A DNA stretch of 64,000 nucleotides, taken from assembly GCA_040755755.1 (NCBI GenBank), contig JBFLZW010000078.1:21328-85327 (forward strand), read 5' to 3'. The number at the start of each line of letters is the position of its first letter. The first letter of the stretch is position 1. Position numbers and translations under genes: made by a program. Positions 1 to 64,000 of the stretch are shown here, one piece after another. The stretch is from a bacterium (GTDB lineage Bacteria > SZUA-182 > DTGQ01). The notes under the pieces were generated by a model. It had not been told where the DNA came from. It saw nothing but the letters and a program-made list of their open reading frames with translations, and ran no database searches.

Positions 1-139
1 TCATAATGACGAGATCCTGAAGGATGCAGTAAACATCCTTGATAAAATTATCGATTTTGACAAGCCCGGAACCGGCCTGTTATTTGTGGTTCCCATCACT
101 TTAGTTAAGGGAATCCGCTTTGAGGAATTATCCTGGTAG
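1..139 (+). CDS. P-II-like regulator, C-terminal fragment
   Basis: An open frame runs from the left edge (first full codon at 2) to a TAG at 137-139 and gives 45 residues. The segment DKPGTGLLFVVPITLVKGI resembles the C-terminal strand of P-II/GlnB-like small regulatory proteins, which are about 100-115 aa. The start lies outside the window, so the T-loop and ligand residues cannot be checked. The next gene probably starts 32 bp downstream on the same strand, so the two may be cotranscribed. The family call rests on one short motif. Confidence 0.45.
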   Translation, partial: HNDEILKDAVNILDKIIDFDKPGTGLLFVVPITLVKGIRFEELSW

Positions 140-170
140 AGTCTCGGAAGAGACAAGGCTGATAGAAAAG

Positions 171-1367
171 ATGGGTGAATCGCAATTGTCCTTACTTGCT
201 CAGGAGATTATTCGAAATAATCAGCAAAGGGAGGAGAAAACCCTTTCTCCTTATGCCTGTAAAAGCCACTCAGGAAGCCGACAGGAGCCGGAACGGGAAA
301 AAATTGCCGATCACCTGAATATCAGGCCGATATTCTTTCACGACACCGACAAGATCATCCATTCGCTGGCATACTCACGGTACATTGATAAGGCCCAGGT
401 TTTCTTTCTGTTTGAAAATGACCATATCACCCATCGGGTTCTTCACGTGCAGTTTGTTTCCAAAATCGCCCGGGTCATCGGACGATGCCTCAGGCTGAAC
501 GAGGATCTGATCGAAGCGATTGCTCTCGGTCATGATATCGGACATGCACCCTATGGCCATGATGGAGAAGCCTACCTCGATCAACTGTGCATCCGGCATG
601 GGATCGGCCACTTTTTTCATAACCTTCAAAGTGTCCGGCTGCTGCGGGAGATCGAAAACCGGGGTCATGGCCTCAATATTTCTCTTCAGGTTCTTGACGG
701 CATCATGTCCCATAACGGAGAGATGGAGAATCAGGTTCTGCTGCCGGATTACCGGAAAACCTGGACATCCTTCCTGGAAGATTATCAGCGGGGATACCAT
801 GAGGAGGCTTATGGCAGGAAATTTCGTCCCATGACCCTGGAAGGCATGGCAGTCCGTATTTCCGACATCATCGCCTACATCGGGCGGGATATCGAGGATG
901 CCATTACCGTGAAGCTCATCAGAAGAGAAGACCTCCCGGCCCGGGTCGTCAAGGTTCTGGGCGACCGGAACGATACGATCATCAATGCCCTGGTTCTCGA
1001 CCTGATTGAAAACAGCTTCGATAAGGATTATCTCTGCCTGAGCCCTCAGATATTTGAAGCCCTCAGGGAATTAAAGGAATTCAACTACCGGGCCATCTAT
1101 CTCAATCCCCGGATAAAGGCCCAGAATACCAAGATTAAAAGAATGTTCGAGCTGCTGTTCGAGCGGTATCTCAATGACCTGAAGGAAGGGCAGAAAAACT
1201 CCCCGATCTACAGGTTTTTTCTCGATAACCTGGATCAGGTTTATTTCTGCAATACTTCTCCTGAGAGAATGGTGGTCGATTTTATCAGCGGTATGACCGA
1301 TGATTTTTTTAATCGCCAGTTCCGGGAATCTTTCTTGCCCGCCTCCTTTGGCCTGGAAATAGGGTAA
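171..1367 (+). CDS. HD-domain dNTP triphosphohydrolase (Dgt-like)
   Basis: This is a probable metal-dependent phosphohydrolase that cleaves dNTPs to deoxynucleoside and triphosphate and so helps set the dNTP pool. HD-family metal ligands are visible: THRVLH, then ALGHDIGHAPYGHDGE about 45 residues later (the HD pair and the downstream His). A further conserved Asp lies in RISDIIAYIGRDIED, typical of Dgt proteins. The frame is open from a TTG at 120, but I prefer ATG 171, which follows AGAAAAG and avoids overlap with the upstream gene; this gives 398 aa. The C-terminal SPERMVVDFISGMTDDF matches the usual end of Dgt-like proteins. The substrate could be dGTP or mixed dNTPs; sequence alone does not decide. 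Confidence 0.85.
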   Translation: MGESQLSLLAQEIIRNNQQREEKTLSPYACKSHSGSRQEPEREKIADHLNIRPIFFHDTDKIIHSLAYSRYIDKAQVFFLFENDHITHRVLHVQFVSKIARVIGRCLRLNEDLIEAIALGHDIGHAPYGHDGEAYLDQLCIRHGIGHFFHNLQSVRLLREIENRGHGLNISLQVLDGIMSHNGEMENQVLLPDYRKTWTSFLEDYQRGYHEEAYGRKFRPMTLEGMAVRISDIIAYIGRDIEDAITVKLIRREDLPARVVKVLGDRNDTIINALVLDLIENSFDKDYLCLSPQIFEALRELKEFNYRAIYLNPRIKAQNTKIKRMFELLFERYLNDLKEGQKNSPIYRFFLDNLDQVYFCNTSPERMVVDFISGMTDDFFNRQFRESFLPASFGLEIG

Positions 1368-1371
1368 AAAA

Positions 1372-1492
1372 GCAGGAGTCAGGAGCCAGAAGGCAGAAGG
1401 CAGAATAAAGCCAGCAGGCAGAAGTCAGGAGAGAAGTTATCACGTATCAGTTTTCTGTTTTTTACTGATCACTGACCACTCTCTCCTGGTCT
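1372..1492. repeat. Intergenic CAGGAG/ACTGACCAC-type reiterated repeat
   Basis: The gap between two convergent genes is filled by reiterated words such as CAGGAGTCAGGAG and CAGAAGGCAGAAGGCAG. These are followed on the right by ACTGATCACTGACCACTCTCTCCTG, part of which is complementary to the left side. Similar words occur at 9072-9116 and 26575-26608. No gene is visible here. Confidence 0.6.
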
Positions 1493-1506
1493 TCTCAATT
1501 TTCATC

Positions 1507-1824
1507 CTAACTATTACTTACGACCTCCAGAATGCAGTTTTCAGTACCAAACTGATTCGGTTCGAATTTCGTGCATTGAGGGTCATTCCGCCATTCACCA
1601 TCCACGAGATAGCGATATTGGTATCTGCCCGGTTCCAGATCCAGTCTCGCTTTCCAATTACCATCCTTGTCTTTCTTCATGCTCTGGGTGTAGTCCCAAT
1701 TATTGAAATCACCCACCAAAGAAACATTGTGGGCTTCCGGTGAGTGAAAGGTAAAATATACCCTCTTTCTTTTTGGACGGTTATCTGCGGTTTTTGTTGT
1801 TGATGACGACTTGTTCGTTGCCAT
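1507..1824 (-). CDS. Glycogen-binding-fold (CBM48/AMPK-type) small protein
   Basis: A 105-aa protein that is almost entirely one early-set (E-set/CBM48) domain. It has a basic N-terminus (residues 1-20), then VYFTFHSPEAHNVSLVGDFN, NW, a KDKDGNWKARLDLEPG turn and YRYLVDGEWRNDP. These are hallmarks of the glycogen-binding domains of AMPK beta and branching enzymes. The open frame extends seven codons further, but the ATG at 1824 has GGGAGGACC directly upstream and is chosen. No catalytic domain is attached and no glycogen gene is adjacent, so its partner is unknown. Such stand-alone domains are common in deltaproteobacteria. It is convergent with the HD-domain gene. Confidence 0.8.
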   Translation of the reverse strand: MATNKSSSTTKTADNRPKRKRVYFTFHSPEAHNVSLVGDFNNWDYTQSMKKDKDGNWKARLDLEPGRYQYRYLVDGEWRNDPQCTKFEPNQFGTENCILEVVSNS

Positions 1825-1991
1825 TGGTCCTCCCTTGAAAGACAACAGGTTGAGAGTTTTTCAATGAATTCCGAAAAAATGTTTAGCAAATTTAACCAGT
1901 AAAGTCAAGAGAGAAAATGATTATCTTTGAATATTGAGCGCCCATCTCCTGACCATCTGTACCCTCCCAGCTTATGCGGGCACTTACGTAA

Positions 1992-2020
1992 TTGACTATC
2001 TCATTGAACTTGGCTATTAT
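1992..2020 (+). promoter_or_regulatory. Probable sigma-70 promoter of the tamB-bamA-like pair
   Basis: TTGACT (1992-1997), a 17-bp spacer and TATTAT (2015-2020) lie about 70 bp upstream of the 2089 start codon. This is a pattern match only. Confidence 0.5.
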
Positions 2021-2088
2021 TAATTATTTTAACCGCGACGATCCAACGCCCAAATTCACAAAATCGAGGGATTATTTCTCTACCAATC

Positions 2089-5000
2089 ATGACCAGGCTG
2101 AAAAAAGTCATTGTTATCTCTGCGACCCTTATTCTCTTTATTATTATCGGTAGTCTCCCTCTGGGTATTCGGTTTGGTACAAATTGCCTGGAAAAAAAAT
2201 TACTGTCTGCAATTAATGCCAGAATTTTAGAAAATCTTTCCGGACAGGTCAAATGGGAAAAGGTCAGGCTCGATCTCCTTCGGAACATGCTTGTTTTTGA
2301 AGGGGTATCGTTTTTCCCCAATAAACAGGCACAGCCAGTATCCTTATCGGTAAAAAAAATCCAGGCCCGCTACAGCTTCAAGAATATTTTCAACACCGGC
2401 AGGCTCCTGTTCTCACGGGTAAAAATTGAAGGCCTGCAGGGATCATGGATCGCACCGGATGCTTTCGATAAGAAGTATCCTTATGACAAGATTCCCCTGG
2501 AAGGTGAGCTTGTGCTGGGCACTCTCATGAAGGCAAATGCTTATGTGAGAAAGGTCCGGATAGTGGACAGCCATTTTCAGATGGATTTTCCGAAAGCAGG
2601 CAGGGAGGTAATTTTCCGGCAGATCGAGCTTTCCGCAGAGTTCCCCCCCAAGGGTCCGATCGCACTGCAGGTTCATGTTCCCGGCATAAGAATCACCGGG
2701 CAAAAGCGGGATGAATGCTTCACCCTGCCCCGAGCCAGTGTGCATCTTGGGAAAGATGCTCTGAGCCTCGATTCCTTCACCCTGGCTGCGGAGAAAGGAG
2801 AGGAAAACATCTCCCTGGAGGGTGAATTGTCGTACTCCGGTGGCCAAACTCCTGGTCTTGCCGTATTTTATCAGGGGCAGATCAACGGCAAGAGGATCCA
2901 GTCTTTATGGCCCAGTCTTCCCTTCAGCAGCTCTCCCCTCATTGTCAAGGGAAAGATCGAAGGACCTCTTGAAAGCCCCCTGCTCAAGGGAACGCTCCAT
3001 GTGGCCAGGCTTACTCCTGAAATCCGGGGGAAGTCATCGGGCAGGACAGCGGGGCAGGCATTTCCTGCGATCGATAACCTGGAATCCCGCTACCTGATCG
3101 AGAAGGGGAAAATCACTCTGAGCCGGGTTTCCTTCTCCACTCTGTCAGGCACAGTTTCGGGGCAGGCTGAATTTTTTCTCCCCAAACGCACATTTTCTCT
3201 GGCCGCTTCTCTCGATGACCTGAAACTGGATCGCCTGGTGCCGACATCCCGTGGCCGCACATTTCCCCTTGATATCATCCGCCGCAAATTCCCTGATGTC
3301 AAAGGGAAGGTTTCCTTCCAGGGAGCACTGCTTCAGAGCTGCCGGTTGTCTGGATCAGGGGAATTCGACCTGCGGTTCAGTGACCGGAGGGCTCAGGGCA
3401 GCCCGCTTTTCTGGCAAACGAAATTTTCCCTTGCAGGGGAAAAAAGCCTCCATTTCACCAGCTCCAGCCTGAAGCTGGCTGGAAATGCTCTGGATTTTCA
3501 TGGGGATTTTAATCTTTCGGCACGCGAAAACTTGAAAAATCTTCGTTTCGATCTTCACCTCAATAATGTCGCTTATCTGTCCACGCTCTGGCCGCTCATG
3601 GAAAATACGGGAGGGGAATTATCTTTTTCAGGAGATATGGCCGGTGCTTTTTCAGACCCCCGGATTTGCGGTTCACTGGTCTGGAAGGATGCGGTCTTTA
3701 AGAGATACTCCGCCCAGACGGTTGAGGGCATGATCACCTACGATAAAAAATCCGTCATTCTCTCTCACCTTAACCTGCTGCAAAATCAGACCCGTGTTTC
3801 CATCGATGGAAAAATTTCCACCCGGAACGGGCAGGGGACCCTGCACGCCGAAGCTGATCCGATCTACTATGACGATCTTGAAAAAATCCTGAGCCTGCAT
3901 GCCCCGGTCCTGATCAAGGGAAGAATGGCCTGCACCTCGGATTTCCAGATTCTGCCCCACACCCCCAGGCTGTTTTTCGGACAGGGAGAGGTGACAACCG
4001 GAGAATGGTCCATTGCCGATAAACGGCATCCATTCCTCAAGCAGCAATTTGATACCGTAACCAGCAGGTTCGATGTGGATGCGCACACCTTTCACCTTGA
4101 TCAGACGGTTGGCTGGAAGGGCCGGCAAAAGGTCATGGCCGAATTGATCATTCCCGTCCATCATAACGTCCCGGCTTCCTTTTTCCGGTTTACCTCGCAA
4201 GACTGGAACCTTTCCTGTCTGACTCCGATCCGGGAGCACAAGATACCCCTGGAAGGACGATCATCTTTCCAGGTCCAGGGGAGCGGAGCGATCGGCTCCG
4301 GGGACTGGAACTGGGAGCTCACGGTCCGCCAGCCCCAGTATGAAGGTTTCAGTCTGGACCAGATGATGGCCGCGATCCATATGCAGGGGAACGAGTATCA
4401 GGGAGAGGTGAGGGCAGGGGAGAATACCTTTTCGGTCCGGGGAAATCTGAACCAGGGAATTTCCTACCAGCTCGATGGCCGGATCCCTCAGTTGAAGGTC
4501 GAGCAGGACCTGGCTAACCTGTATGGCATGATTCAACGGAAAGCACTCTATCAGGACCCCAAAAACAATCATCTCCTGGCCGGGGGGGGGAAAATCTTTG
4601 TCGGGCTCTCCGGCAAGGTCAGGGCCTCCGGCTGCCTGCGCGATTTCGAGCAGAGTGAGGGAGAGTTTTTAGCCACGCAGGCAGCCATCCAGACGCCGCT
4701 GCATAACTTCACCGCCAGCCAGCCTTTTACTATCGCTTACCGGCAGGGACGGATTTTCATTTCTGACAGCTCCTTTGTCGGAGAAGGCGTTGAAGCCAGG
4801 ATCCGTGGTGAAGCTGATCAGCATAAACAATTGAATATTTCCTTCTCCGGCGCTGTCCCCATGACCTATCTGGAGCAAAAGTGCAAATTGCTTTCCGGCT
4901 CTACCGGAAACCTGCAATTCGATTTTTCCCTGAAAGGCCGGATGGACGCACCCCGGCTTTCGGGCAGGCTGAAGGCCGTTGATTGCTCGTTCGATCTGCC

Positions 5001-6156
5001 CCTGCTCAACCGGCGGATCGAGGATATCCAGGGAGACCTGCTGATCGGCGAGCAGACGATAACCATTCCCGGTCTTACCGGCACGTGCCATGAAGGCCGG
5101 GTTTCTCTGGATGGAAAGCTTGACTGGCAGGGCCTTGCCATTACCTCGGTCGATCTCAATCTCAGGGGAGAGGATATTCTCCTGGCTTCTCCGTCGCGGT
5201 ACAAATTCCTCCTGAAGGGAGATCTGCACTGGCAGGGCGGCAAAGAGTACTCCGACCTGAGTGGAGTGGTCGAGGTCCAGGAGGGAAGATATCACCGGGA
5301 TGTCGGATTTTTGCAGGCCCTCCTGACCAAACGGCGAAGGATCGACATCGATGAGAAAAGCCTGAGCAGCTTCCAGACATCAGGCCTTGAATGGCTCAAC
5401 AATATGTCGTACGATATCAGGGTCAGCATACCCCAGAACGTATGGGTAAAAAGCTCGTTCTTTACTGCGGAAATTGCCAGATCGGACTTCGCCGTCAAAG
5501 GAAATAATCCCAATCCCTATCCGGAAGGCCAGATCCGGACCATGAACGGGGCTATCCTCCTGGGAGGGAACAAGTTTCAGATCGTTTCCGGGCTTCTGGA
5601 ACTGACCGACCCGCAGCAGCACAGTCCCACGCTGGACATTCTGGCCGTGGCAGACATCGATGCCTACCAGATTTCAGCCAACATTTTCGGCCCGATCGAC
5701 GATCCCCAGATCCGCCTGTCCTCTTCGCCCTACCTTTCCCAGACGGATATCCTGAACATGATTGCCCTGGGCATCAGCTCCGACGGCGGTGGGGGAGGGG
5801 AGTCAGGCGAGCAGGTAACCGTGGGGGGGACCCCGGTGCTTTCCGATATCTTCGGAAATCGGGTGACCAGCTTTTCCGGTATTGACCTTTTCCGGGCCAA
5901 ACTCCTGAACCGCGATCTTTTCCGGCTGGACCTCTTCAAGTTTAAGGTAGGAGAGGAAAGCGGGGAGGTTGAAAAGATTACCGTGGGACGGGATATCACC
6001 AAGCGGCTGCAATTGAAATACTCCATCCCGGCCAATGTGGAAGAGCGGGAAATTGCCGAGGCCGGTTATAAACTGTCCGATTATGTCAAGCTGATCGGCT
6101 CCCAGGATGATCTGGGCACCTATTCACTTGATCTGAACCTGAGCTTCGAATTTTAG
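2089..6156 (+). CDS. TamB-like inner-membrane/periplasmic translocation protein
   Basis: A very large (1355 aa) AsmA/TamB-superfamily protein. An N-terminal membrane anchor (about residues 6-29, VIVISATLILFIIIGSLPLG) is followed by an AsmA-like N-domain (VKWEKVRLDLLRNMLVFEGV). A long series of beta-rich repeats follows. The C-terminal TamB domain (about 1000-1355) contains LSSSPYLSQTDILNMIALGI and ends in SFEF, a beta-strand-like terminus. Family members form a hydrophobic groove across the periplasm that carries phospholipids or assists outer-membrane protein insertion together with a BamA-family partner. That partner is the next gene, in the same direction with only a short gap. A candidate promoter lies at 1992. 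The exact substrate cannot be read from the sequence. Confidence 0.85.
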   Translation: MTRLKKVIVISATLILFIIIGSLPLGIRFGTNCLEKKLLSAINARILENLSGQVKWEKVRLDLLRNMLVFEGVSFFPNKQAQPVSLSVKKIQARYSFKNIFNTGRLLFSRVKIEGLQGSWIAPDAFDKKYPYDKIPLEGELVLGTLMKANAYVRKVRIVDSHFQMDFPKAGREVIFRQIELSAEFPPKGPIALQVHVPGIRITGQKRDECFTLPRASVHLGKDALSLDSFTLAAEKGEENISLEGELSYSGGQTPGLAVFYQGQINGKRIQSLWPSLPFSSSPLIVKGKIEGPLESPLLKGTLHVARLTPEIRGKSSGRTAGQAFPAIDNLESRYLIEKGKITLSRVSFSTLSGTVSGQAEFFLPKRTFSLAASLDDLKLDRLVPTSRGRTFPLDIIRRKFPDVKGKVSFQGALLQSCRLSGSGEFDLRFSDRRAQGSPLFWQTKFSLAGEKSLHFTSSSLKLAGNALDFHGDFNLSARENLKNLRFDLHLNNVAYLSTLWPLMENTGGELSFSGDMAGAFSDPRICGSLVWKDAVFKRYSAQTVEGMITYDKKSVILSHLNLLQNQTRVSIDGKISTRNGQGTLHAEADPIYYDDLEKILSLHAPVLIKGRMACTSDFQILPHTPRLFFGQGEVTTGEWSIADKRHPFLKQQFDTVTSRFDVDAHTFHLDQTVGWKGRQKVMAELIIPVHHNVPASFFRFTSQDWNLSCLTPIREHKIPLEGRSSFQVQGSGAIGSGDWNWELTVRQPQYEGFSLDQMMAAIHMQGNEYQGEVRAGENTFSVRGNLNQGISYQLDGRIPQLKVEQDLANLYGMIQRKALYQDPKNNHLLAGGGKIFVGLSGKVRASGCLRDFEQSEGEFLATQAAIQTPLHNFTASQPFTIAYRQGRIFISDSSFVGEGVEARIRGEADQHKQLNISFSGAVPMTYLEQKCKLLSGSTGNLQFDFSLKGRMDAPRLSGRLKAVDCSFDLPLLNRRIEDIQGDLLIGEQTITIPGLTGTCHEGRVSLDGKLDWQGLAITSVDLNLRGEDILLASPSRYKFLLKGDLHWQGGKEYSDLSGVVEVQEGRYHRDVGFLQALLTKRRRIDIDEKSLSSFQTSGLEWLNNMSYDIRVSIPQNVWVKSSFFTAEIARSDFAVKGNNPNPYPEGQIRTMNGAILLGGNKFQIVSGLLELTDPQQHSPTLDILAVADIDAYQISANIFGPIDDPQIRLSSSPYLSQTDILNMIALGISSDGGGGGESGEQVTVGGTPVLSDIFGNRVTSFSGIDLFRAKLLNRDLFRLDLFKFKVGEESGEVEKITVGRDITKRLQLKYSIPANVEEREIAEAGYKLSDYVKLIGSQDDLGTYSLDLNLSFEF

Positions 6157-6169
6157 GATGAATAATTTG

Positions 6170-6231
6170 AACCACGAAACACACGAAAAGCACAAAAAAA
6201 TACTTTCGTGTATTTCGTGTGTTTCGTGGTT
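6170..6231. repeat. 19-bp perfect inverted repeat (ACCACGAAACACACGAAA family)
   Basis: The arms at 6170-6188 and 6213-6231 (AACCACGAAACACACGAAA and its exact complement) flank a 24-bp loop. The element lies between the tamB-like stop and the bamA-like start. It reads in frame as an unlikely 38-residue extension of the latter. It could act as an intercistronic hairpin. Confidence 0.85.
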
Positions 6232-6271
6232 AATATTCTTTTTTCAGCCCAGAAAGAAGCCAGGATTTGAA

Positions 6272-9073
6272 ATGTCAAAAGTCTGGTGTAGCTTTTTAGC
6301 CGTCGTTATTCTTACATCTCTCCTGCTGATCCTGCCCTCAGCTTCCTGGTCAGCGGAAGATGAAGCCGTATTTTCCAACCGGGCGGTAACCGACCTTCGA
6401 ATCGAGGTCAATGATCCGGCTATCAAGCCTCAAATCCAATATCTTCTTGACGTGCAGGTCGGCGACATGTTCAGCCAGAAAAAAATCGATCAGGGTATCA
6501 GCCGGATCAGGATGCTGAACATATTTTCTTCTGTCCAGGTAGAAAAAGAAGCGGATACTTCCGGCGTCAGGCTGAAGGTAATCGTTCAGAAACAGCCCAT
6601 CATCGAAGACATCAATATTTCCGGTAACTATCCCCTGTTCAAGAACGAAGTCAATAAAGTCATCAGCGCCCGGATAGGCGACTGCTTCAATCCTGCAAAC
6701 CTTCAGCAGAGTGCCCGTGATATTGAACAGCTCTACCGCTCTGAAGGGTATTATCAGGCCAGGGTATCGATCCGGTCGAAGGAATCCAGCTTACGGCAGA
6801 AGGTCAAAGTCACCTTCCGGATCGAGAAGGGATGGCGAACCAAAGTCCAGGAAGTGGAATTTGAGGAAAATGGAAAGCCAATCAAAGATGTCTTTGCCTT
6901 TCAGAGCATTCTGGGCATGTATGCGGGAAATATCCTGCGGGAGGTCAAACTCAAAAAGAATATCCGGCAGATGGAGAGTATTCTGGTTAACCAGGGATTC
7001 CTGAAAGCGAAGGTCAGCTATCGGGTGGTTCCCCGCTCGGCGGAAAATGCACTTTTAAAGATCATCATCGACCGCGGCAGGAAGGTTCAGGTAAGCTTTC
7101 AGGGAAATCACGCCATAAAGGATGCACAGCTTCGCAGTAAAATCACGCTCTATGAAAACCGCTCCTTTGCCGAATTCGATCTTCAGGAAAGTATCGAGGA
7201 TATCAAAGGGCTCTATCTGGAGAAGGGTTTTTTATTTATCGATGCTTCGTATGAAAAAAAGATTGCCGATAATGGGGAAGTCCGGATTACTTTCCATATT
7301 CAGGAGGGAGAGAGGGTCTTTCTGGACCGGATTACCTTCAGCGGCAACCAGGGCATTTCCAGCAAGAAACTGCGCGGGCAGATGCTGATCCTCCAGAAGA
7401 TAACCCCGTTTCAGCGAAACGCTTTTAACCGGCTGGTCTATGAGGAGGACCTGAAAGCCATAAAGGCCCTGTATGCCTTTGAGGGGTATCCCTGGGCTGA
7501 GGTCAGTGACGGGGAAACTACCTTGAGCCCTGACCGAAGGCGTATTTCCAAAACGGTTTCCATCCGGGAGGGTCCCCGGGTGGTGGTGGAGCGGGTTTCT
7601 TTTCAGGGAAATCGCCTCTTTCAGGATTCGGTGCTGGAAGCAAACCTGACCTTGCGGCCGGGAACCTTTTTTACAGAAAAAAAGTGGCAGGAAGATAGGA
7701 AAAGACTGGCTATTTTCTATACCAACAACGGCTATGTTTTTGTCAAAATAACCCCCAGGGTCGATTTCCATAAGGAGAAGGGTTCAGTGGAAATCACCTA
7801 TACGATCGACGAGGGGTCGGAGGCGTTTTTCGGCAAATCCATTATCCGGGGGAATGTCAGGACACGGTATCCCGTCATTCGGGAATCCCTCGATTTTTCG
7901 GAAGGAGAAGCCTTCAGCTATCAGAAGGTTGTCGAAAGCAATAAAAATCTCAGTGATCTTGGCATCTTCCGGGCTGTCAGGGTAAAGCCGATCGGTCTTG
8001 AAAAACAGGAGCGGAAAACTGACATTCTGGTGGAAGTGGAAGAGATGAATACCGGCCGGGCCAACCTCGGAGTTGGCTTCAATTCGAGCCAGGGATACCG
8101 GGGGTACCTGGAGCTTCGGGAAGACAACGTGGCCGGAACCTCGCTGGGTACCACCCTGAGACTCGAATATTCGGGCATCGGCAAGCAGTACAATCTTTCT
8201 GACGGCGTCCAGTATGCCCGGAAAGTTACCCTGGGTCTCCATGATCCCCTGCTGCTGCCCAGGCAGAAAGTGGATGGCAATCTCGACCTGTTCGATAATT
8301 ACGATGAGAAAACCGGCTATGACCTTCGCCAGAACGGTCTGAAAATCCGTCTGGGAAGATCGCTTAACAAAACCACAAAAATTTCCCTCACCTACCGCCT
8401 TGAGAGTGCCAGGCTGCATAACGTGGATGCTGCCCTGGATGATACCGATATCCCTGAGTCTGACCGGGAGCTGACCATCAGCAGCCTCAAGCCGGCACTC
8501 TCGTTCGATACCCGTGACAGTTTCTTTGATCCCCGGCGGGGAATCTATGCTCAGGTCGGATTTGAATTTGCCGGAGGATTTCTATCGGGAGAAAGCAATT
8601 TCTCGAAGCTGACAATCTCGACTGCCGAATTTTTCTCTCTCTCCCGCAGGCTGGTACTTGCTCTTGAAACAAGCGGCGGTAACGCCTGGGTACCCCTTCA
8701 CGATAAACTTCCCATTCAAGAGCGGTTTTATGCCGGAGGACTGAACAGTGTCCGGGGATACCTCGAGGATTCCCTTGGTCCGCGGACTGAGGATGAGGAT
8801 GTTCCTACCGGCGGGCGGGTATCTCTGGTCAATACCCTGGAGCTGAGATATGACCTCTACCGGCAACTGGACAGCCTCATTTTCTGTGATGCCGGTAATG
8901 TCTGGGACAGCCCGAAAGAACTGGACCTGGCTACGATGCGGGCCAGTGCAGGCCTTGGGCTTCGGCTGGTTACCCCGGTCGGTCCGATCCGGCTGGACCA
9001 CGCCTGGATTCTGGATCGGAGGGAGGGAGAGCCAATCGGCAAATTTTATATCAGCGTCGGACATTTGTTTTAG
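6272..9073 (+). CDS. BamA/TamA-family outer-membrane assembly protein with about seven POTRA repeats
   Basis: An Omp85-superfamily protein of 933 aa. The frame is open from 6158, but that extension translates an inverted repeat. ATG 6272 starts a clear signal peptide (MSKVWCSFLAVVILTSLLL, cleavage near SWS-AEDE). Residues about 25-590 contain seven successive POTRA-like units, each ending in a strand before EKG/DRG/QEG/REG/DEG-type turns. The C-terminal barrel (about 595-933) has the conserved lid-lock motif as VRGY in GGLNSVRGYLEDS and ends in GHLF. BamA usually has five POTRAs and TamA three, so this is a longer arm. With the adjacent TamB-like gene it probably forms a TAM-like envelope-spanning complex; it could instead be the cell's BamA. 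Confidence 0.88.
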   Translation: MSKVWCSFLAVVILTSLLLILPSASWSAEDEAVFSNRAVTDLRIEVNDPAIKPQIQYLLDVQVGDMFSQKKIDQGISRIRMLNIFSSVQVEKEADTSGVRLKVIVQKQPIIEDINISGNYPLFKNEVNKVISARIGDCFNPANLQQSARDIEQLYRSEGYYQARVSIRSKESSLRQKVKVTFRIEKGWRTKVQEVEFEENGKPIKDVFAFQSILGMYAGNILREVKLKKNIRQMESILVNQGFLKAKVSYRVVPRSAENALLKIIIDRGRKVQVSFQGNHAIKDAQLRSKITLYENRSFAEFDLQESIEDIKGLYLEKGFLFIDASYEKKIADNGEVRITFHIQEGERVFLDRITFSGNQGISSKKLRGQMLILQKITPFQRNAFNRLVYEEDLKAIKALYAFEGYPWAEVSDGETTLSPDRRRISKTVSIREGPRVVVERVSFQGNRLFQDSVLEANLTLRPGTFFTEKKWQEDRKRLAIFYTNNGYVFVKITPRVDFHKEKGSVEITYTIDEGSEAFFGKSIIRGNVRTRYPVIRESLDFSEGEAFSYQKVVESNKNLSDLGIFRAVRVKPIGLEKQERKTDILVEVEEMNTGRANLGVGFNSSQGYRGYLELREDNVAGTSLGTTLRLEYSGIGKQYNLSDGVQYARKVTLGLHDPLLLPRQKVDGNLDLFDNYDEKTGYDLRQNGLKIRLGRSLNKTTKISLTYRLESARLHNVDAALDDTDIPESDRELTISSLKPALSFDTRDSFFDPRRGIYAQVGFEFAGGFLSGESNFSKLTISTAEFFSLSRRLVLALETSGGNAWVPLHDKLPIQERFYAGGLNSVRGYLEDSLGPRTEDEDVPTGGRVSLVNTLELRYDLYRQLDSLIFCDAGNVWDSPKELDLATMRASAGLGLRLVTPVGPIRLDHAWILDRREGEPIGKFYISVGHLF

Positions 9074-9116
9074 GAGCAGGAGCCAGGAGACAGAAGTGAG
9101 GAGTCAGGAGGTAATG
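9072..9116. repeat. AGGAGCAGGAGCCAGGAG-type reiterated repeat
   Basis: Reiterated CAGGAG words (GGAGCAGGAGCCAGGAGACAG, then GAGGAGTCAGGAGG) begin at the stop codon of the bamA-like gene. The same word family occurs at 1372-1492. Confidence 0.55.
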
Positions 9117-9276
9117 GTAACTGTCAAATGGGCAAGGTCTTCTCTTTTGGCTGGACGTTTCGAGATTTCCCACCAGGTTGAGAACGATTTACTTTCCCAC
9201 CAGAGGCCGGAAATAAAGGGGCTTTTAAGGATAAGAAAACCTGACAGGATAATGATGTGTCATAGTGAAATTTCGT

Positions 9277-9305
9277 TTGATTACCATAATATTTTTAGGT
9301 ATACT
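9277..9305 (+). promoter_or_regulatory. Probable sigma-70 promoter of the HTH/coiled-coil pair
   Basis: TTGATT (9277-9282), a 17-bp spacer and TATACT (9300-9305) lie 45 bp upstream of the 9350 start codon, which has AAGGAGAAG as its ribosome binding site. Confidence 0.5.
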
Positions 9306-9349
9306 AAGGATACTGATAGATATTGACGATATTATCTTAAGGAGAAGAT

Positions 9350-9538
9350 ATGGAAAATAAAGAATTTATGACCACAAAGCAGGTAGCGGAATTTCTAACC
9401 CTGAGCATCCCATACATCAAGAAGCTGCTCAGGTTAAAAGCTATCCCGGCTTACAAAATTGGTAAGCGGTGGGTATTTGAGAAGAACGAAATTTTAAACT
9501 GGGTTGAATCTCAAAAACAAAAGGTAGCCACACGATGA
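9350..9538 (+). CDS. Excisionase-like (MerR-fold) helix-turn-helix protein
   Basis: A 62-aa DNA-binding protein that consists only of an excisionase/MerR-type winged HTH. MTTKQVAEFLTLSIPYIKKL is the helix-turn-helix, followed by the wing IPAYKIGKRWVFEKNEILNW. A good AAGGAG site precedes the ATG. The stop overlaps the next start (ATGA at 9535-9538), so the two genes are translationally coupled. No integrase, phage gene or attachment site is nearby. It is therefore more likely a small regulator than a working recombination directionality factor. Its operator is unknown. Confidence 0.75.
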   Translation: MENKEFMTTKQVAEFLTLSIPYIKKLLRLKAIPAYKIGKRWVFEKNEILNWVESQKQKVATR

Positions 9539-9936
9539 GCATCGAGGTAATGGAATTATTCGATATCTTTTCAGGAACCTTCGGCAAGGAAAAGGCTCAG
9601 TTAGTAGTGAAGGATATTGAAGCGCTGATAAGTGACCATAAACGGGAATTGGCAGCGAAAGATGATGTCCGGGAAGTTAGAGATGATGTCCGGGAAGTTA
9701 GAGATGATGTCCGGGAAGTTAGAAGTGATATCCAGAAAGTTGATACTAGACTATCTGAAACCGAGCTTAAACTGACCAAAGAAATAGAATCGGTCAAACT
9801 GGAAATAGAGAAAGTCAGATCGGAGATAGAGCAGGCAAAAACCAGCACAGTTAAATGGGTTGTCGGTTGGGTTGCCGGTCTTTTGATTGCCTATACAGGA
9901 GCAATTTTCACCTTGCTTATGTTATTTAAGAAATAG
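9535..9936 (+). CDS. Coiled-coil protein with C-terminal membrane anchor
   Basis: A 133-aa protein of unknown function. An N-terminal segment (1-40) is followed by a long charged coiled coil (about 40-102) and one transmembrane helix near the C-terminus (WVVGWVAGLLIAYTGAIFTL), ending in a basic tail. Three identical heptads, DDVREVR, are encoded by a perfect 21-bp tandem triplet. The layout resembles DUF1640-like tail-anchored coiled-coil proteins. It is translationally coupled to the HTH gene. A regulator-plus-membrane-sensor pair or a toxin-antitoxin-like module are both possible, with no direct evidence for either. Confidence 0.65.
   Translation: MSIEVMELFDIFSGTFGKEKAQLVVKDIEALISDHKRELAAKDDVREVRDDVREVRDDVREVRSDIQKVDTRLSETELKLTKEIESVKLEIEKVRSEIEQAKTSTVKWVVGWVAGLLIAYTGAIFTLLMLFKK
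9661..9723 (+). repeat. Perfect 21-bp tandem repeat, three copies
   Basis: Units at 9661-9681, 9682-9702 and 9703-9723 are identical at the nucleotide level and each encodes one heptad (DDVREVR). Exact identity points to recent duplication by slippage. Confidence 0.95.
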
Positions 9937-10070
9937 TCGATCCCGGAAGCTGTTAGCGGCAGCATTCCAGAACCTAGCTGTCATTGGTCCGAACCTATGG
10001 GACCATACCCTCATCCCCTGTCAGGGTAAAAAAGACCTCTGTACGTATAAGCAGCAACAAAGTTTTATAA

Positions 10071-11213
10071 TCATAACAGCACGCGGTCAATCACCCCGCC
10101 GCCCAGGACCTTATCTCCCTGGTAGAAAACCACAGACTGCCCTCTGGCGATTGATTTTTCCGGCTCCTGGAAGCGGACCAATACCGCATCATCGTCCTGA
10201 TTTTCCAGGGGTACGATGATTACCGGACGGGGCCTGTGCCGGTAGCGGATCTGTGCCCAGGCTGCCAGGGGGTCTCCGGGTGCATCGGTCAGCATCCAGT
10301 TCATCCGGGTAGCTATCAGCTCATGGCGGTACGTCTCGGTTTCAGCGCCGACGATAACGGCATTTCGTTCCGGGTCGATGGAAAGGACATATAACGGTGA
10401 TGGGTTATAGAGGCCAAGCCCCCGGCGCTGGCCGATCGTGTAGGAGTAAATCCCCTTATGGCTGCCGAGCACTTCTCCCTGCCGGTTCAGAATCGGCCCG
10501 CTGCCCCTGTCCTGATACTCTTTCCGGCTCCTTAAAAATCCGGTATAATCACCCTGCGGGAGGAAGCAGATTTCCTGGCTTTCCGGCTTATCATGCACCG
10601 GCAGATCAAACTCTCTGGCCATGATTCGGATATCTTCCTTAGTATATGAACCCAGGGGAAACAGAATATGCCGAAGCTGTGCCTGCGTCAGGGTATAGAG
10701 GAAATAGGACTGGTCCTTGCGCTCATCCCTGGCCCGCTGCAAATAGAATCTTTTTGATTCCGGGTCTTGAGCCAGGGATACATAATGGCCGGTGGCCAGA
10801 AAATCAAACCCCATCGCGCGGGCTGTGTCAAGGAGAGCGCCGAATTTTATCCCCCGATTGCAGGGAATGCAGGGGTTTGGCGTCCTGCCAGCCAGATATT
10901 CCCGGCAGAAATACTCGACTACCTCCTTCTGGAATTCCTGCCGGACATCGATAGCATAAAAAGGAATGTCCAGCTTCCGGCAGACTCTTTGAGCATCCTC
11001 GGCTCCCTGGTGAGTTTCCCGGCTGGTGAGAGCAGGTCGAGATTCACCGCTGCCGGAAGAAGAAAATTTCGGCAGCATGAGGTGAGCTCCTGCTACCTCA
11101 TGGCCCTGCCTGACCAGCAGGCAGGCGGCTGTCGAGGAATCCACCCCGCCGCTCATGGCTACCAGCACCCGTGAATTTTTCACCGGATTAATTCCGGCTC
11201 CTGCGTACATCAT
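10071..11213 (-). CDS. mnmA: tRNA-specific 2-thiouridylase MnmA
   Basis: MnmA uses ATP and relayed sulfur to make 2-thiouridine at the wobble position (U34) of tRNA-Lys, -Glu and -Gln. The 380-aa protein has the PP-loop AMSGGVDSS near the N-terminus. The first catalytic cysteine lies in GRTPNPCIPCNRGIKFG, followed by ATGHYV and KDQSYFLY for tRNA contact. The second cysteine lies in ESQEICFLP, with the C-terminal beta domains after it. Length and all catalytic motifs are as in the family. The start MMYAG could be one codon shorter. It lies 26 bp downstream of the UPF0280 gene on the same strand, so the two are probably one operon. A tRNA-Gln(TTG), a possible substrate, is encoded at 31233-31303. 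Confidence 0.96.
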   Translation of the reverse strand: MMYAGAGINPVKNSRVLVAMSGGVDSSTAACLLVRQGHEVAGAHLMLPKFSSSGSGESRPALTSRETHQGAEDAQRVCRKLDIPFYAIDVRQEFQKEVVEYFCREYLAGRTPNPCIPCNRGIKFGALLDTARAMGFDFLATGHYVSLAQDPESKRFYLQRARDERKDQSYFLYTLTQAQLRHILFPLGSYTKEDIRIMAREFDLPVHDKPESQEICFLPQGDYTGFLRSRKEYQDRGSGPILNRQGEVLGSHKGIYSYTIGQRRGLGLYNPSPLYVLSIDPERNAVIVGAETETYRHELIATRMNWMLTDAPGDPLAAWAQIRYRHRPRPVIIVPLENQDDDAVLVRFQEPEKSIARGQSVVFYQGDKVLGGGVIDRVLL

Positions 11214-11239
11214 ACACCTCGCTGCAAAATAATGATTGA

Positions 11240-11962
11240 TTAACTCCGCCTTATATTTACCTTTCCCCAGAATCCTGCCCGGTCATCCTTGATAATGACT
11301 GCACCTTCCACTCCCTCGATCATTTGAGCAGCGGCCAGGGCCTGATCGATGTCTTCCGTGGTCTTGACCATGTTGCCGATCGCGGTGGCAGCGGCATCGG
11401 CCAGGGCGGCAGATGGGGAAATGATCACTACGGCGTCCGCCTGGCCAAAGCTCAGGGAGTGCCCGACGGTCCCGGAAGAGGTGCATATGCCCAGGGGGGA
11501 CCATTCAGGCTCGATTTCCAGGGAAATTTTATTACTGAAGGGAGATTTCCCGGCAAATATTCTCACCCGGCGTTGTATGGAGCTGCACAGAAATATATCT
11601 CCGCCATTCTCAACAATGACCTGCTGACAATGATTAAGGAGTTCCCGGCCGACATGTTCCGCTACGGCACCGGCTACTGCCGCCATCGGCCCGACTCCGG
11701 CCTTCCGGCTGGCCAGGATCATGGAGGAGACAATCCCTGTGGCATTGCTGTCATCGGGCAGAGGCTCCAGGCTGGTCAGAAAGACAGGGTTTTGGCCGAT
11801 GTACTGCTCCAGCACAGCCCGGCAGCTCAGCGTCGCTTTTCGCGCCTGCTCCTGCAAATTTTTCTCTGCCAGAATAAACAAATCCGTCTCCCTGACGACA
11901 ACCGGGAAAGAAGTCAGGTCGTCAGACTGGCACCCGTGGCGGTATATTCTTGGTTCATACAT
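11240..11962 (-). CDS. UPF0280/ApbE-like family protein
   Basis: A 240-aa protein that matches the UPF0280 family: start MYEPRIYRHG, then VRETDLFILAEK, GVGPMAAVAGAVAEHVGREL and VIVENGGDIFL, followed by a GICTSSGTVGHSLSFGQADA segment. The family shares the fold of ApbE flavin transferases (ENGGD and the Ser/Thr-Gly region), but its biochemical role is not settled. An extended -10 element (TGGTATAAT on the minus strand, 11971-11979) lies so close to the start codon that the transcript could be leaderless. No clear ribosome binding site precedes the ATG. It is probably cotranscribed with mnmA. Confidence 0.85.
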   Translation of the reverse strand: MYEPRIYRHGCQSDDLTSFPVVVRETDLFILAEKNLQEQARKATLSCRAVLEQYIGQNPVFLTSLEPLPDDSNATGIVSSMILASRKAGVGPMAAVAGAVAEHVGRELLNHCQQVIVENGGDIFLCSSIQRRVRIFAGKSPFSNKISLEIEPEWSPLGICTSSGTVGHSLSFGQADAVVIISPSAALADAAATAIGNMVKTTEDIDQALAAAQMIEGVEGAVIIKDDRAGFWGKVNIRRS

Positions 11963-12057
11963 ATCAATGCATTATACCAGCTATGACCGTAAAAGGGTAC
12001 ACAAAAATTATGATGGGATATGATGGAATGCCTGAAATCCGGCAGTCTCGAAAATGC

Positions 12058-12085
12058 TTGCTATATTCTTATAACATGGTATTAT
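12058..12085 (+). promoter_or_regulatory. Possible promoter upstream of the satD-like gene
   Basis: TTGCTA (12058-12063), a 16-bp spacer and TATTAT (12080-12085) lie about 115 bp before the start codon. This is a weak pattern match. Confidence 0.3.
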
Positions 12086-12198
12086 GAGAGCCTTGAATTA
12101 TCACCGAGGTTATCAGTGGGATTATCACTGAACAGGTACAGGGACAAAACCCGGGAACATATGACGGGGCAAAATCAGAGGTCAAAAGGTCATAACCC

Positions 12199-13215
12199 AT
12201 GAAAAATGAATCGCAATCCTTATCTATTGGCATTTTCGCAGATCTTATCGGTTTACAGGATCTTCCCAGCCGCGGGCAGTTGCTGGGACGCCTGCGGATG
12301 CTGATGGACAAGATCAACACCACATTTCGCGACACCATCAAAGTTGATTTCATGATCATCACCGATACGGAATTCAAGGCCGCAGTTGACCGGAGTTTCC
12401 CCATGCAGGACTTTCTGGCTCTCTACGAAGAGGAATTCGGAAAAGATGTGGGAACCCACATCGGGATCGGGCTCGGAGCACTGGGGTCTCCCCAGGAAAA
12501 GGAGCCCGGCGGATGCTTCTATGCTGCCAGGGGGGCCATGACTCAGGCCAGAAAGACTGGACAGTATATAGTTTTTCAGGGATTCGAAGTGAATGAGGCC
12601 ATTAATGCCCTGTTCTACTTTATCCATGAGATGAATGAGGCGATGACCGAGCGCCAGCGTAAAATCATTGATGTTTATCGCAAGAGCGGTGATATCGTCT
12701 CCGTAGCCAGTGAATTGTACCTTCCCAAACAGGCTGTGTTCGATTCGATCAAAGCCGCCAAGTACGATGTCTATAGCGCTGCCTGGCGCGGATTGCAGGA
12801 GCTTTTAAAGCTTGATATCCAGCTTCCCGCACCAGCAGGCGATCGACAGCGGCAGCAACAGCCTTATCAGCAACAGCAGCAATCTGCATACCGTGGCAAG
12901 GGTTATCAACGGGAATCAGCCCGCGGTCGCCGTGACCGTGAAGCTGGCCGCGGTCGCCGTGACCATGAAGGCGACCGTGAAGCCGCTGGCCGCACGTATC
13001 GGGGCCGTGAAGGCGATCGTACCTCTCGTGACCACGAAGCGGGCCGGGGCCATGAACAGGGCCGCAGCCATAAGTCAGCCTCCGGCTATCGATCGGCCCG
13101 TGGTGAAAGTCATCGACCGGGAAGGCCGGGGCCCAAAAGCCCGCGATCGAACAAACCCCGGCCAAACAAACCGGGCGGACAGAAAAAGGCCAGGCATCCA
13201 CGAAACCCTCAATAA
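12199..13215 (+). CDS. SatD-family protein with Arg/Gly/Asp-rich C-terminal tail
   Basis: Residues 1 to about 210 match the SatD family: SIGIFADLIGLQDLPSRGQL, KVDFMIITDTEF, IGIGLGAL and a C-terminal HTH-like segment (TERQRKIIDVYRKSGD with VASELYLPKQAVF). SatD proteins are uncharacterised; the predicted HTH suggests nucleic-acid or regulatory contact. Residues about 215-338 form a long disordered extension. It begins with Gln-rich stretches (QQQPYQQQQQ) and continues with repeats of RGRRDREAGRGRRDHEGDRE type and a Pro/Lys-rich end. Such tails often bind RNA or drive condensation in other proteins, which is inference here. The DNA of the tail is repetitive (CGTGACCGTGAAG-like), consistent with expansion. 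It is flanked by genes on different strands and appears monocistronic. Confidence 0.7.
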   Translation: MKNESQSLSIGIFADLIGLQDLPSRGQLLGRLRMLMDKINTTFRDTIKVDFMIITDTEFKAAVDRSFPMQDFLALYEEEFGKDVGTHIGIGLGALGSPQEKEPGGCFYAARGAMTQARKTGQYIVFQGFEVNEAINALFYFIHEMNEAMTERQRKIIDVYRKSGDIVSVASELYLPKQAVFDSIKAAKYDVYSAAWRGLQELLKLDIQLPAPAGDRQRQQQPYQQQQQSAYRGKGYQRESARGRRDREAGRGRRDHEGDREAAGRTYRGREGDRTSRDHEAGRGHEQGRSHKSASGYRSARGESHRPGRPGPKSPRSNKPRPNKPGGQKKARHPRNPQ

Positions 13216-13456
13216 TATAAAGCCAGAGGGCATTCAAACTTGTTATGCCTGTTTCTATTTTACTGCTTGATGTACTTCATTCGTATGGACATGAGGGTGT
13301 CCATCTTTCCACCTGGTAGCTTCCATGCCATCAAGTGTTCTCCACAAGCGTGAGGATTCAGCTTGCGCCTGCTTTGATCGTCCCCCCTTCAATCCATCCG
13401 AGAACCAGGTCTTTATCAGCCGATTTAGTTAATAAAAGGAGCTTTGCACCTACGTC

Positions 13457-15007
13457 ATGATCATGCCCCGGCCCTGGGTTATCGCAGTGAGTTTACTTGT
13501 GCTCTTCCTCTCCATCAAATCCGGCACCTGGACAGCAGTATCCAGCTCCATCGACCGGGCAGCGGCATCCGTCCGAATGGCATACAATCCCGGCGACAGC
13601 ACGCCATCATTCTCCCCTGGCGACCGCATAGCCCCATCCATCCTCGCACCATCCCCCTCAACAACCGCCCCCACCCCCCCCTCCGCCCGCGCACCATCCA
13701 GCCGCAGGCGTGAAGTCCCTGTCCATCAGAAAGCTGGCTTTCGCCTCAACGAGAGCCATACGAAAGTCGGCTGTACTGCCTGTCATCCCAAACGGCAGCG
13801 CACGGGGGGGAAGGAAAACGCGGGGAAGAAGAAGGAGAATTGCGGATTCTGCCACGGTTTTCAGCATGATCTCCCGGCAGGATTGACCTGCACGATGTGT
13901 CACTCCCTGGAGTCTTTTTCCCGGATTAATGATTATCGGCATCTTCTCAATGACTTCTGGCGGGTCGGGGTGCATAGGACGCTCTCCTGCCGTGAGTGTC
14001 ATCCTGACCTGCGATTCAAGGGGACACCGCGAGAGTGCGTTTATTGCCACGTGGAGAGAAGGCAGGATGCTCCTCCTCCTCACGGGCTGAAGCTGGGCAA
14101 TGATTGCCAGCAGTGCCATTCTCCGTATGGCTGGCAGCCGGTAAAGTTCCAGCACCCAGGATTTATCCTGGGGCCGGCCCATCGAAGCCTGAACTGTCTG
14201 GATTGCCATCCGGGCTATGAGTTTACCAATGTCCAGCCCTATTGCTATAGCTGCCATAAACGGGAGTTTCACGGCCTGGCCGGGTTTGATCATGCCGCAG
14301 CCGGGCTGCCCTACGATTGCCGCAAGTGCCATAGTCTGTACGCTTTCACCGCCCCGGTCTCCTACCGCGACCACCAGTCCGGGCTCATCACCCAGGGAAG
14401 ACACAAGAGCGCAGCCTGTCTGGATTGCCATCGGCAGCGGGTCTTTTACGGGCTCAGCGGAGAGTGCCGGAACTGTCATCAAAAGGACTATAACGCTGCA
14501 AAAAACCCGAACCATGCATCCAGCGGCTTTCCCCTTGACTGTACGCTATGTCACGAGTCCACCGATTTTTCCTGGGAAAGCGGCTGGAAAGACCACCTGT
14601 GGTGGCCGCTCCAGGGTATGCACGCACTCCAGAGCTGCATCGATTGCCACCGGGACGGTGTTTATGCAGGAAAGAGCCCGCTCTGTGTGAGCTGCCATCA
14701 ATCCGACTATGCGGGAGCAAAAGAGCCGGACCACCAGGCAATCGGATTGCCGACCAGTTGTGATCAGTGTCACCGGGACAGTCATACCTCCTGGAATCAG
14801 GCCACCTTCAATCATCCCTTGCCCCTGACCGCTCAGCATGCCGGTATCGGCTGCACGGAATGTCACAAGGAGCCGGGCAATTTCGCCGCTTTTGTCTGCA
14901 CGGATTGCCATCTGCGTCAGAACACAAGTCCCCTTCACCGGGGGGTGAGCGGATATAGCTATGACAGTCAATCCTGCTATTATTGCCACCCTCAAGGGCA
15001 GAGCTGA
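13457..15007 (+). CDS. Octadecahaem (18 CXXCH) c-type cytochrome
   Basis: A 516-aa exported multihaem cytochrome. The N-terminus has a hydrophobic signal or anchor (VIAVSLLVLFLSIKSG), then a Pro/Ser-rich linker to about residue 95. I count 18 CXXCH motifs: CTACH, CGFCH, CTMCH, CRECH, CVYCH, CQQCH, CLDCH, CYSCH, CRKCH, CLDCH, CRNCH, CTLCH, CIDCH, CVSCH, CDQCH, CTECH, CTDCH and CYYCH. Many other His residues (for example GFDHAAAG, PNHASSG, PDHQAIG) could be distal ligands. The second half repeats a four-haem unit around HQ-DY, G-P/L-C--CH. The next gene, 17 bp on, encodes an outer-membrane barrel, which suggests a porin-cytochrome electron conduit. The nearest AAGGAG lies about 15 bp upstream of the ATG, which is long. 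Confidence 0.9.
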   Translation: MIMPRPWVIAVSLLVLFLSIKSGTWTAVSSSIDRAAASVRMAYNPGDSTPSFSPGDRIAPSILAPSPSTTAPTPPSARAPSSRRREVPVHQKAGFRLNESHTKVGCTACHPKRQRTGGKENAGKKKENCGFCHGFQHDLPAGLTCTMCHSLESFSRINDYRHLLNDFWRVGVHRTLSCRECHPDLRFKGTPRECVYCHVERRQDAPPPHGLKLGNDCQQCHSPYGWQPVKFQHPGFILGPAHRSLNCLDCHPGYEFTNVQPYCYSCHKREFHGLAGFDHAAAGLPYDCRKCHSLYAFTAPVSYRDHQSGLITQGRHKSAACLDCHRQRVFYGLSGECRNCHQKDYNAAKNPNHASSGFPLDCTLCHESTDFSWESGWKDHLWWPLQGMHALQSCIDCHRDGVYAGKSPLCVSCHQSDYAGAKEPDHQAIGLPTSCDQCHRDSHTSWNQATFNHPLPLTAQHAGIGCTECHKEPGNFAAFVCTDCHLRQNTSPLHRGVSGYSYDSQSCYYCHPQGQS

Positions 15008-15024
15008 AAAAGGGAAGGGGTGAT

Positions 15025-16401
15025 ATGGGGAAGAGAATAATTACCCTGTCCGGCTTCCTGATCCTCATAACCCTTGCGGGAGCTTTGCGGACACTGTGCC
15101 TGGCTGCTGAAGTTGAAGCGCAAGCGCCAGCCCAAGCCCATTCTCAAGCTCAAACTCACGGAGAGAAGATTAAATTTCGCGGCCAGATGCGGGCGGATTT
15201 TTCCCAATATTCGTATGAAGGGGCAGGGGATGGCAGGTGGCAGGCGGGTACGCGGTTCATGCTGAAGTCGGTTCGGCTTCCGGTCGAAGGGCTGGGGATG
15301 GAGACAGACTTTCGGTATCGGTATTACAACAGCGAGTGGAAGCGCAGCCTGAAGGCCCTGTATGAAATGGCGGTTTTTCACCGTCCGTCCGCTGAGGGCA
15401 TCTATTGGAAAGGAGGGCGGTTCAACCTCTATGATCTTTCCGGCATCGGTGAGCTGGATGGTGTGGCCGCAGGGTGGAGCTTTTCCCGGAATTTTCTTGG
15501 CGGCCTGTACCGGGGATCGGAGCCGGACCTGACTGAAATCAAGACAGACACTGATTACCGGAAGACCGGCTTATTCCTCAATTACCACCAGCCGGGCGGG
15601 TTTCAGGCCATTGGTTCCTGGAATCAGATCACCTATGCCGGGCTGCGTGAGCGGACGTTTCTCTATGACCAGCTCTTTGTGCCGCTCTGGAAAAGGATCT
15701 ACTGCTACCAGCATGCGGAGTACGAGCTTGGACCGCAGACAGAAGACCAGTTGAGCCGGTTTTTTTTCAACGGCCGCTTTGATCTGAACCGATCCATCTC
15801 CATGACCGGCTCGTATTACCAGGGGAAAGGGTATGATTATCACCGGATGCTCCTTGAGAAAACCAAGGCCGGGCTAACACCCGCCACCGAAGATCTTGAG
15901 CCGTATTACTGGTATCAGGACCTTGGCTTTCGGCTCAGCGGAAAACCAACGCAGGGACAGCGGATCAGCGGCCATATCTCAGTGGCCCAAAGGGAGAGGG
16001 GAGGGGACATTTTACCGCGCTGCGGGGTCAGCTATTTTATCGATGGGCTGCCGGGAGGGCTGCTCGGAGAAAGGGTAGGGGGGGGAGTGAACTTCAGCCG
16101 GTGCATTGAGGCTCAAACCATCGGAAGCCGCCGGGGAGCGCAAACCCGCAGGGACATGCTCTCCCTTGAAATGAATAGTGAGCTGAAGGACTGGCTCACC
16201 GTAAGCCTTGGCTATACCAATTATACCTTTCAACTGGTGGAGGAAGGGACCGAGATTATTTCTCCTCCTGATTCCAGCGAATATGAGCTTGGCTTTTCTG
16301 CCCGGGTCAGCCGGAAATTCCTGATATACGGCTCTACCCGCTATAGGGTGGATAACTATAATTCCTGGCAGAATTACCTGTCACTGATATACCGGCTGTA
16401 G
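15025..16401 (+). CDS. Outer-membrane beta-barrel protein paired with the 18-haem cytochrome
   Basis: A 458-aa protein. ATG 15025 follows AGGGAAGGGGTGAT and starts a signal peptide (IITLSGFLILITLAGALRTL, ending near CLAAEVEA). An Ala/Gln-rich linker (QAPAQAHSQAQTHG) comes next. From about residue 50 alternating amphipathic strands dominate (KIKFRGQMRADFSQYSY, FRYRYYNSEWKRSL, and others) and the chain ends in an aromatic-rich strand with LSLIYRL. No enzyme motif is seen. The gene overlaps or abuts the cytochrome gene and is on the same strand. By analogy with MtrB/PioB-type systems it could sheathe the cytochrome in the outer membrane, but it is shorter than those proteins and I see no clear sequence match to them. 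Confidence 0.7.
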   Translation: MGKRIITLSGFLILITLAGALRTLCLAAEVEAQAPAQAHSQAQTHGEKIKFRGQMRADFSQYSYEGAGDGRWQAGTRFMLKSVRLPVEGLGMETDFRYRYYNSEWKRSLKALYEMAVFHRPSAEGIYWKGGRFNLYDLSGIGELDGVAAGWSFSRNFLGGLYRGSEPDLTEIKTDTDYRKTGLFLNYHQPGGFQAIGSWNQITYAGLRERTFLYDQLFVPLWKRIYCYQHAEYELGPQTEDQLSRFFFNGRFDLNRSISMTGSYYQGKGYDYHRMLLEKTKAGLTPATEDLEPYYWYQDLGFRLSGKPTQGQRISGHISVAQRERGGDILPRCGVSYFIDGLPGGLLGERVGGGVNFSRCIEAQTIGSRRGAQTRRDMLSLEMNSELKDWLTVSLGYTNYTFQLVEEGTEIISPPDSSEYELGFSARVSRKFLIYGSTRYRVDNYNSWQNYLSLIYRL

Positions 16402-16440
16402 CATCCATCACCCCGACCCTCCATAACAACTCGAAGGGGA

Positions 16441-16472
16441 GGGCGGGTTTTTAGCAAAAACAGGACCCGCCC
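16441..16472. terminator. Hairpin between convergent genes
   Basis: GGGCGGGT (16441-16448) and ACCCGCCC (16465-16472) form an 8-bp GC-rich stem between two convergent genes, with runs of T and A in the loop. It probably terminates transcription, perhaps in both directions. Confidence 0.45.
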
Positions 16473-16510
16473 GCCCCCTGCCCGGCAGATTATTCAGGAA
16501 GCACTAAAAA

Positions 16511-17089
16511 CTATAGGTTTTTCAAATAGATAACATAAATCAGCCTGTCTCCGCCTTCTACCTGAGTGGCGGCAATCCGCAAACTGTAGTTGTATGGCCA
16601 GAGAGTTGAAAAACGGGAACGCTCCGGCTTTTCCGGCTCCTCCGGCATCCGGAAATAGAGGAGTCCGTGCTTTGTTTCTCCAGGATTAATAACCATACTC
16701 TTCAGCTCCACTGCATTCAGGTACTCATCGATATATTTCTCAGGCCATGCCTCCGAGGCCAGGAGGGGATAGATAATCTGGTCAGCCTTGAGTAAGAGCA
16801 CCTCGCTGCTTTGGATCTGATATGTCTTGCTGCTTCTGTTTGAAATAATTACCTCAAGGACTAAAATGTTCCTTTCCGTAAAGTCTAATCCAAAGGCTTG
16901 ACAGGATTTATCCTTATCGAAATAATCATCCACCGCGATAATGAGCCCCTTTTTATTTTGTCCCTGGGGGTAGAGGTCAGCTCCACGGGAAGGAAGAGGT
17001 GGAATTCTGAACTGCCGGTGTGCACATCCGGCAGCAGTGAAAATCCCAATCAGGAAAAACATTTTCAGGAATAAGTATATTTTTTTCAT
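16511..17089 (-). CDS. Small lipoprotein of unknown function
   Basis: A 192-aa exported protein. MKKIYLFLKMFFLIGIFTAA leads to the lipobox TAAGC with the lipidated Cys at residue 22. The rest is a beta-rich domain with KGLIIAVDDYF, VLEVIISNRSSKTYQI and MVINPGETKHGLLYF. The pattern is reminiscent of small immunoglobulin-like or TRAP-like beta-sandwich lipoproteins in which a NPGET loop precedes a strand. No named family is recognised. It is convergent with the barrel gene and divergent from the small secreted protein at 17413. Confidence 0.65.
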   Translation of the reverse strand: MKKIYLFLKMFFLIGIFTAAGCAHRQFRIPPLPSRGADLYPQGQNKKGLIIAVDDYFDKDKSCQAFGLDFTERNILVLEVIISNRSSKTYQIQSSEVLLLKADQIIYPLLASEAWPEKYIDEYLNAVELKSMVINPGETKHGLLYFRMPEEPEKPERSRFSTLWPYNYSLRIAATQVEGGDRLIYVIYLKNL

Positions 17090-17412
17090 GACTAATTACC
17101 TCAATATATAAAGTTGCGCTTTATACCTCATTTCTATTTTGGCATATTAACTTTGGTAAAACAACATGTTTCCATTTCAGGCCGATTTTTTAAGATTAAA
17201 AAACACGGTTTATCCTTCGGATTTATCGGCCTTATAAAGGTTTCATTTCAACTGCTTCTTTAAAGTTTACATAATATCCCTTATCAGACGTTAAAGCAGG
17301 AGGAATCCAGGGAGATCATAAGGGAGATCATAACGGGATGAAAAGCTTTTCCGTCTGATTTTATTGGCACGGATCATTAACTACCGGTCACTGAAAAAAG
17401 GAGGAGATGTGT
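17090..17412. other. Intergenic region with tandem 12-bp repeat inside a closing dyad
   Basis: No gene is visible. A perfect 12-bp tandem repeat (GGGAGATCATAA at 17310-17321 and 17322-17333) sits between the complementary words ATCAGACG (17283-17290) and CGTCTGAT (17352-17359). These would close a domain of about 77 nt shortly before the 17413 start codon. It could be a structured leader or a regulator binding site. Confidence 0.4.
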
Positions 17413-18015
17413 ATGTCGGGAAAAATAGGAAAAGTATGCTTTGTTTTTTCTTTTGTCGCATTTTTTCTCTGTCTGGTATGTTCTCCCATCACTCATGCAG
17501 TTCCGCTAACCGCTACCACTGCCACAGCCTTCACCACCATCAGTCCTGGTGATACCTGGGTGGCTTTGCCACCCTATAATACCCTGTGGCCGTTGTGGTC
17601 GCCCCCGCTGTCACCAGTCAGCTCACTTACCGGACTTCCCACACCGATAGTCACCAGCCTTACGCCGGCTACGGTTTTACCGGTTCAGCCCGGATTAACA
17701 TGGGACCCGGCACTGGGATATCCCTGGTTGCTCTATAATACTCCGTCAGGAATGGCCTATTATGATCCTCTGGCCGGAGTTAATCTCTGGCCCCCGAAAA
17801 TTTTAGTCAACACTATTACCGGAATTCCCATAACTCTCACCTTACCAATTGGTTATGCTACCTTACCGCCAACTTCCTCGCTCTGGCTCTTTTCCACCGT
17901 GCCTGCCGCCAACCAGAGCTATATTGCATCCTATTACCAGTTTGTTCCAGCGGGCACGGTTGCAGCCCCACCTGCTTTGACCTCATTGCTCACTGCACTC
18001 CAATTATTACTATGA
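17413..18015 (+). CDS. Small secreted Pro/Trp-rich protein (paralogue A)
   Basis: A 200-aa exported protein of unrecognised family. A signal peptide (VCFVFSFVAFFLCLVCSP, cleavage near THA-VPLT) is followed by a Pro- and Trp-rich domain with WVALPPYNTLWPLWSP, TGLPTPIVTSLT, VQPGLTWDP and GMAYYDP. The same segments, in the same order, occur in the protein at 47539-48081. I count 41 of 50 identical residues between VALPP and TWDP by eye. ATG 17407 is also in frame, but it is too close to AAGGAGGAG; ATG 17413 has a better spacing. A strong terminator follows at 18034. No catalytic motif is seen; a matrix or surface role is a guess. Confidence 0.75.
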   Translation: MSGKIGKVCFVFSFVAFFLCLVCSPITHAVPLTATTATAFTTISPGDTWVALPPYNTLWPLWSPPLSPVSSLTGLPTPIVTSLTPATVLPVQPGLTWDPALGYPWLLYNTPSGMAYYDPLAGVNLWPPKILVNTITGIPITLTLPIGYATLPPTSSLWLFSTVPAANQSYIASYYQFVPAGTVAAPPALTSLLTALQLLL

Positions 18016-18033
18016 TTTATTTTGACAATACTG

Positions 18034-18069
18034 AAAAAAATCAGGGTCATTGCCGACCCTGATTTTTTT
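18034..18069 (+). terminator. Strong Rho-independent terminator
   Basis: AAAAAAATCAGGGTC (18034-18048), a 6-nt loop and GACCCTGATTTTTTT (18055-18069) form a perfect stem with a U-tract 19 bp after the 17413 gene. The flanking A-tract could make it work in both directions. Confidence 0.9.
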
Positions 18070-18144
18070 TATTTCCTAACCGCTGAGAATGTCGTATAGT
18101 CATAGCACTTATGTCGCTTTTTTTACCATAATTGCATGATCATA

Positions 18145-18173
18145 TTGCTATTATCGCCAGGATTTGTTATCAT
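18145..18173 (+). promoter_or_regulatory. Possible promoter of the TPR/TolQR-like operon
   Basis: TTGCTA (18145-18150), a 17-bp spacer and TATCAT (18168-18173) lie 56 bp upstream of the 18229 start codon. Confidence 0.4.
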
Positions 18174-18228
18174 ATCGAAATAACGGTAATGAAATCCTTT
18201 CATATTCACAGGGTTCAATAAGACATCG

Positions 18229-21200
18229 ATGAGAAGTAGTGCTCCCGGCATCATTTACAGCAGGATAAGATTATTCCTTATCTTGCATTTTCTCCTCGCC
18301 CTCCCCTGCTCCCTGGTGTCGATCAGCCATCCTGATGCCGGGGAATGGCGTGTTCCCGAATTCAACCTGCAAGGAACAGCCCCCAATACCCCCGCCGTCC
18401 AGGTTGGAGAGCTGAAAAAATCCATTGATTCAACTGCCAATCAATTAGTCCGGAACATGACAGCATCCTCTTCCCTGCCTGCTGACCGCTGGATCACTCT
18501 TCTTCTGCGCAATTCGTCCTCTTCCGACTTTATTCTGACTGATATTGTCACCAAACTTGGCCGGAAATTGACTCACTATAACTTCTGTCTTGAAGATTCC
18601 GGCATTTTTCACCGGAATACCGTTAAAAAGTTTGCCATCTCGGATATCCCGAACGGGAGGAATGAGCTTTTCATCACTTTTTTGCTGCAGGAGCTGTCAG
18701 ATAGCGGCAGCCAGGATGGAAAGATCACGGCGAAGAGAAAGGGGCCGGGGGGAACAGCTCCCCTGAAAGGCTGCTCTCTGCTTTCCGACTCCCGCTGCCT
18801 GCATAAAAAACCGCTCGTCGATACGAGAGTGGTCAAAAAATGCTCCTTCCGTTTTTCCTGGCCAGGAGAGCAGGCCCTCTCGAAAGTCATTATTTTCGAT
18901 GACAGCAATGCTCCTCAGATTCAGGACATGCCGACGCAAAGCCTGGAGGTAGCCAGAGGGCTTTTTCTCAATCAGGATTACCTCGCCTGCCTGTGGAATC
19001 TGAGCAACTTTTTCAAAGAGTCTGCCAGCCTGCCGAAAAATCCTGCGGGCCGGACTTTGGATGATCGTGCAGGTCAAACCTCGACTGTCGATTTTCAAGC
19101 CCTCATGGCCGAGGCTTCCTTCCTCAGGGCAGAATGCTTTCTCCACCTTGAAATGTATGCTGAGGCAATTTCCGCCTATCAGGAAGTGCGGAAAAAGTTT
19201 CCCCGGAGCGATTATTACCACCTGTCTCTGCTCCACCTTGAAATGGCTCATTATCTGGCAGGCCACTACAGCCAGGCCGTCATTGATTTCGAGCAGTTTG
19301 ACTCCCTGGCAGGAGACAGGATTCTTGATCCTGCCCGCTATATTGCCGCTAGATCCCTGTATCAGGAAAAAAAGTTTACTCAAGGGGCCAATCTTCTCCG
19401 CCGTATTTCTCCCGCTTCACCCTGCTTCCTGCCAGCACGGTATTTACAGGCGCTTTGCCATCTGGCGGTCCGGGAAAACGATGCTGTGGTGGAGGATCTG
19501 GAAGCCATCATTCATCTCCCCTCCCCTGCCGCCATTCCCGCATCCGGTATGGAGGAACTGCAGATCATTCTGGGATCTGAAAGTCTGAATGCCGGGCACC
19601 TGGTCCAATCAGCGCATCTTCTTCTTGGCAGGCTGTGGTACCAGGAGAAGGAATATGAGAAATCCCTGAAGGAGTTTGATGCAATTTCGGCCAAGAGCCC
19701 TCAGTACCTGTCGGCCCTTATCGGAAAAGGACTGATTTTTCTTCAACTGCGACAGGAAGAGAAGGTGAGGAAAATTCTCGATGAATTGACTCCCCAGGGT
19801 CTTGAAAGCAGATTCCTCTCGGATGCCCGCTTCAGTCTGGCTGACAACCGGCAAAAGACGGGCAGGTACCGGGAAGCTTATGCCCTGTATCAGGAGTCGA
19901 TACACCAGTGCCGGGAAGGTCTTGCAGCCATCGGGAACCTTCAAAAGGATCAGCAGTATCTGGACAACCTGCTGCGCTTTGTCCTCGATGCCCGAAAGCC
20001 CCGATCATCTTCGCCGACTCCATCCCTGACGGCCATGGTTCCGCCGACTTCCTGGATCTATCAGGAAGTTGCCGACATACTCTCTTCACAAGGCAGCCTG
20101 TCCTGCTGGCATGATCTTGAGAGGATGGAGAAAGTCCTTCAATCCATGAGAAGTCTGCTCCTTGCGCCGGAACCCGGTTATCCGGAGAAGATCAAGGGCT
20201 TATCCCGGCTCATGGCCCGGCCCGAAGAGATAACCGAAGAGATGAAAGGGGCGCACGGGGAGGATCCCTCATCCCCGGCTGATCCCAATCAGCCGGAGCT
20301 TGAAAAAATCAGGCAGGCGGCTTTTCGGGAAATTGTCAATCGGGAAAACCGATTCGGGCTGGTCAGGGAGGCTGTCATCACCCGGTTGAAAAGCGATATT
20401 CAGGAAGCCCTGGGCATGATCAGCCATCGGCTCTCTGAAATTCATGACCGGGCATGCCTTGAAATCGAACATGCAGCCCTTCAGGAAAAATTATCAACCC
20501 CAGATGAAAAATCCCTGGCTGCCCTGAAAAAAGTCATGACTACCCATGAGTCTTTTATCAACCGGTATCCGCAAAGCCCGTATCTTGAAAAGATCCTTTT
20601 TCAACTGGCCGAGTACTCGTATCTCCATGCTTCTCTTGATTACCAGCGGATGCTCAGGGCTGTGGAAGGAAGCAAAAATCCGGCTGATTTTCTTCTGGAA
20701 ACCAGACCGAACTTCGATCAGGCCATTAAGCTTTACGAGAGGATACTTTCTCAGTTTCCCCACGGTCGCTATACGGAAAAAACCCTGTATGCCCTGGCCT
20801 ATACCTACCAGGAGCAGGGGGCGATCATTCTGGCCAGGAGTGTTTTCCAGCGCCTGATCCAGGATTTTCCCGATACCTCCCTGGCAACCGAAGTCCAGGT
20901 CCGTCTGGGAGAAATCTTCTTTGACGAGAACAAGTTCGCTCAGGCTGCCGAGTATTACGACCGTGCGGTAAAGTCGGGAAGACTCCCCGGACAGTATCGG
21001 AACAATGTTCTTTACAAGCTCGCCTGGTCCTTCTACAAACAGAGTCAGGACCACAAGGCCCTGGAATTATTCATCTTGCTGGCAGACGAATATGCACGGA
21101 GCAATAATAATCTTCTGCTGAAGGAAATGATCTACCAATTGGCTAAAATGGGCAGTGAGTATGATTCCCTGGAAAAAGTCACAAAGCTTTTATCGCCTGT

Positions 21201-23526
21201 CGAGGAGAAGAGCTACCACTTTCAGGTTGTGAAGACCATGGCCGACATTTTATTCAATGAGGAAAGATTCAGGGAGGCTATCGAGGCCTACCGCCGGGTA
21301 ATAGACCGCTACCCCCTTAATGCCGAAGCTCCGGTCTTTCAGGCCAGAATCGAACAGTGCTGCCTCAAGCTGGCCGATCCCAAAGCAGCCAATGCAGCCA
21401 GGGAGCACCTGGTGCTCAACTACGGAGAAAACACTCCCTGGTGGGACAATAACCGGGATGAAGCCATCAGGAAACAGGTGTCGTTGCTCATCGATGAGTC
21501 CATCCGCAATTCCACCCTGTATCTGATGGAATCGACGGACGAAAAGGATTATCAGGAACTGATCAGATTCTACCGGCAGAATCTGAATCGCTTTCCCAGT
21601 GCGGAACAGGTTTATACGATCGGCTTTCTGCTGGCCGAATGCCTCTATAAAACCCGTCAGTATGAGCAGGCCATCGCCGAATACAGCCAGGTTGTTCAGA
21701 ATAAGGCGTTCAGGAAATTTACCGAGGATGCAGCCTACAAGAAGATCATCTGTCTCGAAAAGCTGATAGAGCACAAAGCCCCTGCCGGGACTCAGCAGCA
21801 GGGACCTGCGCCGGAAGGCAAGGCAGCGGGAATAAAACCGGAGGACTGGAGCCCGGAAGAAAAGCAATTCCTGGCTGCCTGCGATCATCTGATGCAATCT
21901 TTCCCCAAAAATGTGCATCTGCCGGAAGTGCTCTACAAAAAGGGAGAATTATACCTGACCAAGGGTCAGCCGCAAAAGGCGATCGACACGTTCGACTACC
22001 TGATTCAGCATTTTCCTGAGAGCGATATTCGCCCGTCAGCCTTGAAAATGCTGGCCAAGGCCCGCTTCAACCAGGAGAAATTCGAACTGGCTGCCAGGGT
22101 ATATTCCGAGATCGTGGCTGACTGTGACCAGAAATTGAAGGGCAGGGAAGATGCCGAGGTTGTATCGGCCCGCAGAAATGCCTATAAAATGATGGCCCTG
22201 TCGAGCTATAAAGAGGCCGAGCTTTTGACCAGGGAAGGAAAACCCATCGAGGCTGCACAAAAGTTCGAGGCCACGGCGGATGAGTTTCCCCGCGAGCAGA
22301 TTGCTGACCTGGCCCTGTTCGAGGCAGCCAGGATTTACCAGGCTCAGGGTCAGCCCCAAAAAGCCCATCAGATTTTCGAACGGATCCTGGAACAATACCC
22401 CGGCTCGGAATATGCTCCGCAGGCACTCCTTTTGATCGCTCAGGAACAGGAGAAAAACCGGCAGCTTGCCGAAGCCGCCCGGAATTACGAAAGGCTGTAC
22501 CGAGACTATCCCCGGTTTTCAGGGTCCGGCAAAGCCCTCTACAGGGCGGGAAGATTATTTGAAGAGGTTGAGGATTGGGCTAAAGTCATCACCATATTCA
22601 GCCTCTATCAATCCGATCTTCGCCCTGATCCGGCCCTGGCCCTTGAAGTCAACTTCCGCCGGGGATATGCTCTCATGAAAAGCGGCGGCAATACTCAGGC
22701 TGAAGCGGCCTTTCAGGTTGTTCTCGATACCTATGAGCGGTATAAGGCGCAGGATGATACGCTCAAACCGTACTACCCCGCCTGGGCCCGGTTCCTCATC
22801 GGTGAGATGTCCTTCGAGGCCTATGACAAGGTCAGATTGCAGGACAGCAGCGACCGGGGGATGAAACCAAAACTGGATATGCTGAAAAAAGTGCTCGAAA
22901 ACTATACCAAAGCCACTGATTTTAAAATCGCCGAATGGGCTATTCAGGCTATTTTCAAAATGGGGCTGGCTATGGATAAATTCGCTGAGGAGCTTGGGGA
23001 TTTTTCAGCAGGTCAATCATCGGAAGAGCTGCCAAAAGACGAAGCTTCTTACCTGCTCAATATTCAACTCCAGATGAAGATTATCGAATTCCTGGAAAAG
23101 GCCGGAATGTTTTACCGGCAAAATATCCAACTGTCAGAACACAATAATATACAAGATGATACCTGGATAGCCAAATCGAAAGAGAATTTTACTCGAGACT
23201 ATTGGCTGGCAGGGCAGCGGTATGAAAAAATCTATTCGCTCATCAAAGATGCGCCGGTTCCTGACTCCCTCGATGAAGAGCAGGTCAAAAGTTACCGGCA
23301 GGCACTTCTGGAAAAGGCTCTGCCCTATCAAAGTCAGGCTGCCGAGATGTATGCTAAAAATACTCAGGCATCTGCCTTCCGGATCGAGTATAATTCCTGG
23401 ATAGGGCAATCGTACCAGAGACTGGCTATTGTGAGACCTGAAAGATACCGGCGGGACGAAGAACGGCCGCTGGCCGAGAGTCGATCACGATTCAGCCTTC
23501 CTGAGCAGCTCCTGTTGAGAGAATGA
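18229..23526 (+). CDS. Giant periplasmic TPR protein (1765 aa)
   Basis: The first gene of a co-directional run to 28901. A signal peptide (LFLILHFLLALPCSLVSIS, about residues 14-32) precedes an N-terminal non-repeat region to about 240. After that, TPR-like helical pairs extend over most of the protein, for example AECFLHLEMYAEAISAYQEV, ALAYTYQEQGAIILARSVFQ and RRGYALMKSGGNTQAEAAFQ. Repeats often carry FP/YP and D/GSEYA-type turns as in BamD/YfgC-type TPRs. Such proteins act as scaffolds in the periplasm. Its position upstream of an ExbB/ExbD/PglI set recalls the TPR proteins of the myxobacterial Glt machinery, although this one is much larger. No strong ribosome binding site is visible. Confidence 0.8.
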   Translation: MRSSAPGIIYSRIRLFLILHFLLALPCSLVSISHPDAGEWRVPEFNLQGTAPNTPAVQVGELKKSIDSTANQLVRNMTASSSLPADRWITLLLRNSSSSDFILTDIVTKLGRKLTHYNFCLEDSGIFHRNTVKKFAISDIPNGRNELFITFLLQELSDSGSQDGKITAKRKGPGGTAPLKGCSLLSDSRCLHKKPLVDTRVVKKCSFRFSWPGEQALSKVIIFDDSNAPQIQDMPTQSLEVARGLFLNQDYLACLWNLSNFFKESASLPKNPAGRTLDDRAGQTSTVDFQALMAEASFLRAECFLHLEMYAEAISAYQEVRKKFPRSDYYHLSLLHLEMAHYLAGHYSQAVIDFEQFDSLAGDRILDPARYIAARSLYQEKKFTQGANLLRRISPASPCFLPARYLQALCHLAVRENDAVVEDLEAIIHLPSPAAIPASGMEELQIILGSESLNAGHLVQSAHLLLGRLWYQEKEYEKSLKEFDAISAKSPQYLSALIGKGLIFLQLRQEEKVRKILDELTPQGLESRFLSDARFSLADNRQKTGRYREAYALYQESIHQCREGLAAIGNLQKDQQYLDNLLRFVLDARKPRSSSPTPSLTAMVPPTSWIYQEVADILSSQGSLSCWHDLERMEKVLQSMRSLLLAPEPGYPEKIKGLSRLMARPEEITEEMKGAHGEDPSSPADPNQPELEKIRQAAFREIVNRENRFGLVREAVITRLKSDIQEALGMISHRLSEIHDRACLEIEHAALQEKLSTPDEKSLAALKKVMTTHESFINRYPQSPYLEKILFQLAEYSYLHASLDYQRMLRAVEGSKNPADFLLETRPNFDQAIKLYERILSQFPHGRYTEKTLYALAYTYQEQGAIILARSVFQRLIQDFPDTSLATEVQVRLGEIFFDENKFAQAAEYYDRAVKSGRLPGQYRNNVLYKLAWSFYKQSQDHKALELFILLADEYARSNNNLLLKEMIYQLAKMGSEYDSLEKVTKLLSPVEEKSYHFQVVKTMADILFNEERFREAIEAYRRVIDRYPLNAEAPVFQARIEQCCLKLADPKAANAAREHLVLNYGENTPWWDNNRDEAIRKQVSLLIDESIRNSTLYLMESTDEKDYQELIRFYRQNLNRFPSAEQVYTIGFLLAECLYKTRQYEQAIAEYSQVVQNKAFRKFTEDAAYKKIICLEKLIEHKAPAGTQQQGPAPEGKAAGIKPEDWSPEEKQFLAACDHLMQSFPKNVHLPEVLYKKGELYLTKGQPQKAIDTFDYLIQHFPESDIRPSALKMLAKARFNQEKFELAARVYSEIVADCDQKLKGREDAEVVSARRNAYKMMALSSYKEAELLTREGKPIEAAQKFEATADEFPREQIADLALFEAARIYQAQGQPQKAHQIFERILEQYPGSEYAPQALLLIAQEQEKNRQLAEAARNYERLYRDYPRFSGSGKALYRAGRLFEEVEDWAKVITIFSLYQSDLRPDPALALEVNFRRGYALMKSGGNTQAEAAFQVVLDTYERYKAQDDTLKPYYPAWARFLIGEMSFEAYDKVRLQDSSDRGMKPKLDMLKKVLENYTKATDFKIAEWAIQAIFKMGLAMDKFAEELGDFSAGQSSEELPKDEASYLLNIQLQMKIIEFLEKAGMFYRQNIQLSEHNNIQDDTWIAKSKENFTRDYWLAGQRYEKIYSLIKDAPVPDSLDEEQVKSYRQALLEKALPYQSQAAEMYAKNTQASAFRIEYNSWIGQSYQRLAIVRPERYRRDEERPLAESRSRFSLPEQLLLRE

Positions 23527-23536
23527 GGGAGATTCC

Positions 23537-24568
23537 GTGACAAAGACAAAGGCAAAAACAAAGGCAAAGACAAGGAAACCACAGAGACACAGAGACACAG
23601 AGGGGAACAGGGTATTATTGTCTGTGTGCCTGTATGTCTTTGTGGCTGCCTGTATTCTTGTGAGCGGATGCGGGAAGGCTGCGCTGAAAATCCAGAGCCC
23701 GCTGGGAAAGGGCATCTACCAGGCCAATCTTCTCTATCAGGATGCCAACTATCAGGAATGCCGCCGGGTATTGGAAAGCCTGCTGCCTGCCTATCCCGAC
23801 GATCCTCACCTGCATTACAATCTGGGACTGACCTATGCGCGACTGAATCTGTACAGCCAGGCCAGAGATGAATACCTGAAGGCTCTGAGGCAGAAGGGAG
23901 GGAACATTTCCCAGATTCATCAGGGGCTTGGAGACCTGTACCGGCAGCAGCGCCTCTACACCAAAGCCATTCTTGAATATCAGCGGGCGCTGACCCTGAT
24001 GCCTGATTCGATAGAGGCCATGATCCACCTGGCCGGTACCTACGAAGAAACGGGCAAGATAGAACTGGCTGTTAAAGAATATAAAAGCGCTCTCCGGGTT
24101 AAAGCACTGCCTGAGATTTACCTGAATTTAGGCAATATTCACTATAAGTTACGGCAATATGAAGAGGCTATATCTGTATATCAGAAGGCCCTGCGCATGG
24201 ACCCGAACCGGGTGGAGGTGTATAATAATTTAGGGCTGGCCTTGGAGAGGAAGGGAGATTCGCAGGAAGCAGCAGCATGGTATCAGAAAGCCATCAGGCT
24301 CGATAGCCGTTTCCTTCCGCCCTATATCAACCTTGGGGCATTTTACCGGTCAGCCGGAAAATACGATATGGCCAGGGAACAATACTTGCACGCTTTGAAA
24401 CTTAAGCCCGATTGCCTTGATGCTGTGTTAAACCTGGGTATTTTATATGACCTCTACCTCGCTGATCCGCAGGAGGCCATAAAAAACTATCGGCAGTATT
24501 GTCAGGGGGGCGGCCCCAGGTCTTCGGAGGTAAAACGATGGATCGAAAATCTTCAGTCCGGGAAATAA
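23537..24568 (+). CDS. TPR-repeat lipoprotein
   Basis: A 343-aa outer-membrane-type TPR lipoprotein. The start is GTG 23537 behind GAGGGAG. The N-terminus is a lysine-rich stretch (TKTKAKTKAKTRK) and PQRHRDTEG, then a hydrophobic segment with the lipobox VSGC (Cys at about 45). The first 35 codons coincide with an intergenic-type repeat, so the natural start could lie later, but no better start is seen before the lipobox. From about 60 onward there are seven or so canonical TPRs, such as HYNLGLTYARLNLYSQARDE and VYNNLGLALERKGDSQEAAA. It lies 10 bp after the giant TPR gene and overlaps the start of the cytochrome gene. The likely role is scaffold of the same complex. Confidence 0.8.
   Translation: MTKTKAKTKAKTRKPQRHRDTEGNRVLLSVCLYVFVAACILVSGCGKAALKIQSPLGKGIYQANLLYQDANYQECRRVLESLLPAYPDDPHLHYNLGLTYARLNLYSQARDEYLKALRQKGGNISQIHQGLGDLYRQQRLYTKAILEYQRALTLMPDSIEAMIHLAGTYEETGKIELAVKEYKSALRVKALPEIYLNLGNIHYKLRQYEEAISVYQKALRMDPNRVEVYNNLGLALERKGDSQEAAAWYQKAIRLDSRFLPPYINLGAFYRSAGKYDMAREQYLHALKLKPDCLDAVLNLGILYDLYLADPQEAIKNYRQYCQGGGPRSSEVKRWIENLQSGK
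23579..23645. repeat. CCACAGAGACACAGAG repeat inside a coding sequence
   Basis: CCACAGAGACACAGAGACAC (23579-23598) continues to AGAGG at 23603. The imperfect complementary arm TCTGTGTGCCTGTATGTCTT...TGTGG spans about 23621-23645. A CAAAGGCAAAAACAAAGGCA tract lies just upstream. The same words, in the opposite orientation, occur at 33226-33290. Confidence 0.7.
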
Positions 24569-25422
24569 TTGCTCCGGGTGTGGCAGTGAGTCTTGTTATG
24601 ATCATGCTCGCTTGCATCCTCCTCTGCCTGCAGGCCGATGCGGCGGCATCAGAAACACCTTCTGCCCCCTCTGCTGCCGAACTGCCTGATATCAGTTCCG
24701 AGAGGATCGACATGGAGGAGATGAAAATTCAGGGAACCATTGACAAGCCCAACATCATGTATGTTATTCCCCGTGCCAGGATCGAGATTGAAATGAAATT
24801 GAACGATGACTACTTTCTCCTCTCATCCGCCGACCCCAATATGGCGGCGATCAGGCATGATCTGGAATTTCAGCCTGTTGAGAAGAAAACAGCATCTCCT
24901 GCCGAGCCGATCCCCCCCTCCCCTCTCCCGGCATCCTTTTTTTTCATCCAAAGGCCAGAGATCAACGCCGGGAGCTGTGTTTCCTGCCACTATCCCGGAA
25001 TGGACATTCCCAAAGGCAGCTCCACACCGCTCCTGCTTCAGGAGCTGAATCAGAGATGCCTCCAGTGCCATCCTGCCCGCTACTATCATATCTGCTGGAG
25101 AGAGGTTGAGAAGACGGCCTTTCAGTCTCCTGACCAGAGTGAAAACAGTTGCCAGAAATGCCACACCCCCTGGACCCAGCCACCGGGAACACGGACACAG
25201 GATGGAAAGACAAAGGGGAGCCGGATGAAATGGCAGTGGAGTCAGTGGACGCAGCCAAAGGAAGACTCCTGGCGGGGAACACGGACGTATTGGCAGTGGG
25301 CTCAACCCAGGGAATCCTGGCAGCCCAGGAAAAAGCAAGATACTACGAGTGAGGAATTATCGGAGAAAAAAAATGATATCGACACCTTCTGCATTACCTG
25401 TCACAAACACGACGAGAGATGA
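24538..25422 (+). CDS. Tetrahaem c-type cytochrome in the motor operon
   Basis: A 294-aa exported protein with four CXXCH motifs: CVSCHYPG, CLQCHPARYYH, CQKCHTPW and CITCHKHD, the last close to the C-terminus. The membrane segment VAVSLVMIMLACILLCLQAD is an N-terminal signal or anchor. Residues about 40-130 are a non-haem domain with IDKPNIMYVIPRARIEIEMK. Between haems 3 and 4 there are Trp/Gln-rich repeats (KWQWSQWTQPKEDSW, YWQWAQPRESWQP). ATG 24538 has GGAGG at a good distance and overlaps the TPR gene by 31 bp; an upstream in-frame ATG at 24499 is less likely. A haem protein inside an ExbB/ExbD-type cluster is unexpected. It could be a redox sensor or an electron carrier. Confidence 0.82.
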   Translation: MDRKSSVREIIAPGVAVSLVMIMLACILLCLQADAAASETPSAPSAAELPDISSERIDMEEMKIQGTIDKPNIMYVIPRARIEIEMKLNDDYFLLSSADPNMAAIRHDLEFQPVEKKTASPAEPIPPSPLPASFFFIQRPEINAGSCVSCHYPGMDIPKGSSTPLLLQELNQRCLQCHPARYYHICWREVEKTAFQSPDQSENSCQKCHTPWTQPPGTRTQDGKTKGSRMKWQWSQWTQPKEDSWRGTRTYWQWAQPRESWQPRKKQDTTSEELSEKKNDIDTFCITCHKHDER

Positions 25423-25435
25423 TAAGGAGAGGTAA

Positions 25436-26062
25436 ATGAGCATCTTACAACTTATCAAGCTGTTCTTCATCGAGGGCGGTTTTTTCATGTACGCTATCCT
25501 GGCAGCTTCGATTTTTGGCCTGGCGATTATCTTTGAACGATTCTACAAGGTTGGGTTCCGGTTTAGAATCAGCTCCGAGAGGTTTATGGCCAGAATATTT
25601 GCGCACCTTAAGGCTCAGGAAATCGAGCAGGCCATTCAACTGTGCAGCCAATCACAGGCCCCGCTTCCGATCATCATCAGGGCAGGGCTGGAAAAACATA
25701 ATCAGAGTGAATCAGAGATACAGAATGCCATTGATGAAGCCACTCTGGAGCAGTTGCCCCGCGTTTCCCGAAGAACCGAATACCTCAACCTGATCGCCAA
25801 TATTTCTACCCTGATGGGACTTTTGGGAACCATTCAGGGTCTTATTCAGGCCTTCCATGCCGTCAGTCACGTGGATGCGGCTCAAAAAGCCACCATGCTG
25901 GCAGGAGGAATCGCCATGGCTCTGAATACTACAGCCTTTGGTCTGATAGTCGCTATTCCCTGTATGGTCAGCTACTCCATCCTCAATTCCCTGTCAGACC
26001 GGATACTTGACGATATTGACCAATTCTCCCTGAAATTGATTAATTTCCTGAAGCAGCACTAG
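25436..26062 (+). CDS. MotA/TolQ/ExbB-family proton-channel protein
   Basis: A 208-aa inner-membrane protein of the TolQ/ExbB/AglR family, which forms the five-subunit channel around two ExbD/TolR-type helices. There are three membrane segments: FFMYAILAASIFGLAIIFER (about 17-36), LNLIANISTLMGLLGTIQGL (about 118-137) and NTTAFGLIVAIPCMVSYSIL (about 166-185). The Gly-rich LMGLLGTIQG and the TTAFGL Thr pair are family hallmarks. The cytoplasmic loop between helices 1 and 2 is present. The start codon has AGGAGAGG. It is followed by two ExbD/TolR genes and a TonB-like gene. Confidence 0.92.
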   Translation: MSILQLIKLFFIEGGFFMYAILAASIFGLAIIFERFYKVGFRFRISSERFMARIFAHLKAQEIEQAIQLCSQSQAPLPIIIRAGLEKHNQSESEIQNAIDEATLEQLPRVSRRTEYLNLIANISTLMGLLGTIQGLIQAFHAVSHVDAAQKATMLAGGIAMALNTTAFGLIVAIPCMVSYSILNSLSDRILDDIDQFSLKLINFLKQH

Positions 26063-26090
26063 GTTACGGTAAACAAGAATAGGATCTGTC

Positions 26091-26573
26091 ATGCCCCGGT
26101 TGATTGAAAAAAAGCGAAAAGTAAATAAAACCATAGAGCTTTACCTGACTCCGGTCATGAATATCTTTCTCAATATCATCCCCCTGCTCCTGGTGACGGC
26201 TGTTTTTATTCAGACTTCGGTAATCAATCTCTCCCTCCCCTCCCAAACTGCCGGTTCAGCTCCGGCCCAAAGTCAGGTAGCGGATGGGGCCAATGCCAGG
26301 AAACCGAAACAGCTCCTCATTTTGTCGATTGCTGCCAGGGGATTTTATCTTATTCTTGGTGACAAGCTCCTGAAGATTATCCCTAAAGGAGATAACTACG
26401 ACTTCGATAAACTCGAAGCTATCCTTCGGAAAGTCAAGGAGGCGTTTCCTGAGCAGGAAAGCATTGTCATCGAATCGGAAGATGATATCATCTATGACCA
26501 TCTTATTCATACTATGGACAGATGCCGGGCCTGCGGCCTGGTGGACATTGTCCTTTCGGCGAGTAAAAACTGA
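26091..26573 (+). CDS. ExbD/TolR-family protein 1, transmembrane Asp replaced by Asn
   Basis: A 160-aa protein with a single N-terminal membrane helix (LTPVMNIFLNIIPLLLVTAV, about 20-40) and a periplasmic domain (QLLILSIAARGFYLILGDKL, then KVKEAFPEQESIVIESEDDI and YDHLIHTMDRCR). ExbD/TolR/AglQ-type proteins carry an essential membrane Asp for proton transfer in an LID/PMID context. Here the equivalent motif reads PVMNIF, so the acid is an Asn. The second ExbD-like protein (26625) retains LIDVF. It is therefore likely a structural partner in a mixed dimer, unless another residue substitutes. It is transcribed 28 bp after the ExbB-like gene. Confidence 0.87.
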   Translation: MPRLIEKKRKVNKTIELYLTPVMNIFLNIIPLLLVTAVFIQTSVINLSLPSQTAGSAPAQSQVADGANARKPKQLLILSIAARGFYLILGDKLLKIIPKGDNYDFDKLEAILRKVKEAFPEQESIVIESEDDIIYDHLIHTMDRCRACGLVDIVLSASKN

Positions 26574-26574
26574 G

Positions 26575-26608
26575 TGAACAGTGGTCAGTGAACAGTGGTC
26601 AGTAATAA
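26575..26608. repeat. GTGAACAGTGGTCA direct repeat between cistrons
   Basis: AGTGAACAGTGGTC is repeated back to back, followed by AGTAATAAGG. It fills the gap between the two ExbD-type genes and supplies the sequence just before the ribosome binding site. Related ACTGACCAC words occur at 1468-1492. Confidence 0.7.
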
Positions 26609-26624
26609 GGAGAAAACAGCTTAC

Positions 26625-27146
26625 ATGGCTAACGAGAAGAGCACAAGCAGAGCGATTGTCCGACGACGCCTGGCCAGGGCCAGACGAAAGCGGGATGCCT
26701 TTGTTCGCCTGACTTCCCTGATCGATGTCTTTACCATCCTGTTATGTTTCCTGATCAAGAGTTTTTCAGCCAGTCCGGAAGTTACTCTGATAGCTGAAAA
26801 TCTCCAATTGCCGGTTTCAACCGCAACTCAATCTCCGGAAGTCGCAACTACTGTTTCCGCCACCCGCGAGGCTGTGCTCCTGAACGGTGAATTTGTCGAT
26901 ACCATCGAGAATTTCAGATCGCAAAAAGAAATGCTGAATTCCAGATTATACGAAAAATTAATTCAGGATAAAGAAAGGTTTCTCCTGATTGCCCGGGAAA
27001 ATCCTGGTCAGCTCAAGTTTCGGGGGAAAATCATTATTCAGGCAGATAAAAAAATTCCGTATCAGGTTATCAAGAAGTTGATTTATACCAGTGGACAGGC
27101 AGAGTTTGGGAAAATTTCTCTTCATGTTCTTCAGAAAGAGACATAA
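26625..27146 (+). CDS. ExbD/TolR-family protein 2
   Basis: A 173-aa protein. ATG 26625 follows AAGGAG; the open frame from 26595 would translate the intercistronic repeat, so it is rejected. A strongly basic N-terminus (AIVRRRLARARRKRDAFVR) precedes the membrane helix LTSLIDVFTILLCFLIKSFS, which keeps the catalytic Asp. The periplasmic domain includes VLLNGEFVDTIENF and GKIIIQADKKIPYQVIKKLI, the latter a typical ExbD C-domain helix. It pairs with the ExbB-like channel and with ExbD-like protein 1. The next gene starts 6 bp later. Confidence 0.9.
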   Translation: MANEKSTSRAIVRRRLARARRKRDAFVRLTSLIDVFTILLCFLIKSFSASPEVTLIAENLQLPVSTATQSPEVATTVSATREAVLLNGEFVDTIENFRSQKEMLNSRLYEKLIQDKERFLLIARENPGQLKFRGKIIIQADKKIPYQVIKKLIYTSGQAEFGKISLHVLQKET

Positions 27147-27152
27147 ATAATC

Positions 27153-28901
27153 ATGGCGTTCCAATCGAAAAGGGTGACTGGTGCCCAGCAGCCCGATACG
27201 GCCCAGAAAGAAAAAAAGCTGGTTCTGCAGATTCATCTGCTCAGAGAGCCGGGTGATGGCGAAAAAGTGCTTCTCAATAAATCATCGGTCACTGCCGGTT
27301 CTCAACCAGCCAATGATCTGGTCATTCCCTGCCCGCTGAAGAGATTCACTTTTCTGAAAAAAAGGCGAAGTGGTGGCTATGAGCTTTTTATTCCCGGAGA
27401 AATGACCGGCATCATCGGTCATCCTGACCAGACAGATACGGTCTCTATCGACAGTCTCCGGAACCTCAATCTGCTGCCCCGGAAAAATCAGGGTCATACC
27501 CTTTTTCTGCCTGTGGGGAACAGGGCCGAGCTTTCCTATGGAGGCGTGCGCCTCGATCTGGGATACGTACCGGAGCCGCCCCCTCCACCCCGCAGCAGGG
27601 AGGAACAGGCGTCGGAGGACGTTCTGGAACATGGTTTTCTCGAAGGCGACCAGAAGGGTTTCTGGACCATGTTTCTTCTTTCCCTCTGCCTTCATGTATT
27701 ATTCATCCTGTACGTGTACATGGCTCCTCTGCCTCCTCCCTCTCAGGAGCAAACTACGGCAGCGGAAATTCCGGAGCGGCTCGTCAGGCTGATACTCAAG
27801 GAGGAAGAGAAGCAGAAGGATATTCAGGCCAGCAGGCTCCTGAAAGAGGAAAAAAAGGCCGCTCCGCTCACCCAGCCCCCGGTGCAAAAGACCAGTCCGC
27901 CGGTCAAAGAAGCCAAACCCGCTCAGCAGCCAGCCCAAAAGGCTCAAATCAAGCCCAGGCAGGCTGAATCCTCTTCCGGCAAAGACAAGCCTCGACAAAA
28001 AACAGCCCAATCTGTATCCTCCTCCGGAGCCTCCGGAGAACCAAAACCCTCTCTGGTTGCCTCAACAGATGGAACCACAGCAGCCAAAGATGGAGGATCA
28101 GATGTGCTCAGGCAGGGCGAAGGGCAAACTTCCGTCTCTTCACCGGAAAAGAAAGTTGACCTCAACTCGATCGGCATTCTGGGCATGATTTCATCCCGTC
28201 AATCATCCCGCTCTCCATCCTCCCCAGGCATTGATTCCCAGCTTAACCTTCTGGCTAAAAATGCGATCAATAGTGGAAAAACCCTGGTCAGGCAAATCGA
28301 AAAATCCTCTCCGCCATTGCAGGCCTTTACCGGCGAGGGATTGAATGATGAGCTGCCCCTCGGAGACGGGGAAGGCGGTGAGGAACCTGGAAATGCCCAT
28401 GATGCCGGAAAGGGAACCGAAGGGAAAAAGGCCAAAGAGGCAGAAAAATCCAGATCAAAAACTTCATCATCAGCATCATCAGCCAAAAAGGTAGATGATC
28501 TGGTGGCCATGCACCAGCAGACCGACACCGTAGAGCTTCCGGTCAAGGGTGATCTTGCCCTCCAGAAGATCGTCGATGTTAAAACTTCAGGACCGAAAAG
28601 CCAGTTTCGTACCCCGCAGGCCATTCTCGAAGTGGTGTCATCTTATAAATCCAGCATTATCCATTGTTACAACAAGGCACTCAAGGTATATCCCAGGCTG
28701 GAAGGCAGGCTGGTGGTCGAATTTACGATCACTGCACAGGGGGAGGTTGTTGACGTAAAAGTTGTCTCCTCTACCCTGCCCAGGTTCGACTCCGGCCTGG
28801 ATGCATGCGTGACCAATATGATCCAAAGCTGGCGTTTTGCTTCGATTCCAGTGGGTATAACTACCGTGGTCTATCCCTTCGTGTTTTTCCCTGCCATGTA
28901 A
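27153..28901 (+). CDS. PglI/AgmX-type TonB-like energy-transducing protein
   Basis: A 582-aa protein. Residues about 20-145 form a cytoplasmic FHA-like beta domain (SVTAGSQPANDLVIPCPLKR). One membrane helix follows (WTMFLLSLCLHVLFILYVYM, about 172-191). A long Pro/Lys/Ser-rich periplasmic linker runs to about 480. The C-terminal domain (about 485-582) has YKSSIIHCYNKALKVYPRLE, GRLVVEFTITAQGEVVDVKV, SSTLPRFDSGLDACVTNMI and WRFASIP. This is the AgmX/PglI C-terminal, TonB-like domain known from myxobacterial gliding and from related envelope systems. With the ExbB/ExbD genes it should form a proton-motive-force-driven machine reaching the outer membrane. Substrate or function (motility, transport, envelope constriction) is unknown. 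It is the last gene of the run. Confidence 0.87.
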   Translation: MAFQSKRVTGAQQPDTAQKEKKLVLQIHLLREPGDGEKVLLNKSSVTAGSQPANDLVIPCPLKRFTFLKKRRSGGYELFIPGEMTGIIGHPDQTDTVSIDSLRNLNLLPRKNQGHTLFLPVGNRAELSYGGVRLDLGYVPEPPPPPRSREEQASEDVLEHGFLEGDQKGFWTMFLLSLCLHVLFILYVYMAPLPPPSQEQTTAAEIPERLVRLILKEEEKQKDIQASRLLKEEKKAAPLTQPPVQKTSPPVKEAKPAQQPAQKAQIKPRQAESSSGKDKPRQKTAQSVSSSGASGEPKPSLVASTDGTTAAKDGGSDVLRQGEGQTSVSSPEKKVDLNSIGILGMISSRQSSRSPSSPGIDSQLNLLAKNAINSGKTLVRQIEKSSPPLQAFTGEGLNDELPLGDGEGGEEPGNAHDAGKGTEGKKAKEAEKSRSKTSSSASSAKKVDDLVAMHQQTDTVELPVKGDLALQKIVDVKTSGPKSQFRTPQAILEVVSSYKSSIIHCYNKALKVYPRLEGRLVVEFTITAQGEVVDVKVVSSTLPRFDSGLDACVTNMIQSWRFASIPVGITTVVYPFVFFPAM

Positions 28902-29010
28902 AGGCAGTGCTGATACTTCATCCAGCCGATATTATACTGATAATATACTGAACCGGAAATTTGCCCCGGCTATCTGCCGCAGACAAAATTAACGAAAGAT
29001 ACTCCCGAAG

Positions 29011-30177
29011 ATGAAAAACGCTGGATCCCAAGATACAGAAAAGCCATCGGGAATGGCCCATCTCATTACCCTGTTCTTCTGTGGTGATGTCATGACCGGC
29101 AGAGGCATTGATCAGGTGATGCCCTGCCCCAGTGACCCTATCCTCTATGAGCCATACATGACAGATGCCAGAGGATATGTGGAAATTGCCGAGGAGGCAA
29201 ACGGCCCGATCCCCAAGCCTGTCAGCTTCTCCTATATCTGGGGGGATGCTCTCACTGAATGGGAACGGATGAAGCCGGACCTCAAGATAATCAATCTTGA
29301 GACCAGTATAACCGAAAGCGGCGATTACTGGGAGAGCAAGGATATTCACTATCGGATGAATCCGGCAAACATTCCCTGTCTGACAGCAGCCGGGATAGAC
29401 TGCTGTGCTCTGGCCAATAATCACATTCTCGACTGGGGATATGCAGGTCTGGCTGAGACAGTGAGGACACTGAAAAGGGCCAGGGTGCACGGCACCGGAG
29501 CTGGCCGGAACCTGAAAGAGGCACAGAATCCGGCAGTGATGAAGGTCAGGGGCAAGGGAAGAGTAACGGTGTTCTCCTTCGGATCGCCAACCAGCGGAAT
29601 ACCGCTTGCCTGGGCTGCTTCTGAAGACAAGGCTGGTGTGAACCTGCTGAAAGACTTCTCCGGGGACACAGTCAGAGATATTCAGGAACAAATCCGGGAA
29701 CTGAAGCAGCCGGGAGATATCGTTGTCGCCTCGATTCATTGGGGAGGAAACTGGGGTTATGAAGTTTCTCGTGAAGAGAGGGAATTTGCCCGCAAACTGG
29801 TCGATGAAGCGGGCGTTGACATGATTCACGGCCATTCCTCCCACCATGTGAAGGGAATAGAGGTCTATCGGGATAAACTGATAACCTACGGCTGCGGCAA
29901 TTTTCTGGACGATTATGAAGGCATCGGCGGCCATGAGGCTTTTCGTGATGATCTTGGCCTGATGTTTTTCGCAAAGCTTGATCCTCTGACCGGAAAACTT
30001 GCTTCCCTGCACATGACTCCGACGCAGATTAAAAATTTCAGAGTGAACCGGGCATCCGGAGCCGATGCACGCTGGTTAAGCGAGGTCCTGAACCGAGAAG
30101 GGAAAAAATTCGGGACAGCGGTGGAATTGAGCAGGGACAAGACTCTGATCCTCAGATGGCAGAAGACTGGAGTATAA
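29011..30177 (+). CDS. CapA-family (PgsA-like) metallophosphoesterase
   Basis: A 388-aa protein of the CapA superfamily, related to poly-gamma-glutamate capsule synthesis proteins with a calcineurin-like fold. Motifs in order are FFCGDVMTGRGID, then IINLETSITESG, CCALANNHILDWGYAGL, ASIHWGGNWGYEVSREE, VDMIHGHSSHHVKGIEVY and KLITYGCGNFLDDYEG. These supply the Asp, Asn-His and His metal ligands of the family. No signal peptide is seen at the N-terminus, so the protein may be cytoplasmic, unlike classical PgsA. No other capsule genes are near. The start ATG 29011 has only a weak ribosome binding site; ATG 29053 is an alternative just before the first strand. Confidence 0.88.
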   Translation: MKNAGSQDTEKPSGMAHLITLFFCGDVMTGRGIDQVMPCPSDPILYEPYMTDARGYVEIAEEANGPIPKPVSFSYIWGDALTEWERMKPDLKIINLETSITESGDYWESKDIHYRMNPANIPCLTAAGIDCCALANNHILDWGYAGLAETVRTLKRARVHGTGAGRNLKEAQNPAVMKVRGKGRVTVFSFGSPTSGIPLAWAASEDKAGVNLLKDFSGDTVRDIQEQIRELKQPGDIVVASIHWGGNWGYEVSREEREFARKLVDEAGVDMIHGHSSHHVKGIEVYRDKLITYGCGNFLDDYEGIGGHEAFRDDLGLMFFAKLDPLTGKLASLHMTPTQIKNFRVNRASGADARWLSEVLNREGKKFGTAVELSRDKTLILRWQKTGV

Positions 30178-30322
30178 TATATCCCCTCCCCCTCCCCTGC
30201 CGAATACTTGAAAATGTGAGAAGTTTGAGCTATTATCCTCCCTGATGCATACACCATCAAATCTTGCCGAAGATACGGGAGCATTACCAGATTGTTACGG
30301 CGGGGGAGTAAAAACGGTCGTT

Positions 30323-30379
30323 GGGGTCAGCCCTTGAAATTTGACAAATAAAGGATGTCAAATTTCAAGGGCTGACCCC
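30323..30379. repeat. Perfect 24-bp inverted repeat (GGGGTCAGCCCTTG family)
   Basis: The arms at 30323-30346 and 30356-30379 are exact complements (GGGGTCAGCCCTTGAAATTT plus GACA) around a 9-nt loop. They are extended by an imperfect GTCGTT/AGAACGAC pair. The layout resembles REP or IS200/RAYT-associated palindromes. It abuts the break point of the truncated adaptor gene. Confidence 0.9.
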
Positions 30380-30781
30380 CAGAACGACACTTACAGAAGC
30401 CAAGTGTGGATTGTCGAGCCCTTTGCTTTTACGAAAATCTCAACTCTCGGAGTCGAAGAGCAGCGAGTGCTGGTTATTGCGGATATCACCTCCCCCCGCC
30501 AGAGATGGGAGCGATTGGGTGATGGCTATCGGCTCGAGGCGCACTTCGTTCTCTGGGAACAGGATAATGTCCTGCAAATTCCTGCCGGTGCCGCGTTTCG
30601 GTACGGAGAAAACTGGGCAGTATTCGTGGTGAAAGATGCCAGGGCCTGCCGCCGATTGGTTGTCATCGGCCATCGCAGTGGATTAACTGCCGAGGCACTC
30701 TCAGGACTTACTGAGGGGGAAGTTGTCATTACTCACCCAAATGAATCGATTGAGGATGGCAGCCGCATTTACCCACGATGA
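30380..30781 (+). pseudogene. Truncated RND efflux periplasmic adaptor (C-terminal third)
   Basis: About 130 residues match the C-terminal beta-barrel and membrane-proximal domains of HlyD/RND-type adaptor proteins: WIVEPFAFTKISTLGVEEQR, VLVIADI, GYRLEAHFVLWE, VLQIPAGAAF, WAVFVV and LTEGEVVITHP. The biotinyl-lipoyl and hairpin domains are absent. The reading frame enters directly from the inverted repeat at 30323-30379, where an ATG-less or spurious start at 30341 lies. No RND pump or outer-membrane factor is adjacent. It is best explained as a remnant left when the 5' part was deleted or rearranged at the palindrome. Confidence 0.8.
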
Positions 30782-30790
30782 TTCAAGGTT

Positions 30791-31186
30791 TCATGGAGAA
30801 AGCGGTCCTTTTGGTTTTTTCCCGAAAAGCTCGCTGTACTCATCGGGAAGACCGGATAAAATATCCTCCAGCTCACCCGGCGAGACTGCTTCCTGAAGTA
30901 CCTTCATCACTGCCTGTGCCTGTTCGATTGCCCGGTGAAGCCGCACATCTGCCCGTGCGCTGACCCGGCTGTAGAAATCTTCCAGCAGGAATCGCTCGGT
31001 GTTCCTCCCTTTAATGAAATACTCCTTCAATTCCTTCGGAAGCTGCGCAGCCAGCTCGTCTCGTTCCGTTCTGGAAAGCCGCTCACTCAAGGTATCAAGG
31101 GTGGCTTCGGTGGCCAGTATCGCTTCATCAAGGGATTCAAAGCCGGCGAGCTTCCTGACCCGCTCAACAAATTCATGATAGCGCAT
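30791..31186 (-). CDS. DUF2267-family protein
   Basis: A 131-aa, all-helical cytoplasmic protein that matches the DUF2267 family: MRYHEFVERVRKLAGF, AILATEATLDTLSERLSRTE, RDELAAQLPKELKEYF, then a second half with ARADVRLHRAIEQAQAVMKV and DILSGLPDEYSELFG. The two halves look like a duplicated unit (catalogue of a helix pair ending in LP). The function of the family is unknown. It is convergent with the truncated adaptor (stop codons 9 bp apart) and lies directly downstream of tRNA-Gln on the same strand. Confidence 0.85.
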   Translation of the reverse strand: MRYHEFVERVRKLAGFESLDEAILATEATLDTLSERLSRTERDELAAQLPKELKEYFIKGRNTERFLLEDFYSRVSARADVRLHRAIEQAQAVMKVLQEAVSPGELEDILSGLPDEYSELFGKKPKGPLSP

Positions 31187-31232
31187 CGCTTTATCCTCTT
31201 TTGGTTACTCTCATTCTGTTGGCATGCTTATA

Positions 31233-31303
31233 CTGTGGGGCCTGGATTCGAACCAGGATAGGCAGAGCCAAAGTCTGCTGGCCTACCATTAGCCGACCCC
31301 ACA
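31233..31303 (-). tRNA. tRNA-Gln (anticodon TTG)
   Basis: On the minus strand a full cloverleaf is readable. The acceptor stem is TGTGGGG/CCCCACA, the D-arm GGCT-AATGGTA-GGCC, and the anticodon arm GCAGA-CTTTGGC-TCTGC with anticodon TTG. The variable loop is CTAT and the T-arm CCTGG-TTCGAAT-CCAGG. The discriminator base is G and no CCA is encoded. Length is 71 nt. Confidence 0.93.
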
Positions 31304-31611
31304 TTGTGCTGAAAACCGTCCTCATGCCTGGAGGCTTCAGATTCAGGTTCTTATCGGTAATATCCTGATTTTGATTTTAATGAGAAAATCCATTTGCAGG
31401 GTTCCTCCAGAATCATCCCGAAACAGATTATTAGACATCTGAAATTTTATATAGTATAATATGATACATATAAGTGAGTATCTACTGATTTGACGATGCC
31501 AGGATTCGGAGGTCACCTATACTCCCTCGCCCGTGAGGGCGTCTCTTCTCCCTCACCCCTTTGGGGTTCAGGGGCTTTTATGGTTAGTAGCATGAAATTG
31601 GAGGTAAAATT
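31304..31611. other. Intergenic region with promoter and CCCTC-type palindromes
   Basis: No gene is visible. It holds the candidate promoter at 31431-31460. It also holds the GC-rich palindromic words CCCTCGCCCGTGAGGGC (31524-31540) and CCCTCACCCCTTTGGGGTTC (31550-31569). Similar words occur at 38295, 58376 and 63799. Confidence 0.5.
31431..31460 (+). promoter_or_regulatory. Probable sigma-70 promoter of the dockerin gene
   Basis: TTAGAC (31431-31436), an 18-bp spacer and TATAAT (31455-31460), about 150 bp upstream of the 31612 start codon. Confidence 0.5.
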
Positions 31612-32742
31612 ATGAAACAGCACTTCAGGCTGAGAAAATTTTGGGGTTTCGTATCAAGTTGGGTATGCTTTGTTCTCATCACCGGGACCGCAGGCTTCCA
31701 GGCGCAGGCCCTGGCTCAGGGAATCATCATTGATCATACCTGTACGGACATAAGCCGGATTCCGGAACACTGGATCCAGAAGGCCAAGGCCAGCCTGCGG
31801 ATCAGCTACGGGCATACTTCTCACGGCAGCCAGATCGTAAGCGGAATGGGAGTTATCAAAGGCGAACCTGGCTCGTTATACTGGTTTGACCGCAGCGGGA
31901 CTCAAGGCGGTCTCTCTCTTCATGACTGCGAGCCAAGTGGTGATCTCGGGAACCCTGACCGTACGAGCTGGGCCAAAAGAACCCGCGATCTTCTCGACAA
32001 ACCAGGCAATGACCGGAATCTCATCATCTGGTCCTGGTGCGGCCAGGTGTCCACTGCCTCGGAGCAGGACATTACAACCTATCTCGATCTGATGAGCCAG
32101 CTTGAGCAGGATTATCCCGATGTAACCTTCGTCTATATGACCGGACATCTGGACGGCGGAGGCAGGAACGGAAACCTGAACAAGCGCAATGAACAGATTC
32201 GGGAGTTTTGCCGGGCAAAAAATAAGATCCTGTTCGATTTCGCCGATATTGAAAGCTATGACCCCGACGGCAATTACTTCCTGGATAAAGCGGCTCATGA
32301 CAATTGCGACTACCAGGATGGATCGGTGAGGAAGAATTGGGCCAGGGAGTGGTGTGCTGCCAATCCGGGTAAATGTTCCTCATGCACCTGCGCTCATTCG
32401 CAATCCCTGAACTGCGACCTCAAAGGACGGGCTTTCTGGTGGATGCTGGCCAGGCTTGCCGGATGGAATCCTGAGGCCGTCGAATGTAACGGTGACCTTA
32501 ATCAGGATGGAGGGATTACACCGCAGGATGCCCTGATCGTTTTTCGGTGTTATTTTAATCTTGGCCCATGCTCTGTGTGCACCGATGTGAACCAGGACAG
32601 CGTAATTACCCCGGCTGATGCACTTTGCCTGTTCAAGAGGTTTTTAGGGCTGCCTTCCTGCTTCGACGGGGTGAGTTGGCAAAAAGCAGTCTACCCCCCT
32701 GGGTTTTGGGGGGACCTTTCCGGAGGGATTTGCCGGGGATAA
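31612..32742 (+). CDS. Secreted protein with C-terminal Cys-rich dockerin
   Basis: A 376-aa exported protein. The signal peptide is FWGFVSSWVCFVLITGTAGF, with cleavage near ALA-QGII. The N-terminal domain (about 37-280) has SYGHTSHGSQIVSG, LIIWSWCGQVS, FVYMTGHLDGGG and a Cys-rich end. The SYGHTSHGSQ and WCGQ motifs are shared by uncharacterised secreted proteins; the fold could be an SGNH/GDSL-like hydrolase but no clear catalytic triad is assigned. Residues about 285-345 form a type-I dockerin-like module: CNGDLNQDGGITPQDALIVF, then CTDVNQDSVITPADALCLF, with paired calcium loops and extra cysteines. It shares that module with proteins at 42054 and 55203. The ribosome binding site is GGAGG, close to ATG 31612. 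Confidence 0.82.
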   Translation: MKQHFRLRKFWGFVSSWVCFVLITGTAGFQAQALAQGIIIDHTCTDISRIPEHWIQKAKASLRISYGHTSHGSQIVSGMGVIKGEPGSLYWFDRSGTQGGLSLHDCEPSGDLGNPDRTSWAKRTRDLLDKPGNDRNLIIWSWCGQVSTASEQDITTYLDLMSQLEQDYPDVTFVYMTGHLDGGGRNGNLNKRNEQIREFCRAKNKILFDFADIESYDPDGNYFLDKAAHDNCDYQDGSVRKNWAREWCAANPGKCSSCTCAHSQSLNCDLKGRAFWWMLARLAGWNPEAVECNGDLNQDGGITPQDALIVFRCYFNLGPCSVCTDVNQDSVITPADALCLFKRFLGLPSCFDGVSWQKAVYPPGFWGDLSGGICRG

Positions 32743-32767
32743 AAGGCCAGCAGGGAGGAGATGGCCC

Positions 32768-33184
32768 TTACTCCCCAAACAACTCCCTTTCGGAAAGGGA
32801 TTGCAGATAAGCTACACCTGCTCGCTTGAATTCTTCAAGAGGAAGAGACTGATTGAGCTCATTGATCCGGCAGCGAACCGCAGGAGATATCGTGATCCGA
32901 CACCGCTGCTGCCGCACCGGGCAGTTGGCGGTCAGGGCGCACTGGCCGGTACTTTCAACCCGCACGGGAATATCTTCTCCCAGTACGGTACGGACTCCAT
33001 CACGGATGCACTGCGATTTTCCTTCCAGAATGATTTCGTAAGCCGGAGAGCTGATATCCTGCATCCGCTCTTTCATGCGCAGGGCCAGCGAGACACCGTA
33101 AAATAAACTCGGACATATGTGGCCATGCACTTTCCCGGCCTGCTCAAGCTGCACCTGCAGATGAGCATTCTCCCTCATAATCAT
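32768..33184 (-). CDS. FmdE-like (formylmethanofuran dehydrogenase subunit E) family protein
   Basis: A 138-aa protein with the FmdE signature HGHICPSLFYGVSLALRMKE and a C-terminal Cys-containing region (CALTANCPVRQQ). In that family the N-terminal His/Cys cluster binds metal. The open frame extends to 33235, but those codons translate an intergenic-type repeat. The ATG at 33184 has GGAG about 6 bp before it, so it is preferred. No methanofuran genes are present; most bacterial members have unknown roles. It is the last gene after prkA-yeaH-spoVR on the same strand, about 100 bp downstream. Confidence 0.75.
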   Translation of the reverse strand: MIMRENAHLQVQLEQAGKVHGHICPSLFYGVSLALRMKERMQDISSPAYEIILEGKSQCIRDGVRTVLGEDIPVRVESTGQCALTANCPVRQQRCRITISPAVRCRINELNQSLPLEEFKRAGVAYLQSLSERELFGE

Positions 33185-33225
33185 TCTTTTCTCCAGTCTC
33201 TTCCAAAGATTAACCAGAGTTTTTT

Positions 33226-33290
33226 CTCTGTGCACCTCTGTGTCTCTGGGCTTCTCTGGGGTGTCCTTTGTATTTGCCTTTGTCTTTTCA
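33226..33290. repeat. CTCTGTGTCTCTGG / CAAAGGCAAA-type repeat
   Basis: It reads CTCTGTGCACCTCTGTGTCT then CTGG, with TTTGTATTTGCCTTTGTCTT downstream. The reverse complement (AAGACAAAGGCAAATACAAA, then CCAGAGACACAGAGG) matches 23540-23605 in order and spacing. Confidence 0.75.
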
Positions 33291-34745
33291 GTCGTTCCAG
33301 CGGGAGGAGCTTGGCTGTCTCACTTCCTTGATCTCGAACTGATCGCCGTAGTCGTAATGAAGCTGATAATTCCGGCCCTTTAAAACCGTCTCCATCACTA
33401 CCGGACGGCTCCAGAGCCGGTACAGGTAGCGCATGGTATGCTGGGCATATCCCAGATCAAGCTCACGGCCATCATATTGGTGGCGCAGGAGAAGCTTCTG
33501 CTGGTGCTCGTAATTGGCATCGATGATATGGATGACCGGTACCCGGTTCATGCCCACATTCAGGATCAGGGTATCCCGGACTTTTTTCCAGTTCTCCTCA
33601 TCGGAGACTTTGGTAATGACCCGGTCATTGCCCTGCTGCTCGTGCTGGAAAAGGTCAAGCTCCTGCATCAGCTCTCTGGTCAGATACTGGCGCAGGAAGG
33701 ACTGATCCCGGTCCGATTCCCTGATCTGGAAGAGTTTTTTCAGCCCTTCGCCTCCGGGAAGACCCAATTCCTCCCTGTCTTCGCGTTCCGGGTTTTCCCA
33801 TCGCTGGAAGATATTTTCAAACATCTTGAAACCAAGGTGATAGGGATTCAGGCCGCCCACATGGGGACAGATCACCTGGTTGTGCCGCTTCATGAATTCA
33901 AAATGCAGTCCCTGGGGAAGGTCTAGGCGGTTCAGGATCTGGTAGTGCCAGTAGCTGGCCCAGCCTTCATTCATGATTTTGGTTTCAATCTGCGGCAGAA
34001 AGTACTGGTTTTCTTCGGCTACAATGGTCAGCAGGTCTTTTTGCCAGTCTTCGAGCAGAGAATTGTAGTCCCGGATAAAGGATATCAGATCCTCCTCGGG
34101 CTCGAAGGGGATTTTATGAATATCAGGAGCCACATAGGCGGGCCTTCCTTTCAGGTAGTCAAAATCCTCATACTGCTTTTGAGCCCGTTCGAGGGCCTGA
34201 TTGCGCTGCTCCTTCAATGAGAGTCTCCGGACCCGCAGGTTGCGCCGGCTCTGATATCTCAGGGCATGGGCCGCATCGATAATTTCCTCCACCGCCCGCT
34301 CACCGATGCTGGGATCTTCGATGTACTCGCGGATGCGGTCCGCATGGGACTTGAACATCTCGATCACATAGCCTGAGGGGGTATTGGCGAAGGTGATGTT
34401 GTTCTTAAAGAAGTCATTATGTCCGTAAACATGGGCAATGGTCAAAATCTGAAGCAGCAGGGTGTTGTCTTTCATCAGATACGCCAGGCAGGGATTGGAA
34501 TTAATGACCATTTCATACGGCAGGCCGCTGACTCCCAGTTTGTACATTGTTTTCTGGCGCTCGAAGGCCTTGCCGAAAGACCAGTGCGGGTAATGAGAAG
34601 GCATGCCGGTATAGGCCATGTAGCCGAGCATATCGTTATGGTCGCAGATTTCAAATTCCTGCGGATAGCAGTCCAGCCCGACCTCATGCACTATTTTGAG
34701 GATTTTTTCATCCCATTCTTTTAAATCCTTGATTTGATAATTCAT
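33288..34745 (-). CDS. spoVR: SpoVR-family protein
   Basis: A 485-aa SpoVR homologue of usual length. Visible motifs include the start MNYQIKDLKEWDEKILKI, then GMPSHYPHWSFGKAFERQKT, GLPYEMVINSNPCLAYLMKD and IAHVYGHNDFFKNN. NEGWASYWHYQILNRLDLPQ and IHIIDANYEHQQKLLLRHQY lie further on. The family is linked with spore cortex formation in Bacillus and with stationary-phase/stress responses in Gram-negatives; biochemical activity is not established. The ATG overlaps the yeaH-like stop (34742-34745), so it is translationally coupled. It is the third gene of the classical prkA-yeaH-spoVR operon. Confidence 0.95.
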   Translation of the reverse strand: MNYQIKDLKEWDEKILKIVHEVGLDCYPQEFEICDHNDMLGYMAYTGMPSHYPHWSFGKAFERQKTMYKLGVSGLPYEMVINSNPCLAYLMKDNTLLLQILTIAHVYGHNDFFKNNITFANTPSGYVIEMFKSHADRIREYIEDPSIGERAVEEIIDAAHALRYQSRRNLRVRRLSLKEQRNQALERAQKQYEDFDYLKGRPAYVAPDIHKIPFEPEEDLISFIRDYNSLLEDWQKDLLTIVAEENQYFLPQIETKIMNEGWASYWHYQILNRLDLPQGLHFEFMKRHNQVICPHVGGLNPYHLGFKMFENIFQRWENPEREDREELGLPGGEGLKKLFQIRESDRDQSFLRQYLTRELMQELDLFQHEQQGNDRVITKVSDEENWKKVRDTLILNVGMNRVPVIHIIDANYEHQQKLLLRHQYDGRELDLGYAQHTMRYLYRLWSRPVVMETVLKGRNYQLHYDYGDQFEIKEVRQPSSSRWND

Positions 34746-35911
34746 CCTTCATTCCTCACCTTGGCCCGGTCCCTGCTCAGGAATTTTTTCAGGGCAGGCC
34801 AGACATCTTCTTTGCTGCGGATACCAAGAATGACAAAATTTTCAGTTGCCAGGGGCTCGAAGATTTTCATCATCGATCCCCAGGAGAAGGTGTCAAAGGG
34901 TTTGATTTCGCCATAGCCAAACAGGTTGCAGATCTGCTTGAGCTCCTGGGCATATCTGAGCGCTTCCTGATTGTCCTCGGTAAAGTTATCCCCGTCCGAG
35001 CAATGAAAAGCGTAGATATTCCACAGCGACGGATGATATCGCTCCTTGATGATCTCGAGGGCCTTTTTATAGCCTGACGAGATCATGGTTCCACCCGATT
35101 CGCCCCGGTGGAAGAACTCATTTTCAGTCACTTCCTTGGCCTCGGTATGGTGAGCGATGAATACAACTTCGACGTTCTGGTACCTGCGGCGTACAAACTG
35201 GTACAGGAGGAAATAGAAACTCCTGGCCAGATATTTTTTGGTGATATCCATGGATCCCGAGGTATCCATGACACAGAAGACCACGGCATTCGAATGCTCC
35301 TTGATATCGACCACGATCCGGTTATAGCGCAGGTCATTCTCGTGGAAGGGAAAACGGTCCTCCTCCTCCACATGACTGGCGATCTTGCGGCGGATGTGCT
35401 CCTTCATGGTCCATCGGCGGTTCAGCCGGGGCCGGATGCCAAGGTGCTTGACCCCTTTGGGCTTCATGAGCCGCTCGGACTCAATGATATGGAAGCGCTT
35501 TCGCTCCATGTCCGGCAACTCGAGATCTTCGAACAGATAATTGATGGCCTCCTCCAGGGTGATTTCGGTTTCGTAGATGTCATCACCCGGCCGGTTTCCC
35601 GGTCCGGCCGGTCCGGTCCCCTCATTCTGGGGATTCCCTTTCTGCACCACGTCTCCCGGCTTGGCCTGGCCGTTTCCGGTGCCTACGTCAGGATTGTTAT
35701 GGCCGAAAATAAACTGGTACTCCTTGATCCCCCGGATAGGGATCTTGATCCGCTTGTCGCCGCTCTGGCCGATAATCGACTCCTCGGAAATGATATTCTG
35801 GATATTCTGCTTGATCGCCTCTTTCACCTTTTCCTTGTGGCGTTTGCGATCTCTGGCGCTGCGGTCACTTCCGCGGGCGGCACCGCGCTGAAAGGTTCGA
35901 AATATGGTCAT
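34742..35911 (-). CDS. YeaH/YhbH (DUF444) family protein
   Basis: A 389-aa protein of the DUF444 family. A basic N-terminus (MTIFRTFQRGAARGSDRSAR) is followed by an acidic/basic region, KRIKIPIRGIKEYQFIFG and a C-terminal VWA-like domain. The MIDAS motif DTSGSMD is intact, followed by TEAKEVTENEFFHRGESGGT. Such proteins work with the PrkA kinase in stress and nutrient responses; E. coli YeaH is the model. It starts 15 bp after the prkA stop and overlaps spoVR by 4 bp, which confirms a three-gene operon. Confidence 0.94.
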   Translation of the reverse strand: MTIFRTFQRGAARGSDRSARDRKRHKEKVKEAIKQNIQNIISEESIIGQSGDKRIKIPIRGIKEYQFIFGHNNPDVGTGNGQAKPGDVVQKGNPQNEGTGPAGPGNRPGDDIYETEITLEEAINYLFEDLELPDMERKRFHIIESERLMKPKGVKHLGIRPRLNRRWTMKEHIRRKIASHVEEEDRFPFHENDLRYNRIVVDIKEHSNAVVFCVMDTSGSMDITKKYLARSFYFLLYQFVRRRYQNVEVVFIAHHTEAKEVTENEFFHRGESGGTMISSGYKKALEIIKERYHPSLWNIYAFHCSDGDNFTEDNQEALRYAQELKQICNLFGYGEIKPFDTFSWGSMMKIFEPLATENFVILGIRSKEDVWPALKKFLSRDRAKVRNEG

Positions 35912-35926
35912 GGGAAAATCACTCCC

Positions 35927-37867
35927 TTAATCTTTCCAAAGGTTATTGGCAGCATAGCGCAAAACCACCTCACAGCAGTGGGGGCAGTAATTATTGAATT
36001 CAATCATGGTCTTGACCATAATCTCGTATTTTTCGTTCTGCTCCCTGTCCCGGGTTTTGGCTTTGGTGACAATGCGCGAAAGATCCCGGACCGAGGTCAT
36101 CAGTTTTTTCTCGATGGCATCGCGAAGCGGTGCATAAGACTTGTAATTCACTTTTTCACCACGCCTGAGCAGGGCGAACATATAACTGGTGACATCCTGC
36201 CGGAAGCCTTCAGCCGCAGAGACGGTAATGCCGATCTGCTCCTCGATGGAGCGAAGAAGCTTCTGATCAGGCTCAAGCTCTTCCTTGGTATTGGGGTCCT
36301 TGACTTTGGTCCGGTTCACGTAGGCTTCGGCATGGTCCAGGTAATTCTGGAACAGGGTTTCCGCCTGCTCGGCATAGGAATGGACGAAAGCCTTGGTGAC
36401 TTCCTTTTCCAGGATATCCAGATACTCCTTGTGCAGGGTGTCCTGCAAAAAGCCAAGATAGCGCTTTCGCACATCATCGGCCAGGCTCATCTCCTTCACC
36501 TGGGCGATCATGGCCTCGCGGATGGAAATGGGGTTGATGCAGTTATGCTCGGCCTCCGAGATGGCATTATCGATGCTCTTCATGACAAAGCGGGTGGAGA
36601 TGCCGGACATTCCTTCATTGACTGCCTCTTCCCGCAGCTCTTCGGCATCGATCTTCTGGTGATAGCCCTTTTCGACGATTTCCTGGCCATTATAGAGCTT
36701 CAGCTTGGTCATCAGGTCGCACTTGTTGGTGGGCTGAAGCCTGGTCAGAATGGCGAACATCGAGGCGATCTCGATGGTATGGGGAGCGATATGCGCCGTA
36801 AATTTGCTCCGGTTAATAATCTTTTTGTATATTTTGACTTCCTCGTCCAGCTCCATCACATAGGGAACTTCCACCTTGACGATACGGTCAAGAATGGCTT
36901 CGTTGGTGTGGTCCGCTTTGAATTTCTCCCACTCGGCTTCATTGGAATGGGCCAGAATCACGCCGTCGAAGTAAATCATCGAGTGCTTGCCGGGCGCAGG
37001 AATCATTTTTTCCTGGGTGGCCGTGATCATGGTATGCAGATACTCAGTTTCATTTTTGAACACCTCGATGAATTCCACAATTCCCCGGTTTCCGGCGTTA
37101 AAAGCACCGTTCAGGGAGAGAACTCGCGGGTCATCTTCTGAGTACAGGTCAAGTTTGGAAATATCCTCACTGCCGATCAGGATTGAGGTGTCCTGGTTGT
37201 TGGGATCAACCGGCGGAACAACGCCGATTCCCCGGCGCGAGCGAATGGAAAAATCCACGGTTTCCACGGGGAATTTCTCGTATTCCTTATTAAATTCGTT
37301 TTTCAGACGGAACCGGCAGATAGGACAGAGGTCTCCTTCAATGGGAATGCCAAGGAGCTTTGAAAAATCTTCCCGCAGATGGTGCGGGAGGAGATGGAGG
37401 GGCTCCTCATGCATCGGACACCCCTTCAGGCAGTAGATGGGGTCCGTCTCCTCAAGACCGGCTTTCAGCTTCTCCATCAGGCTCGATTTTCCGGCTCCCA
37501 CCGGGCCTACCAGATACAGTACCTGCCTGCTTTCCTCACCACCCATGGAGGCAGAGTGAAAGTAGCGGACAATCTGATTGATCACCTTATCCATGCCGAA
37601 AAATTCATTCTCGAAAAAGGCATACTTGCGCACGGTCTCGTGCCGTCGAAGCCTGCGCAGCCTCGGATTATCTTCCGGATGCTCTACCCGGACTCCCGGT
37701 TCGGTAATTACCTTGTAAAGACGGCCATGAGCCAGTTGAGCAATGGCAGGATTTTCTTTCAGTATTTCCAGGTAATCAAGAAATGTTCCTTCGAAATGCT
37801 TTCGATTGCGCTCTTCTCGATCCTTTCGGATCAGCGTTTTAAAATCGACATTATTCGACACAGACAT
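35927..37867 (-). CDS. prkA: PrkA-family serine protein kinase / AAA ATPase
   Basis: A 646-aa protein. The N-terminal part contains the AAA-type Walker A LVGPVGAGKSSLMEKL (about residues 117-132), a Walker-B-like region near IVEFIEVFKNETEYLHTMIT, and the PrkA-specific segments GCPMHEEPLHLLPHHLREDF and CPICRFRLKNEF. The C-terminal region is PrkA kinase-like and ends near FNNYCPHCCEVVLRYAANNL. PrkA (YeaG in E. coli) affects stationary-phase adaptation, and AAA+ protease function has been reported for a Bacillus homologue. A 677-aa open frame on the opposite strand is a shadow. It is the first gene of the operon; the 515-bp upstream gap probably holds its promoter. Confidence 0.96.
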   Translation of the reverse strand: MSVSNNVDFKTLIRKDREERNRKHFEGTFLDYLEILKENPAIAQLAHGRLYKVITEPGVRVEHPEDNPRLRRLRRHETVRKYAFFENEFFGMDKVINQIVRYFHSASMGGEESRQVLYLVGPVGAGKSSLMEKLKAGLEETDPIYCLKGCPMHEEPLHLLPHHLREDFSKLLGIPIEGDLCPICRFRLKNEFNKEYEKFPVETVDFSIRSRRGIGVVPPVDPNNQDTSILIGSEDISKLDLYSEDDPRVLSLNGAFNAGNRGIVEFIEVFKNETEYLHTMITATQEKMIPAPGKHSMIYFDGVILAHSNEAEWEKFKADHTNEAILDRIVKVEVPYVMELDEEVKIYKKIINRSKFTAHIAPHTIEIASMFAILTRLQPTNKCDLMTKLKLYNGQEIVEKGYHQKIDAEELREEAVNEGMSGISTRFVMKSIDNAISEAEHNCINPISIREAMIAQVKEMSLADDVRKRYLGFLQDTLHKEYLDILEKEVTKAFVHSYAEQAETLFQNYLDHAEAYVNRTKVKDPNTKEELEPDQKLLRSIEEQIGITVSAAEGFRQDVTSYMFALLRRGEKVNYKSYAPLRDAIEKKLMTSVRDLSRIVTKAKTRDREQNEKYEIMVKTMIEFNNYCPHCCEVVLRYAANNLWKD

Positions 37868-38382
37868 GTTTTTCCTCCCTGCGACCTCTCCTTAATAAGT
37901 AAGGATACAGTCAAAAAATCTTATAAATACTTAACCTGGTGGTAAAAATCGATCCCCGTGGCAATATTGTGGCAATATGAGGATCTTAAGCAAGCAAAGG
38001 TACAATACAAGTAAATGCATAAAACTTGCCAATACAATTCCACCAAGAATATATTTACTTACTCCTATATCAGAGATCAATATGGCAACTAACTTAATAG
38101 ACGGACTCTTATCCTATTATGTTATTGGATGAAAAAAACAAAATCAAGGACGAGATAGAAAGCAGGATTGTTTAATTTTAGAACATGGGTGGTCAGATAA
38201 GTGGCAGGGGGAGGAGGGAAGGCTCATAAGTACAGGAGAAGGTTCACAATGTCGGTTTTTTGGTTAATGCGTTGAATTTGCTGTTATTAATAGCAGCCCT
38301 TTCCTCCTCGTCCCTGAAGGGGAGAGGGCTCTTTTGGTAAGTAGCCTGCTGTTCATGACATTGCCCTCCTGATGGACGACAA
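37868..38382. other. Intergenic region upstream of prkA
   Basis: A/T-rich, with no gene seen. GTGGCAATAT occurs twice in 37960-37980. A GC-rich palindrome with AGCCCT/AGGGCT arms lies at 38295-38330. I cannot point to a clear promoter. Confidence 0.4.
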
Positions 38383-39066
38383 TTAAAATTCCCAATCTGG
38401 CCCTGGGCATTCGACAGTTATAATATCGTTCCTGGTTGGGTGTTTGAAGGTCAGAGATTTAGCCAAAAGCCGGATAGTGTTATCGGGAAGGGGTGACGGA
38501 GCGCCATATTTGACATCGCCGACAACAGGGTGTCCTGCGGCAGCCAGTTGAGCACGGATCTGGTGTTTTCGTCCGGTGTGGAGGGTGATCTCAAGGAGGG
38601 ATTTCCCCTTGTGCTCCTTCAGGGTCCTATAGAACAATACCGCATTTCGGGCTCCTGGATCTGACTCTTCGGCCAGTCTGGCCCCTTTGTCTTCCCTCTT
38701 GAGAAAAGAGAGCAAAGAACCTTCTGCCGGACTCATCTCCCCATACACTTGTGCCCAGTATATTTTAGTAATACTCCGGGAGCGAAACTGCTCCGACAGC
38801 CGGGAGGCGCCTTTGGATGTTTTGGCCATGACGACCACTCCGGACACCGGGCGGTCAAGGCGGTGGATCAGGCCAAGAAAGACGTTCCCTGGCTTTTTGT
38901 ACCTATCTTTGATATACTGTCTGATCATATCCATCAGGGAGATGTCTCCGGAAATATCCCCCTGGACCAGAACACCGCCAGGTTTATACACGGCAATGAT
39001 ATGATTGTCTTCATAGAGAATGTTCAGATTCTCCTGCCCCGGCAGGGAAAAGGATTTTGTGACCAT
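38383..39066 (-). CDS. RluA-family RNA pseudouridine synthase
   Basis: A 227-aa enzyme that converts uridine to pseudouridine in rRNA or tRNA. The catalytic motif HRLDRPVSGVVVMAKTSKGA contains the nucleophilic Asp. Other motifs are NILYEDNHIIAVYKPGGVLV, LITLHTGRKHQIRAQLAAAG (as LEITLHTGRKHQIRAQLA) and HPVVGDVKYGA. The protein lacks an S4 domain. The frame is open from a TTG at 39081, but ATG 39066 behind AGGA is preferred. Exact target (RluC/RluD/TruC-type site) cannot be told. It is divergent from the RNA methyltransferase fusion gene at 39114, so a small RNA-modification cluster is likely. Confidence 0.92.
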   Translation of the reverse strand: MVTKSFSLPGQENLNILYEDNHIIAVYKPGGVLVQGDISGDISLMDMIRQYIKDRYKKPGNVFLGLIHRLDRPVSGVVVMAKTSKGASRLSEQFRSRSITKIYWAQVYGEMSPAEGSLLSFLKREDKGARLAEESDPGARNAVLFYRTLKEHKGKSLLEITLHTGRKHQIRAQLAAAGHPVVGDVKYGAPSPLPDNTIRLLAKSLTFKHPTRNDIITVECPGPDWEF

Positions 39067-39113
39067 ACGATGGGTCCTCAATCAGCGAAAAATACAACAA
39101 AAAACAGATCAAT

Positions 39114-40748
39114 ATGGCAAAGAACAGAGCGAAACGGACAACAAAAGGAACAGAAAGGCATAAAGCCGGCCTTCGGCCTGACAGCGGGAAGCTTCAGCAC
39201 CGCGAGAAACTTTCTGGCCGGGAAAAACTTCCTGCCCGGGAGAAACTTACCCCTGGGCTGCCCTCACTCAAAGAGTGGTTCCAGAGGAGTAATCTATCAC
39301 TTACCGACAGGCAATACAAGCAGCTTTGGCAGTATCATAACCTGCTGCGGAAAAAAAACAAAGAGTATGACCTGACCCGCATCGTTCAGTTCGATACCAT
39401 GGTTCTAAAGCATTATATCGACAGCATCCTGGTTGCCAGGCTTCTGGACTGGAACCTCCCCTCCCCCCTTCTTGATCTTGGTACCGGTGCAGGACTGCCA
39501 GCCATTCCGCTGAAAATTGCCTGCCCTGAGACCGAATTCATCCTTTCCGAGGGGCGGCATAAAAGGATTCAGTTCCTGCATGAAGTGGTGGAAGCCCTGG
39601 ATTTGCAGAAAATCGAAATTTACGGCCATAAAACTTCTGCCTCTTTCAGCCGTCCAATCAGGGGAGTCATTACCCGGGCTGTTGAGCCTATGGCCGAAAC
39701 TCTGGCCAAGGTAAAAAAAAGCCTGCAACCGGGAGGATGGGCGATCTTCATGAAAGGTCCCCAGTGCGACGGGGAAATTGCAGAAGCAACTGAGAGCATG
39801 GGACGCTTTTACCGGCTCGACCGGGATGTTGCCTACACCATTCCCCATACTCCCCATCAGCGACGGCTGGTTATCTTCGAGCGGCTCTCTGACCCGATGG
39901 AAGCTGAACCGGGGAAACATCGGATACCGCTCATAGAAAGCCCGGCCAATGAAACCTTCAAGCAAATAAAAGCCCTTTTGACCTCACGGGGGATAAAAAA
40001 AGAAGGTCATGCTCTGGTGTTCGGTCAAAAAATCATCGCTGAGATCATGCGGGATTTCCCCGGCCTGTGCACCGGCCTGATTCTCTCACCATCAGAGGAA
40101 AAAGCCGGTGAGCAGGGTTTACCGGAAGACATCCTCAGGGAACTTCACCTCGATCCTGGGCAGGTGTCCCTCTACCGCTTAAGCCGTCCCCTCTACCGCG
40201 AGCTGGATATCTTCGGAACCGGGGCCGATATTCTGGTAGTGCGAACACCTTCTCTCCAAACCTGGCAGGCAGATGAAACCACGCCGGGATGCACCCTGAT
40301 GATTCCCTTTCAGGACCCTGAAAATACCGGCGCGGTTATTCGAAGTGCAGCCGCTTTCGGGGTCAGGGAGATCATCCTGCTTCAGGAAGCAGCCAATCCC
40401 TATCACCCCAAAAGCATCAGGGCCGGTGGAAGTGCTGTCTTTCGAGTGAGTTATCGCAAGGGCCCATCCATTCAGGAGATTCAGCCGCTTATCCAGGCAG
40501 CGCGCAGAAAGGAAGTCCATCTGATTACCCTGTCTATGGAGGGAGCTGATATCAGCCGGTTTGAATTTCCGGACAGCTTCATCCTGCTGCCCGGCCTCGA
40601 AGGCCCCGGCCTGCCCCAAGACCTCAGGTCCCAGGCCCTGGCCACCCCTCTGGCCATCCCCATGGAGCCCGGCCTTGAGTCGCTGAATGCAGCTACGTCT
40701 GCGGCCATCGCCCTGTATGAATGGAGGAGGAAAAGGAGGAAAGAATAA
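39114..40748 (+). CDS. Fused RsmG-type and SPOUT (TrmH/RlmB-type) RNA methyltransferase
   Basis: A single 544-aa frame joins two RNA methyltransferases. Residues about 50-262 match RsmG/GidB (16S rRNA m7G527): YDLTRIVQFDTMVLKHYIDS, then LLDLGTGAGLPAIPLKIACP for SAM binding, EGRHKRIQFLHEVV and GVITRAVEPMAETLAKVKKS. Residues about 280-544 match TrmH/RlmB. There is an L30e-like N-domain (ESPANETFKQIKALLTSRGI) and then the SPOUT knot motifs NTGAVIRSAAAFGV, LLPGLEGPGLP and IPMEPGLESLNAATSAAIAL. All SPOUT motif residues appear intact. An N-terminal basic tail (1-50) precedes RsmG. I know of no well-described enzyme with this fusion. Its SPOUT target (rRNA 2'-O-methylation or tRNA G18) is open. Confidence 0.9.
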   Translation: MAKNRAKRTTKGTERHKAGLRPDSGKLQHREKLSGREKLPAREKLTPGLPSLKEWFQRSNLSLTDRQYKQLWQYHNLLRKKNKEYDLTRIVQFDTMVLKHYIDSILVARLLDWNLPSPLLDLGTGAGLPAIPLKIACPETEFILSEGRHKRIQFLHEVVEALDLQKIEIYGHKTSASFSRPIRGVITRAVEPMAETLAKVKKSLQPGGWAIFMKGPQCDGEIAEATESMGRFYRLDRDVAYTIPHTPHQRRLVIFERLSDPMEAEPGKHRIPLIESPANETFKQIKALLTSRGIKKEGHALVFGQKIIAEIMRDFPGLCTGLILSPSEEKAGEQGLPEDILRELHLDPGQVSLYRLSRPLYRELDIFGTGADILVVRTPSLQTWQADETTPGCTLMIPFQDPENTGAVIRSAAAFGVREIILLQEAANPYHPKSIRAGGSAVFRVSYRKGPSIQEIQPLIQAARRKEVHLITLSMEGADISRFEFPDSFILLPGLEGPGLPQDLRSQALATPLAIPMEPGLESLNAATSAAIALYEWRRKRRKE

Positions 40749-40771
40749 TAGAAAAGGTTTATTGATACGGC

Positions 40772-41332
40772 CTATTGATGGTGAATGATCCTTTCGTGTT
40801 CTTCAAATCCTGCAGCCACCATTTCCAATTTCTTGTCCAGCCGATCTATTTTTCTATCCAGATGGTCCGTCTTTTCATCTATCTTTTTATCGAGTTGGAT
40901 GACCTTCTTATCGAGTTGGATGACCTTCTTATCAAGTCGGGCGACCTTCTTATCAAGTTGGATGACCTTCTTATCAAGTTGGATGACCTTTTTATCAAGT
41001 TGGATGACCTTCTTATCAAGTTGGACGACCTTCTTATCAAGTTGGACGACCTTCTTATCAAGTTGGATGACCTTCTTATCAAGTTGAGCTATCTTTTTAT
41101 CGAGTTGCTTATGCATGGTAAATATCATAGCCTGGGTTTCGTCAATTCTTTTATCCAGTTCCTCTGTCCGCCTGTCCAGCTTTTCACTTAAAGAGGCTAC
41201 TCCTTCAGCTACCACCTGAACCTTACCGGTAAGATCCTCAACCACGATGCCAAACCGATGCATAGTATCTTCCATGATACCAAACCGATGCATCATAACA
41301 CTTTCAATAAATTCTTTCAGTTCACTATCCAT
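40772..41332 (-). CDS. Coiled-coil protein of 11 near-identical heptads
   Basis: A 186-aa cytoplasmic protein with no membrane segment. The N-terminus contains MHRFGIMEDTMHRFGIVVED, a short duplicated element. A long coiled coil follows. Residues 76-152 are eleven heptads of the form QLDKKVI/V/A, and the C-terminal part continues with DEKTDHLDRKIDRLDKKLEM. Predicted structure is an extended parallel coil with Leu at core positions. Function is unknown; related repeat proteins are often called t-SNARE-like or apolipoprotein-like by similarity only. It is convergent with the RsmG-SPOUT gene (24-bp gap). No clear ribosome binding site can be assigned. Confidence 0.7.
   Translation of the reverse strand: MDSELKEFIESVMMHRFGIMEDTMHRFGIVVEDLTGKVQVVAEGVASLSEKLDRRTEELDKRIDETQAMIFTMHKQLDKKIAQLDKKVIQLDKKVVQLDKKVVQLDKKVIQLDKKVIQLDKKVIQLDKKVARLDKKVIQLDKKVIQLDKKIDEKTDHLDRKIDRLDKKLEMVAAGFEEHERIIHHQ
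40877..41107 (-). repeat. 21-bp minisatellite, 11 units, in frame
   Basis: Eleven 21-bp units (AAGTTGGATGACCTTCTTAT core on the plus strand) each encode one heptad. Units differ at a few positions (GGATGA or GGACGA, TCAAG or TCGAG). The repeat is in frame, so copy-number change would alter coil length without a frameshift. Confidence 0.9.
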
Positions 41333-42053
41333 GCTTTATATCCTTATTTTTTACTCCCCTCCCTTTATTTGTGAAAACAAGAAGCCGGAGGAAAAGACGA
41401 ATGAGAACCTGTGATACAGGAGTCCCATGCCTTTTTCGTTATTCTACAATATAAACCGGGAAATTGCAAACAGCTTGTTCAAGCAAATTGAGCATGACCT
41501 TAAGTTCCTGGATTCAGCTATGGCTGCGGCTATTATGGCTCTGCGGCTGTTGCCTTTATGGTATGAGTAAGCAGTATAAATGAAGAAGGAGACAAGGCAG
41601 CAGCAATAAGCCATTGGGATTCACTTTCGACTTGCTAAAGTTAACTGGAGTTATTATAATTTATCAATAGATTGCCTTATCTCGAAGAGAAGTTCCCCGG
41701 TAAAGTTATTGCTGGAGGAAAAATGGGTTTATTCCTCCCATTTTTCCGGTAAGGAGGTGAGATTGGATAAATAGAGATCATTAGTCTTAACGACCTGCGT
41801 GCATTATTCAATCTACAATTCAAGACTCAATAGTGTTGTACTCGATGATGAGCCCATTTGGTCCATCATCCAGTCCGCGCCTCCCCCCAACGGAACAAGA
41901 TGGCCACGGCAATGATACTCTCTTTCCCCCACAATCCATACACACAGCAGGACTCAGCGCCACCGCATTTACTCTGATACAAGCCACGATGATATAAACC
42001 CATGCCAAGGGCTCATGAACCAATCAGCTTTATCATTGGAAGGAGATAAGACC
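41333..42053. other. Long leader region of the cohesin-dockerin gene
   Basis: No gene is visible apart from weak shadows. It contains a near-consensus promoter (41632-41660) and an 11-bp perfect hairpin GGAAAAATGGG / CCCATTTTTCC (41717-41727 and 41737-41747). A Shine-Dalgarno-like GTAAGGAGGTGAG follows at about 41749. The transcript would carry a leader of nearly 390 nt before the start codon. Confidence 0.5.
41632..41660 (+). promoter_or_regulatory. Probable sigma-70 promoter of the cohesin-dockerin gene
   Basis: TTGCTA (41632-41637), a 17-bp spacer and consensus TATAAT (41655-41660). Confidence 0.55.
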
Positions 42054-44243
42054 ATGCAACATAACACCGGAAGCAGTACTGTCTTCTTGAATCAAGGCTT
42101 GGGGAGGATACCTGCCGCTGATAAGTTCGCATTCAAACTCGTGCCACTCATGGTGGCTGTCATTCTTCTGTTGATGATCTCAGCAGGTATGGCTGCCGAT
42201 TCTGCTACCTGTCCGCCACCTGACGGTACTCCAAAGAATGGTGATGCCAACGGAGACGGATGTAATGATTGGCTTATCGATAGAGAGACCGACCGCCAGG
42301 GAAACCAGGTGGAAGTCTGGTGTCTGGACCTGGGGGCTGCTGGTCCCGGTGGCGGTGATTCCTTTGGCTACAGGTATATCCCCCAAGGGGGAACGCCTGT
42401 CTGGGTAGGCAAGTGTGCATTTAATGGCGGAATTAACCGGTACAGCAAGTCCATGGATCCCAATACCGGTCAATGGAAGGGATTGCAGTGGAAAAACTGG
42501 GATGATAGCAGTACTGATGGTGAAGGAACACCAGGGGTGATCGATGACTGGTTTTGGACCTATGATATACCCCAGAGAAAGTTGACTACCAAAAAAACGC
42601 ACGATAACAGAACCATTGCTCAACAGGATGGCAATGCGCCGGTGGATTTTGGCGATATTACCTTCGCGAGTCTGCCCGTTCAAGGCCCTGACAATAATAT
42701 CCTGGCCCTGATGGTTGATCCGGTTATCACCCTGGTCAATCTCTCCACCGGCCCGCTCTGGCATTATGGCCTGCGCACGCCGCCAGCCCATAGTGAGTAC
42801 AGCATCGATCCCTGGCTGCTGGCGACCGAGATCAAAGCAGGTGACAGGCTGATCATGAAGGGTCTAGACGCTGTCGAGGCTTACGTTGAGGGAACCGCAG
42901 CGCTCCCTGAATTTGGTGCCTGGATGCTCACCTCCATGACTGAGGACTCGGTTACCTTCACGGCCTCAGTTGATGCCATTATTCCACCAGGCACCTTGAT
43001 CGATGGTTTCAGCTTTTTCAGCACAGGTTCCGGAGGGCAGATCGAGTGGATGACAGCCGGTGAGAAGATCAGCTTTGTCGAAAAAGTATATGGTCCTGTT
43101 GCCCAGCCCTCATCAGGTATGATCTTCAACGAAGATGATTCAGGGATTCTCGATATTGGAGGCACCGCTGCCAGGGCAGGAATGGGCACCCGGATACCAG
43201 TCAGAATCCAATCCACAGCCAGGGACATCTATGCCTTTGGCTTTGATGTAACCTATGATCCAAAGGTGCTGGAGTACACAGGCCATGAGCGGGGATATCT
43301 GGTGGCCTCATTCAATATCTTCGAGGTCAACCGTATCCTTCCCGGCAGGATAAGGATAGGAGGGGTATCAGCTCAATCCGCTATCCCTGCAGGGGCAATC
43401 GGCCACCTGGTCTGGTTGAACTTTACTGTCATTGGCGGCCGGGACAGGGAGTGTTATCCCCTGAGCATTGAGGGAGTGTCCGATGATCTGGCCCGGGCTC
43501 CGGCAAGTGGCGGGTATTTCTGCGTCCACAATTGCACCGGCGATCTCAACGGAGATGGAACAATGACCCCGGGCGATGCCCTCATTGCTTTTCAGTGCTA
43601 CTTGAGCATCGGCCCCTGCCCTGATTGTGCGGATATAAATTATGACGGTCAGGTCACTCCGGCGGATGCACTTTGCATCTTCAGGCAATATATGGGTTCT
43701 CCCGGTTGTTTTCCCGATGAAATCCTCCCCCGGAAAAAGTCCTGCCAGTTAGAGCTTCCGATACCTGACGAGAATATAAGCCTTACCCTTTCTCAACCGG
43801 TTATTAAAGCTCCCGGAGAATCTGTTGCCGGTAAGGTGGTCATTCATGCCGGACAATGGAACAAGGACGAATTGCCCGGCCTTGAATCCTTCAGTTTTGT
43901 CCTGAGGATTGAGGACCCTTCGGTGGCTCTGTTCCCTGACCAGGCCACCTCCTTTGAGCATATTTTTGATTCTTCCCTGATAGCAGACGATGGGTCCTAT
44001 CAATTTGCCTTTAAGCTGGTCGGCTCTCATCCCGGACAGATTTCCGTACTTCCTTCCCTGAAGTGGACAATCCTTGGTGAAGGAGCATGTGCTCTGGCTA
44101 TTAATGGGATTTATGCTGGCTGTGCTCTTGGTGAACAATTGAATAGCAATTGCGTCTGCACAGCTATGGCCGATATGCCCGCTCCTGGATCCTTGGCGTG
44201 CAGTCTGTTTCCGGAAACTTTTCGGGCAGCATGGAGGTCATGA
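42054..44243 (+). CDS. Secreted cohesin-dockerin protein
   Basis: A 729-aa exported protein. ATG 42054 follows AAGGAGATAAG; an upstream in-frame start at 42015 is less likely. A hydrophobic segment (LVPLMVAVILLLMISAGMAA) is the signal peptide, preceded by an unusually long N-region. Residues about 55-360 are an unrecognised beta-rich domain. Residues about 364-490 form a cohesin-like module: GGTAARAGMGTRIPVRIQST, IYAFGFDVTYDPKVLEYTG and IGHLVWLNFTVIGG. A Cys-rich dockerin (about 494-552) follows directly: CTGDLNGDGTMTPGDALIAF and CADINYDGQVTPADALCIF. The C-terminal 175 residues form another beta-sandwich, perhaps a degenerate cohesin. Compare 31612 and 55203. Confidence 0.85.
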   Translation: MQHNTGSSTVFLNQGLGRIPAADKFAFKLVPLMVAVILLLMISAGMAADSATCPPPDGTPKNGDANGDGCNDWLIDRETDRQGNQVEVWCLDLGAAGPGGGDSFGYRYIPQGGTPVWVGKCAFNGGINRYSKSMDPNTGQWKGLQWKNWDDSSTDGEGTPGVIDDWFWTYDIPQRKLTTKKTHDNRTIAQQDGNAPVDFGDITFASLPVQGPDNNILALMVDPVITLVNLSTGPLWHYGLRTPPAHSEYSIDPWLLATEIKAGDRLIMKGLDAVEAYVEGTAALPEFGAWMLTSMTEDSVTFTASVDAIIPPGTLIDGFSFFSTGSGGQIEWMTAGEKISFVEKVYGPVAQPSSGMIFNEDDSGILDIGGTAARAGMGTRIPVRIQSTARDIYAFGFDVTYDPKVLEYTGHERGYLVASFNIFEVNRILPGRIRIGGVSAQSAIPAGAIGHLVWLNFTVIGGRDRECYPLSIEGVSDDLARAPASGGYFCVHNCTGDLNGDGTMTPGDALIAFQCYLSIGPCPDCADINYDGQVTPADALCIFRQYMGSPGCFPDEILPRKKSCQLELPIPDENISLTLSQPVIKAPGESVAGKVVIHAGQWNKDELPGLESFSFVLRIEDPSVALFPDQATSFEHIFDSSLIADDGSYQFAFKLVGSHPGQISVLPSLKWTILGEGACALAINGIYAGCALGEQLNSNCVCTAMADMPAPGSLACSLFPETFRAAWRS

Positions 44244-44321
44244 AATTGTTCAGGCCCTTCGCCCTACTGATGACAGGCATTCGCTGAAATGCCTCTGAGG
44301 TATCAGTGAATTTCCCGTGGA

Positions 44322-44355
44322 GAGAAGGCAAGAGCCGTCCGGATTTTGCCTTCTC
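44322..44355. terminator. Hairpin between convergent genes
   Basis: GAGAAGGCAA (44322-44331) and TTGCCTTCTC (44346-44355) form a perfect 10-bp stem between the cohesin gene and arsM. There is no long U-tract, so termination is likely but not certain. Confidence 0.45.
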
Positions 44356-44376
44356 CCTGTTTAGAGCCTGCTCACG

Positions 44377-45213
44377 TTATATTTTACCCGGCTTGACTCC
44401 ATATACCTTTATGCTCCTGACTATATTTGCAGCCTCTTTCATGGTCTCAGGTGGTATCGATAAGTTATTTATAATTGCTTTTCCCGTAGGATCATTCGCC
44501 ATGCAATCGATAGAAAAAGCTGTTTCATCGACTATCCTGACTTCCTGAAATCCTGCCGTTTTTATCATCTCAAGATATTCATCCCTGAGTATTGCCCCGG
44601 CGAGACAACCGATATATGCCTCAATAGAGTTTTTAATAACATCAGGAAGCTCTCTCAGTAAGACTATATCCGAGACCATCAGCCTGCCGCCTGGTTTTAC
44701 CACTCTGAAGGCTTCCCGAAAGACCCTTCCCTTATTCAGGGACAGGTTGATAACGCAGTTTGAAATCACCGCGTCGACGGAATTATCAGCAACCGGCAGA
44801 TTCTCGATCTCACCAAGTCTGAACTCCACATTTTCATAATCACCTTTCCTGGCGTTTTCTCTTGCCTTTTCAACCATCTCCGGCGTCATATCCACGCCGA
44901 TGACTTTTCCCCTCTTACCAACCTTGTCCGCAGCAAGAAAACAATCGAATCCTGCCCCTGAACCGAGGTCAAGGACAACTTCACCCTCTTGCAGGGAGGC
45001 AAGGGCAATGGGATTTCCGCACCCAAGCCCTAAATTCGCTCCCTCCGGGACTCCCCTTATCTCTTCTTCGGTATAGCCGATCTTTTTACTGATATCGTGT
45101 GCCAGGTCACCGCTTCCACAACAGTGACCTTGGGGAATACAACAGGAACTGCCCTGTTGAGCTATTTTACCATAACTCTCTCGCAATGCTCCCTTCACCT
45201 TGTTGTCTTCCAT
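44377..45213 (-). CDS. arsM: Arsenite S-adenosylmethionine methyltransferase
   Basis: ArsM transfers methyl groups from SAM to As(III), giving methylated and finally volatile arsenicals. The 278-aa protein has the Cys-rich N-terminus [14 protein letters not shown] and the SAM motif [20 protein letters not shown]. Motifs [16 protein letters not shown] and [20 protein letters not shown] follow, and the latter carries the conserved As-binding Cys. Another Cys lies in [11 protein letters not shown]. The open frame reaches 45312, but ATG 45213 with GGGAGGTAATTACC upstream is chosen. It is the last gene of the ars cluster. The arsenite-binding cysteines appear complete. Confidence 0.95.
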
Positions 45214-45301
45214 GGTAATTACCTCCCTAGCGATTTTGTATCCATTATACCACAGATACGAAGGCTTATGTAATTCGGCGACCTCTCCGGCAGGCTGGCT
45301 G

Positions 45302-45670
45302 CTAGAGCACATTGAATAGATACATAAGGCAATAGTATACCCCGACTATAATGAAAATTCCGCCCGTGATTCGCCGTGCCCACAGCTCGATTCTGGTCAG
45401 CATATTGAATGCCCTGGCTACGGCCTGGGTGCCAAGGGCGATGAGAATGGCAAACAGCATGACCGGAAGGCCGGTTCCAAAACCGTAGATGGTGGGAAGC
45501 ATAAAAGCTGAATTATGCTGCACCGATAGCGGGATGAGGCTTCCGAAGAACAGGGCAGCCGAGATGGGGCAGAAAGAGAGGGCAAAGAGGATTCCAAGCA
45601 GCCCCGCACCGACGGGAATATATCTACCTCTTTTGACTACCTGATCAATTCGTTCATCGATTGATACAGC
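45302..45670 (-). pseudogene. ArsG-like (CcdA-type) permease lacking its N-terminal half
   Basis: Between arsM and the thioredoxin gene an open frame carries only the last three membrane segments of a CcdA/DsbD-like permease. It reads GLLGILFALSFCPISAALFF, then [54 protein letters not shown] and a short tail. This resembles the C-terminal half of ArsG-type aromatic arsenical efflux permeases, which sit in ars operons beside a small thioredoxin. The N-terminal half (three helices, first CxxC-type Pro-Cys motif) is missing: the frame runs straight into the thioredoxin coding sequence without a suitable start. The only start-like codon is an internal GTG at 45523. It is probably an inactivated gene; a functional half-protein cannot be excluded. 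Confidence 0.72.
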
Positions 45671-45674
45671 TACA

Positions 45675-45908
45675 TCAAGCCAGCATTTTTTTCAGCTCGG
45701 CAACGGAAGGCACCCGGCCAGTGACCTTGACCTGTCCATCGACGGCCAGGGCAGGAGTCATCATCACCCCAAAGCCCATAATGGCCGTGATATCGGTGAC
45801 CTTCTCAAGCTCGAATTCCAAACCAAGCGCTTTGGCGGCTTCTTGCGCACTCTCGGCCAGCTTCCTGCATTTTGGGCAGCCTGTGCCCAGGATCTGAATT
45901 TTTTTCAT
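45675..45908 (-). CDS. Small thioredoxin-like redox protein
   Basis: A 77-aa TM0996/MTH895-type glutaredoxin-like protein. It has the active site GTGCPKCRKLAE (CPKC), the cis-Pro loop GVMMTPALAVDGQVKVTGRV and the C-terminal helix VPSVAELKKMLA. Such proteins often accompany ars permeases and probably deliver electrons for redox of a partner protein or metalloid. It is transcribed after arsR on the same strand and is followed at once by the arsG remnant. The start ATG 45908 has a GTGTGAACTATG context with weak ribosome binding. Confidence 0.88.
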   Translation of the reverse strand: MKKIQILGTGCPKCRKLAESAQEAAKALGLEFELEKVTDITAIMGFGVMMTPALAVDGQVKVTGRVPSVAELKKMLA

Positions 45909-45962
45909 AGTTCACACCTCATGATATATTGTGGACGGATTCACAGTGGATCAACATCAGTA

Positions 45963-46295
45963 TCAATCACCTTTGCACTCAACCAGCCCTAACTGTTCCC
46001 TGGCTGTAGATTCAATAACGGATTCCACACAGTTGAGGAATTTCAGAATGCATGGCGTCCTCAGCCGATAATAGACTTGAGTGCCATACTTTTCATCCTG
46101 AACCAGGCCTGCGCTTTTCAGGACAGCCAGGTGCTTGGATACGGTGGACATATCCGCGCCGATCCGCTCAGTAAGCTCACAAACACACTGTTCTCCCCGG
46201 GACAGCTCATCAACGATAAAAAGACGGGTCGGATGGGCAAGGGCTTTAATGACCCTGGCCCTGGCTTCACACCGGGCTTTGGTCTTGGCGTCCAC
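45963..46295 (-). CDS. arsR: ArsR/SmtB-family transcriptional repressor
   Basis: A 110-aa winged-helix metalloid sensor. It contains the HTH IGADMSTVSKHLAVLKSAGL and the wing YGTQVYYRLRTPCIL. The metal-binding motif is present as RGEQCVCELTERI (CVC in the recognition-helix region). Another Cys pair, CILKFLNCVES, lies near the C-terminus. It should repress the ars genes until arsenite binds. It lies between the permease gene (46320) and the thioredoxin gene in one run. No perfect operator was identified; upstream DNA near 47280-47330 is the place to look. Confidence 0.93.
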   Translation of the reverse strand: MDAKTKARCEARARVIKALAHPTRLFIVDELSRGEQCVCELTERIGADMSTVSKHLAVLKSAGLVQDEKYGTQVYYRLRTPCILKFLNCVESVIESTAREQLGLVECKGD

Positions 46296-46319
46296 TCAAA
46301 TAAACCTCCTTCAGTCAGG

Positions 46320-47276
46320 TCAGAGAATGAAGTTAAACAAATAGCCGGTAAAAATAATGCCTGCTCCAACAATACCGGCAAAAATAATGAGGAGCCTGAC
46401 CTTCATGACCTTTCGCAGAATCATGAATGCGGGCAGGGACAATCCTACGACCGCCATCATAAAGGCCAGGCTGGTCCCAATACTGACGCCCTTCTCGGTT
46501 AAAACGCTGATCAGCGGAATGACTCCGGCAGCATTGGAATAGAGCGGTATGCCGATCAGGGTGGCCAGGGGAACAGCATACCAGTTTCCTCTTCCTGCAT
46601 AACGGGCCAGAAAATCGGTCGGTACATAGCCGTGTATCCATGCTCCGATACCGATGCCGATGATAATATGAGGCCATATCTGTCTGATAATGTCAAGAGT
46701 ATAGGTCCTGGCATACTGTATCCTCTCCGGCCAGCTCATTGTAGATGCAATAGCAGTGTTGTGACCACCGGTCCTGCTCTGATAGACAAAATCCTCCACC
46801 AGGCTTTCCACGTTAAGATGCCCGATAACTATTCCTGACAGAATGGCGATGACCAGCCCGCTGAAGGCGTAGATCAGGGCAAGCCTCCAGCCGAATAATC
46901 CCAGAAGCAGAACCAGGGCCACCTCGTTAATCATGGGAGACGATATCAGAAACGAGAACGTGACCCCCAGAGGAACGCCTGCTTCGACAAAGCCCAAAAA
47001 GAGCGGAATGGCACTGCAGGAGCAAAAGGGGGTGACGATGCCGAGGAGAGCAGCCAGTATATGGCCATAGTGCCTCCTCTTGGCGGACAGGATGTTTCTG
47101 ATTTTTTCAGGAGGCAGAAACGACCTGATAAGGGAAATAGTGAAGATAATGACAGCCAGAAGGAAAAATATCTTGATGGTATCATAGATAAAAAAGTTGA
47201 CCGCTTCAGCCAGCAGCCTCTTCGGACTGAGTGAAAGAACGTCATAGGTGATCCAGTCGGCGAAATACTTAATCAT
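46320..47276 (-). CDS. ArsP/DUF318-type permease
   Basis: A 318-aa membrane protein with about eight to ten helices. The family motif TPFCSCSAIPLFLGFVEAGV lies in the second helix region, followed by FSFLISSPMINEVALVLLLG. The second half repeats the pattern with IGIPLYSNAAGVIPLISVLT. Members include ArsP, which exports trivalent organoarsenicals, and Cu/Zn-associated permeases; the Cys pair FCSC is common to the family. With arsM in the same run, export of methylated arsenicals is plausible. It is the first gene of the ars cluster. Confidence 0.88.
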   Translation of the reverse strand: MIKYFADWITYDVLSLSPKRLLAEAVNFFIYDTIKIFFLLAVIIFTISLIRSFLPPEKIRNILSAKRRHYGHILAALLGIVTPFCSCSAIPLFLGFVEAGVPLGVTFSFLISSPMINEVALVLLLGLFGWRLALIYAFSGLVIAILSGIVIGHLNVESLVEDFVYQSRTGGHNTAIASTMSWPERIQYARTYTLDIIRQIWPHIIIGIGIGAWIHGYVPTDFLARYAGRGNWYAVPLATLIGIPLYSNAAGVIPLISVLTEKGVSIGTSLAFMMAVVGLSLPAFMILRKVMKVRLLIIFAGIVGAGIIFTGYLFNFIL

Positions 47277-47369
47277 GATTTTTCCTTATTACTACCATAA
47301 TTTATGAACAGAATATCATCTAATCTTAATCCCTTCCTCCTCCCGGTCCGGCAACATGCCCTGAGAGTA

Positions 47370-47455
47370 GAACACAGAGGCACAAAGATTATATACTTTG
47401 TGAAAACGGGTGGTGATTCGGTACATTTCTCTGCGCCTCTGCGCTTTACAATCTT
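47370..47455. repeat. CACAGAGGCACAAAG / CTCTGCGCCTCTGCGC imperfect inverted repeat
   Basis: ACACAGAGGCACAAAG (about 47371-47386) and CTCTGCGCCTCTGCGCTTT (about 47431-47449) are roughly complementary, with ATACTTTGTG in between. The words belong to the same family as the repeats at 23579 and 33226. Confidence 0.6.
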
Positions 47456-47538
47456 TTTTCCCTAATCGATTACTCATAAAATTACTCACGGTAAAAATAC
47501 CCAAATGGTCAAACTCTTGTCAACCTTCAATTACCCCG

Positions 47539-48081
47539 TTAAATCAGTGCACTCGCGGTCAGATATGTTATCGGAGGGACTATGCCCAGGGATATCAGGA
47601 AATTACTGGCAGCAGTATTAGCCAGCGGCACATAAGTCAGGAGAAAGCTGGGATTCGGCGGCGGCAGAAGCTCATAGGCTGCTGGCAGCGTCAGTGGCGA
47701 AGGAAGCCCGACAGCATTTTTTAAGTAAGATGGCGGCCAGAAACTTACACTCTTCCAGTAAGGATCGAAATAGGCCATACCCAGAGGTGAACAGTAGAGC
47801 AGATAAGGATATGGCGCATACGGGTCCCAGGTCAGGCCAGGCTGTACCGATAATTTCGTACTGGTTGTCAGCGAGGTAACGATCGGGGTTGGCAAGCCTG
47901 TGGCTGAATCGATCGGTGACAGGAGAGGAGACCACAGTGGCCAGAGGGTGTTGTATGGAGGCAAGGCAGCCCAGTATTGAGCAGCTCCGGTGGCCGTTGC
48001 ATACCCCAAAAGCAGAGCAGCTAAACCAATTATTACATAAACCTTCAAAAAGCTTTCAGAAAGTTTCCCCTTGCTTATCAT
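47539..48081 (-). CDS. Small secreted Pro/Trp-rich protein (paralogue B)
   Basis: A 180-aa exported protein, clearly paralogous to 17413-18015. The signal peptide is VYVIIGLAALLLGYATATGA. The mature part has AALPPYNTLWPLWSP, TGLPTPIVTSLT, VQPGLTWDP, GMAYFDP and LTLPAAYELLPPPNPSF. Only one Cys is present in the mature chain, so it is not a typical disulfide-rich secreted protein. The start ATG 48081 follows AGGAAGGAGGT. A near-consensus promoter lies just upstream. It has no recognisable family and no motif that would suggest catalysis; a structural role at the surface or in a matrix is a guess. Confidence 0.75.
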   Translation of the reverse strand: MISKGKLSESFLKVYVIIGLAALLLGYATATGAAQYWAALPPYNTLWPLWSPLLSPIDSATGLPTPIVTSLTTSTKLSVQPGLTWDPYAPYPYLLYCSPLGMAYFDPYWKSVSFWPPSYLKNAVGLPSPLTLPAAYELLPPPNPSFLLTYVPLANTAASNFLISLGIVPPITYLTASALI

Positions 48082-48129
48082 GGTAAGACCTCCTTCCTCG
48101 ATTTAATCTGACTTCTTTGCTTATTTGGT

Positions 48130-48158
48130 AATATAACCAATTAACCAAAAATTGTCAA
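48130..48158 (-). promoter_or_regulatory. Strong sigma-70 promoter of paralogue B
   Basis: On the minus strand TTGACA (48158-48153), a 17-bp spacer and TATATT (48135-48130). Transcription would start about 40 nt before the ATG at 48081. Confidence 0.75.
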
Positions 48159-48357
48159 CGCTTTTAAGAAGGGCTTATTGATTACTGACCATTGGCTGTT
48201 AACTGTAAGTTAATGGATGAAAAAGTATAATCATAAACTTTTGCTTTCTCACCTCCCTTCATGCAATAACCCGGAAAAACCTTCCCACGAGCTGGAAAAT
48301 AGCTTTCCAGCTCGTATTCTGGATAGTTCACAAGGCTTTTTTTGTTATGTCTTCTCC

Positions 48358-50586
48358 TTAAAACGACCACCAGGGCTGGACATCAACCAGGAACCGGGAA
48401 GTTGCCAAACCTCCCCGCTGATCGAAAGCGGTTATTTCTACCCGGTACAGACCGGGGAAATTGGTCTGGAAGGTCCAATAGGCTTTTTGTCTGCCCCTCT
48501 CATCCGTGTCAATGACCATCGATCCGATATTGCAGGAATAATAGAGCTCCTCGTTATCCGGGTCACGAAAATCGAGCATGGGCGGACCGAGAATGAAGAG
48601 CTGGCCGGCCCTTATTACCAGTGGCGCGGTATCGTTAAAGTCTCTGAGGATGCGGGGGCTATGGTTGAGCCAACTGCCAGGCGTAGTGGCCAGGATCTCG
48701 AAATAACCGCAGGCCATAAGTCCCCGGGCATCGGTTACCTGGACCAGAAGACGGTGCATTCCCTCGAATTCAGGAGTAAAGGCAATCTCACCGGTTGCGG
48801 GATTGATCAGAGATTCTGCCCAGGGGCCATACTGGTAGGCTGGCCATTCATCAATGGTTGCCTTCCAGGTAAGATTTAACTGATCTCCAGCCCATGAGCC
48901 ATCAGGATTCAACCAATCCTGGTCCGTAGCCACCAATTGATAACGATAGGGTTCCCCGACAGTTGCCATCTGTTCATGCAGGATTTCCAGCTTTGGTGGA
49001 TGATTGCTGACCGGGTAGTTAACCACACTTAAGGGGAAAGTCTCGACATCGGTTCGGCCATGAGCATCATGGACCTGGACCGTTATCACCAGATTCTCAA
49101 GAACTTGAGGAGTGAAATTAAGGCAGGCTATATGCGGCCAGGTTGTAAAACCAAGATCGAGCAGGTAATTCCCATACTCAGCCACGGCCCTGGGGTGATA
49201 CAGCCGAACCCCGCCCGCACCAGGTGTTGTATAGGGAATGGTCTGCGGGTCATATGCTGATATCGAGTCAGGATCAGCCAGAATACGGGCAGGATCATAG
49301 GGCGTAGGCAGATCAACCATACAGGGCCGGTATGGATTGATCAGGAGTTGGGGGAGCAGCCTCTCCGGGATGCAGATATCTTTGCCTCCTGCATCTTTGC
49401 TGTTAGCTATCGGCACCGGACTTAAGAATGTTGCCGCAGAGCCATGAGCGCCCCAGCCGCCGACAGTGGCTGTCCAGAACAGCGTATCCCGATCAGCCGC
49501 AATGCCACCGGGATCAGGATTGGAAATATGGCCGGGATGAGCTTTCCCATCAGCCCGGATAAACCTGCTGGTCAGATCCCGGACCCTGGAAATATTCACT
49601 GCATTGGGATCGTTTTCCCGCAGCTCATATTCGTTCTGCCAGATATCCAAAAATACCTGATAGTTCAAATCCGCATCTTTGGCATAGCAGTAATATTCGA
49701 AGGGCTGAAAGATCTGGGCGGATTGGGGACCGATCTTGAATAAATAGGGAGCTTCGCCATCAACAGGAGTCGAATCTTTCATCAGCCAGAGATTATCGAG
49801 ACGGTATTCATTGCCGATGATCCTGATCTCCTTAATCCGGCCTGCGACCAGTCCGTGATCCTGAGAGGCTTTGCTGATGATAGCCGAAAGGTTGGCTTTC
49901 AGTGTATGCCAGGAGCCATCCTGGTAATTTCGTCCAATAGGTACCTCCACGGTAAACGGGTTCCTGGAGGTATTTTCCGGTCTGCTGAAATCAAACTGAC
50001 CACTCTGGACCGCCTCAAGGTCCACTTCCTGGTTAAAGCCGTTAGGTATAAAGCTGATGGCAAAAGGATACTCGCCCTGATCAGGGTCATTAGCCGTTCC
50101 CGTAGTTCCCAGTACGATAATCTTGAACCTGGTGAACCACTCGATTCCCAATGGTGCCCGGATATCCATCCACAGCAGATCAGCCTGGACACCCGGATCT
50201 TTGATTACTTTCTTGGTTGTCAACTGCCAGTCCGAGGCCGGAATAATGGCATTATAGCCTGCATAGACATCCAGAACGCGGCTCCCCTGCTCAAGATCGA
50301 GCGCGGTACGGAAGAAAACCAAAAATCCGAAAGGCATGCCACCAACCGGATACCGGTATTCACTGGTTTCCCACCCGTGGGTCCAGGGGACATCCCAGTA
50401 CTCGAAGTTATCGACCAGAAAATCTCCCCGCTCATTTTCATAAGGAACAGATACCGGAGAAATCATGGTGAGCGCATCCTGGTATCCTGAATACTGTGCC
50501 CTGGCCAATTTGCTACTGCCTATCACAACGGCTGCCAGGAAAAATCCGATGGCAATCACTCTTTTCAACTCCTTCTTCACTCTCAT
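48358..50586 (-). CDS. Large secreted protein with Ig/cadherin-like repeats
   Basis: A 742-aa exported protein. Signal peptide: VIAIGFFLAAVVIGSSKLAR, cleavage near ARA-QYSG. The N-terminal half (about 30-280) is a beta-rich domain with DFLVDNFEYWDVPWTHGWE, WHTLKANLSAII and EIRIIGNEYRLDNLWLMKD. This pattern resembles carbohydrate-binding or discoidin-like jelly-roll domains. The second half has putative Ig-like units with the pattern VGEPYRYQLVATDQDWLNPD, AFTPEFEGMHRLLVQVTDAR and FPGLYRVEITAFDQRGG. These are found in surface adhesins. No catalytic motif or anchor is seen. It stands alone between two other secreted-protein genes; the start ATG 50586 has AAGGAGAGAAGG upstream. Confidence 0.8.
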   Translation of the reverse strand: MRVKKELKRVIAIGFFLAAVVIGSSKLARAQYSGYQDALTMISPVSVPYENERGDFLVDNFEYWDVPWTHGWETSEYRYPVGGMPFGFLVFFRTALDLEQGSRVLDVYAGYNAIIPASDWQLTTKKVIKDPGVQADLLWMDIRAPLGIEWFTRFKIIVLGTTGTANDPDQGEYPFAISFIPNGFNQEVDLEAVQSGQFDFSRPENTSRNPFTVEVPIGRNYQDGSWHTLKANLSAIISKASQDHGLVAGRIKEIRIIGNEYRLDNLWLMKDSTPVDGEAPYLFKIGPQSAQIFQPFEYYCYAKDADLNYQVFLDIWQNEYELRENDPNAVNISRVRDLTSRFIRADGKAHPGHISNPDPGGIAADRDTLFWTATVGGWGAHGSAATFLSPVPIANSKDAGGKDICIPERLLPQLLINPYRPCMVDLPTPYDPARILADPDSISAYDPQTIPYTTPGAGGVRLYHPRAVAEYGNYLLDLGFTTWPHIACLNFTPQVLENLVITVQVHDAHGRTDVETFPLSVVNYPVSNHPPKLEILHEQMATVGEPYRYQLVATDQDWLNPDGSWAGDQLNLTWKATIDEWPAYQYGPWAESLINPATGEIAFTPEFEGMHRLLVQVTDARGLMACGYFEILATTPGSWLNHSPRILRDFNDTAPLVIRAGQLFILGPPMLDFRDPDNEELYYSCNIGSMVIDTDERGRQKAYWTFQTNFPGLYRVEITAFDQRGGLATSRFLVDVQPWWSF

Positions 50587-51224
50587 GGGACCTTCTCTCC
50601 TTGTTAATGAGTATGTTATTCAGAAGCTGGGGCTCTGGTAAATGAGTTAAGGCTCGTTTCAATAATATTGGGAGTTTTGAAGAGGTTTAAAGTCGTGCCC
50701 GAAGATTTTCCAAAAGTGAACCTTCTTCACTTGGCTCATATTTCCGTGGTAATTTATACTTTGCTGGGTAATGACAAGCCGAATGACGGCCTATCGCGAG
50801 AGCTATTGACTTATTATGAGCAAGCGTTTAAAACGCGCAGGAAAGAGTTGCTGGATTACTCTGTACCTCATCAAACCACCTGAATAGTTATAATTGCATT
50901 AATCATGCCGAACAGGTCTCATACCCGTATTCATTAGTAAGCGTTTTTTCAAATAAATGGCCCACTAGGACCAGGACCGAACCAGAAATTTCGGTGAGGA
51001 ATATGTGTATGGTATGCAAAGTTATTCACAGGTCATGGATTTTATGATTTAACTTCTTGTTTATTTAGTCTTTTTTCCCCTAAGTATATGAAACAGAATA
51101 CAATTCCTTGAATCTGTCTGAAAACTATCCGACAAAACTACACGCCCCAGGAGGCTGTCCAAGGATGGAGTCGAAATTGACAATCTCCATTCTCAGACAG
51201 CTTCCTCGAATATCATCTCCCCTG
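50587..51224. other. Intergenic region with one possible gene remnant
   Basis: Apart from the open frame at 50611-50883, nothing clear is seen. The stretch 50884-51224 holds no visible gene, promoter or RNA. Confidence 0.4.
50611..50883 (+). pseudogene. Possible remnant of an unidentified gene
   Basis: An open frame without a good start encodes about 90 residues with plausible protein character: LKRFKVVPEDFPKVNLLHLA, HISVVIYTLLGNDKPNDGLS and LLTYYEQAFKTRRKELLDYS. Possible starts are TTG 50668 and GTG 50695; no ribosome binding site supports them. I recognise no family. It may be a degraded gene or chance. Confidence 0.25.
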
Positions 51225-51953
51225 TCATGGCTGAGGCTCCTCATAGGTACCGTCACCTTTGCCAAGAAGAATGGAAATATGCCCGGAATTCTCATTGGCT
51301 ACAGCTAAATCCACCCTGCCGTCCCGGTTAAAATCAGCCGAGATAATCGAGGATGGCTCATCCCCTGCCGGATAGTGGACAGCCTCCCTGAAGGTGCCAT
51401 CCCCCCTGTTCAGCAGAACGGATACGGTCCCGGAACCCTCGTTGGCTACAGCCAGGTCAGGTTTTACATCCCGGTTAAGGTCAACCGAAACCATCGATGA
51501 TGGTTCATTTCCAACCGGATAATAAACGGTATCTTCAAAGGTGCCGTCACCCTTGCCAAGAAGGATGGAGATTGTGCCTGATTCCTCATTAGCCACTGCC
51601 AGATCCTCATTGCTGTCCCAGTTGAAATCAGCCAGAATAATCGAGGAGGGCTCTTCTCCAACCGCATAGTGAGCAGCCTCGGTGAAGGTGCCATCACCCT
51701 TGCCGAGAAGAATAAGAACAGTCGAGGATTCTTCAGCGGTTGCAGCCAAATCGAGATTTCTGTCCTGATTGAAATTTGCGACAATAACAGGTGAAGATGC
51801 CTTTTTCACCTTGGTCTTGACCGGCGTTGAAAAATGACTATCCGCTGCCTGAGCATGGCCAGCCGCCCGAACCGGCCTGCCCTGAATTGCAGCCAGACCG
51901 CACATGAGCATCAGGCAAAAAGGAAAGAGAATTTTTTTCCGTAAGTTTTCCAT
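51225..51953 (-). CDS. Secreted FG-GAP/VCBS-repeat protein
   Basis: A 242-aa exported protein. ATG 51953 behind GGGAG starts a signal peptide (ILFPFCLMLMCGLAAIQGRP, cleavage near VRA-AGHA). The mature part is four near-identical VCBS/FG-GAP repeats, each with ADFNWDSNEDLAVANEESGT, ILLGKGDGTF and PSSII-type ends. Each contains the calcium-binding pattern D-N-D--DLA, in which Asp and Asn residues of the N-W-D-S-N-E-D type are conserved. The repeats are only about 46 residues apart. Such domains form beta-propeller blades, so four alone would be short of a complete seven-bladed propeller; dimerisation or an unusual fold is possible. An extra upstream in-frame start is rejected. No anchor is seen. 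Confidence 0.8.
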   Translation of the reverse strand: MENLRKKILFPFCLMLMCGLAAIQGRPVRAAGHAQAADSHFSTPVKTKVKKASSPVIVANFNQDRNLDLAATAEESSTVLILLGKGDGTFTEAAHYAVGEEPSSIILADFNWDSNEDLAVANEESGTISILLGKGDGTFEDTVYYPVGNEPSSMVSVDLNRDVKPDLAVANEGSGTVSVLLNRGDGTFREAVHYPAGDEPSSIISADFNRDGRVDLAVANENSGHISILLGKGDGTYEEPQP

Positions 51954-52055
51954 GTCAATGTCTCCCTTAATGTTCAGAGTTGTGCTGCTCAAGTACACTC
52001 TTTCCATACTTGGTCGGAAAGTTTTCTCCAAACCCTGACTTACGGCAATATCCTA

Positions 52056-52084
52056 TTGAAAAATATCCCAAAAGCGTATATTAT
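52056..52084 (+). promoter_or_regulatory. Probable sigma-70 promoter of recD2
   Basis: TTGAAA (52056-52061), a 17-bp spacer and TATTAT (52079-52084), about 50 bp before the start codon. Confidence 0.5.
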
Positions 52085-52134
52085 AGCCATAATGATAACC
52101 ATAGGCGCTACCACGAGCATAAGGTTCAAATTTC

Positions 52135-54387
<2,253 letters not shown>

Positions 54388-54597
54388 GATAGCTATCTTC
54401 GGAAAATATGTCCGATGCAAGGGTAGAGAATATGTACAAGAGCCGATGGGAGGACAAAGGAGCAGGGAGAGAAGATGAGATAGAGAAGGCAGGACAAAGT
54501 TGATCAGACCTGACATTATGGGTAGCTTCTCTGAGTGAGGAAAGACACTCTCTGGCTCTGGCTCTGACAGGAGCCGCTTATATAAGGAGGTGGAATC

Positions 54598-55056
54598 ATG
54601 GCAAACGCAAATCAAGGAATTAGCCCACAGACACAGGCCAAGGAGGGCGATACCGTAAGGGTTCATTATACGGCCAGATTTATGGACGGCACGGTATTTG
54701 ACTCTTCAGTCATGCGTGAGCCTTTGGAATTTACCATAGGTGAGGGACTGCTCATACCCGGATTCGAGCAGGCAGTGGTCGGCATGCATCCCGGAGAATC
54801 GAAAACCGAACAGGTTTCGGCAGAGCAAGCTTATGGCCCTCATCGTGACGAGATGGTCCTTGAGGTTGATCGGAACCAATTTCCGTCAGGACTGGAACCG
54901 GAAGTTGGCCAGCAGTTACAGGTACGCCAGGCCAATGGACTCATAACCGATGTGACGGTAACCGATGTCCATGACTCGCGGGTAACCCTGGACGCAAATC
55001 ATCCACTGGCAGGAAAAGATCTGGTCTTTGATATTCAATTGGTTGAGATTGAATAA
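54598..55056 (+). CDS. FKBP-type peptidyl-prolyl isomerase (SlyD-like)
   Basis: A 152-aa protein of the SlyD-like FKBP class. Motifs in order are KEGDTVRVHYTARFMDGTVF, DSSVMREPLEFTIGEGLLIP, GFEQAVVGMHPGESK, AYGPHRDEMVLEVDRNQFPS and LDANHPLAGKDLVFDIQLVE. The insert-in-flap (IF) chaperone domain is present between the two FKBP halves, as in SlyD. No signal peptide and no metal-binding His-rich tail are seen, so it is probably cytoplasmic. The start ATG 54598 has AAGGAGGTGG upstream. It accelerates prolyl bond isomerisation and may assist folding of nascent proteins. It is convergent with the cohesin-dockerin beta-helix gene. Confidence 0.93.
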   Translation: MANANQGISPQTQAKEGDTVRVHYTARFMDGTVFDSSVMREPLEFTIGEGLLIPGFEQAVVGMHPGESKTEQVSAEQAYGPHRDEMVLEVDRNQFPSGLEPEVGQQLQVRQANGLITDVTVTDVHDSRVTLDANHPLAGKDLVFDIQLVEIE

Positions 55057-55133
55057 TTCCTTTCGGAGTGGATGTTTCACCGGGCGTTGAAAAGAGCCTT
55101 AACCAGGCCATCGGAACGCTGAGAAAAGCGACA

Positions 55134-55172
55134 GGTGACGCCGTGAAGTTCCAAAGACTTCACGGCGTCACC
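55134..55172. repeat. 16-bp perfect inverted repeat (GGTGACGCCGTGAAGT)
   Basis: The arms at 55134-55149 and 55157-55172 are exact complements around a 7-nt loop. It lies between two convergent genes and so may also act as a terminator. The GGTGAC/GTCACC ends are similar in layout to the GGGGTCAG/CTGACCCC element at 30323. Confidence 0.85.
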
Positions 55173-55202
55173 CCTGATCCCTCTGCGCCCTACCAGGGCC
55201 TA

Positions 55203-57827
55203 TTACATCGCAGTGGCACTGTAATCCTGACCATCATCTATACACTCATGGTTTTTACCCTGATCTTTTGGCACACAAACAGTGACACTTCCAGGACATT
55301 TTTTCCCGGCAGCGTCTGTTGCAGTAAACGAAATTTTATAGACCCGGCCATTACCCTTCTCCAAGCGCTCAGCGCGGAGGAAGGCTGTGTCTGTACCGAC
55401 CCCGGCAGCATCCGGAGCATTTTTATCCGCGAATAATCCTTTATCCGAGATTGTAGGCTCATCGCTGGTAATACTGGTAATGACAGGCTTGGCTACACCC
55501 AGAATGCCAACCTTGACCATTTTATTGTCAGGCGGCCATATCTCCGTTACACTGGGCTCGGCAATAATACCAGTGCATGAAGAGCATATGAGATCCGATC
55601 CGTCACAGTCCTGATCTTTACCATCCCCACACTTTTCTTTGGCTGCCGGGGAAATGGCTGGATCATTATCATCACAATCTGCAGGACCACATTCTCCGGC
55701 CTCGGCATAAAAACCATCTTTATCCTGATCTGTACATATTGGTTTATCAAAACAGGATGGCTGTCCCAAATATTTCTTAAACAGGCAGAGAGCATCGAGC
55801 GGAGTAACGGAGCCATCCCTGTTTACATCGACACAATCAGGACAGGTATCGAGTTTAAGAAAACATTTAAAAACAATAAGAGCATCCAATGGAGAAACGT
55901 TTCCGTCATGGTTGAGGTCTCCATTGCAATTATTGATCTTGACACAGCAGCATCCTCCTGTGGAGGAGAAATTGGCAAATCCATCGATCAGCTTATCTAC
56001 AGTCAAAGGATAGCACTTCTGTTCCTGCCCGCCTTTTACCTTGAATTTTAACTTGACCAGATAGCCGCTCGCCCCTTTTGGCATCCCGCTTCCGGTATCC
56101 AATCCTCCTATTCTCTGCCTGCCGGGAACTACCGTGTTCACTTCGAACATTTTAAAAGATTTTACTAAATCGCCTCGTTCCCAGCTTAAAAATTCCAATA
56201 TATCCGGATCATAGGTAACATCGAAGCCAAAGGAATAAACTGCGGACGGTGCAGAGTGTATCCGCACGGGGACAGTAATTTCATCACCCATACTCCCTTG
56301 AGCCCCTTCAATGTCGAGTGTGCCTGACTCCTGTTCCACACAGCCAGTCGGACATTTGTCCCCTCCTGCACAATCATCGTCTTTGCCGTTGCAGGAAATT
56401 TCAGTGGCCCCGGGATGGACGGTTTTATCTGTGTCATCACAATCCGTTTTATCTGATACATACCCTGAAGGAGGTGCACTGGCCTGAACCGTGTCGGCAG
56501 GATTTCCATAACCATCTTTATCTCCATCCCGATAGTAGGTGGTATAATTACATACTCCTTCATCTATCCTGCCATCGCAGTCATTGTCCTTGCCATCACA
56601 GACCTCTGAGCCGGGCTGAGGTGCAGTACAGGCAGTCCATTGGCCATTCTTGCAGGTTTTTTCTCCCGTGCCGCAGGCAGTTGAGCAGCTCTGGGTTAAA
56701 TCCTCATCTATCCTGCCATCGCAGTCATTGTCCTTGCCATCACAGACTTCGAGTTTAGGCTTGAGAATAGTACAGGCAGTCCATTGGCCATTCTCGCAGG
56801 TTTTTTCTCCCGTACCGCAGGCAGTTGAGCAGCTCTGGGTTAAATCCTCGTCTATCCTGCCATCGCAGTCGTTATCCTTGCCATCGCAGACCTCAGAAGT
56901 AACGTTACTACAGATAAAAAGCTCATAAGCTCCCATGTCATATCCAGCACCATAAGGCCTCGAGTTGCCATCCTTATCGAAAGAAGGGGCCCCCATACTG
57001 GTTCCGGCATCGATACAGGGTGAGGTAGGCTGCAAATGAAAATTTCCGGCGGTTCGATCAACAAAGAGAGGGTCAGCATCGATATTGCCTTCGCCGACAT
57101 AGTCCCCCTGAATATCAGAGTAGGTGACTGAGAGATCCAAATCTTTTTCATGGTAGATTTCATTTGGAACGTCATTCCAGAAAATGCAATTAGTAATACT
57201 CGGTAAAGAGGAATCGCAGTAAATCCCGCCACCGTTGATAGAACTATTTTCGAGTAAAGTACAATTGACAATGGTCGGTGAGGATGACGCGGTGCAATAA
57301 ATCCCGCCACCGGAACGGGTGGCAGTATTTCCATTTATGACACAATTAGCTATGATCGGCGAGGCGGTGGTGCAATAAATTCCACCACCGGAACGGCTGG
57401 CTCTGTTTTGAGTTATGGTACAGTTAATTATCCTCGGTGAGGAGATGTAGCAATATATTCCACCACCGAAGGTGACAGAACCATTTTTTATGGTAAATCC
57501 ATCCACAATAGAATCACTGTTCTCTTTACTGTGAAAACGGAACCCTCGACTTGAGTCCTGACAACTAATAATACAGTTTGAAGGACCATTTTCTGATTGA
57601 ACGGTAATTGCTTTACCATTAAAATCAAGGTCATTGTTCCCTTCTCCGGTGTAGGTTCCATCAGAAACCAACACAATGTCACCCGTGGCTGCAGCATCGA
57701 TTCCATCCTGGATTGTAGGCTGATCAGCCGGTACACGGATAATTGCTGCTCTGGCGCAGGGAATATAAATTAACGCTGATATCAAACCAAAGACCAGACT
57801 TAATGGTAATACCTTTGACTTTTTCAT
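55203..57827 (-). CDS. Secreted beta-helix / MopE-motif / cohesin-dockerin protein
   Basis: An 874-aa modular exported protein. The signal peptide is LVFGLISALIYIPCARA, followed by AIIRVPADQPTIQDGIDAAA. Residues about 30-300 form a right-handed parallel beta-helix with GGGIYC-type rungs (GGGIYCYISSPRIINCTI and similar). Residues about 310-430 carry three MopE-type metal-binding motifs (EVCDGKDNDCDGRIDE). Then come a Cys-rich linker, a cohesin (about 500-628: AVYSFGFDVTYDPDILEFLS and SGYLVKLKFKVKGG) and a dockerin (about 630-692: CNGDLNHDGNVSPLDALIVF and CVDVNRDGSVTPLDALCLF). Another DxDGxD-type loop and a C-terminal Ig-like domain (IWPPDNKMVKVGI, VYKISFTATDAAGKK) follow. Binding partners and ligands are not known. 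It is the largest secreted protein in the window. Confidence 0.85.
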   Translation of the reverse strand: MKKSKVLPLSLVFGLISALIYIPCARAAIIRVPADQPTIQDGIDAAATGDIVLVSDGTYTGEGNNDLDFNGKAITVQSENGPSNCIISCQDSSRGFRFHSKENSDSIVDGFTIKNGSVTFGGGIYCYISSPRIINCTITQNRASRSGGGIYCTTASPIIANCVINGNTATRSGGGIYCTASSSPTIVNCTLLENSSINGGGIYCDSSLPSITNCIFWNDVPNEIYHEKDLDLSVTYSDIQGDYVGEGNIDADPLFVDRTAGNFHLQPTSPCIDAGTSMGAPSFDKDGNSRPYGAGYDMGAYELFICSNVTSEVCDGKDNDCDGRIDEDLTQSCSTACGTGEKTCENGQWTACTILKPKLEVCDGKDNDCDGRIDEDLTQSCSTACGTGEKTCKNGQWTACTAPQPGSEVCDGKDNDCDGRIDEGVCNYTTYYRDGDKDGYGNPADTVQASAPPSGYVSDKTDCDDTDKTVHPGATEISCNGKDDDCAGGDKCPTGCVEQESGTLDIEGAQGSMGDEITVPVRIHSAPSAVYSFGFDVTYDPDILEFLSWERGDLVKSFKMFEVNTVVPGRQRIGGLDTGSGMPKGASGYLVKLKFKVKGGQEQKCYPLTVDKLIDGFANFSSTGGCCCVKINNCNGDLNHDGNVSPLDALIVFKCFLKLDTCPDCVDVNRDGSVTPLDALCLFKKYLGQPSCFDKPICTDQDKDGFYAEAGECGPADCDDNDPAISPAAKEKCGDGKDQDCDGSDLICSSCTGIIAEPSVTEIWPPDNKMVKVGILGVAKPVITSITSDEPTISDKGLFADKNAPDAAGVGTDTAFLRAERLEKGNGRVYKISFTATDAAGKKCPGSVTVCVPKDQGKNHECIDDGQDYSATAM

Positions 57828-58884
57828 TTTTCTCCCTCCTAACCATAATTTAAAAGTCTATCTCACGATACTGTCAGACCACTTTTAAGACGTAGAGATT
57901 ACGGAGTCATTACTCGATAATTTTCTGCGGGTTGAATACCTCAGGTAGTTACGGTATTTTCATGGATAATTGAGCGTTATCAGTTGTCAGGGTAGTTACA
58001 CAGGGGGTAAGATAGTTATCGCGGAGCTTATGGAGAGGGTCTTCGCAAGCCGCAGAGCAGTCGGATATCGCCAAATACTGCAATGAGTTGATGCATAATA
58101 CATGCCAAATAGCTGCTTGACAATTCAACCTTCAGCTAGAGCTTATATTACTGAATAGTTATGGATATATATATAAGTTATTGTAACAATAATAGTCGAT
58201 TTTATCATAAAATGGGATAATCAGTGTAACCTTGGGTTACATGTTTCCATCCTTATAATAGTGAAAAGCCTTATAAAACCGGCAAATATCGATGTTAACA
58301 ATGTTAACGCCTTCGCTTCTGGAATTGGAGACGAAGGTGACTGATGGATGATGGAAAGCAGTGCTTTTCTCCCTCGCCCTCTTTGAGGGCAAGAGTGATC
58401 CGTGAAAGTGATCCGTGGATGATTAACAAATTGATAATACTGACGGAGTTTGCATGCAAAATTTCTTGACAAGAACATGACCGAAAAAATATAATATAGG
58501 AAATATGCAGATTAAACTTCACGCTATCATATCCATTGACCCGCGAAAATTCAGGCAAAAACGCATAACTTCTTCACCACGAACTTTCCGGGCAAGATAT
58601 CTTTCTTGCTGCTCTCCTCATGGGTGGAAAAGTCATGGAGCGAATTCTCCCCTGCATCTGAAATTCTGAATACGGTAAATTTCCTGAGTCGAAGGTCCGA
58701 AACAATCAGTTGTTGTTTTTCCCAGCTCGCAGTAATTTCCCCCAGCTATCTCTATATGTCCGTGTCTCAGGAAAAGAATAATGGACATATTTTCAGCTTT
58801 GTTTTTCATAATCTTATTCTTGGTCCGCCAAGTGCCCTCGATTGCAGTGAGAATATAACGCATAAGGTTTCAGTGAGGATAACA
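57828..58884. other. 1-kb intergenic region with consensus promoter
   Basis: It contains A/T-rich DNA, a palindromic GTTAACAATGTTAAC at about 58294, a CCCTC-type palindrome (GCCCTCTTTGAGGGC, 58376-58390) and a consensus promoter at 58466-58495. No protein or RNA gene was recognised. An open frame from TTG 58606 joins the next gene but lacks coding character. Confidence 0.5.
58466..58495 (+). promoter_or_regulatory. Consensus sigma-70 promoter with long leader
   Basis: TTGACA (58466-58471), an 18-bp spacer and TATAAT (58490-58495). The next likely start codon is 58885, so the transcript would have a leader of about 380 nt. Confidence 0.7.
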
Positions 58885-60300
58885 ATGAAAAAAAACCAGA
58901 GATTCATGTTTTTCAAAGCCGCAGTTACCAGGGTATTTCTTCTTCAATTCAGCTTACTGGGTATCCTTTTTTTACCGACTTTCTCCATTGTTCCGGTTTT
59001 ATTTTCAGCCAGAATATGCCGGGCAGGGCAGCGGGAAACCATATACCTCAGCAAGGATCTGGCTCCCTATTATAATCAACTGCAAAACTTACCCATGCTG
59101 GAGGCGGTTATCCGAAGCGAGGAGGACTTTGTTCTTTCGGTTGAGGTGGAAACTCAAAGCGGGCTTCAGCCGACGGTGTGGATCGATTACTTTTCGGGTG
59201 AAGGAAGCAGTACCCTGACTCAAGGGGGAGTAATCAGGATTCCGCTCGGAAAACTGAAGCCTTCCGAGTGGGCAACGCTCCAAAGGGATGTGGCCGGTGA
59301 TCTTCAATTGGCCCATCAGACATTTTCTTCGATCAGGAGGGTGAGCCTGCGGGGAAGCCGGTTCGATGTTCGCACAATCAGGTTCTTTTCGGACAGCGAT
59401 GAACTTCTGATCGATTTTCCTTCTCAGGATGGCAAAACGATCTTTGCCCTTGGCTGGAATTCGAATGATAACCGGAATTGTTTTCAAATTGTGCAGGCTC
59501 AAGGCAGTACGGATGATCCGGATTCCTACCTCCGGGTGGAAAGTATTACCTCACCAGGCACAGGCACAAGCGCAGGCACAGGCACAGGCACACTTCCCGC
59601 TTCAACTAACTTTTTGCTGCCGGATATTAACACCGGCTTTGGCAGTGGAGGATGGCATTCCGGAGTGAGTGATACCGGATGGTATTCCGATGAGGCTGAC
59701 GCCTGGCGGTATTCGTCCTCAGGCTATTACAGTCCCCTGGGATTTTACCCCTCTCCCTTTATGCCTTTTTCTCCCCTGATGAGTCCTTTCAGCCCCTTTG
59801 GCATGGGATTCGGCGGGCCATTCGGCATGGGATATGGGCTTTTTGGGGCTCCTCTGCTGGCCATGGGCGCATTTGGACCGCCCCTGGGCGGCCTCGGCGG
59901 TTTGGGCCTTTTCGGTGGACTCGGCGGCATGGGAGGGCTTGGTCTTTTCGGGCTGGGAGGTGGTTTGCCGGGGCTTTCCAGTATTCCCAATCCCCTTTGG
60001 GGAACAAGTACCGGTGATACCTTCTACAACAAGCTGTTCGACTACCTGTTTGAGGGAGCGGTACCGGTTTCCACTGCTGCCATTATCATCGAGCCTCCGG
60101 TCAGTCCACCGAGCACCGTACTGCCGACAACAGTTCCTGTTCCGGCTGTGGCCACTACACCCCTCGTCGCCCCGACAATACCCCTTACCGGAGGACCGGG
60201 CGGTGGTGGGGGTGGTGGAGGTGGTGGCGGATTTGGCGGTGGGGGTGGAACCGGCGGGATCGGCGGGATCGGCGGTGGGGGTGGTGGAGTAATTCCATAA
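58885..60300 (+). CDS. Exported protein with Gly-rich low-complexity C-terminus
   Basis: A 471-aa exported protein. ATG 58885 follows GTGAGGATAAC; the frame is open from 58606 but without coding character. The signal segment is VFLLQFSLLGILFLPTFSIV, cleavage near SA-RICRA. The N-terminal 190 residues form a beta-rich domain with YLSKDLAPYYNQLQNLPMLE and DFVLSVEVETQSGLQPTVWI. A Thr/Gly repeat (GTGTSAGTGTGT) comes next. The rest is low complexity: Phe/Met/Gly repeats (GMGFGGPFGMGYGLFGAP), a Leu/Gly repeat (GGLGGLGLFGGLGGMG) and a final Gly run with GGIGGIGGGGGG. Such tails occur in surface glues and elastic proteins. No anchor motif is seen. A terminator follows. Confidence 0.7.
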   Translation: MKKNQRFMFFKAAVTRVFLLQFSLLGILFLPTFSIVPVLFSARICRAGQRETIYLSKDLAPYYNQLQNLPMLEAVIRSEEDFVLSVEVETQSGLQPTVWIDYFSGEGSSTLTQGGVIRIPLGKLKPSEWATLQRDVAGDLQLAHQTFSSIRRVSLRGSRFDVRTIRFFSDSDELLIDFPSQDGKTIFALGWNSNDNRNCFQIVQAQGSTDDPDSYLRVESITSPGTGTSAGTGTGTLPASTNFLLPDINTGFGSGGWHSGVSDTGWYSDEADAWRYSSSGYYSPLGFYPSPFMPFSPLMSPFSPFGMGFGGPFGMGYGLFGAPLLAMGAFGPPLGGLGGLGLFGGLGGMGGLGLFGLGGGLPGLSSIPNPLWGTSTGDTFYNKLFDYLFEGAVPVSTAAIIIEPPVSPPSTVLPTTVPVPAVATTPLVAPTIPLTGGPGGGGGGGGGGGFGGGGGTGGIGGIGGGGGGVIP

Positions 60301-60622
60301 ATTTTTGCAGTTTCTCCTCTTCAAATATCATAAGCCGGGAACACAGGCTCAAGAAACAGGCTCTCAAGTCAGGGAGATCCACGGGTTAGGCGCTTTTCCC
60401 TGCCTGAGGGCCTGTATTGTTTTCAAGATACCCGCAGGGTGAAAACCGGGCGGGTATTTTTCTGTGATGATGGCTTTGCTTGAGGGTGGCCAGGTAAGGG
60501 TAAGAGAAAAAATGAGCCGAAAAGGTATGCATTCAGCAACCTGGCAGCACGCTGCAACCTCGGCGGCAAGTGCTGACTGGATATTCAAATGTGGATTTCC
60601 TGGTGGAAGAACCGAAAAAAAT
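60301..60622. other. Intergenic region before the ABC transporter genes
   Basis: It contains the terminator at 60428-60461 and no other recognisable element. An in-frame extension of the ABC gene (from 60464) translates most of it but has no motif. Confidence 0.4.
60428..60461 (+). terminator. Rho-independent terminator
   Basis: ATACCCGC (60428-60435) and GCGGGTAT (60450-60457) form a perfect 8-bp stem, followed by TTTTC. It closes the transcript of the Gly-rich gene. Confidence 0.75.
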
Positions 60623-61420
60623 ATGGTCATTCTCAAGACAAAAAAACTCACCCGCCGCTTTGGAACCTTGCTGGCAGTGGACGCCCTGAATATCTGCGTA
60701 AAAGCCGGCGAGGTCTTTGGATTGCTTGGCCCGAACGGGGCTGGCAAGAGCACGGTCATCAAGATGCTGACCACCCTGCTGCCGCCAACTTCAGGCACGG
60801 CTTCGGTAGCCGGATTTGATCTTGCCCGCCGTGCTTCTGATGTGCGGCGCATGATAGGGTATGTACCTCAGATACTGTCTGCCGATGGCGCTCTTACCGG
60901 TTATGAAAACCTTCTGGTTTTTGCCAAGCTCTACGATCTGCCCAGGGCAGAGCGCAAAGACCAGGTGCGGGAAGCCCTCTCCTTTATGGGGCTTTCCGAG
61001 GCTGCCGATAAGCTGGTACGCACGTACTCAGGGGGAATGATCAGGAGGATGGAAATAGCCCAGTCCCTGCTGCACCGGCCAAGAGTGCTCTTTCTCGATG
61101 AGCCGACCGTGGGTCTTGATCCCCTGGCCAGAATGACGGTCTGGAAGCACATCGAGCAACTGCGGGCCAGTTACGGCACCACTATTTTTCTGACTACCCA
61201 CTACCTGGAAGAAGCCGATGCCCTGTGCAATCGGGTTGCAGTGATGTACCTTGGCAGGGTGGTTGCCCACGGTACACCGGCCCATCTCAAAGCCTCAATC
61301 GGCGGAAACGGGACAACCCTGGACGAAGTGTTTGCCCACTATACGCGCGATGCATCAGAATCAGGAGGAAATTACCGTGAAACCTCAAGAACAAGGCGCA
61401 CTGCCAAGCGACTTGGCTAG
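60623..61420 (+). CDS. ABC transporter ATP-binding protein (DrrA-like)
   Basis: A 265-aa ATPase. It has Walker A LLGPNGAGKSTVIKML, the Q-loop IGYVPQ, the signature YSGGMIRRMEIAQSL, Walker B VLFLDEPTVGLDP and the H-loop FLTTHYLEEADAL. The pattern TVGLDPLARMTVWKHIEQLR and the C-terminal LDEVFAHYT match the DrrA/daunorubicin-resistance and NodI class of exporters. The open frame begins at 60464, but ATG 60623 gives the normal N-terminus for the class (MVILKTKKLTRRFG). The permease gene overlaps its end by 44 bp. Export substrate is unknown; an antibiotic, lipid or polyketide is typical for the class. Confidence 0.93.
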   Translation: MVILKTKKLTRRFGTLLAVDALNICVKAGEVFGLLGPNGAGKSTVIKMLTTLLPPTSGTASVAGFDLARRASDVRRMIGYVPQILSADGALTGYENLLVFAKLYDLPRAERKDQVREALSFMGLSEAADKLVRTYSGGMIRRMEIAQSLLHRPRVLFLDEPTVGLDPLARMTVWKHIEQLRASYGTTIFLTTHYLEEADALCNRVAVMYLGRVVAHGTPAHLKASIGGNGTTLDEVFAHYTRDASESGGNYRETSRTRRTAKRLG

Positions 61421-62237
61421 CCCGTTCCCCGCCCCGGCTCATCTATTATCCAATCCTGTCGTTCAGTTTCTGGATAAGACGCTCACCATAACCGGCTTGG
61501 AAGTTCGGAAGATCCGTCATGACCCGACCGAGCTGATAATGCGGGCCACACAGCCGGTCCTCTGGCTTCTGGTGTTCGGTCAGGTGTTCACTCACAGCAA
61601 GGTTATTCCTACCGGACAGTTGCGCTACCTCGACTTCATGGCCCCCGGCATCCTGGCCCAGAGCGTGCTGTTTATCGCCATCTTTTATGGCATTGCCATT
61701 ATCTGGGAGCGGGACCTGGGGATCATTCATAAATTTCTGGCCAGCCCCACTCCGCGATCAGCCCTGGTACTGGGGAAAGCGCTGTCCGCTGGTGTGCGCA
61801 GCCTCTCTCAGGCAATCATTATCTACCTGCTGGCCATGATCCTGGGGGTGAAAATGAACTGGTCACCCCTGGCGCTCCTGGGCGTCCTGGTGATCGTGAT
61901 GCTGGGTGCAGCCTTTTTTTCCACCTTTTCCCTGATTATTGCCTGCCTGGTTAAAACCCGCGAGCGATTTATGGGTATAGGCCAGATTCTGACCGTACCG
62001 CTCTTTTTCGCCAGCAATGCCATCTATCCGATTTCGATGATGCCGGCCTGGCTGAGAGTGATAGCCAGAATCAATCCGCTGACCTACGAGGTGGATGCCC
62101 TGCGTACCCTGATGCTGGCCGGGAGGATGAGCTCTTCCTCCACCACCAGGCTGGGGCTGGATTTTGCGATCCTTTTGGCAGCTACAGCTATTCTGGTAAT
62201 TATCGGCGGCAAGGTGTATTCGAGAGCTGCTGTTTAG
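61377..62237 (+). CDS. ABC-2-type permease (DrrB-like)
   Basis: A 286-aa membrane protein. The start is GTG 61377, which has AGGAGGAA at a good spacing and lies inside the ATPase gene. The open frame from 61251 would be longer but lacks this site. Six membrane segments are predicted, for example MRATQPVLWLLVFGQVF, ILAQSVLFIAIFYGIAIIWE, AIIIYLLAMILGVKM and VLVIVMLGAAFFSTFSLIIA. LFFASNAIYPISMMPAWLRV and a final helix (FAILLAATAILVIIGGKV) follow. The ABC-2 signature ERDLGIIHKFLASPTPRSAL is present. With the preceding ATPase it forms one exporter. Confidence 0.93.
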   Translation: MKPQEQGALPSDLASPFPAPAHLLSNPVVQFLDKTLTITGLEVRKIRHDPTELIMRATQPVLWLLVFGQVFTHSKVIPTGQLRYLDFMAPGILAQSVLFIAIFYGIAIIWERDLGIIHKFLASPTPRSALVLGKALSAGVRSLSQAIIIYLLAMILGVKMNWSPLALLGVLVIVMLGAAFFSTFSLIIACLVKTRERFMGIGQILTVPLFFASNAIYPISMMPAWLRVIARINPLTYEVDALRTLMLAGRMSSSSTTRLGLDFAILLAATAILVIIGGKVYSRAAV

Positions 62238-62248
62238 AACACTCCTTA

Positions 62249-63541
62249 TCAGGGCTTTTGACGCAATCCCTGCAATTTCCTTTTCAACTCATCGATCTTT
62301 CTGTCCCGCTCCCGCAACGCGACCTTATGATCATATCGATCGGTGTTACTCATGGCGCTGCTCATACAACCGGCAGGCAAGCCTTTCTTTCTGGTGGCTG
62401 AGACTGTTTCCCGGCAGTCAAACCAGGCTATGGTGTAATAACAATGATCCAGGTCCACTTCATTGGGATAAAGCGTTATCGAGCTGGTAGTAAAGATTCC
62501 TGTTTTGCCAGGCAGTATGGCTGTATCGGTGACACCTTCGACATCCGGCAGGTAAACGGCTGTACCCTGAACAAAATTCAAAGGCGCAAGGCCGATCATT
62601 GTACCATCCCCATCTTTCAGGATAAATGTTATCGAGCCAAAGAGGGCCGTTTTGATCCCCCGGTTTTTTATCCTGCCTGACAGCTCCAGAAAGCCGTGGT
62701 CATCGGCAGAGTTTGATATTGGACCATCCACCACCAAATCAGCATCCGGAGGGGAGGTTGTGTCTTCCCTCCAGTCAATCTCATAATCATAATAGAAAAT
62801 ATTTTCATCCGGGATATCCGTGTACACTGCAAATCCGCCTACATCACCATCGTGTTCCAGAATGGCATTGCTTTCAACATCCACTTCAGTCAAGGTCTTG
62901 TTCGTGCCCTGTACATAGGCAGAAGAGGTAGACACGGGTTCAAGCGGAGTCAGGGAAGCATCCAGCAGGGTAAATGTTATTTTACAGAAAGTTGCATCTA
63001 CGATGCCCAGATTTTTCAACTCACCGAGCAGCACCGTACACCCTTGGGCATCTACAATCCGGGTTACCTGATCTTTATGTAACACTACCTCTGCTCCATG
63101 TCCTTGTGGCGGCGGGTCAATGTCCTGGCTGGAGGCAATCCTGATATTAATTGAATCAGTGGAGCTTGCACCGTCACTATCTATTGCCTTCAAGGTAATA
63201 ATGTAAGTTCCTGCTGACAACGTATCTGGAGAAAAGAAAGGTCCAAACGCCGCGGGAGTATCCATTTCGAATGCCCACCATTTCGATGCCCACCATTGCA
63301 GTGAGTTGCCGGTCAATTGCCCGTCTTCCCGGTCAGTACCAGTCCCGCTGATGATAAGGGAATCACCTTCGGTGAAGGTTTTTCTCTGAGGGCGGGCTAT
63401 GGCCGCTGTAGGAAATGTATTGACTGTATCGATAAAAGTACCATCACTTTTCCGGCTTCCATCGTTACTTTCTTCACTCCTGCAACCATGAAGCCATAAG
63501 CTCAGACATAACAAGAGGATCAATGCCGTAATCCTTCGCAT
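62249..63541 (-). CDS. Lipoprotein with PKD-like and FxLYD-like domains
   Basis: A 430-aa lipoprotein. MRRITALILLLCLSLWLHGC contains the lipobox LHGC (Cys 20). Residues about 40-135 form a PKD/Ig-like domain (FTEGDSLIISGTGTDREDGQ, GTYIITLKAIDSDGASSTDS). Two similar units follow (about 145-265 and 270-375) with VLLGELKNLGIVDATFCKIT and LELSGRIKNRGIKTALFGSI. These match the FxLYD-type pattern of a strand followed by G-I/N-NRG. The C-terminal 60 residues contain a Cys pair and a charged helix (KVALRERDRKIDELKRKLQG). Surface exposure is likely. It is convergent with the ABC permease gene. Function is not known. Confidence 0.8.
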   Translation of the reverse strand: MRRITALILLLCLSLWLHGCRSEESNDGSRKSDGTFIDTVNTFPTAAIARPQRKTFTEGDSLIISGTGTDREDGQLTGNSLQWWASKWWAFEMDTPAAFGPFFSPDTLSAGTYIITLKAIDSDGASSTDSINIRIASSQDIDPPPQGHGAEVVLHKDQVTRIVDAQGCTVLLGELKNLGIVDATFCKITFTLLDASLTPLEPVSTSSAYVQGTNKTLTEVDVESNAILEHDGDVGGFAVYTDIPDENIFYYDYEIDWREDTTSPPDADLVVDGPISNSADDHGFLELSGRIKNRGIKTALFGSITFILKDGDGTMIGLAPLNFVQGTAVYLPDVEGVTDTAILPGKTGIFTTSSITLYPNEVDLDHCYYTIAWFDCRETVSATRKKGLPAGCMSSAMSNTDRYDHKVALRERDRKIDELKRKLQGLRQKP

Positions 63542-64000
63542 GATATTTACTCCCCTCTGGTAACTTTACCTTAGTATTCTATTTATTCTTATTGAGTTAT
63601 GATAAAGTCTTATGTTCATAATATTAGTATATTAATCTATCTTATATTAAAAAGTCAAGTATGAATACCTATTAATTTTATCTAGTTTTTTTAAGTTTAG
63701 TATGTATATGGATTTTTTGCTCTGGGCAAGATTTACTGATTTAAATCATTCAAGAAAGGTAACTACTCAGGCTGAAGAAGCTCAAGGTAGTGTTTTTCGC
63801 CCTCTCCCCCCTGGGGAGAGGGCTGGCAGGGAGCCCCTGTGGCAGGTGAGGGGCGTTAGTGGTGGGGTAGTAACTATACCGCTCAGTAAAATTGACCCGT
63901 CTGTGCTCAGATAAATTGACCCACCTGTAGTAGGTTTTACTCTTATAGCTATCATTGGTAAAAATTAAGCCCATCAACAAAAAACCCCATCCTACTCATC
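63542..64000. other. Right-edge intergenic region
   Basis: No complete gene. It holds a CCCTC-type palindrome (GCCCTCTCCCC / GGGGAGAGGGC at 63799-63809 and 63813-63823) and the tandem 24-bp repeat at 63881-63928. Confidence 0.45.
63881..63928. mobile_element. Possible IS21-type terminal repeats
   Basis: Two adjacent 24-bp copies, GCTCAGTAAAATTGACCCGT then CTGT (63881-63904) and GCTCAGATAAATTGACCCAC then CTGT (63905-63928), differ at four positions. On the minus strand they read AGGTGGGTCAATTT, which recalls the repeated transposase-binding sites at IS21-family ends. No transposase gene is inside the window. Confidence 0.35.

What the first reader, a model, noticed from the sequence alone, without database searches (positions are those of the whole stretch)
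31612..57827. Non-cellulosomal set of cysteine-rich dockerins and cohesins
Three secreted proteins (31612, 42054, 55203) carry nearly identical dockerin-like modules: two CxGDLNxDG/PxDAL loops with extra cysteines around xCPDC and a closing PSCF/PGCF. In two of them the dockerin directly follows a cohesin-like module in the same chain (FGFDVTYDPxxLE, GxLVxLxFxVxGG). The DNA between them has no cellulases or scaffoldins. Known cohesin-dockerin pairs mediate tight calcium-dependent assembly in cellulosomes; cohesins and dockerins outside cellulosomes are known in scattered bacteria and archaea. A self-assembling extracellular network of cohesin-dockerin fusions is an inference, as is disulfide support by the added cysteines.
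Basis: partly seen in the sequence, partly recalled or inferred. Interest (0 to 1): 0.62.

Follow-up and report, generated by a model that had tools for sequence, protein, structure and literature searches.

The report
Surface cohesin–dockerin network without cellulases
An uncultured bacterium carries about 40 exported proteins built from the plug-and-socket modules (dockerins and cohesins) that other microbes use to build cellulose-degrading machines, but here the plugs are cysteine-rich and mostly sit on proteases, adhesin-like and redox proteins, which suggests a general-purpose assembly system on the cell surface.

Summary
All three window proteins carry a dockerin, and two carry a cohesin directly in front of it; every match is above the Pfam cut-off, and the cohesin fold is predicted confidently. 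These are 3 of about 40 such proteins in the genome: 17 with dockerins only, 16 with cohesin then dockerin, 7 with cohesins only. A congener (MAG HOT.CON.50) has 25, and 18 reciprocal-best-hit pairs keep the same module class.

The genome has no CBM3 or GH9, and no glycoside hydrolase was found on the tagged proteins scanned. Cohesins split into two supported clades. One occurs only in dockerin-less proteins, including a lipoprotein with two cohesins that is conserved in the congener. The other is mostly fused to a dockerin through a linker of a few residues. A two-gene pair (solo cohesin; papain-like protease–cohesin–dockerin) recurs in three genera. Related cysteine-rich pairs occur in several other phyla.

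Most likely this is a non-cellulosomal surface assembly: receptor cohesins hold dockerin-bearing proteins, and the fused proteins act as adaptors. Binding itself is untested. Such systems are known (Archaeoglobus, ANME archaea, seep SRB, Cloacimonadota), so this is a new variant of a known kind.

The parts
31612..32742 (+). Secreted 376-aa protein, dockerin-only; N-terminal domain without a Pfam match (motifs read like an SGNH-type hydrolase, not shown)
   Evidence: PF00404 24.6 bits; ortholog with dockerin and the same SpoVR/DUF444/PrkA neighbours in the congener, 75.6% identity over 287 aa
32482..32667 (+). Cysteine-rich dockerin module
   Evidence: 115.2 bits, E 6.7e-33 with profile A1
42015..44243 (+). 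Secreted 742-aa protein with cohesin then dockerin, 175 residues behind the dockerin
43137..43523 (+). Adaptor-clade cohesin
   Evidence: PF00963 27 bits; 166 bits with the own profile; clade by tree
43530..43712 (+). Cysteine-rich dockerin module, a few residues behind the cohesin
   Evidence: 116.2 bits, E 3.1e-33
55203..57827 (-). Secreted 874-aa protein: beta-helix, MopE repeats, cohesin, dockerin, further MopE motif
55944..56330 (-). Adaptor-clade cohesin, the genome's best Pfam cohesin match
   Evidence: PF00963 60.4 bits, E 7.3e-16; predicted cohesin fold, Z 18.9 to 5nrm_A
55746..55931 (-). Cysteine-rich dockerin module, a few residues behind the cohesin
   Evidence: PF00404 43.5 bits; 116.1 bits, E 3.2e-33

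Best explanation
The window holds three members of a genome-wide, genus-conserved, non-cellulosomal cohesin-dockerin system. Receptor cohesins, in a two-cohesin lipoprotein and other dockerin-less secreted proteins, capture calcium-loaded dockerins carried by about 33 exported proteins. About half of those also carry a cohesin, almost always of the adaptor clade, directly in front of the dockerin, so each docked protein can hold a further dockerin and the complex can grow by chaining or branching at the outer surface. Six conserved cysteines probably staple the dockerin with disulfides, and others the cohesin. Shown: modules, census, conservation, order, the two cohesin clades, and the cohesin fold prediction. 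Inferred: binding in trans, receptor and adaptor roles, surface location, disulfides.
For: Pfam matches above cut-off and a profile census. Cohesin fold predicted at pLDDT 92.4, Z 18.9. Both calcium loops kept in 48 dockerins. Eighteen reciprocal-best-hit pairs in the congener keep the module class. Cohesins split 100/98 into a dockerin-less clade and a mostly fused clade. Two-cohesin lipoprotein conserved, with a canonical lipobox in the congener. Adjacent gene pair solo cohesin / protease-cohesin-dockerin in three genera. Two-cohesin gene flanked by two dockerin genes, with orthologs on one contig in the congener. Dockerins occur at N-terminal, internal and C-terminal positions.
Against: No binding, calcium or disulfide data. 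Receptor and adaptor roles rest on architecture. The three window genes are not clustered. The lipobox of the window species' own lipoprotein (FPGC) is atypical. pTM 0.70 and no coordinates leave the cohesin-dockerin arrangement within one chain open.
Confidence: 0.62

Rival explanations
1. The cohesin-dockerin tandem is an intramolecular structural tail: the two modules pack on each other within one chain, stabilised by calcium and disulfides, and do not assemble proteins.
For: Fixed order and a linker of only a few residues in 28 measured tandems; cysteines at the junction.
Against: 17 proteins in the genome have a dockerin and no cohesin, and 7 a cohesin and no dockerin. Solo-cohesin genes lie beside dockerin genes. 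The short linker should hinder canonical docking within a chain (inference).
Confidence: 0.15
2. The dockerin is mainly a sorting or anchoring tag for exported proteins, read by a secretion or attachment machine.
For: Many dockerins end the protein exactly (tail 0 in about half of the copies).
Against: N-terminal and internal dockerins exist, with tails of 131 to 655 residues. No Por secretion tail in the genome. Both calcium loops and the repeated T-P-x-D motif are kept.
Confidence: 0.08
3. It is chiefly a protein-degrading complex, a cellulosome-like 'proteolysome', in which dockerin-bearing peptidases are the main cargo.
For: A papain-family C1 peptidase and two C25 peptidases carry dockerins, and so does one polysaccharide deacetylase. 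In KSB1 the modules sit on proteins that read as subtilisin-like and carboxypeptidase-like. Ca. Stygibacter has dockerins on C25 and S8 peptidases (PMC8542988).
Against: Most carriers are propellers, beta-helices, HYR, VWA, CotH and MopE proteins with no clear degradative role.
Confidence: 0.13

Closest known systems
Clostridial cellulosomes (type I cohesin-dockerin)
   Same: Both module families match Pfam above cut-off; the cohesin fold is the same (Z 18.9 to 5nrm_A); duplicated calcium loops
   Different: No CBM3 or GH9 in the genome, no long multi-cohesin scaffoldin seen, cysteine-rich dockerin, Gly at the cohesin column that is acidic in the clostridial sequences aligned
Non-cellulosomal cohesin/dockerin proteins of ANME archaea and Archaeoglobus (PMC9012536; structure 2xdh)
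   Same: Many dockerin and cohesin proteins without cellulases; cohesin fold close to 2xdh (Z 18.5); variable cargo
   Different: ANME scaffoldin-like proteins have up to five cohesins plus a dockerin, and the cargo includes ABC substrate-binding proteins; here the carriers, dockerin cysteines and a dockerin-less receptor clade differ
Cohesin/dockerin adhesins of ANME-partner sulfate reducers (PMC10553843)
   Same: Adjacent cohesin/dockerin domains in one protein, Gram-negative bacteria; related cysteine-rich tandems were found here in two Desulfobacterota genomes
   Different: Described as adhesins of syntrophic partners; sequence relation to those exact proteins was not tested
Ca. Stygibacter (Cloacimonadota) cellulosome-like complex (PMC8542988)
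   Same: C-terminal dockerins on a C25 peptidase and other enzymes; inferred extracellular complex
   Different: It has a 3,755-aa scaffoldin with CBM2/CBM3 and a C-terminal attachment domain; neither CBM3 nor a Por tail was found here

Membership tests
Dockerin type I (PF00404) | Profile match above the curated cut-off | tested here: met
   24.6, 25.3 and 39.7 bits against 22.9
Dockerin type I (PF00404) | Two calcium-binding loops with the acidic positions kept | tested here: met
   D5, D9, D16, D35, D46 in 47-48 of 48 copies, with N/D/T at 7 and 37 and D/N at 39
Dockerin type I (PF00404) | Calcium-dependent binding to a cohesin | not testable with these tools
   Needs purified modules
Cohesin (PF00963) | Profile match above the curated cut-off | tested here: met
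   27 and 57.7 bits against 24.1; 25 places in the genome
Cohesin (PF00963) | Cohesin jelly-roll fold | tested here: met
   AF2 pLDDT 92.4; best structural matches are all cohesins, Z 18.9, rmsd 1.7, 128 aligned
Cohesin (PF00963) | Acidic recognition residue of the clostridial type I dockerin-binding face | tested here: not met
   Gly in 48 of 49 copies at the column aligned with Asp of the clostridial cohesins shown; that this residue is key in clostridia is recalled, not tested
Cellulosome | Scaffoldin with several cohesins and a CBM3 | tested here: not met
   No CBM3 in the genome; at most two full cohesins per protein
Cellulosome | Dockerin-bearing cellulases | tested here: not met
   No GH9 in the genome; no glycoside hydrolase on the carriers scanned. 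GH48 and other families were not searched genome-wide
Non-cellulosomal cohesin-dockerin system | Cohesins and dockerins in one genome on non-cellulolytic exported proteins | tested here: met
   About 40 proteins, cargo by Pfam
Type IX secretion cargo | Por secretion C-terminal domain | tested here: not met
   No PF18962 match at E <= 0.001 in the genome

The most novel reading that the evidence does not exclude
A surface network with its own recognition code (dockerin T-P-x-D in both loops against a Gly-bearing cohesin face) that chains through short-linker cohesin-dockerin adaptors and docks redox enzymes, including a Tat-exported, heme-motif-bearing CO dehydrogenase and a diheme protein, beside proteases: an extracellular catalytic and redox matrix rather than a degradative cellulosome.
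Probability: 0.12. Interest if true: 0.78.

Novelty: new variant of a known kind. Interest (0 to 1): 0.52.

Why it matters
Cohesin-dockerin binding is among the strongest known protein-protein contacts (established knowledge), yet what it does outside cellulosomes is an open question. This genus offers a compact testable case: a small conserved receptor clade, a lipoprotein anchor candidate, a two-gene cohesin / protease-dockerin pair conserved in three genera, and about 30 clients with one shared cysteine-rich dockerin. If binding holds, it provides new, possibly redox-sensitive and orthogonal, cohesin-dockerin pairs and suggests how uncultured bacteria organise enzymes at their surface.

Tried and rejected
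C-terminal sorting tag: rejected as the main reading because dockerins also occur at N-terminal and internal positions and no Por tail was found. Cellulosome: rejected. Structure of the 376-aa dockerin protein from two sequences: pLDDT 43.7, not used; the SGNH idea rests on reading motifs only. The dockerin was not predicted on its own; in the tandem model it has the expected two helices, but the structure search was filled by the cohesin part. The model's coordinates and PAE were not available, so disulfide distances and cohesin-dockerin packing could not be read. Peer et al. 2009 on non-cellulosomal modules is not held. One Pfam call failed on a wrong frame and was redone in part; the C22 409-aa protein was not rescanned.

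Full report
Observation. The three ORFs exist as described. Pfam finds a type I dockerin in all three and a cohesin directly in front of it in two. The other two dockerins are 61% and 63% identical to that of the 55203 protein, so 'closely related' is more exact than 'nearly identical'. The genes between them are ordinary (FmdE, SpoVR, DUF444, PrkA, GidB/SpoU, methyltransferase, ArsP). The three genes do not form a cluster.

Genome-wide census. The genome (5.26 Mb, 97.6% complete) has 25 Pfam cohesin places and 29 Pfam dockerin places. A profile from its own cysteine-rich dockerins finds 33. After collecting the loci and rescanning with own profiles there are 40 proteins: 17 with dockerins only, 16 with cohesin(s) then dockerin, 7 with cohesins only. 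A few are fragments or weak matches: C36:62132 (57 aa), C42 (contig end), C30 (half a dockerin), C33:150742 (another type). The congener G001 has 25 such proteins. Its contig lengths equal those of MAG HOT.CON.50 (JAILZY), found by name in genome contigs. Eighteen reciprocal best hits between the two species, made on sequence outside the modules, all keep the same module class. The rest of the class has few such modules: 0-9 cohesins and 0-9 dockerins per genome. The large set is therefore mainly a genus-level expansion of something older.

Anatomy of the dockerin. In 48 copies both calcium loops are kept (D5, N/D/T7, D9, D16 and D35, N/D/T37, D/N39, D46), and each ends in the motif T/S-P-x-D-A-L in most copies. 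The two halves resemble each other, as in dockerins that can bind in two orientations (established for clostridial dockerins; inferred here). Six cysteines (2, 23, 30, 33, 49, 60) are in most copies; C23 and C30 are in all 48. C2 and C33 are missing together in a few copies, but single losses also occur and some are alignment shifts. Pairs C23-C30, C2-C33 and C49-C60 are suggested, not shown.

Anatomy of the cohesin. The tandem of the third window protein was predicted from 16 sequences at pLDDT 92.4, pTM 0.70. The best Foldseek hits listed are all cohesins. VIA-align gives Z 18.9 (rmsd 1.7, 128 aligned) to A. cellulolyticus ScaB cohesin 6 and Z 18.5 (rmsd 1.6, 122 aligned) to the non-cellulosomal cohesin of A. 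fulgidus. At the column that is Asp in the clostridial cohesins aligned there is Gly in 48 of 49 copies. The dockerin loops carry Pro-x where clostridial ones often have Ser-Thr (recalled). This suggests a separate recognition code; it is an inference. In adaptor cohesins C106 and C129 occur together (26 both, 10 neither, 2 single).

Two cohesin classes. A maximum-likelihood tree of 49 cohesins splits with support 100/98 into 11 found only in proteins without a dockerin and 38 of which 33 are in dockerin proteins. The first class includes a protein with two cohesins separated by a long low-complexity spacer and a lipoprotein-type signal (507 aa; ortholog 635 aa with a canonical LAGC lipobox). 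It also includes a two-cohesin HYR protein flanked by two dockerin proteins, with orthologs of all three on one contig of the congener, a cohesin with a Tyr/Gly-rich tail, and a 174-aa single cohesin. I read these as receptors. The second class sits a few residues in front of the dockerin, always in that order in both genomes. I read these as adaptors.

A conserved gene pair. The 174-aa cohesin lies beside a papain-family protease that ends in cohesin and dockerin. The same two genes, next to each other, are in two other genera of the family (G002, G003), at 44-48% identity for the cohesin and 52-54% for the protease. A conserved neighbour pair of one free cohesin and one dockerin protein is the best genomic hint here that cohesin and dockerin meet in trans.

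Cargo. Pfam on the carriers gives PQQ-type propellers, right-handed beta-helices, MopE repeats, HYR and Ig-like domains, CotH, VWA, NHL, a squalene-hopene-cyclase-like toroid, META, C25 and C1 peptidases and one polysaccharide deacetylase. No CBM3 and no GH9 occur in the genome. GH48 and other cellulase families were not searched genome-wide. Two dockerin proteins are redox proteins. One is an anaerobic CO dehydrogenase catalytic subunit with a Tat-like signal and a CxxCH motif in front (TIGR01702 578 bits against a cut-off of 478). The other is a GEGP diheme protein (451.5 bits against 300). The dockerin-bearing CO dehydrogenase was matched over its dockerin part only here; the other CO dehydrogenases in the class match without it, so this fusion looks lineage-specific.

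Spread. Related tandems with cysteines in the dockerin occur in two Desulfobacterota genomes, Latescibacterota, KSB1 and Gemmatimonadota. In the last three the carriers end in tails that read like T9SS-type sorting signals and often have a second cohesin behind the dockerin (read by eye).

What it most likely does. Receptor cohesins at the surface capture dockerin-bearing exported proteins, and cohesin-dockerin proteins act as adaptors that let the complex grow. Shown: these are cohesins and dockerins by profile, they are numerous, conserved and ordered, and the cohesins fall in two classes. Inferred: binding, surface location, roles and disulfides.

Comparison with known systems. Non-cellulosomal cohesins and dockerins have been described in ANME archaea (PMC9012536), in their sulfate-reducing partners with adjacent cohesin/dockerin domains (PMC10553843), and in Cloacimonadota with dockerin-bearing C25 peptidases (PMC8542988). 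This is therefore a new variant of a known kind. What sets it apart is the cysteine-rich dockerin, the short-linker tandem, the receptor-clade lipoprotein, and redox cargo.

Noticed in passing
L042:6713-8968 (G000 contig C55): An anaerobic CO dehydrogenase catalytic subunit (TIGR01702 578 bits) with a Tat-like signal, a CxxCH heme motif in front and the cysteine-rich dockerin at its end; other CO dehydrogenases in the class lack the dockerin.
   Followed up: partly
L043:8618-9982 (G000 contig C76): A GEGP-motif diheme protein (NF041762, 451.5 bits) with a C-terminal cysteine-rich dockerin.
   Followed up: no
L120:4412-7277, L203:150-2906, L204:3509-6236: Conserved two-gene pair in three genera: a 165-174-aa solo cohesin and a papain-family protease ending in cohesin and dockerin.
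   Followed up: yes
L019:9814-11685 (G000 contig C10): A beta-helix protein with a different dockerin type without the six-cysteine pattern (EYDVGL repeats), beside a cohesin-dockerin gene; the congener has a PF00404 match in a similar place.
   Followed up: no
L027 about 15100-15270 (C36:62132) and L124 (C18:27494): Short dockerin fragments, one with a stop inside, which look like gene remnants.
   Followed up: no
G017 and G064: Two other genomes, one unnamed and one Gemmatimonadota, each give 46-47 weaker matches to the dockerin profile, a large dockerin set of another type.
   Followed up: no
L092, L093, L094, L095: In KSB1, Latescibacterota and Gemmatimonadota, proteins with cysteine-rich dockerins and cohesins (often cohesin-dockerin-cohesin) end in tails that read like T9SS-type sorting signals (QNYPNPFN).
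   Followed up: no
window 40883-41086: Tandem array of a 21-base unit, 9.7 copies at 93% match, overlapping a short minus-strand ORF.
   Followed up: no
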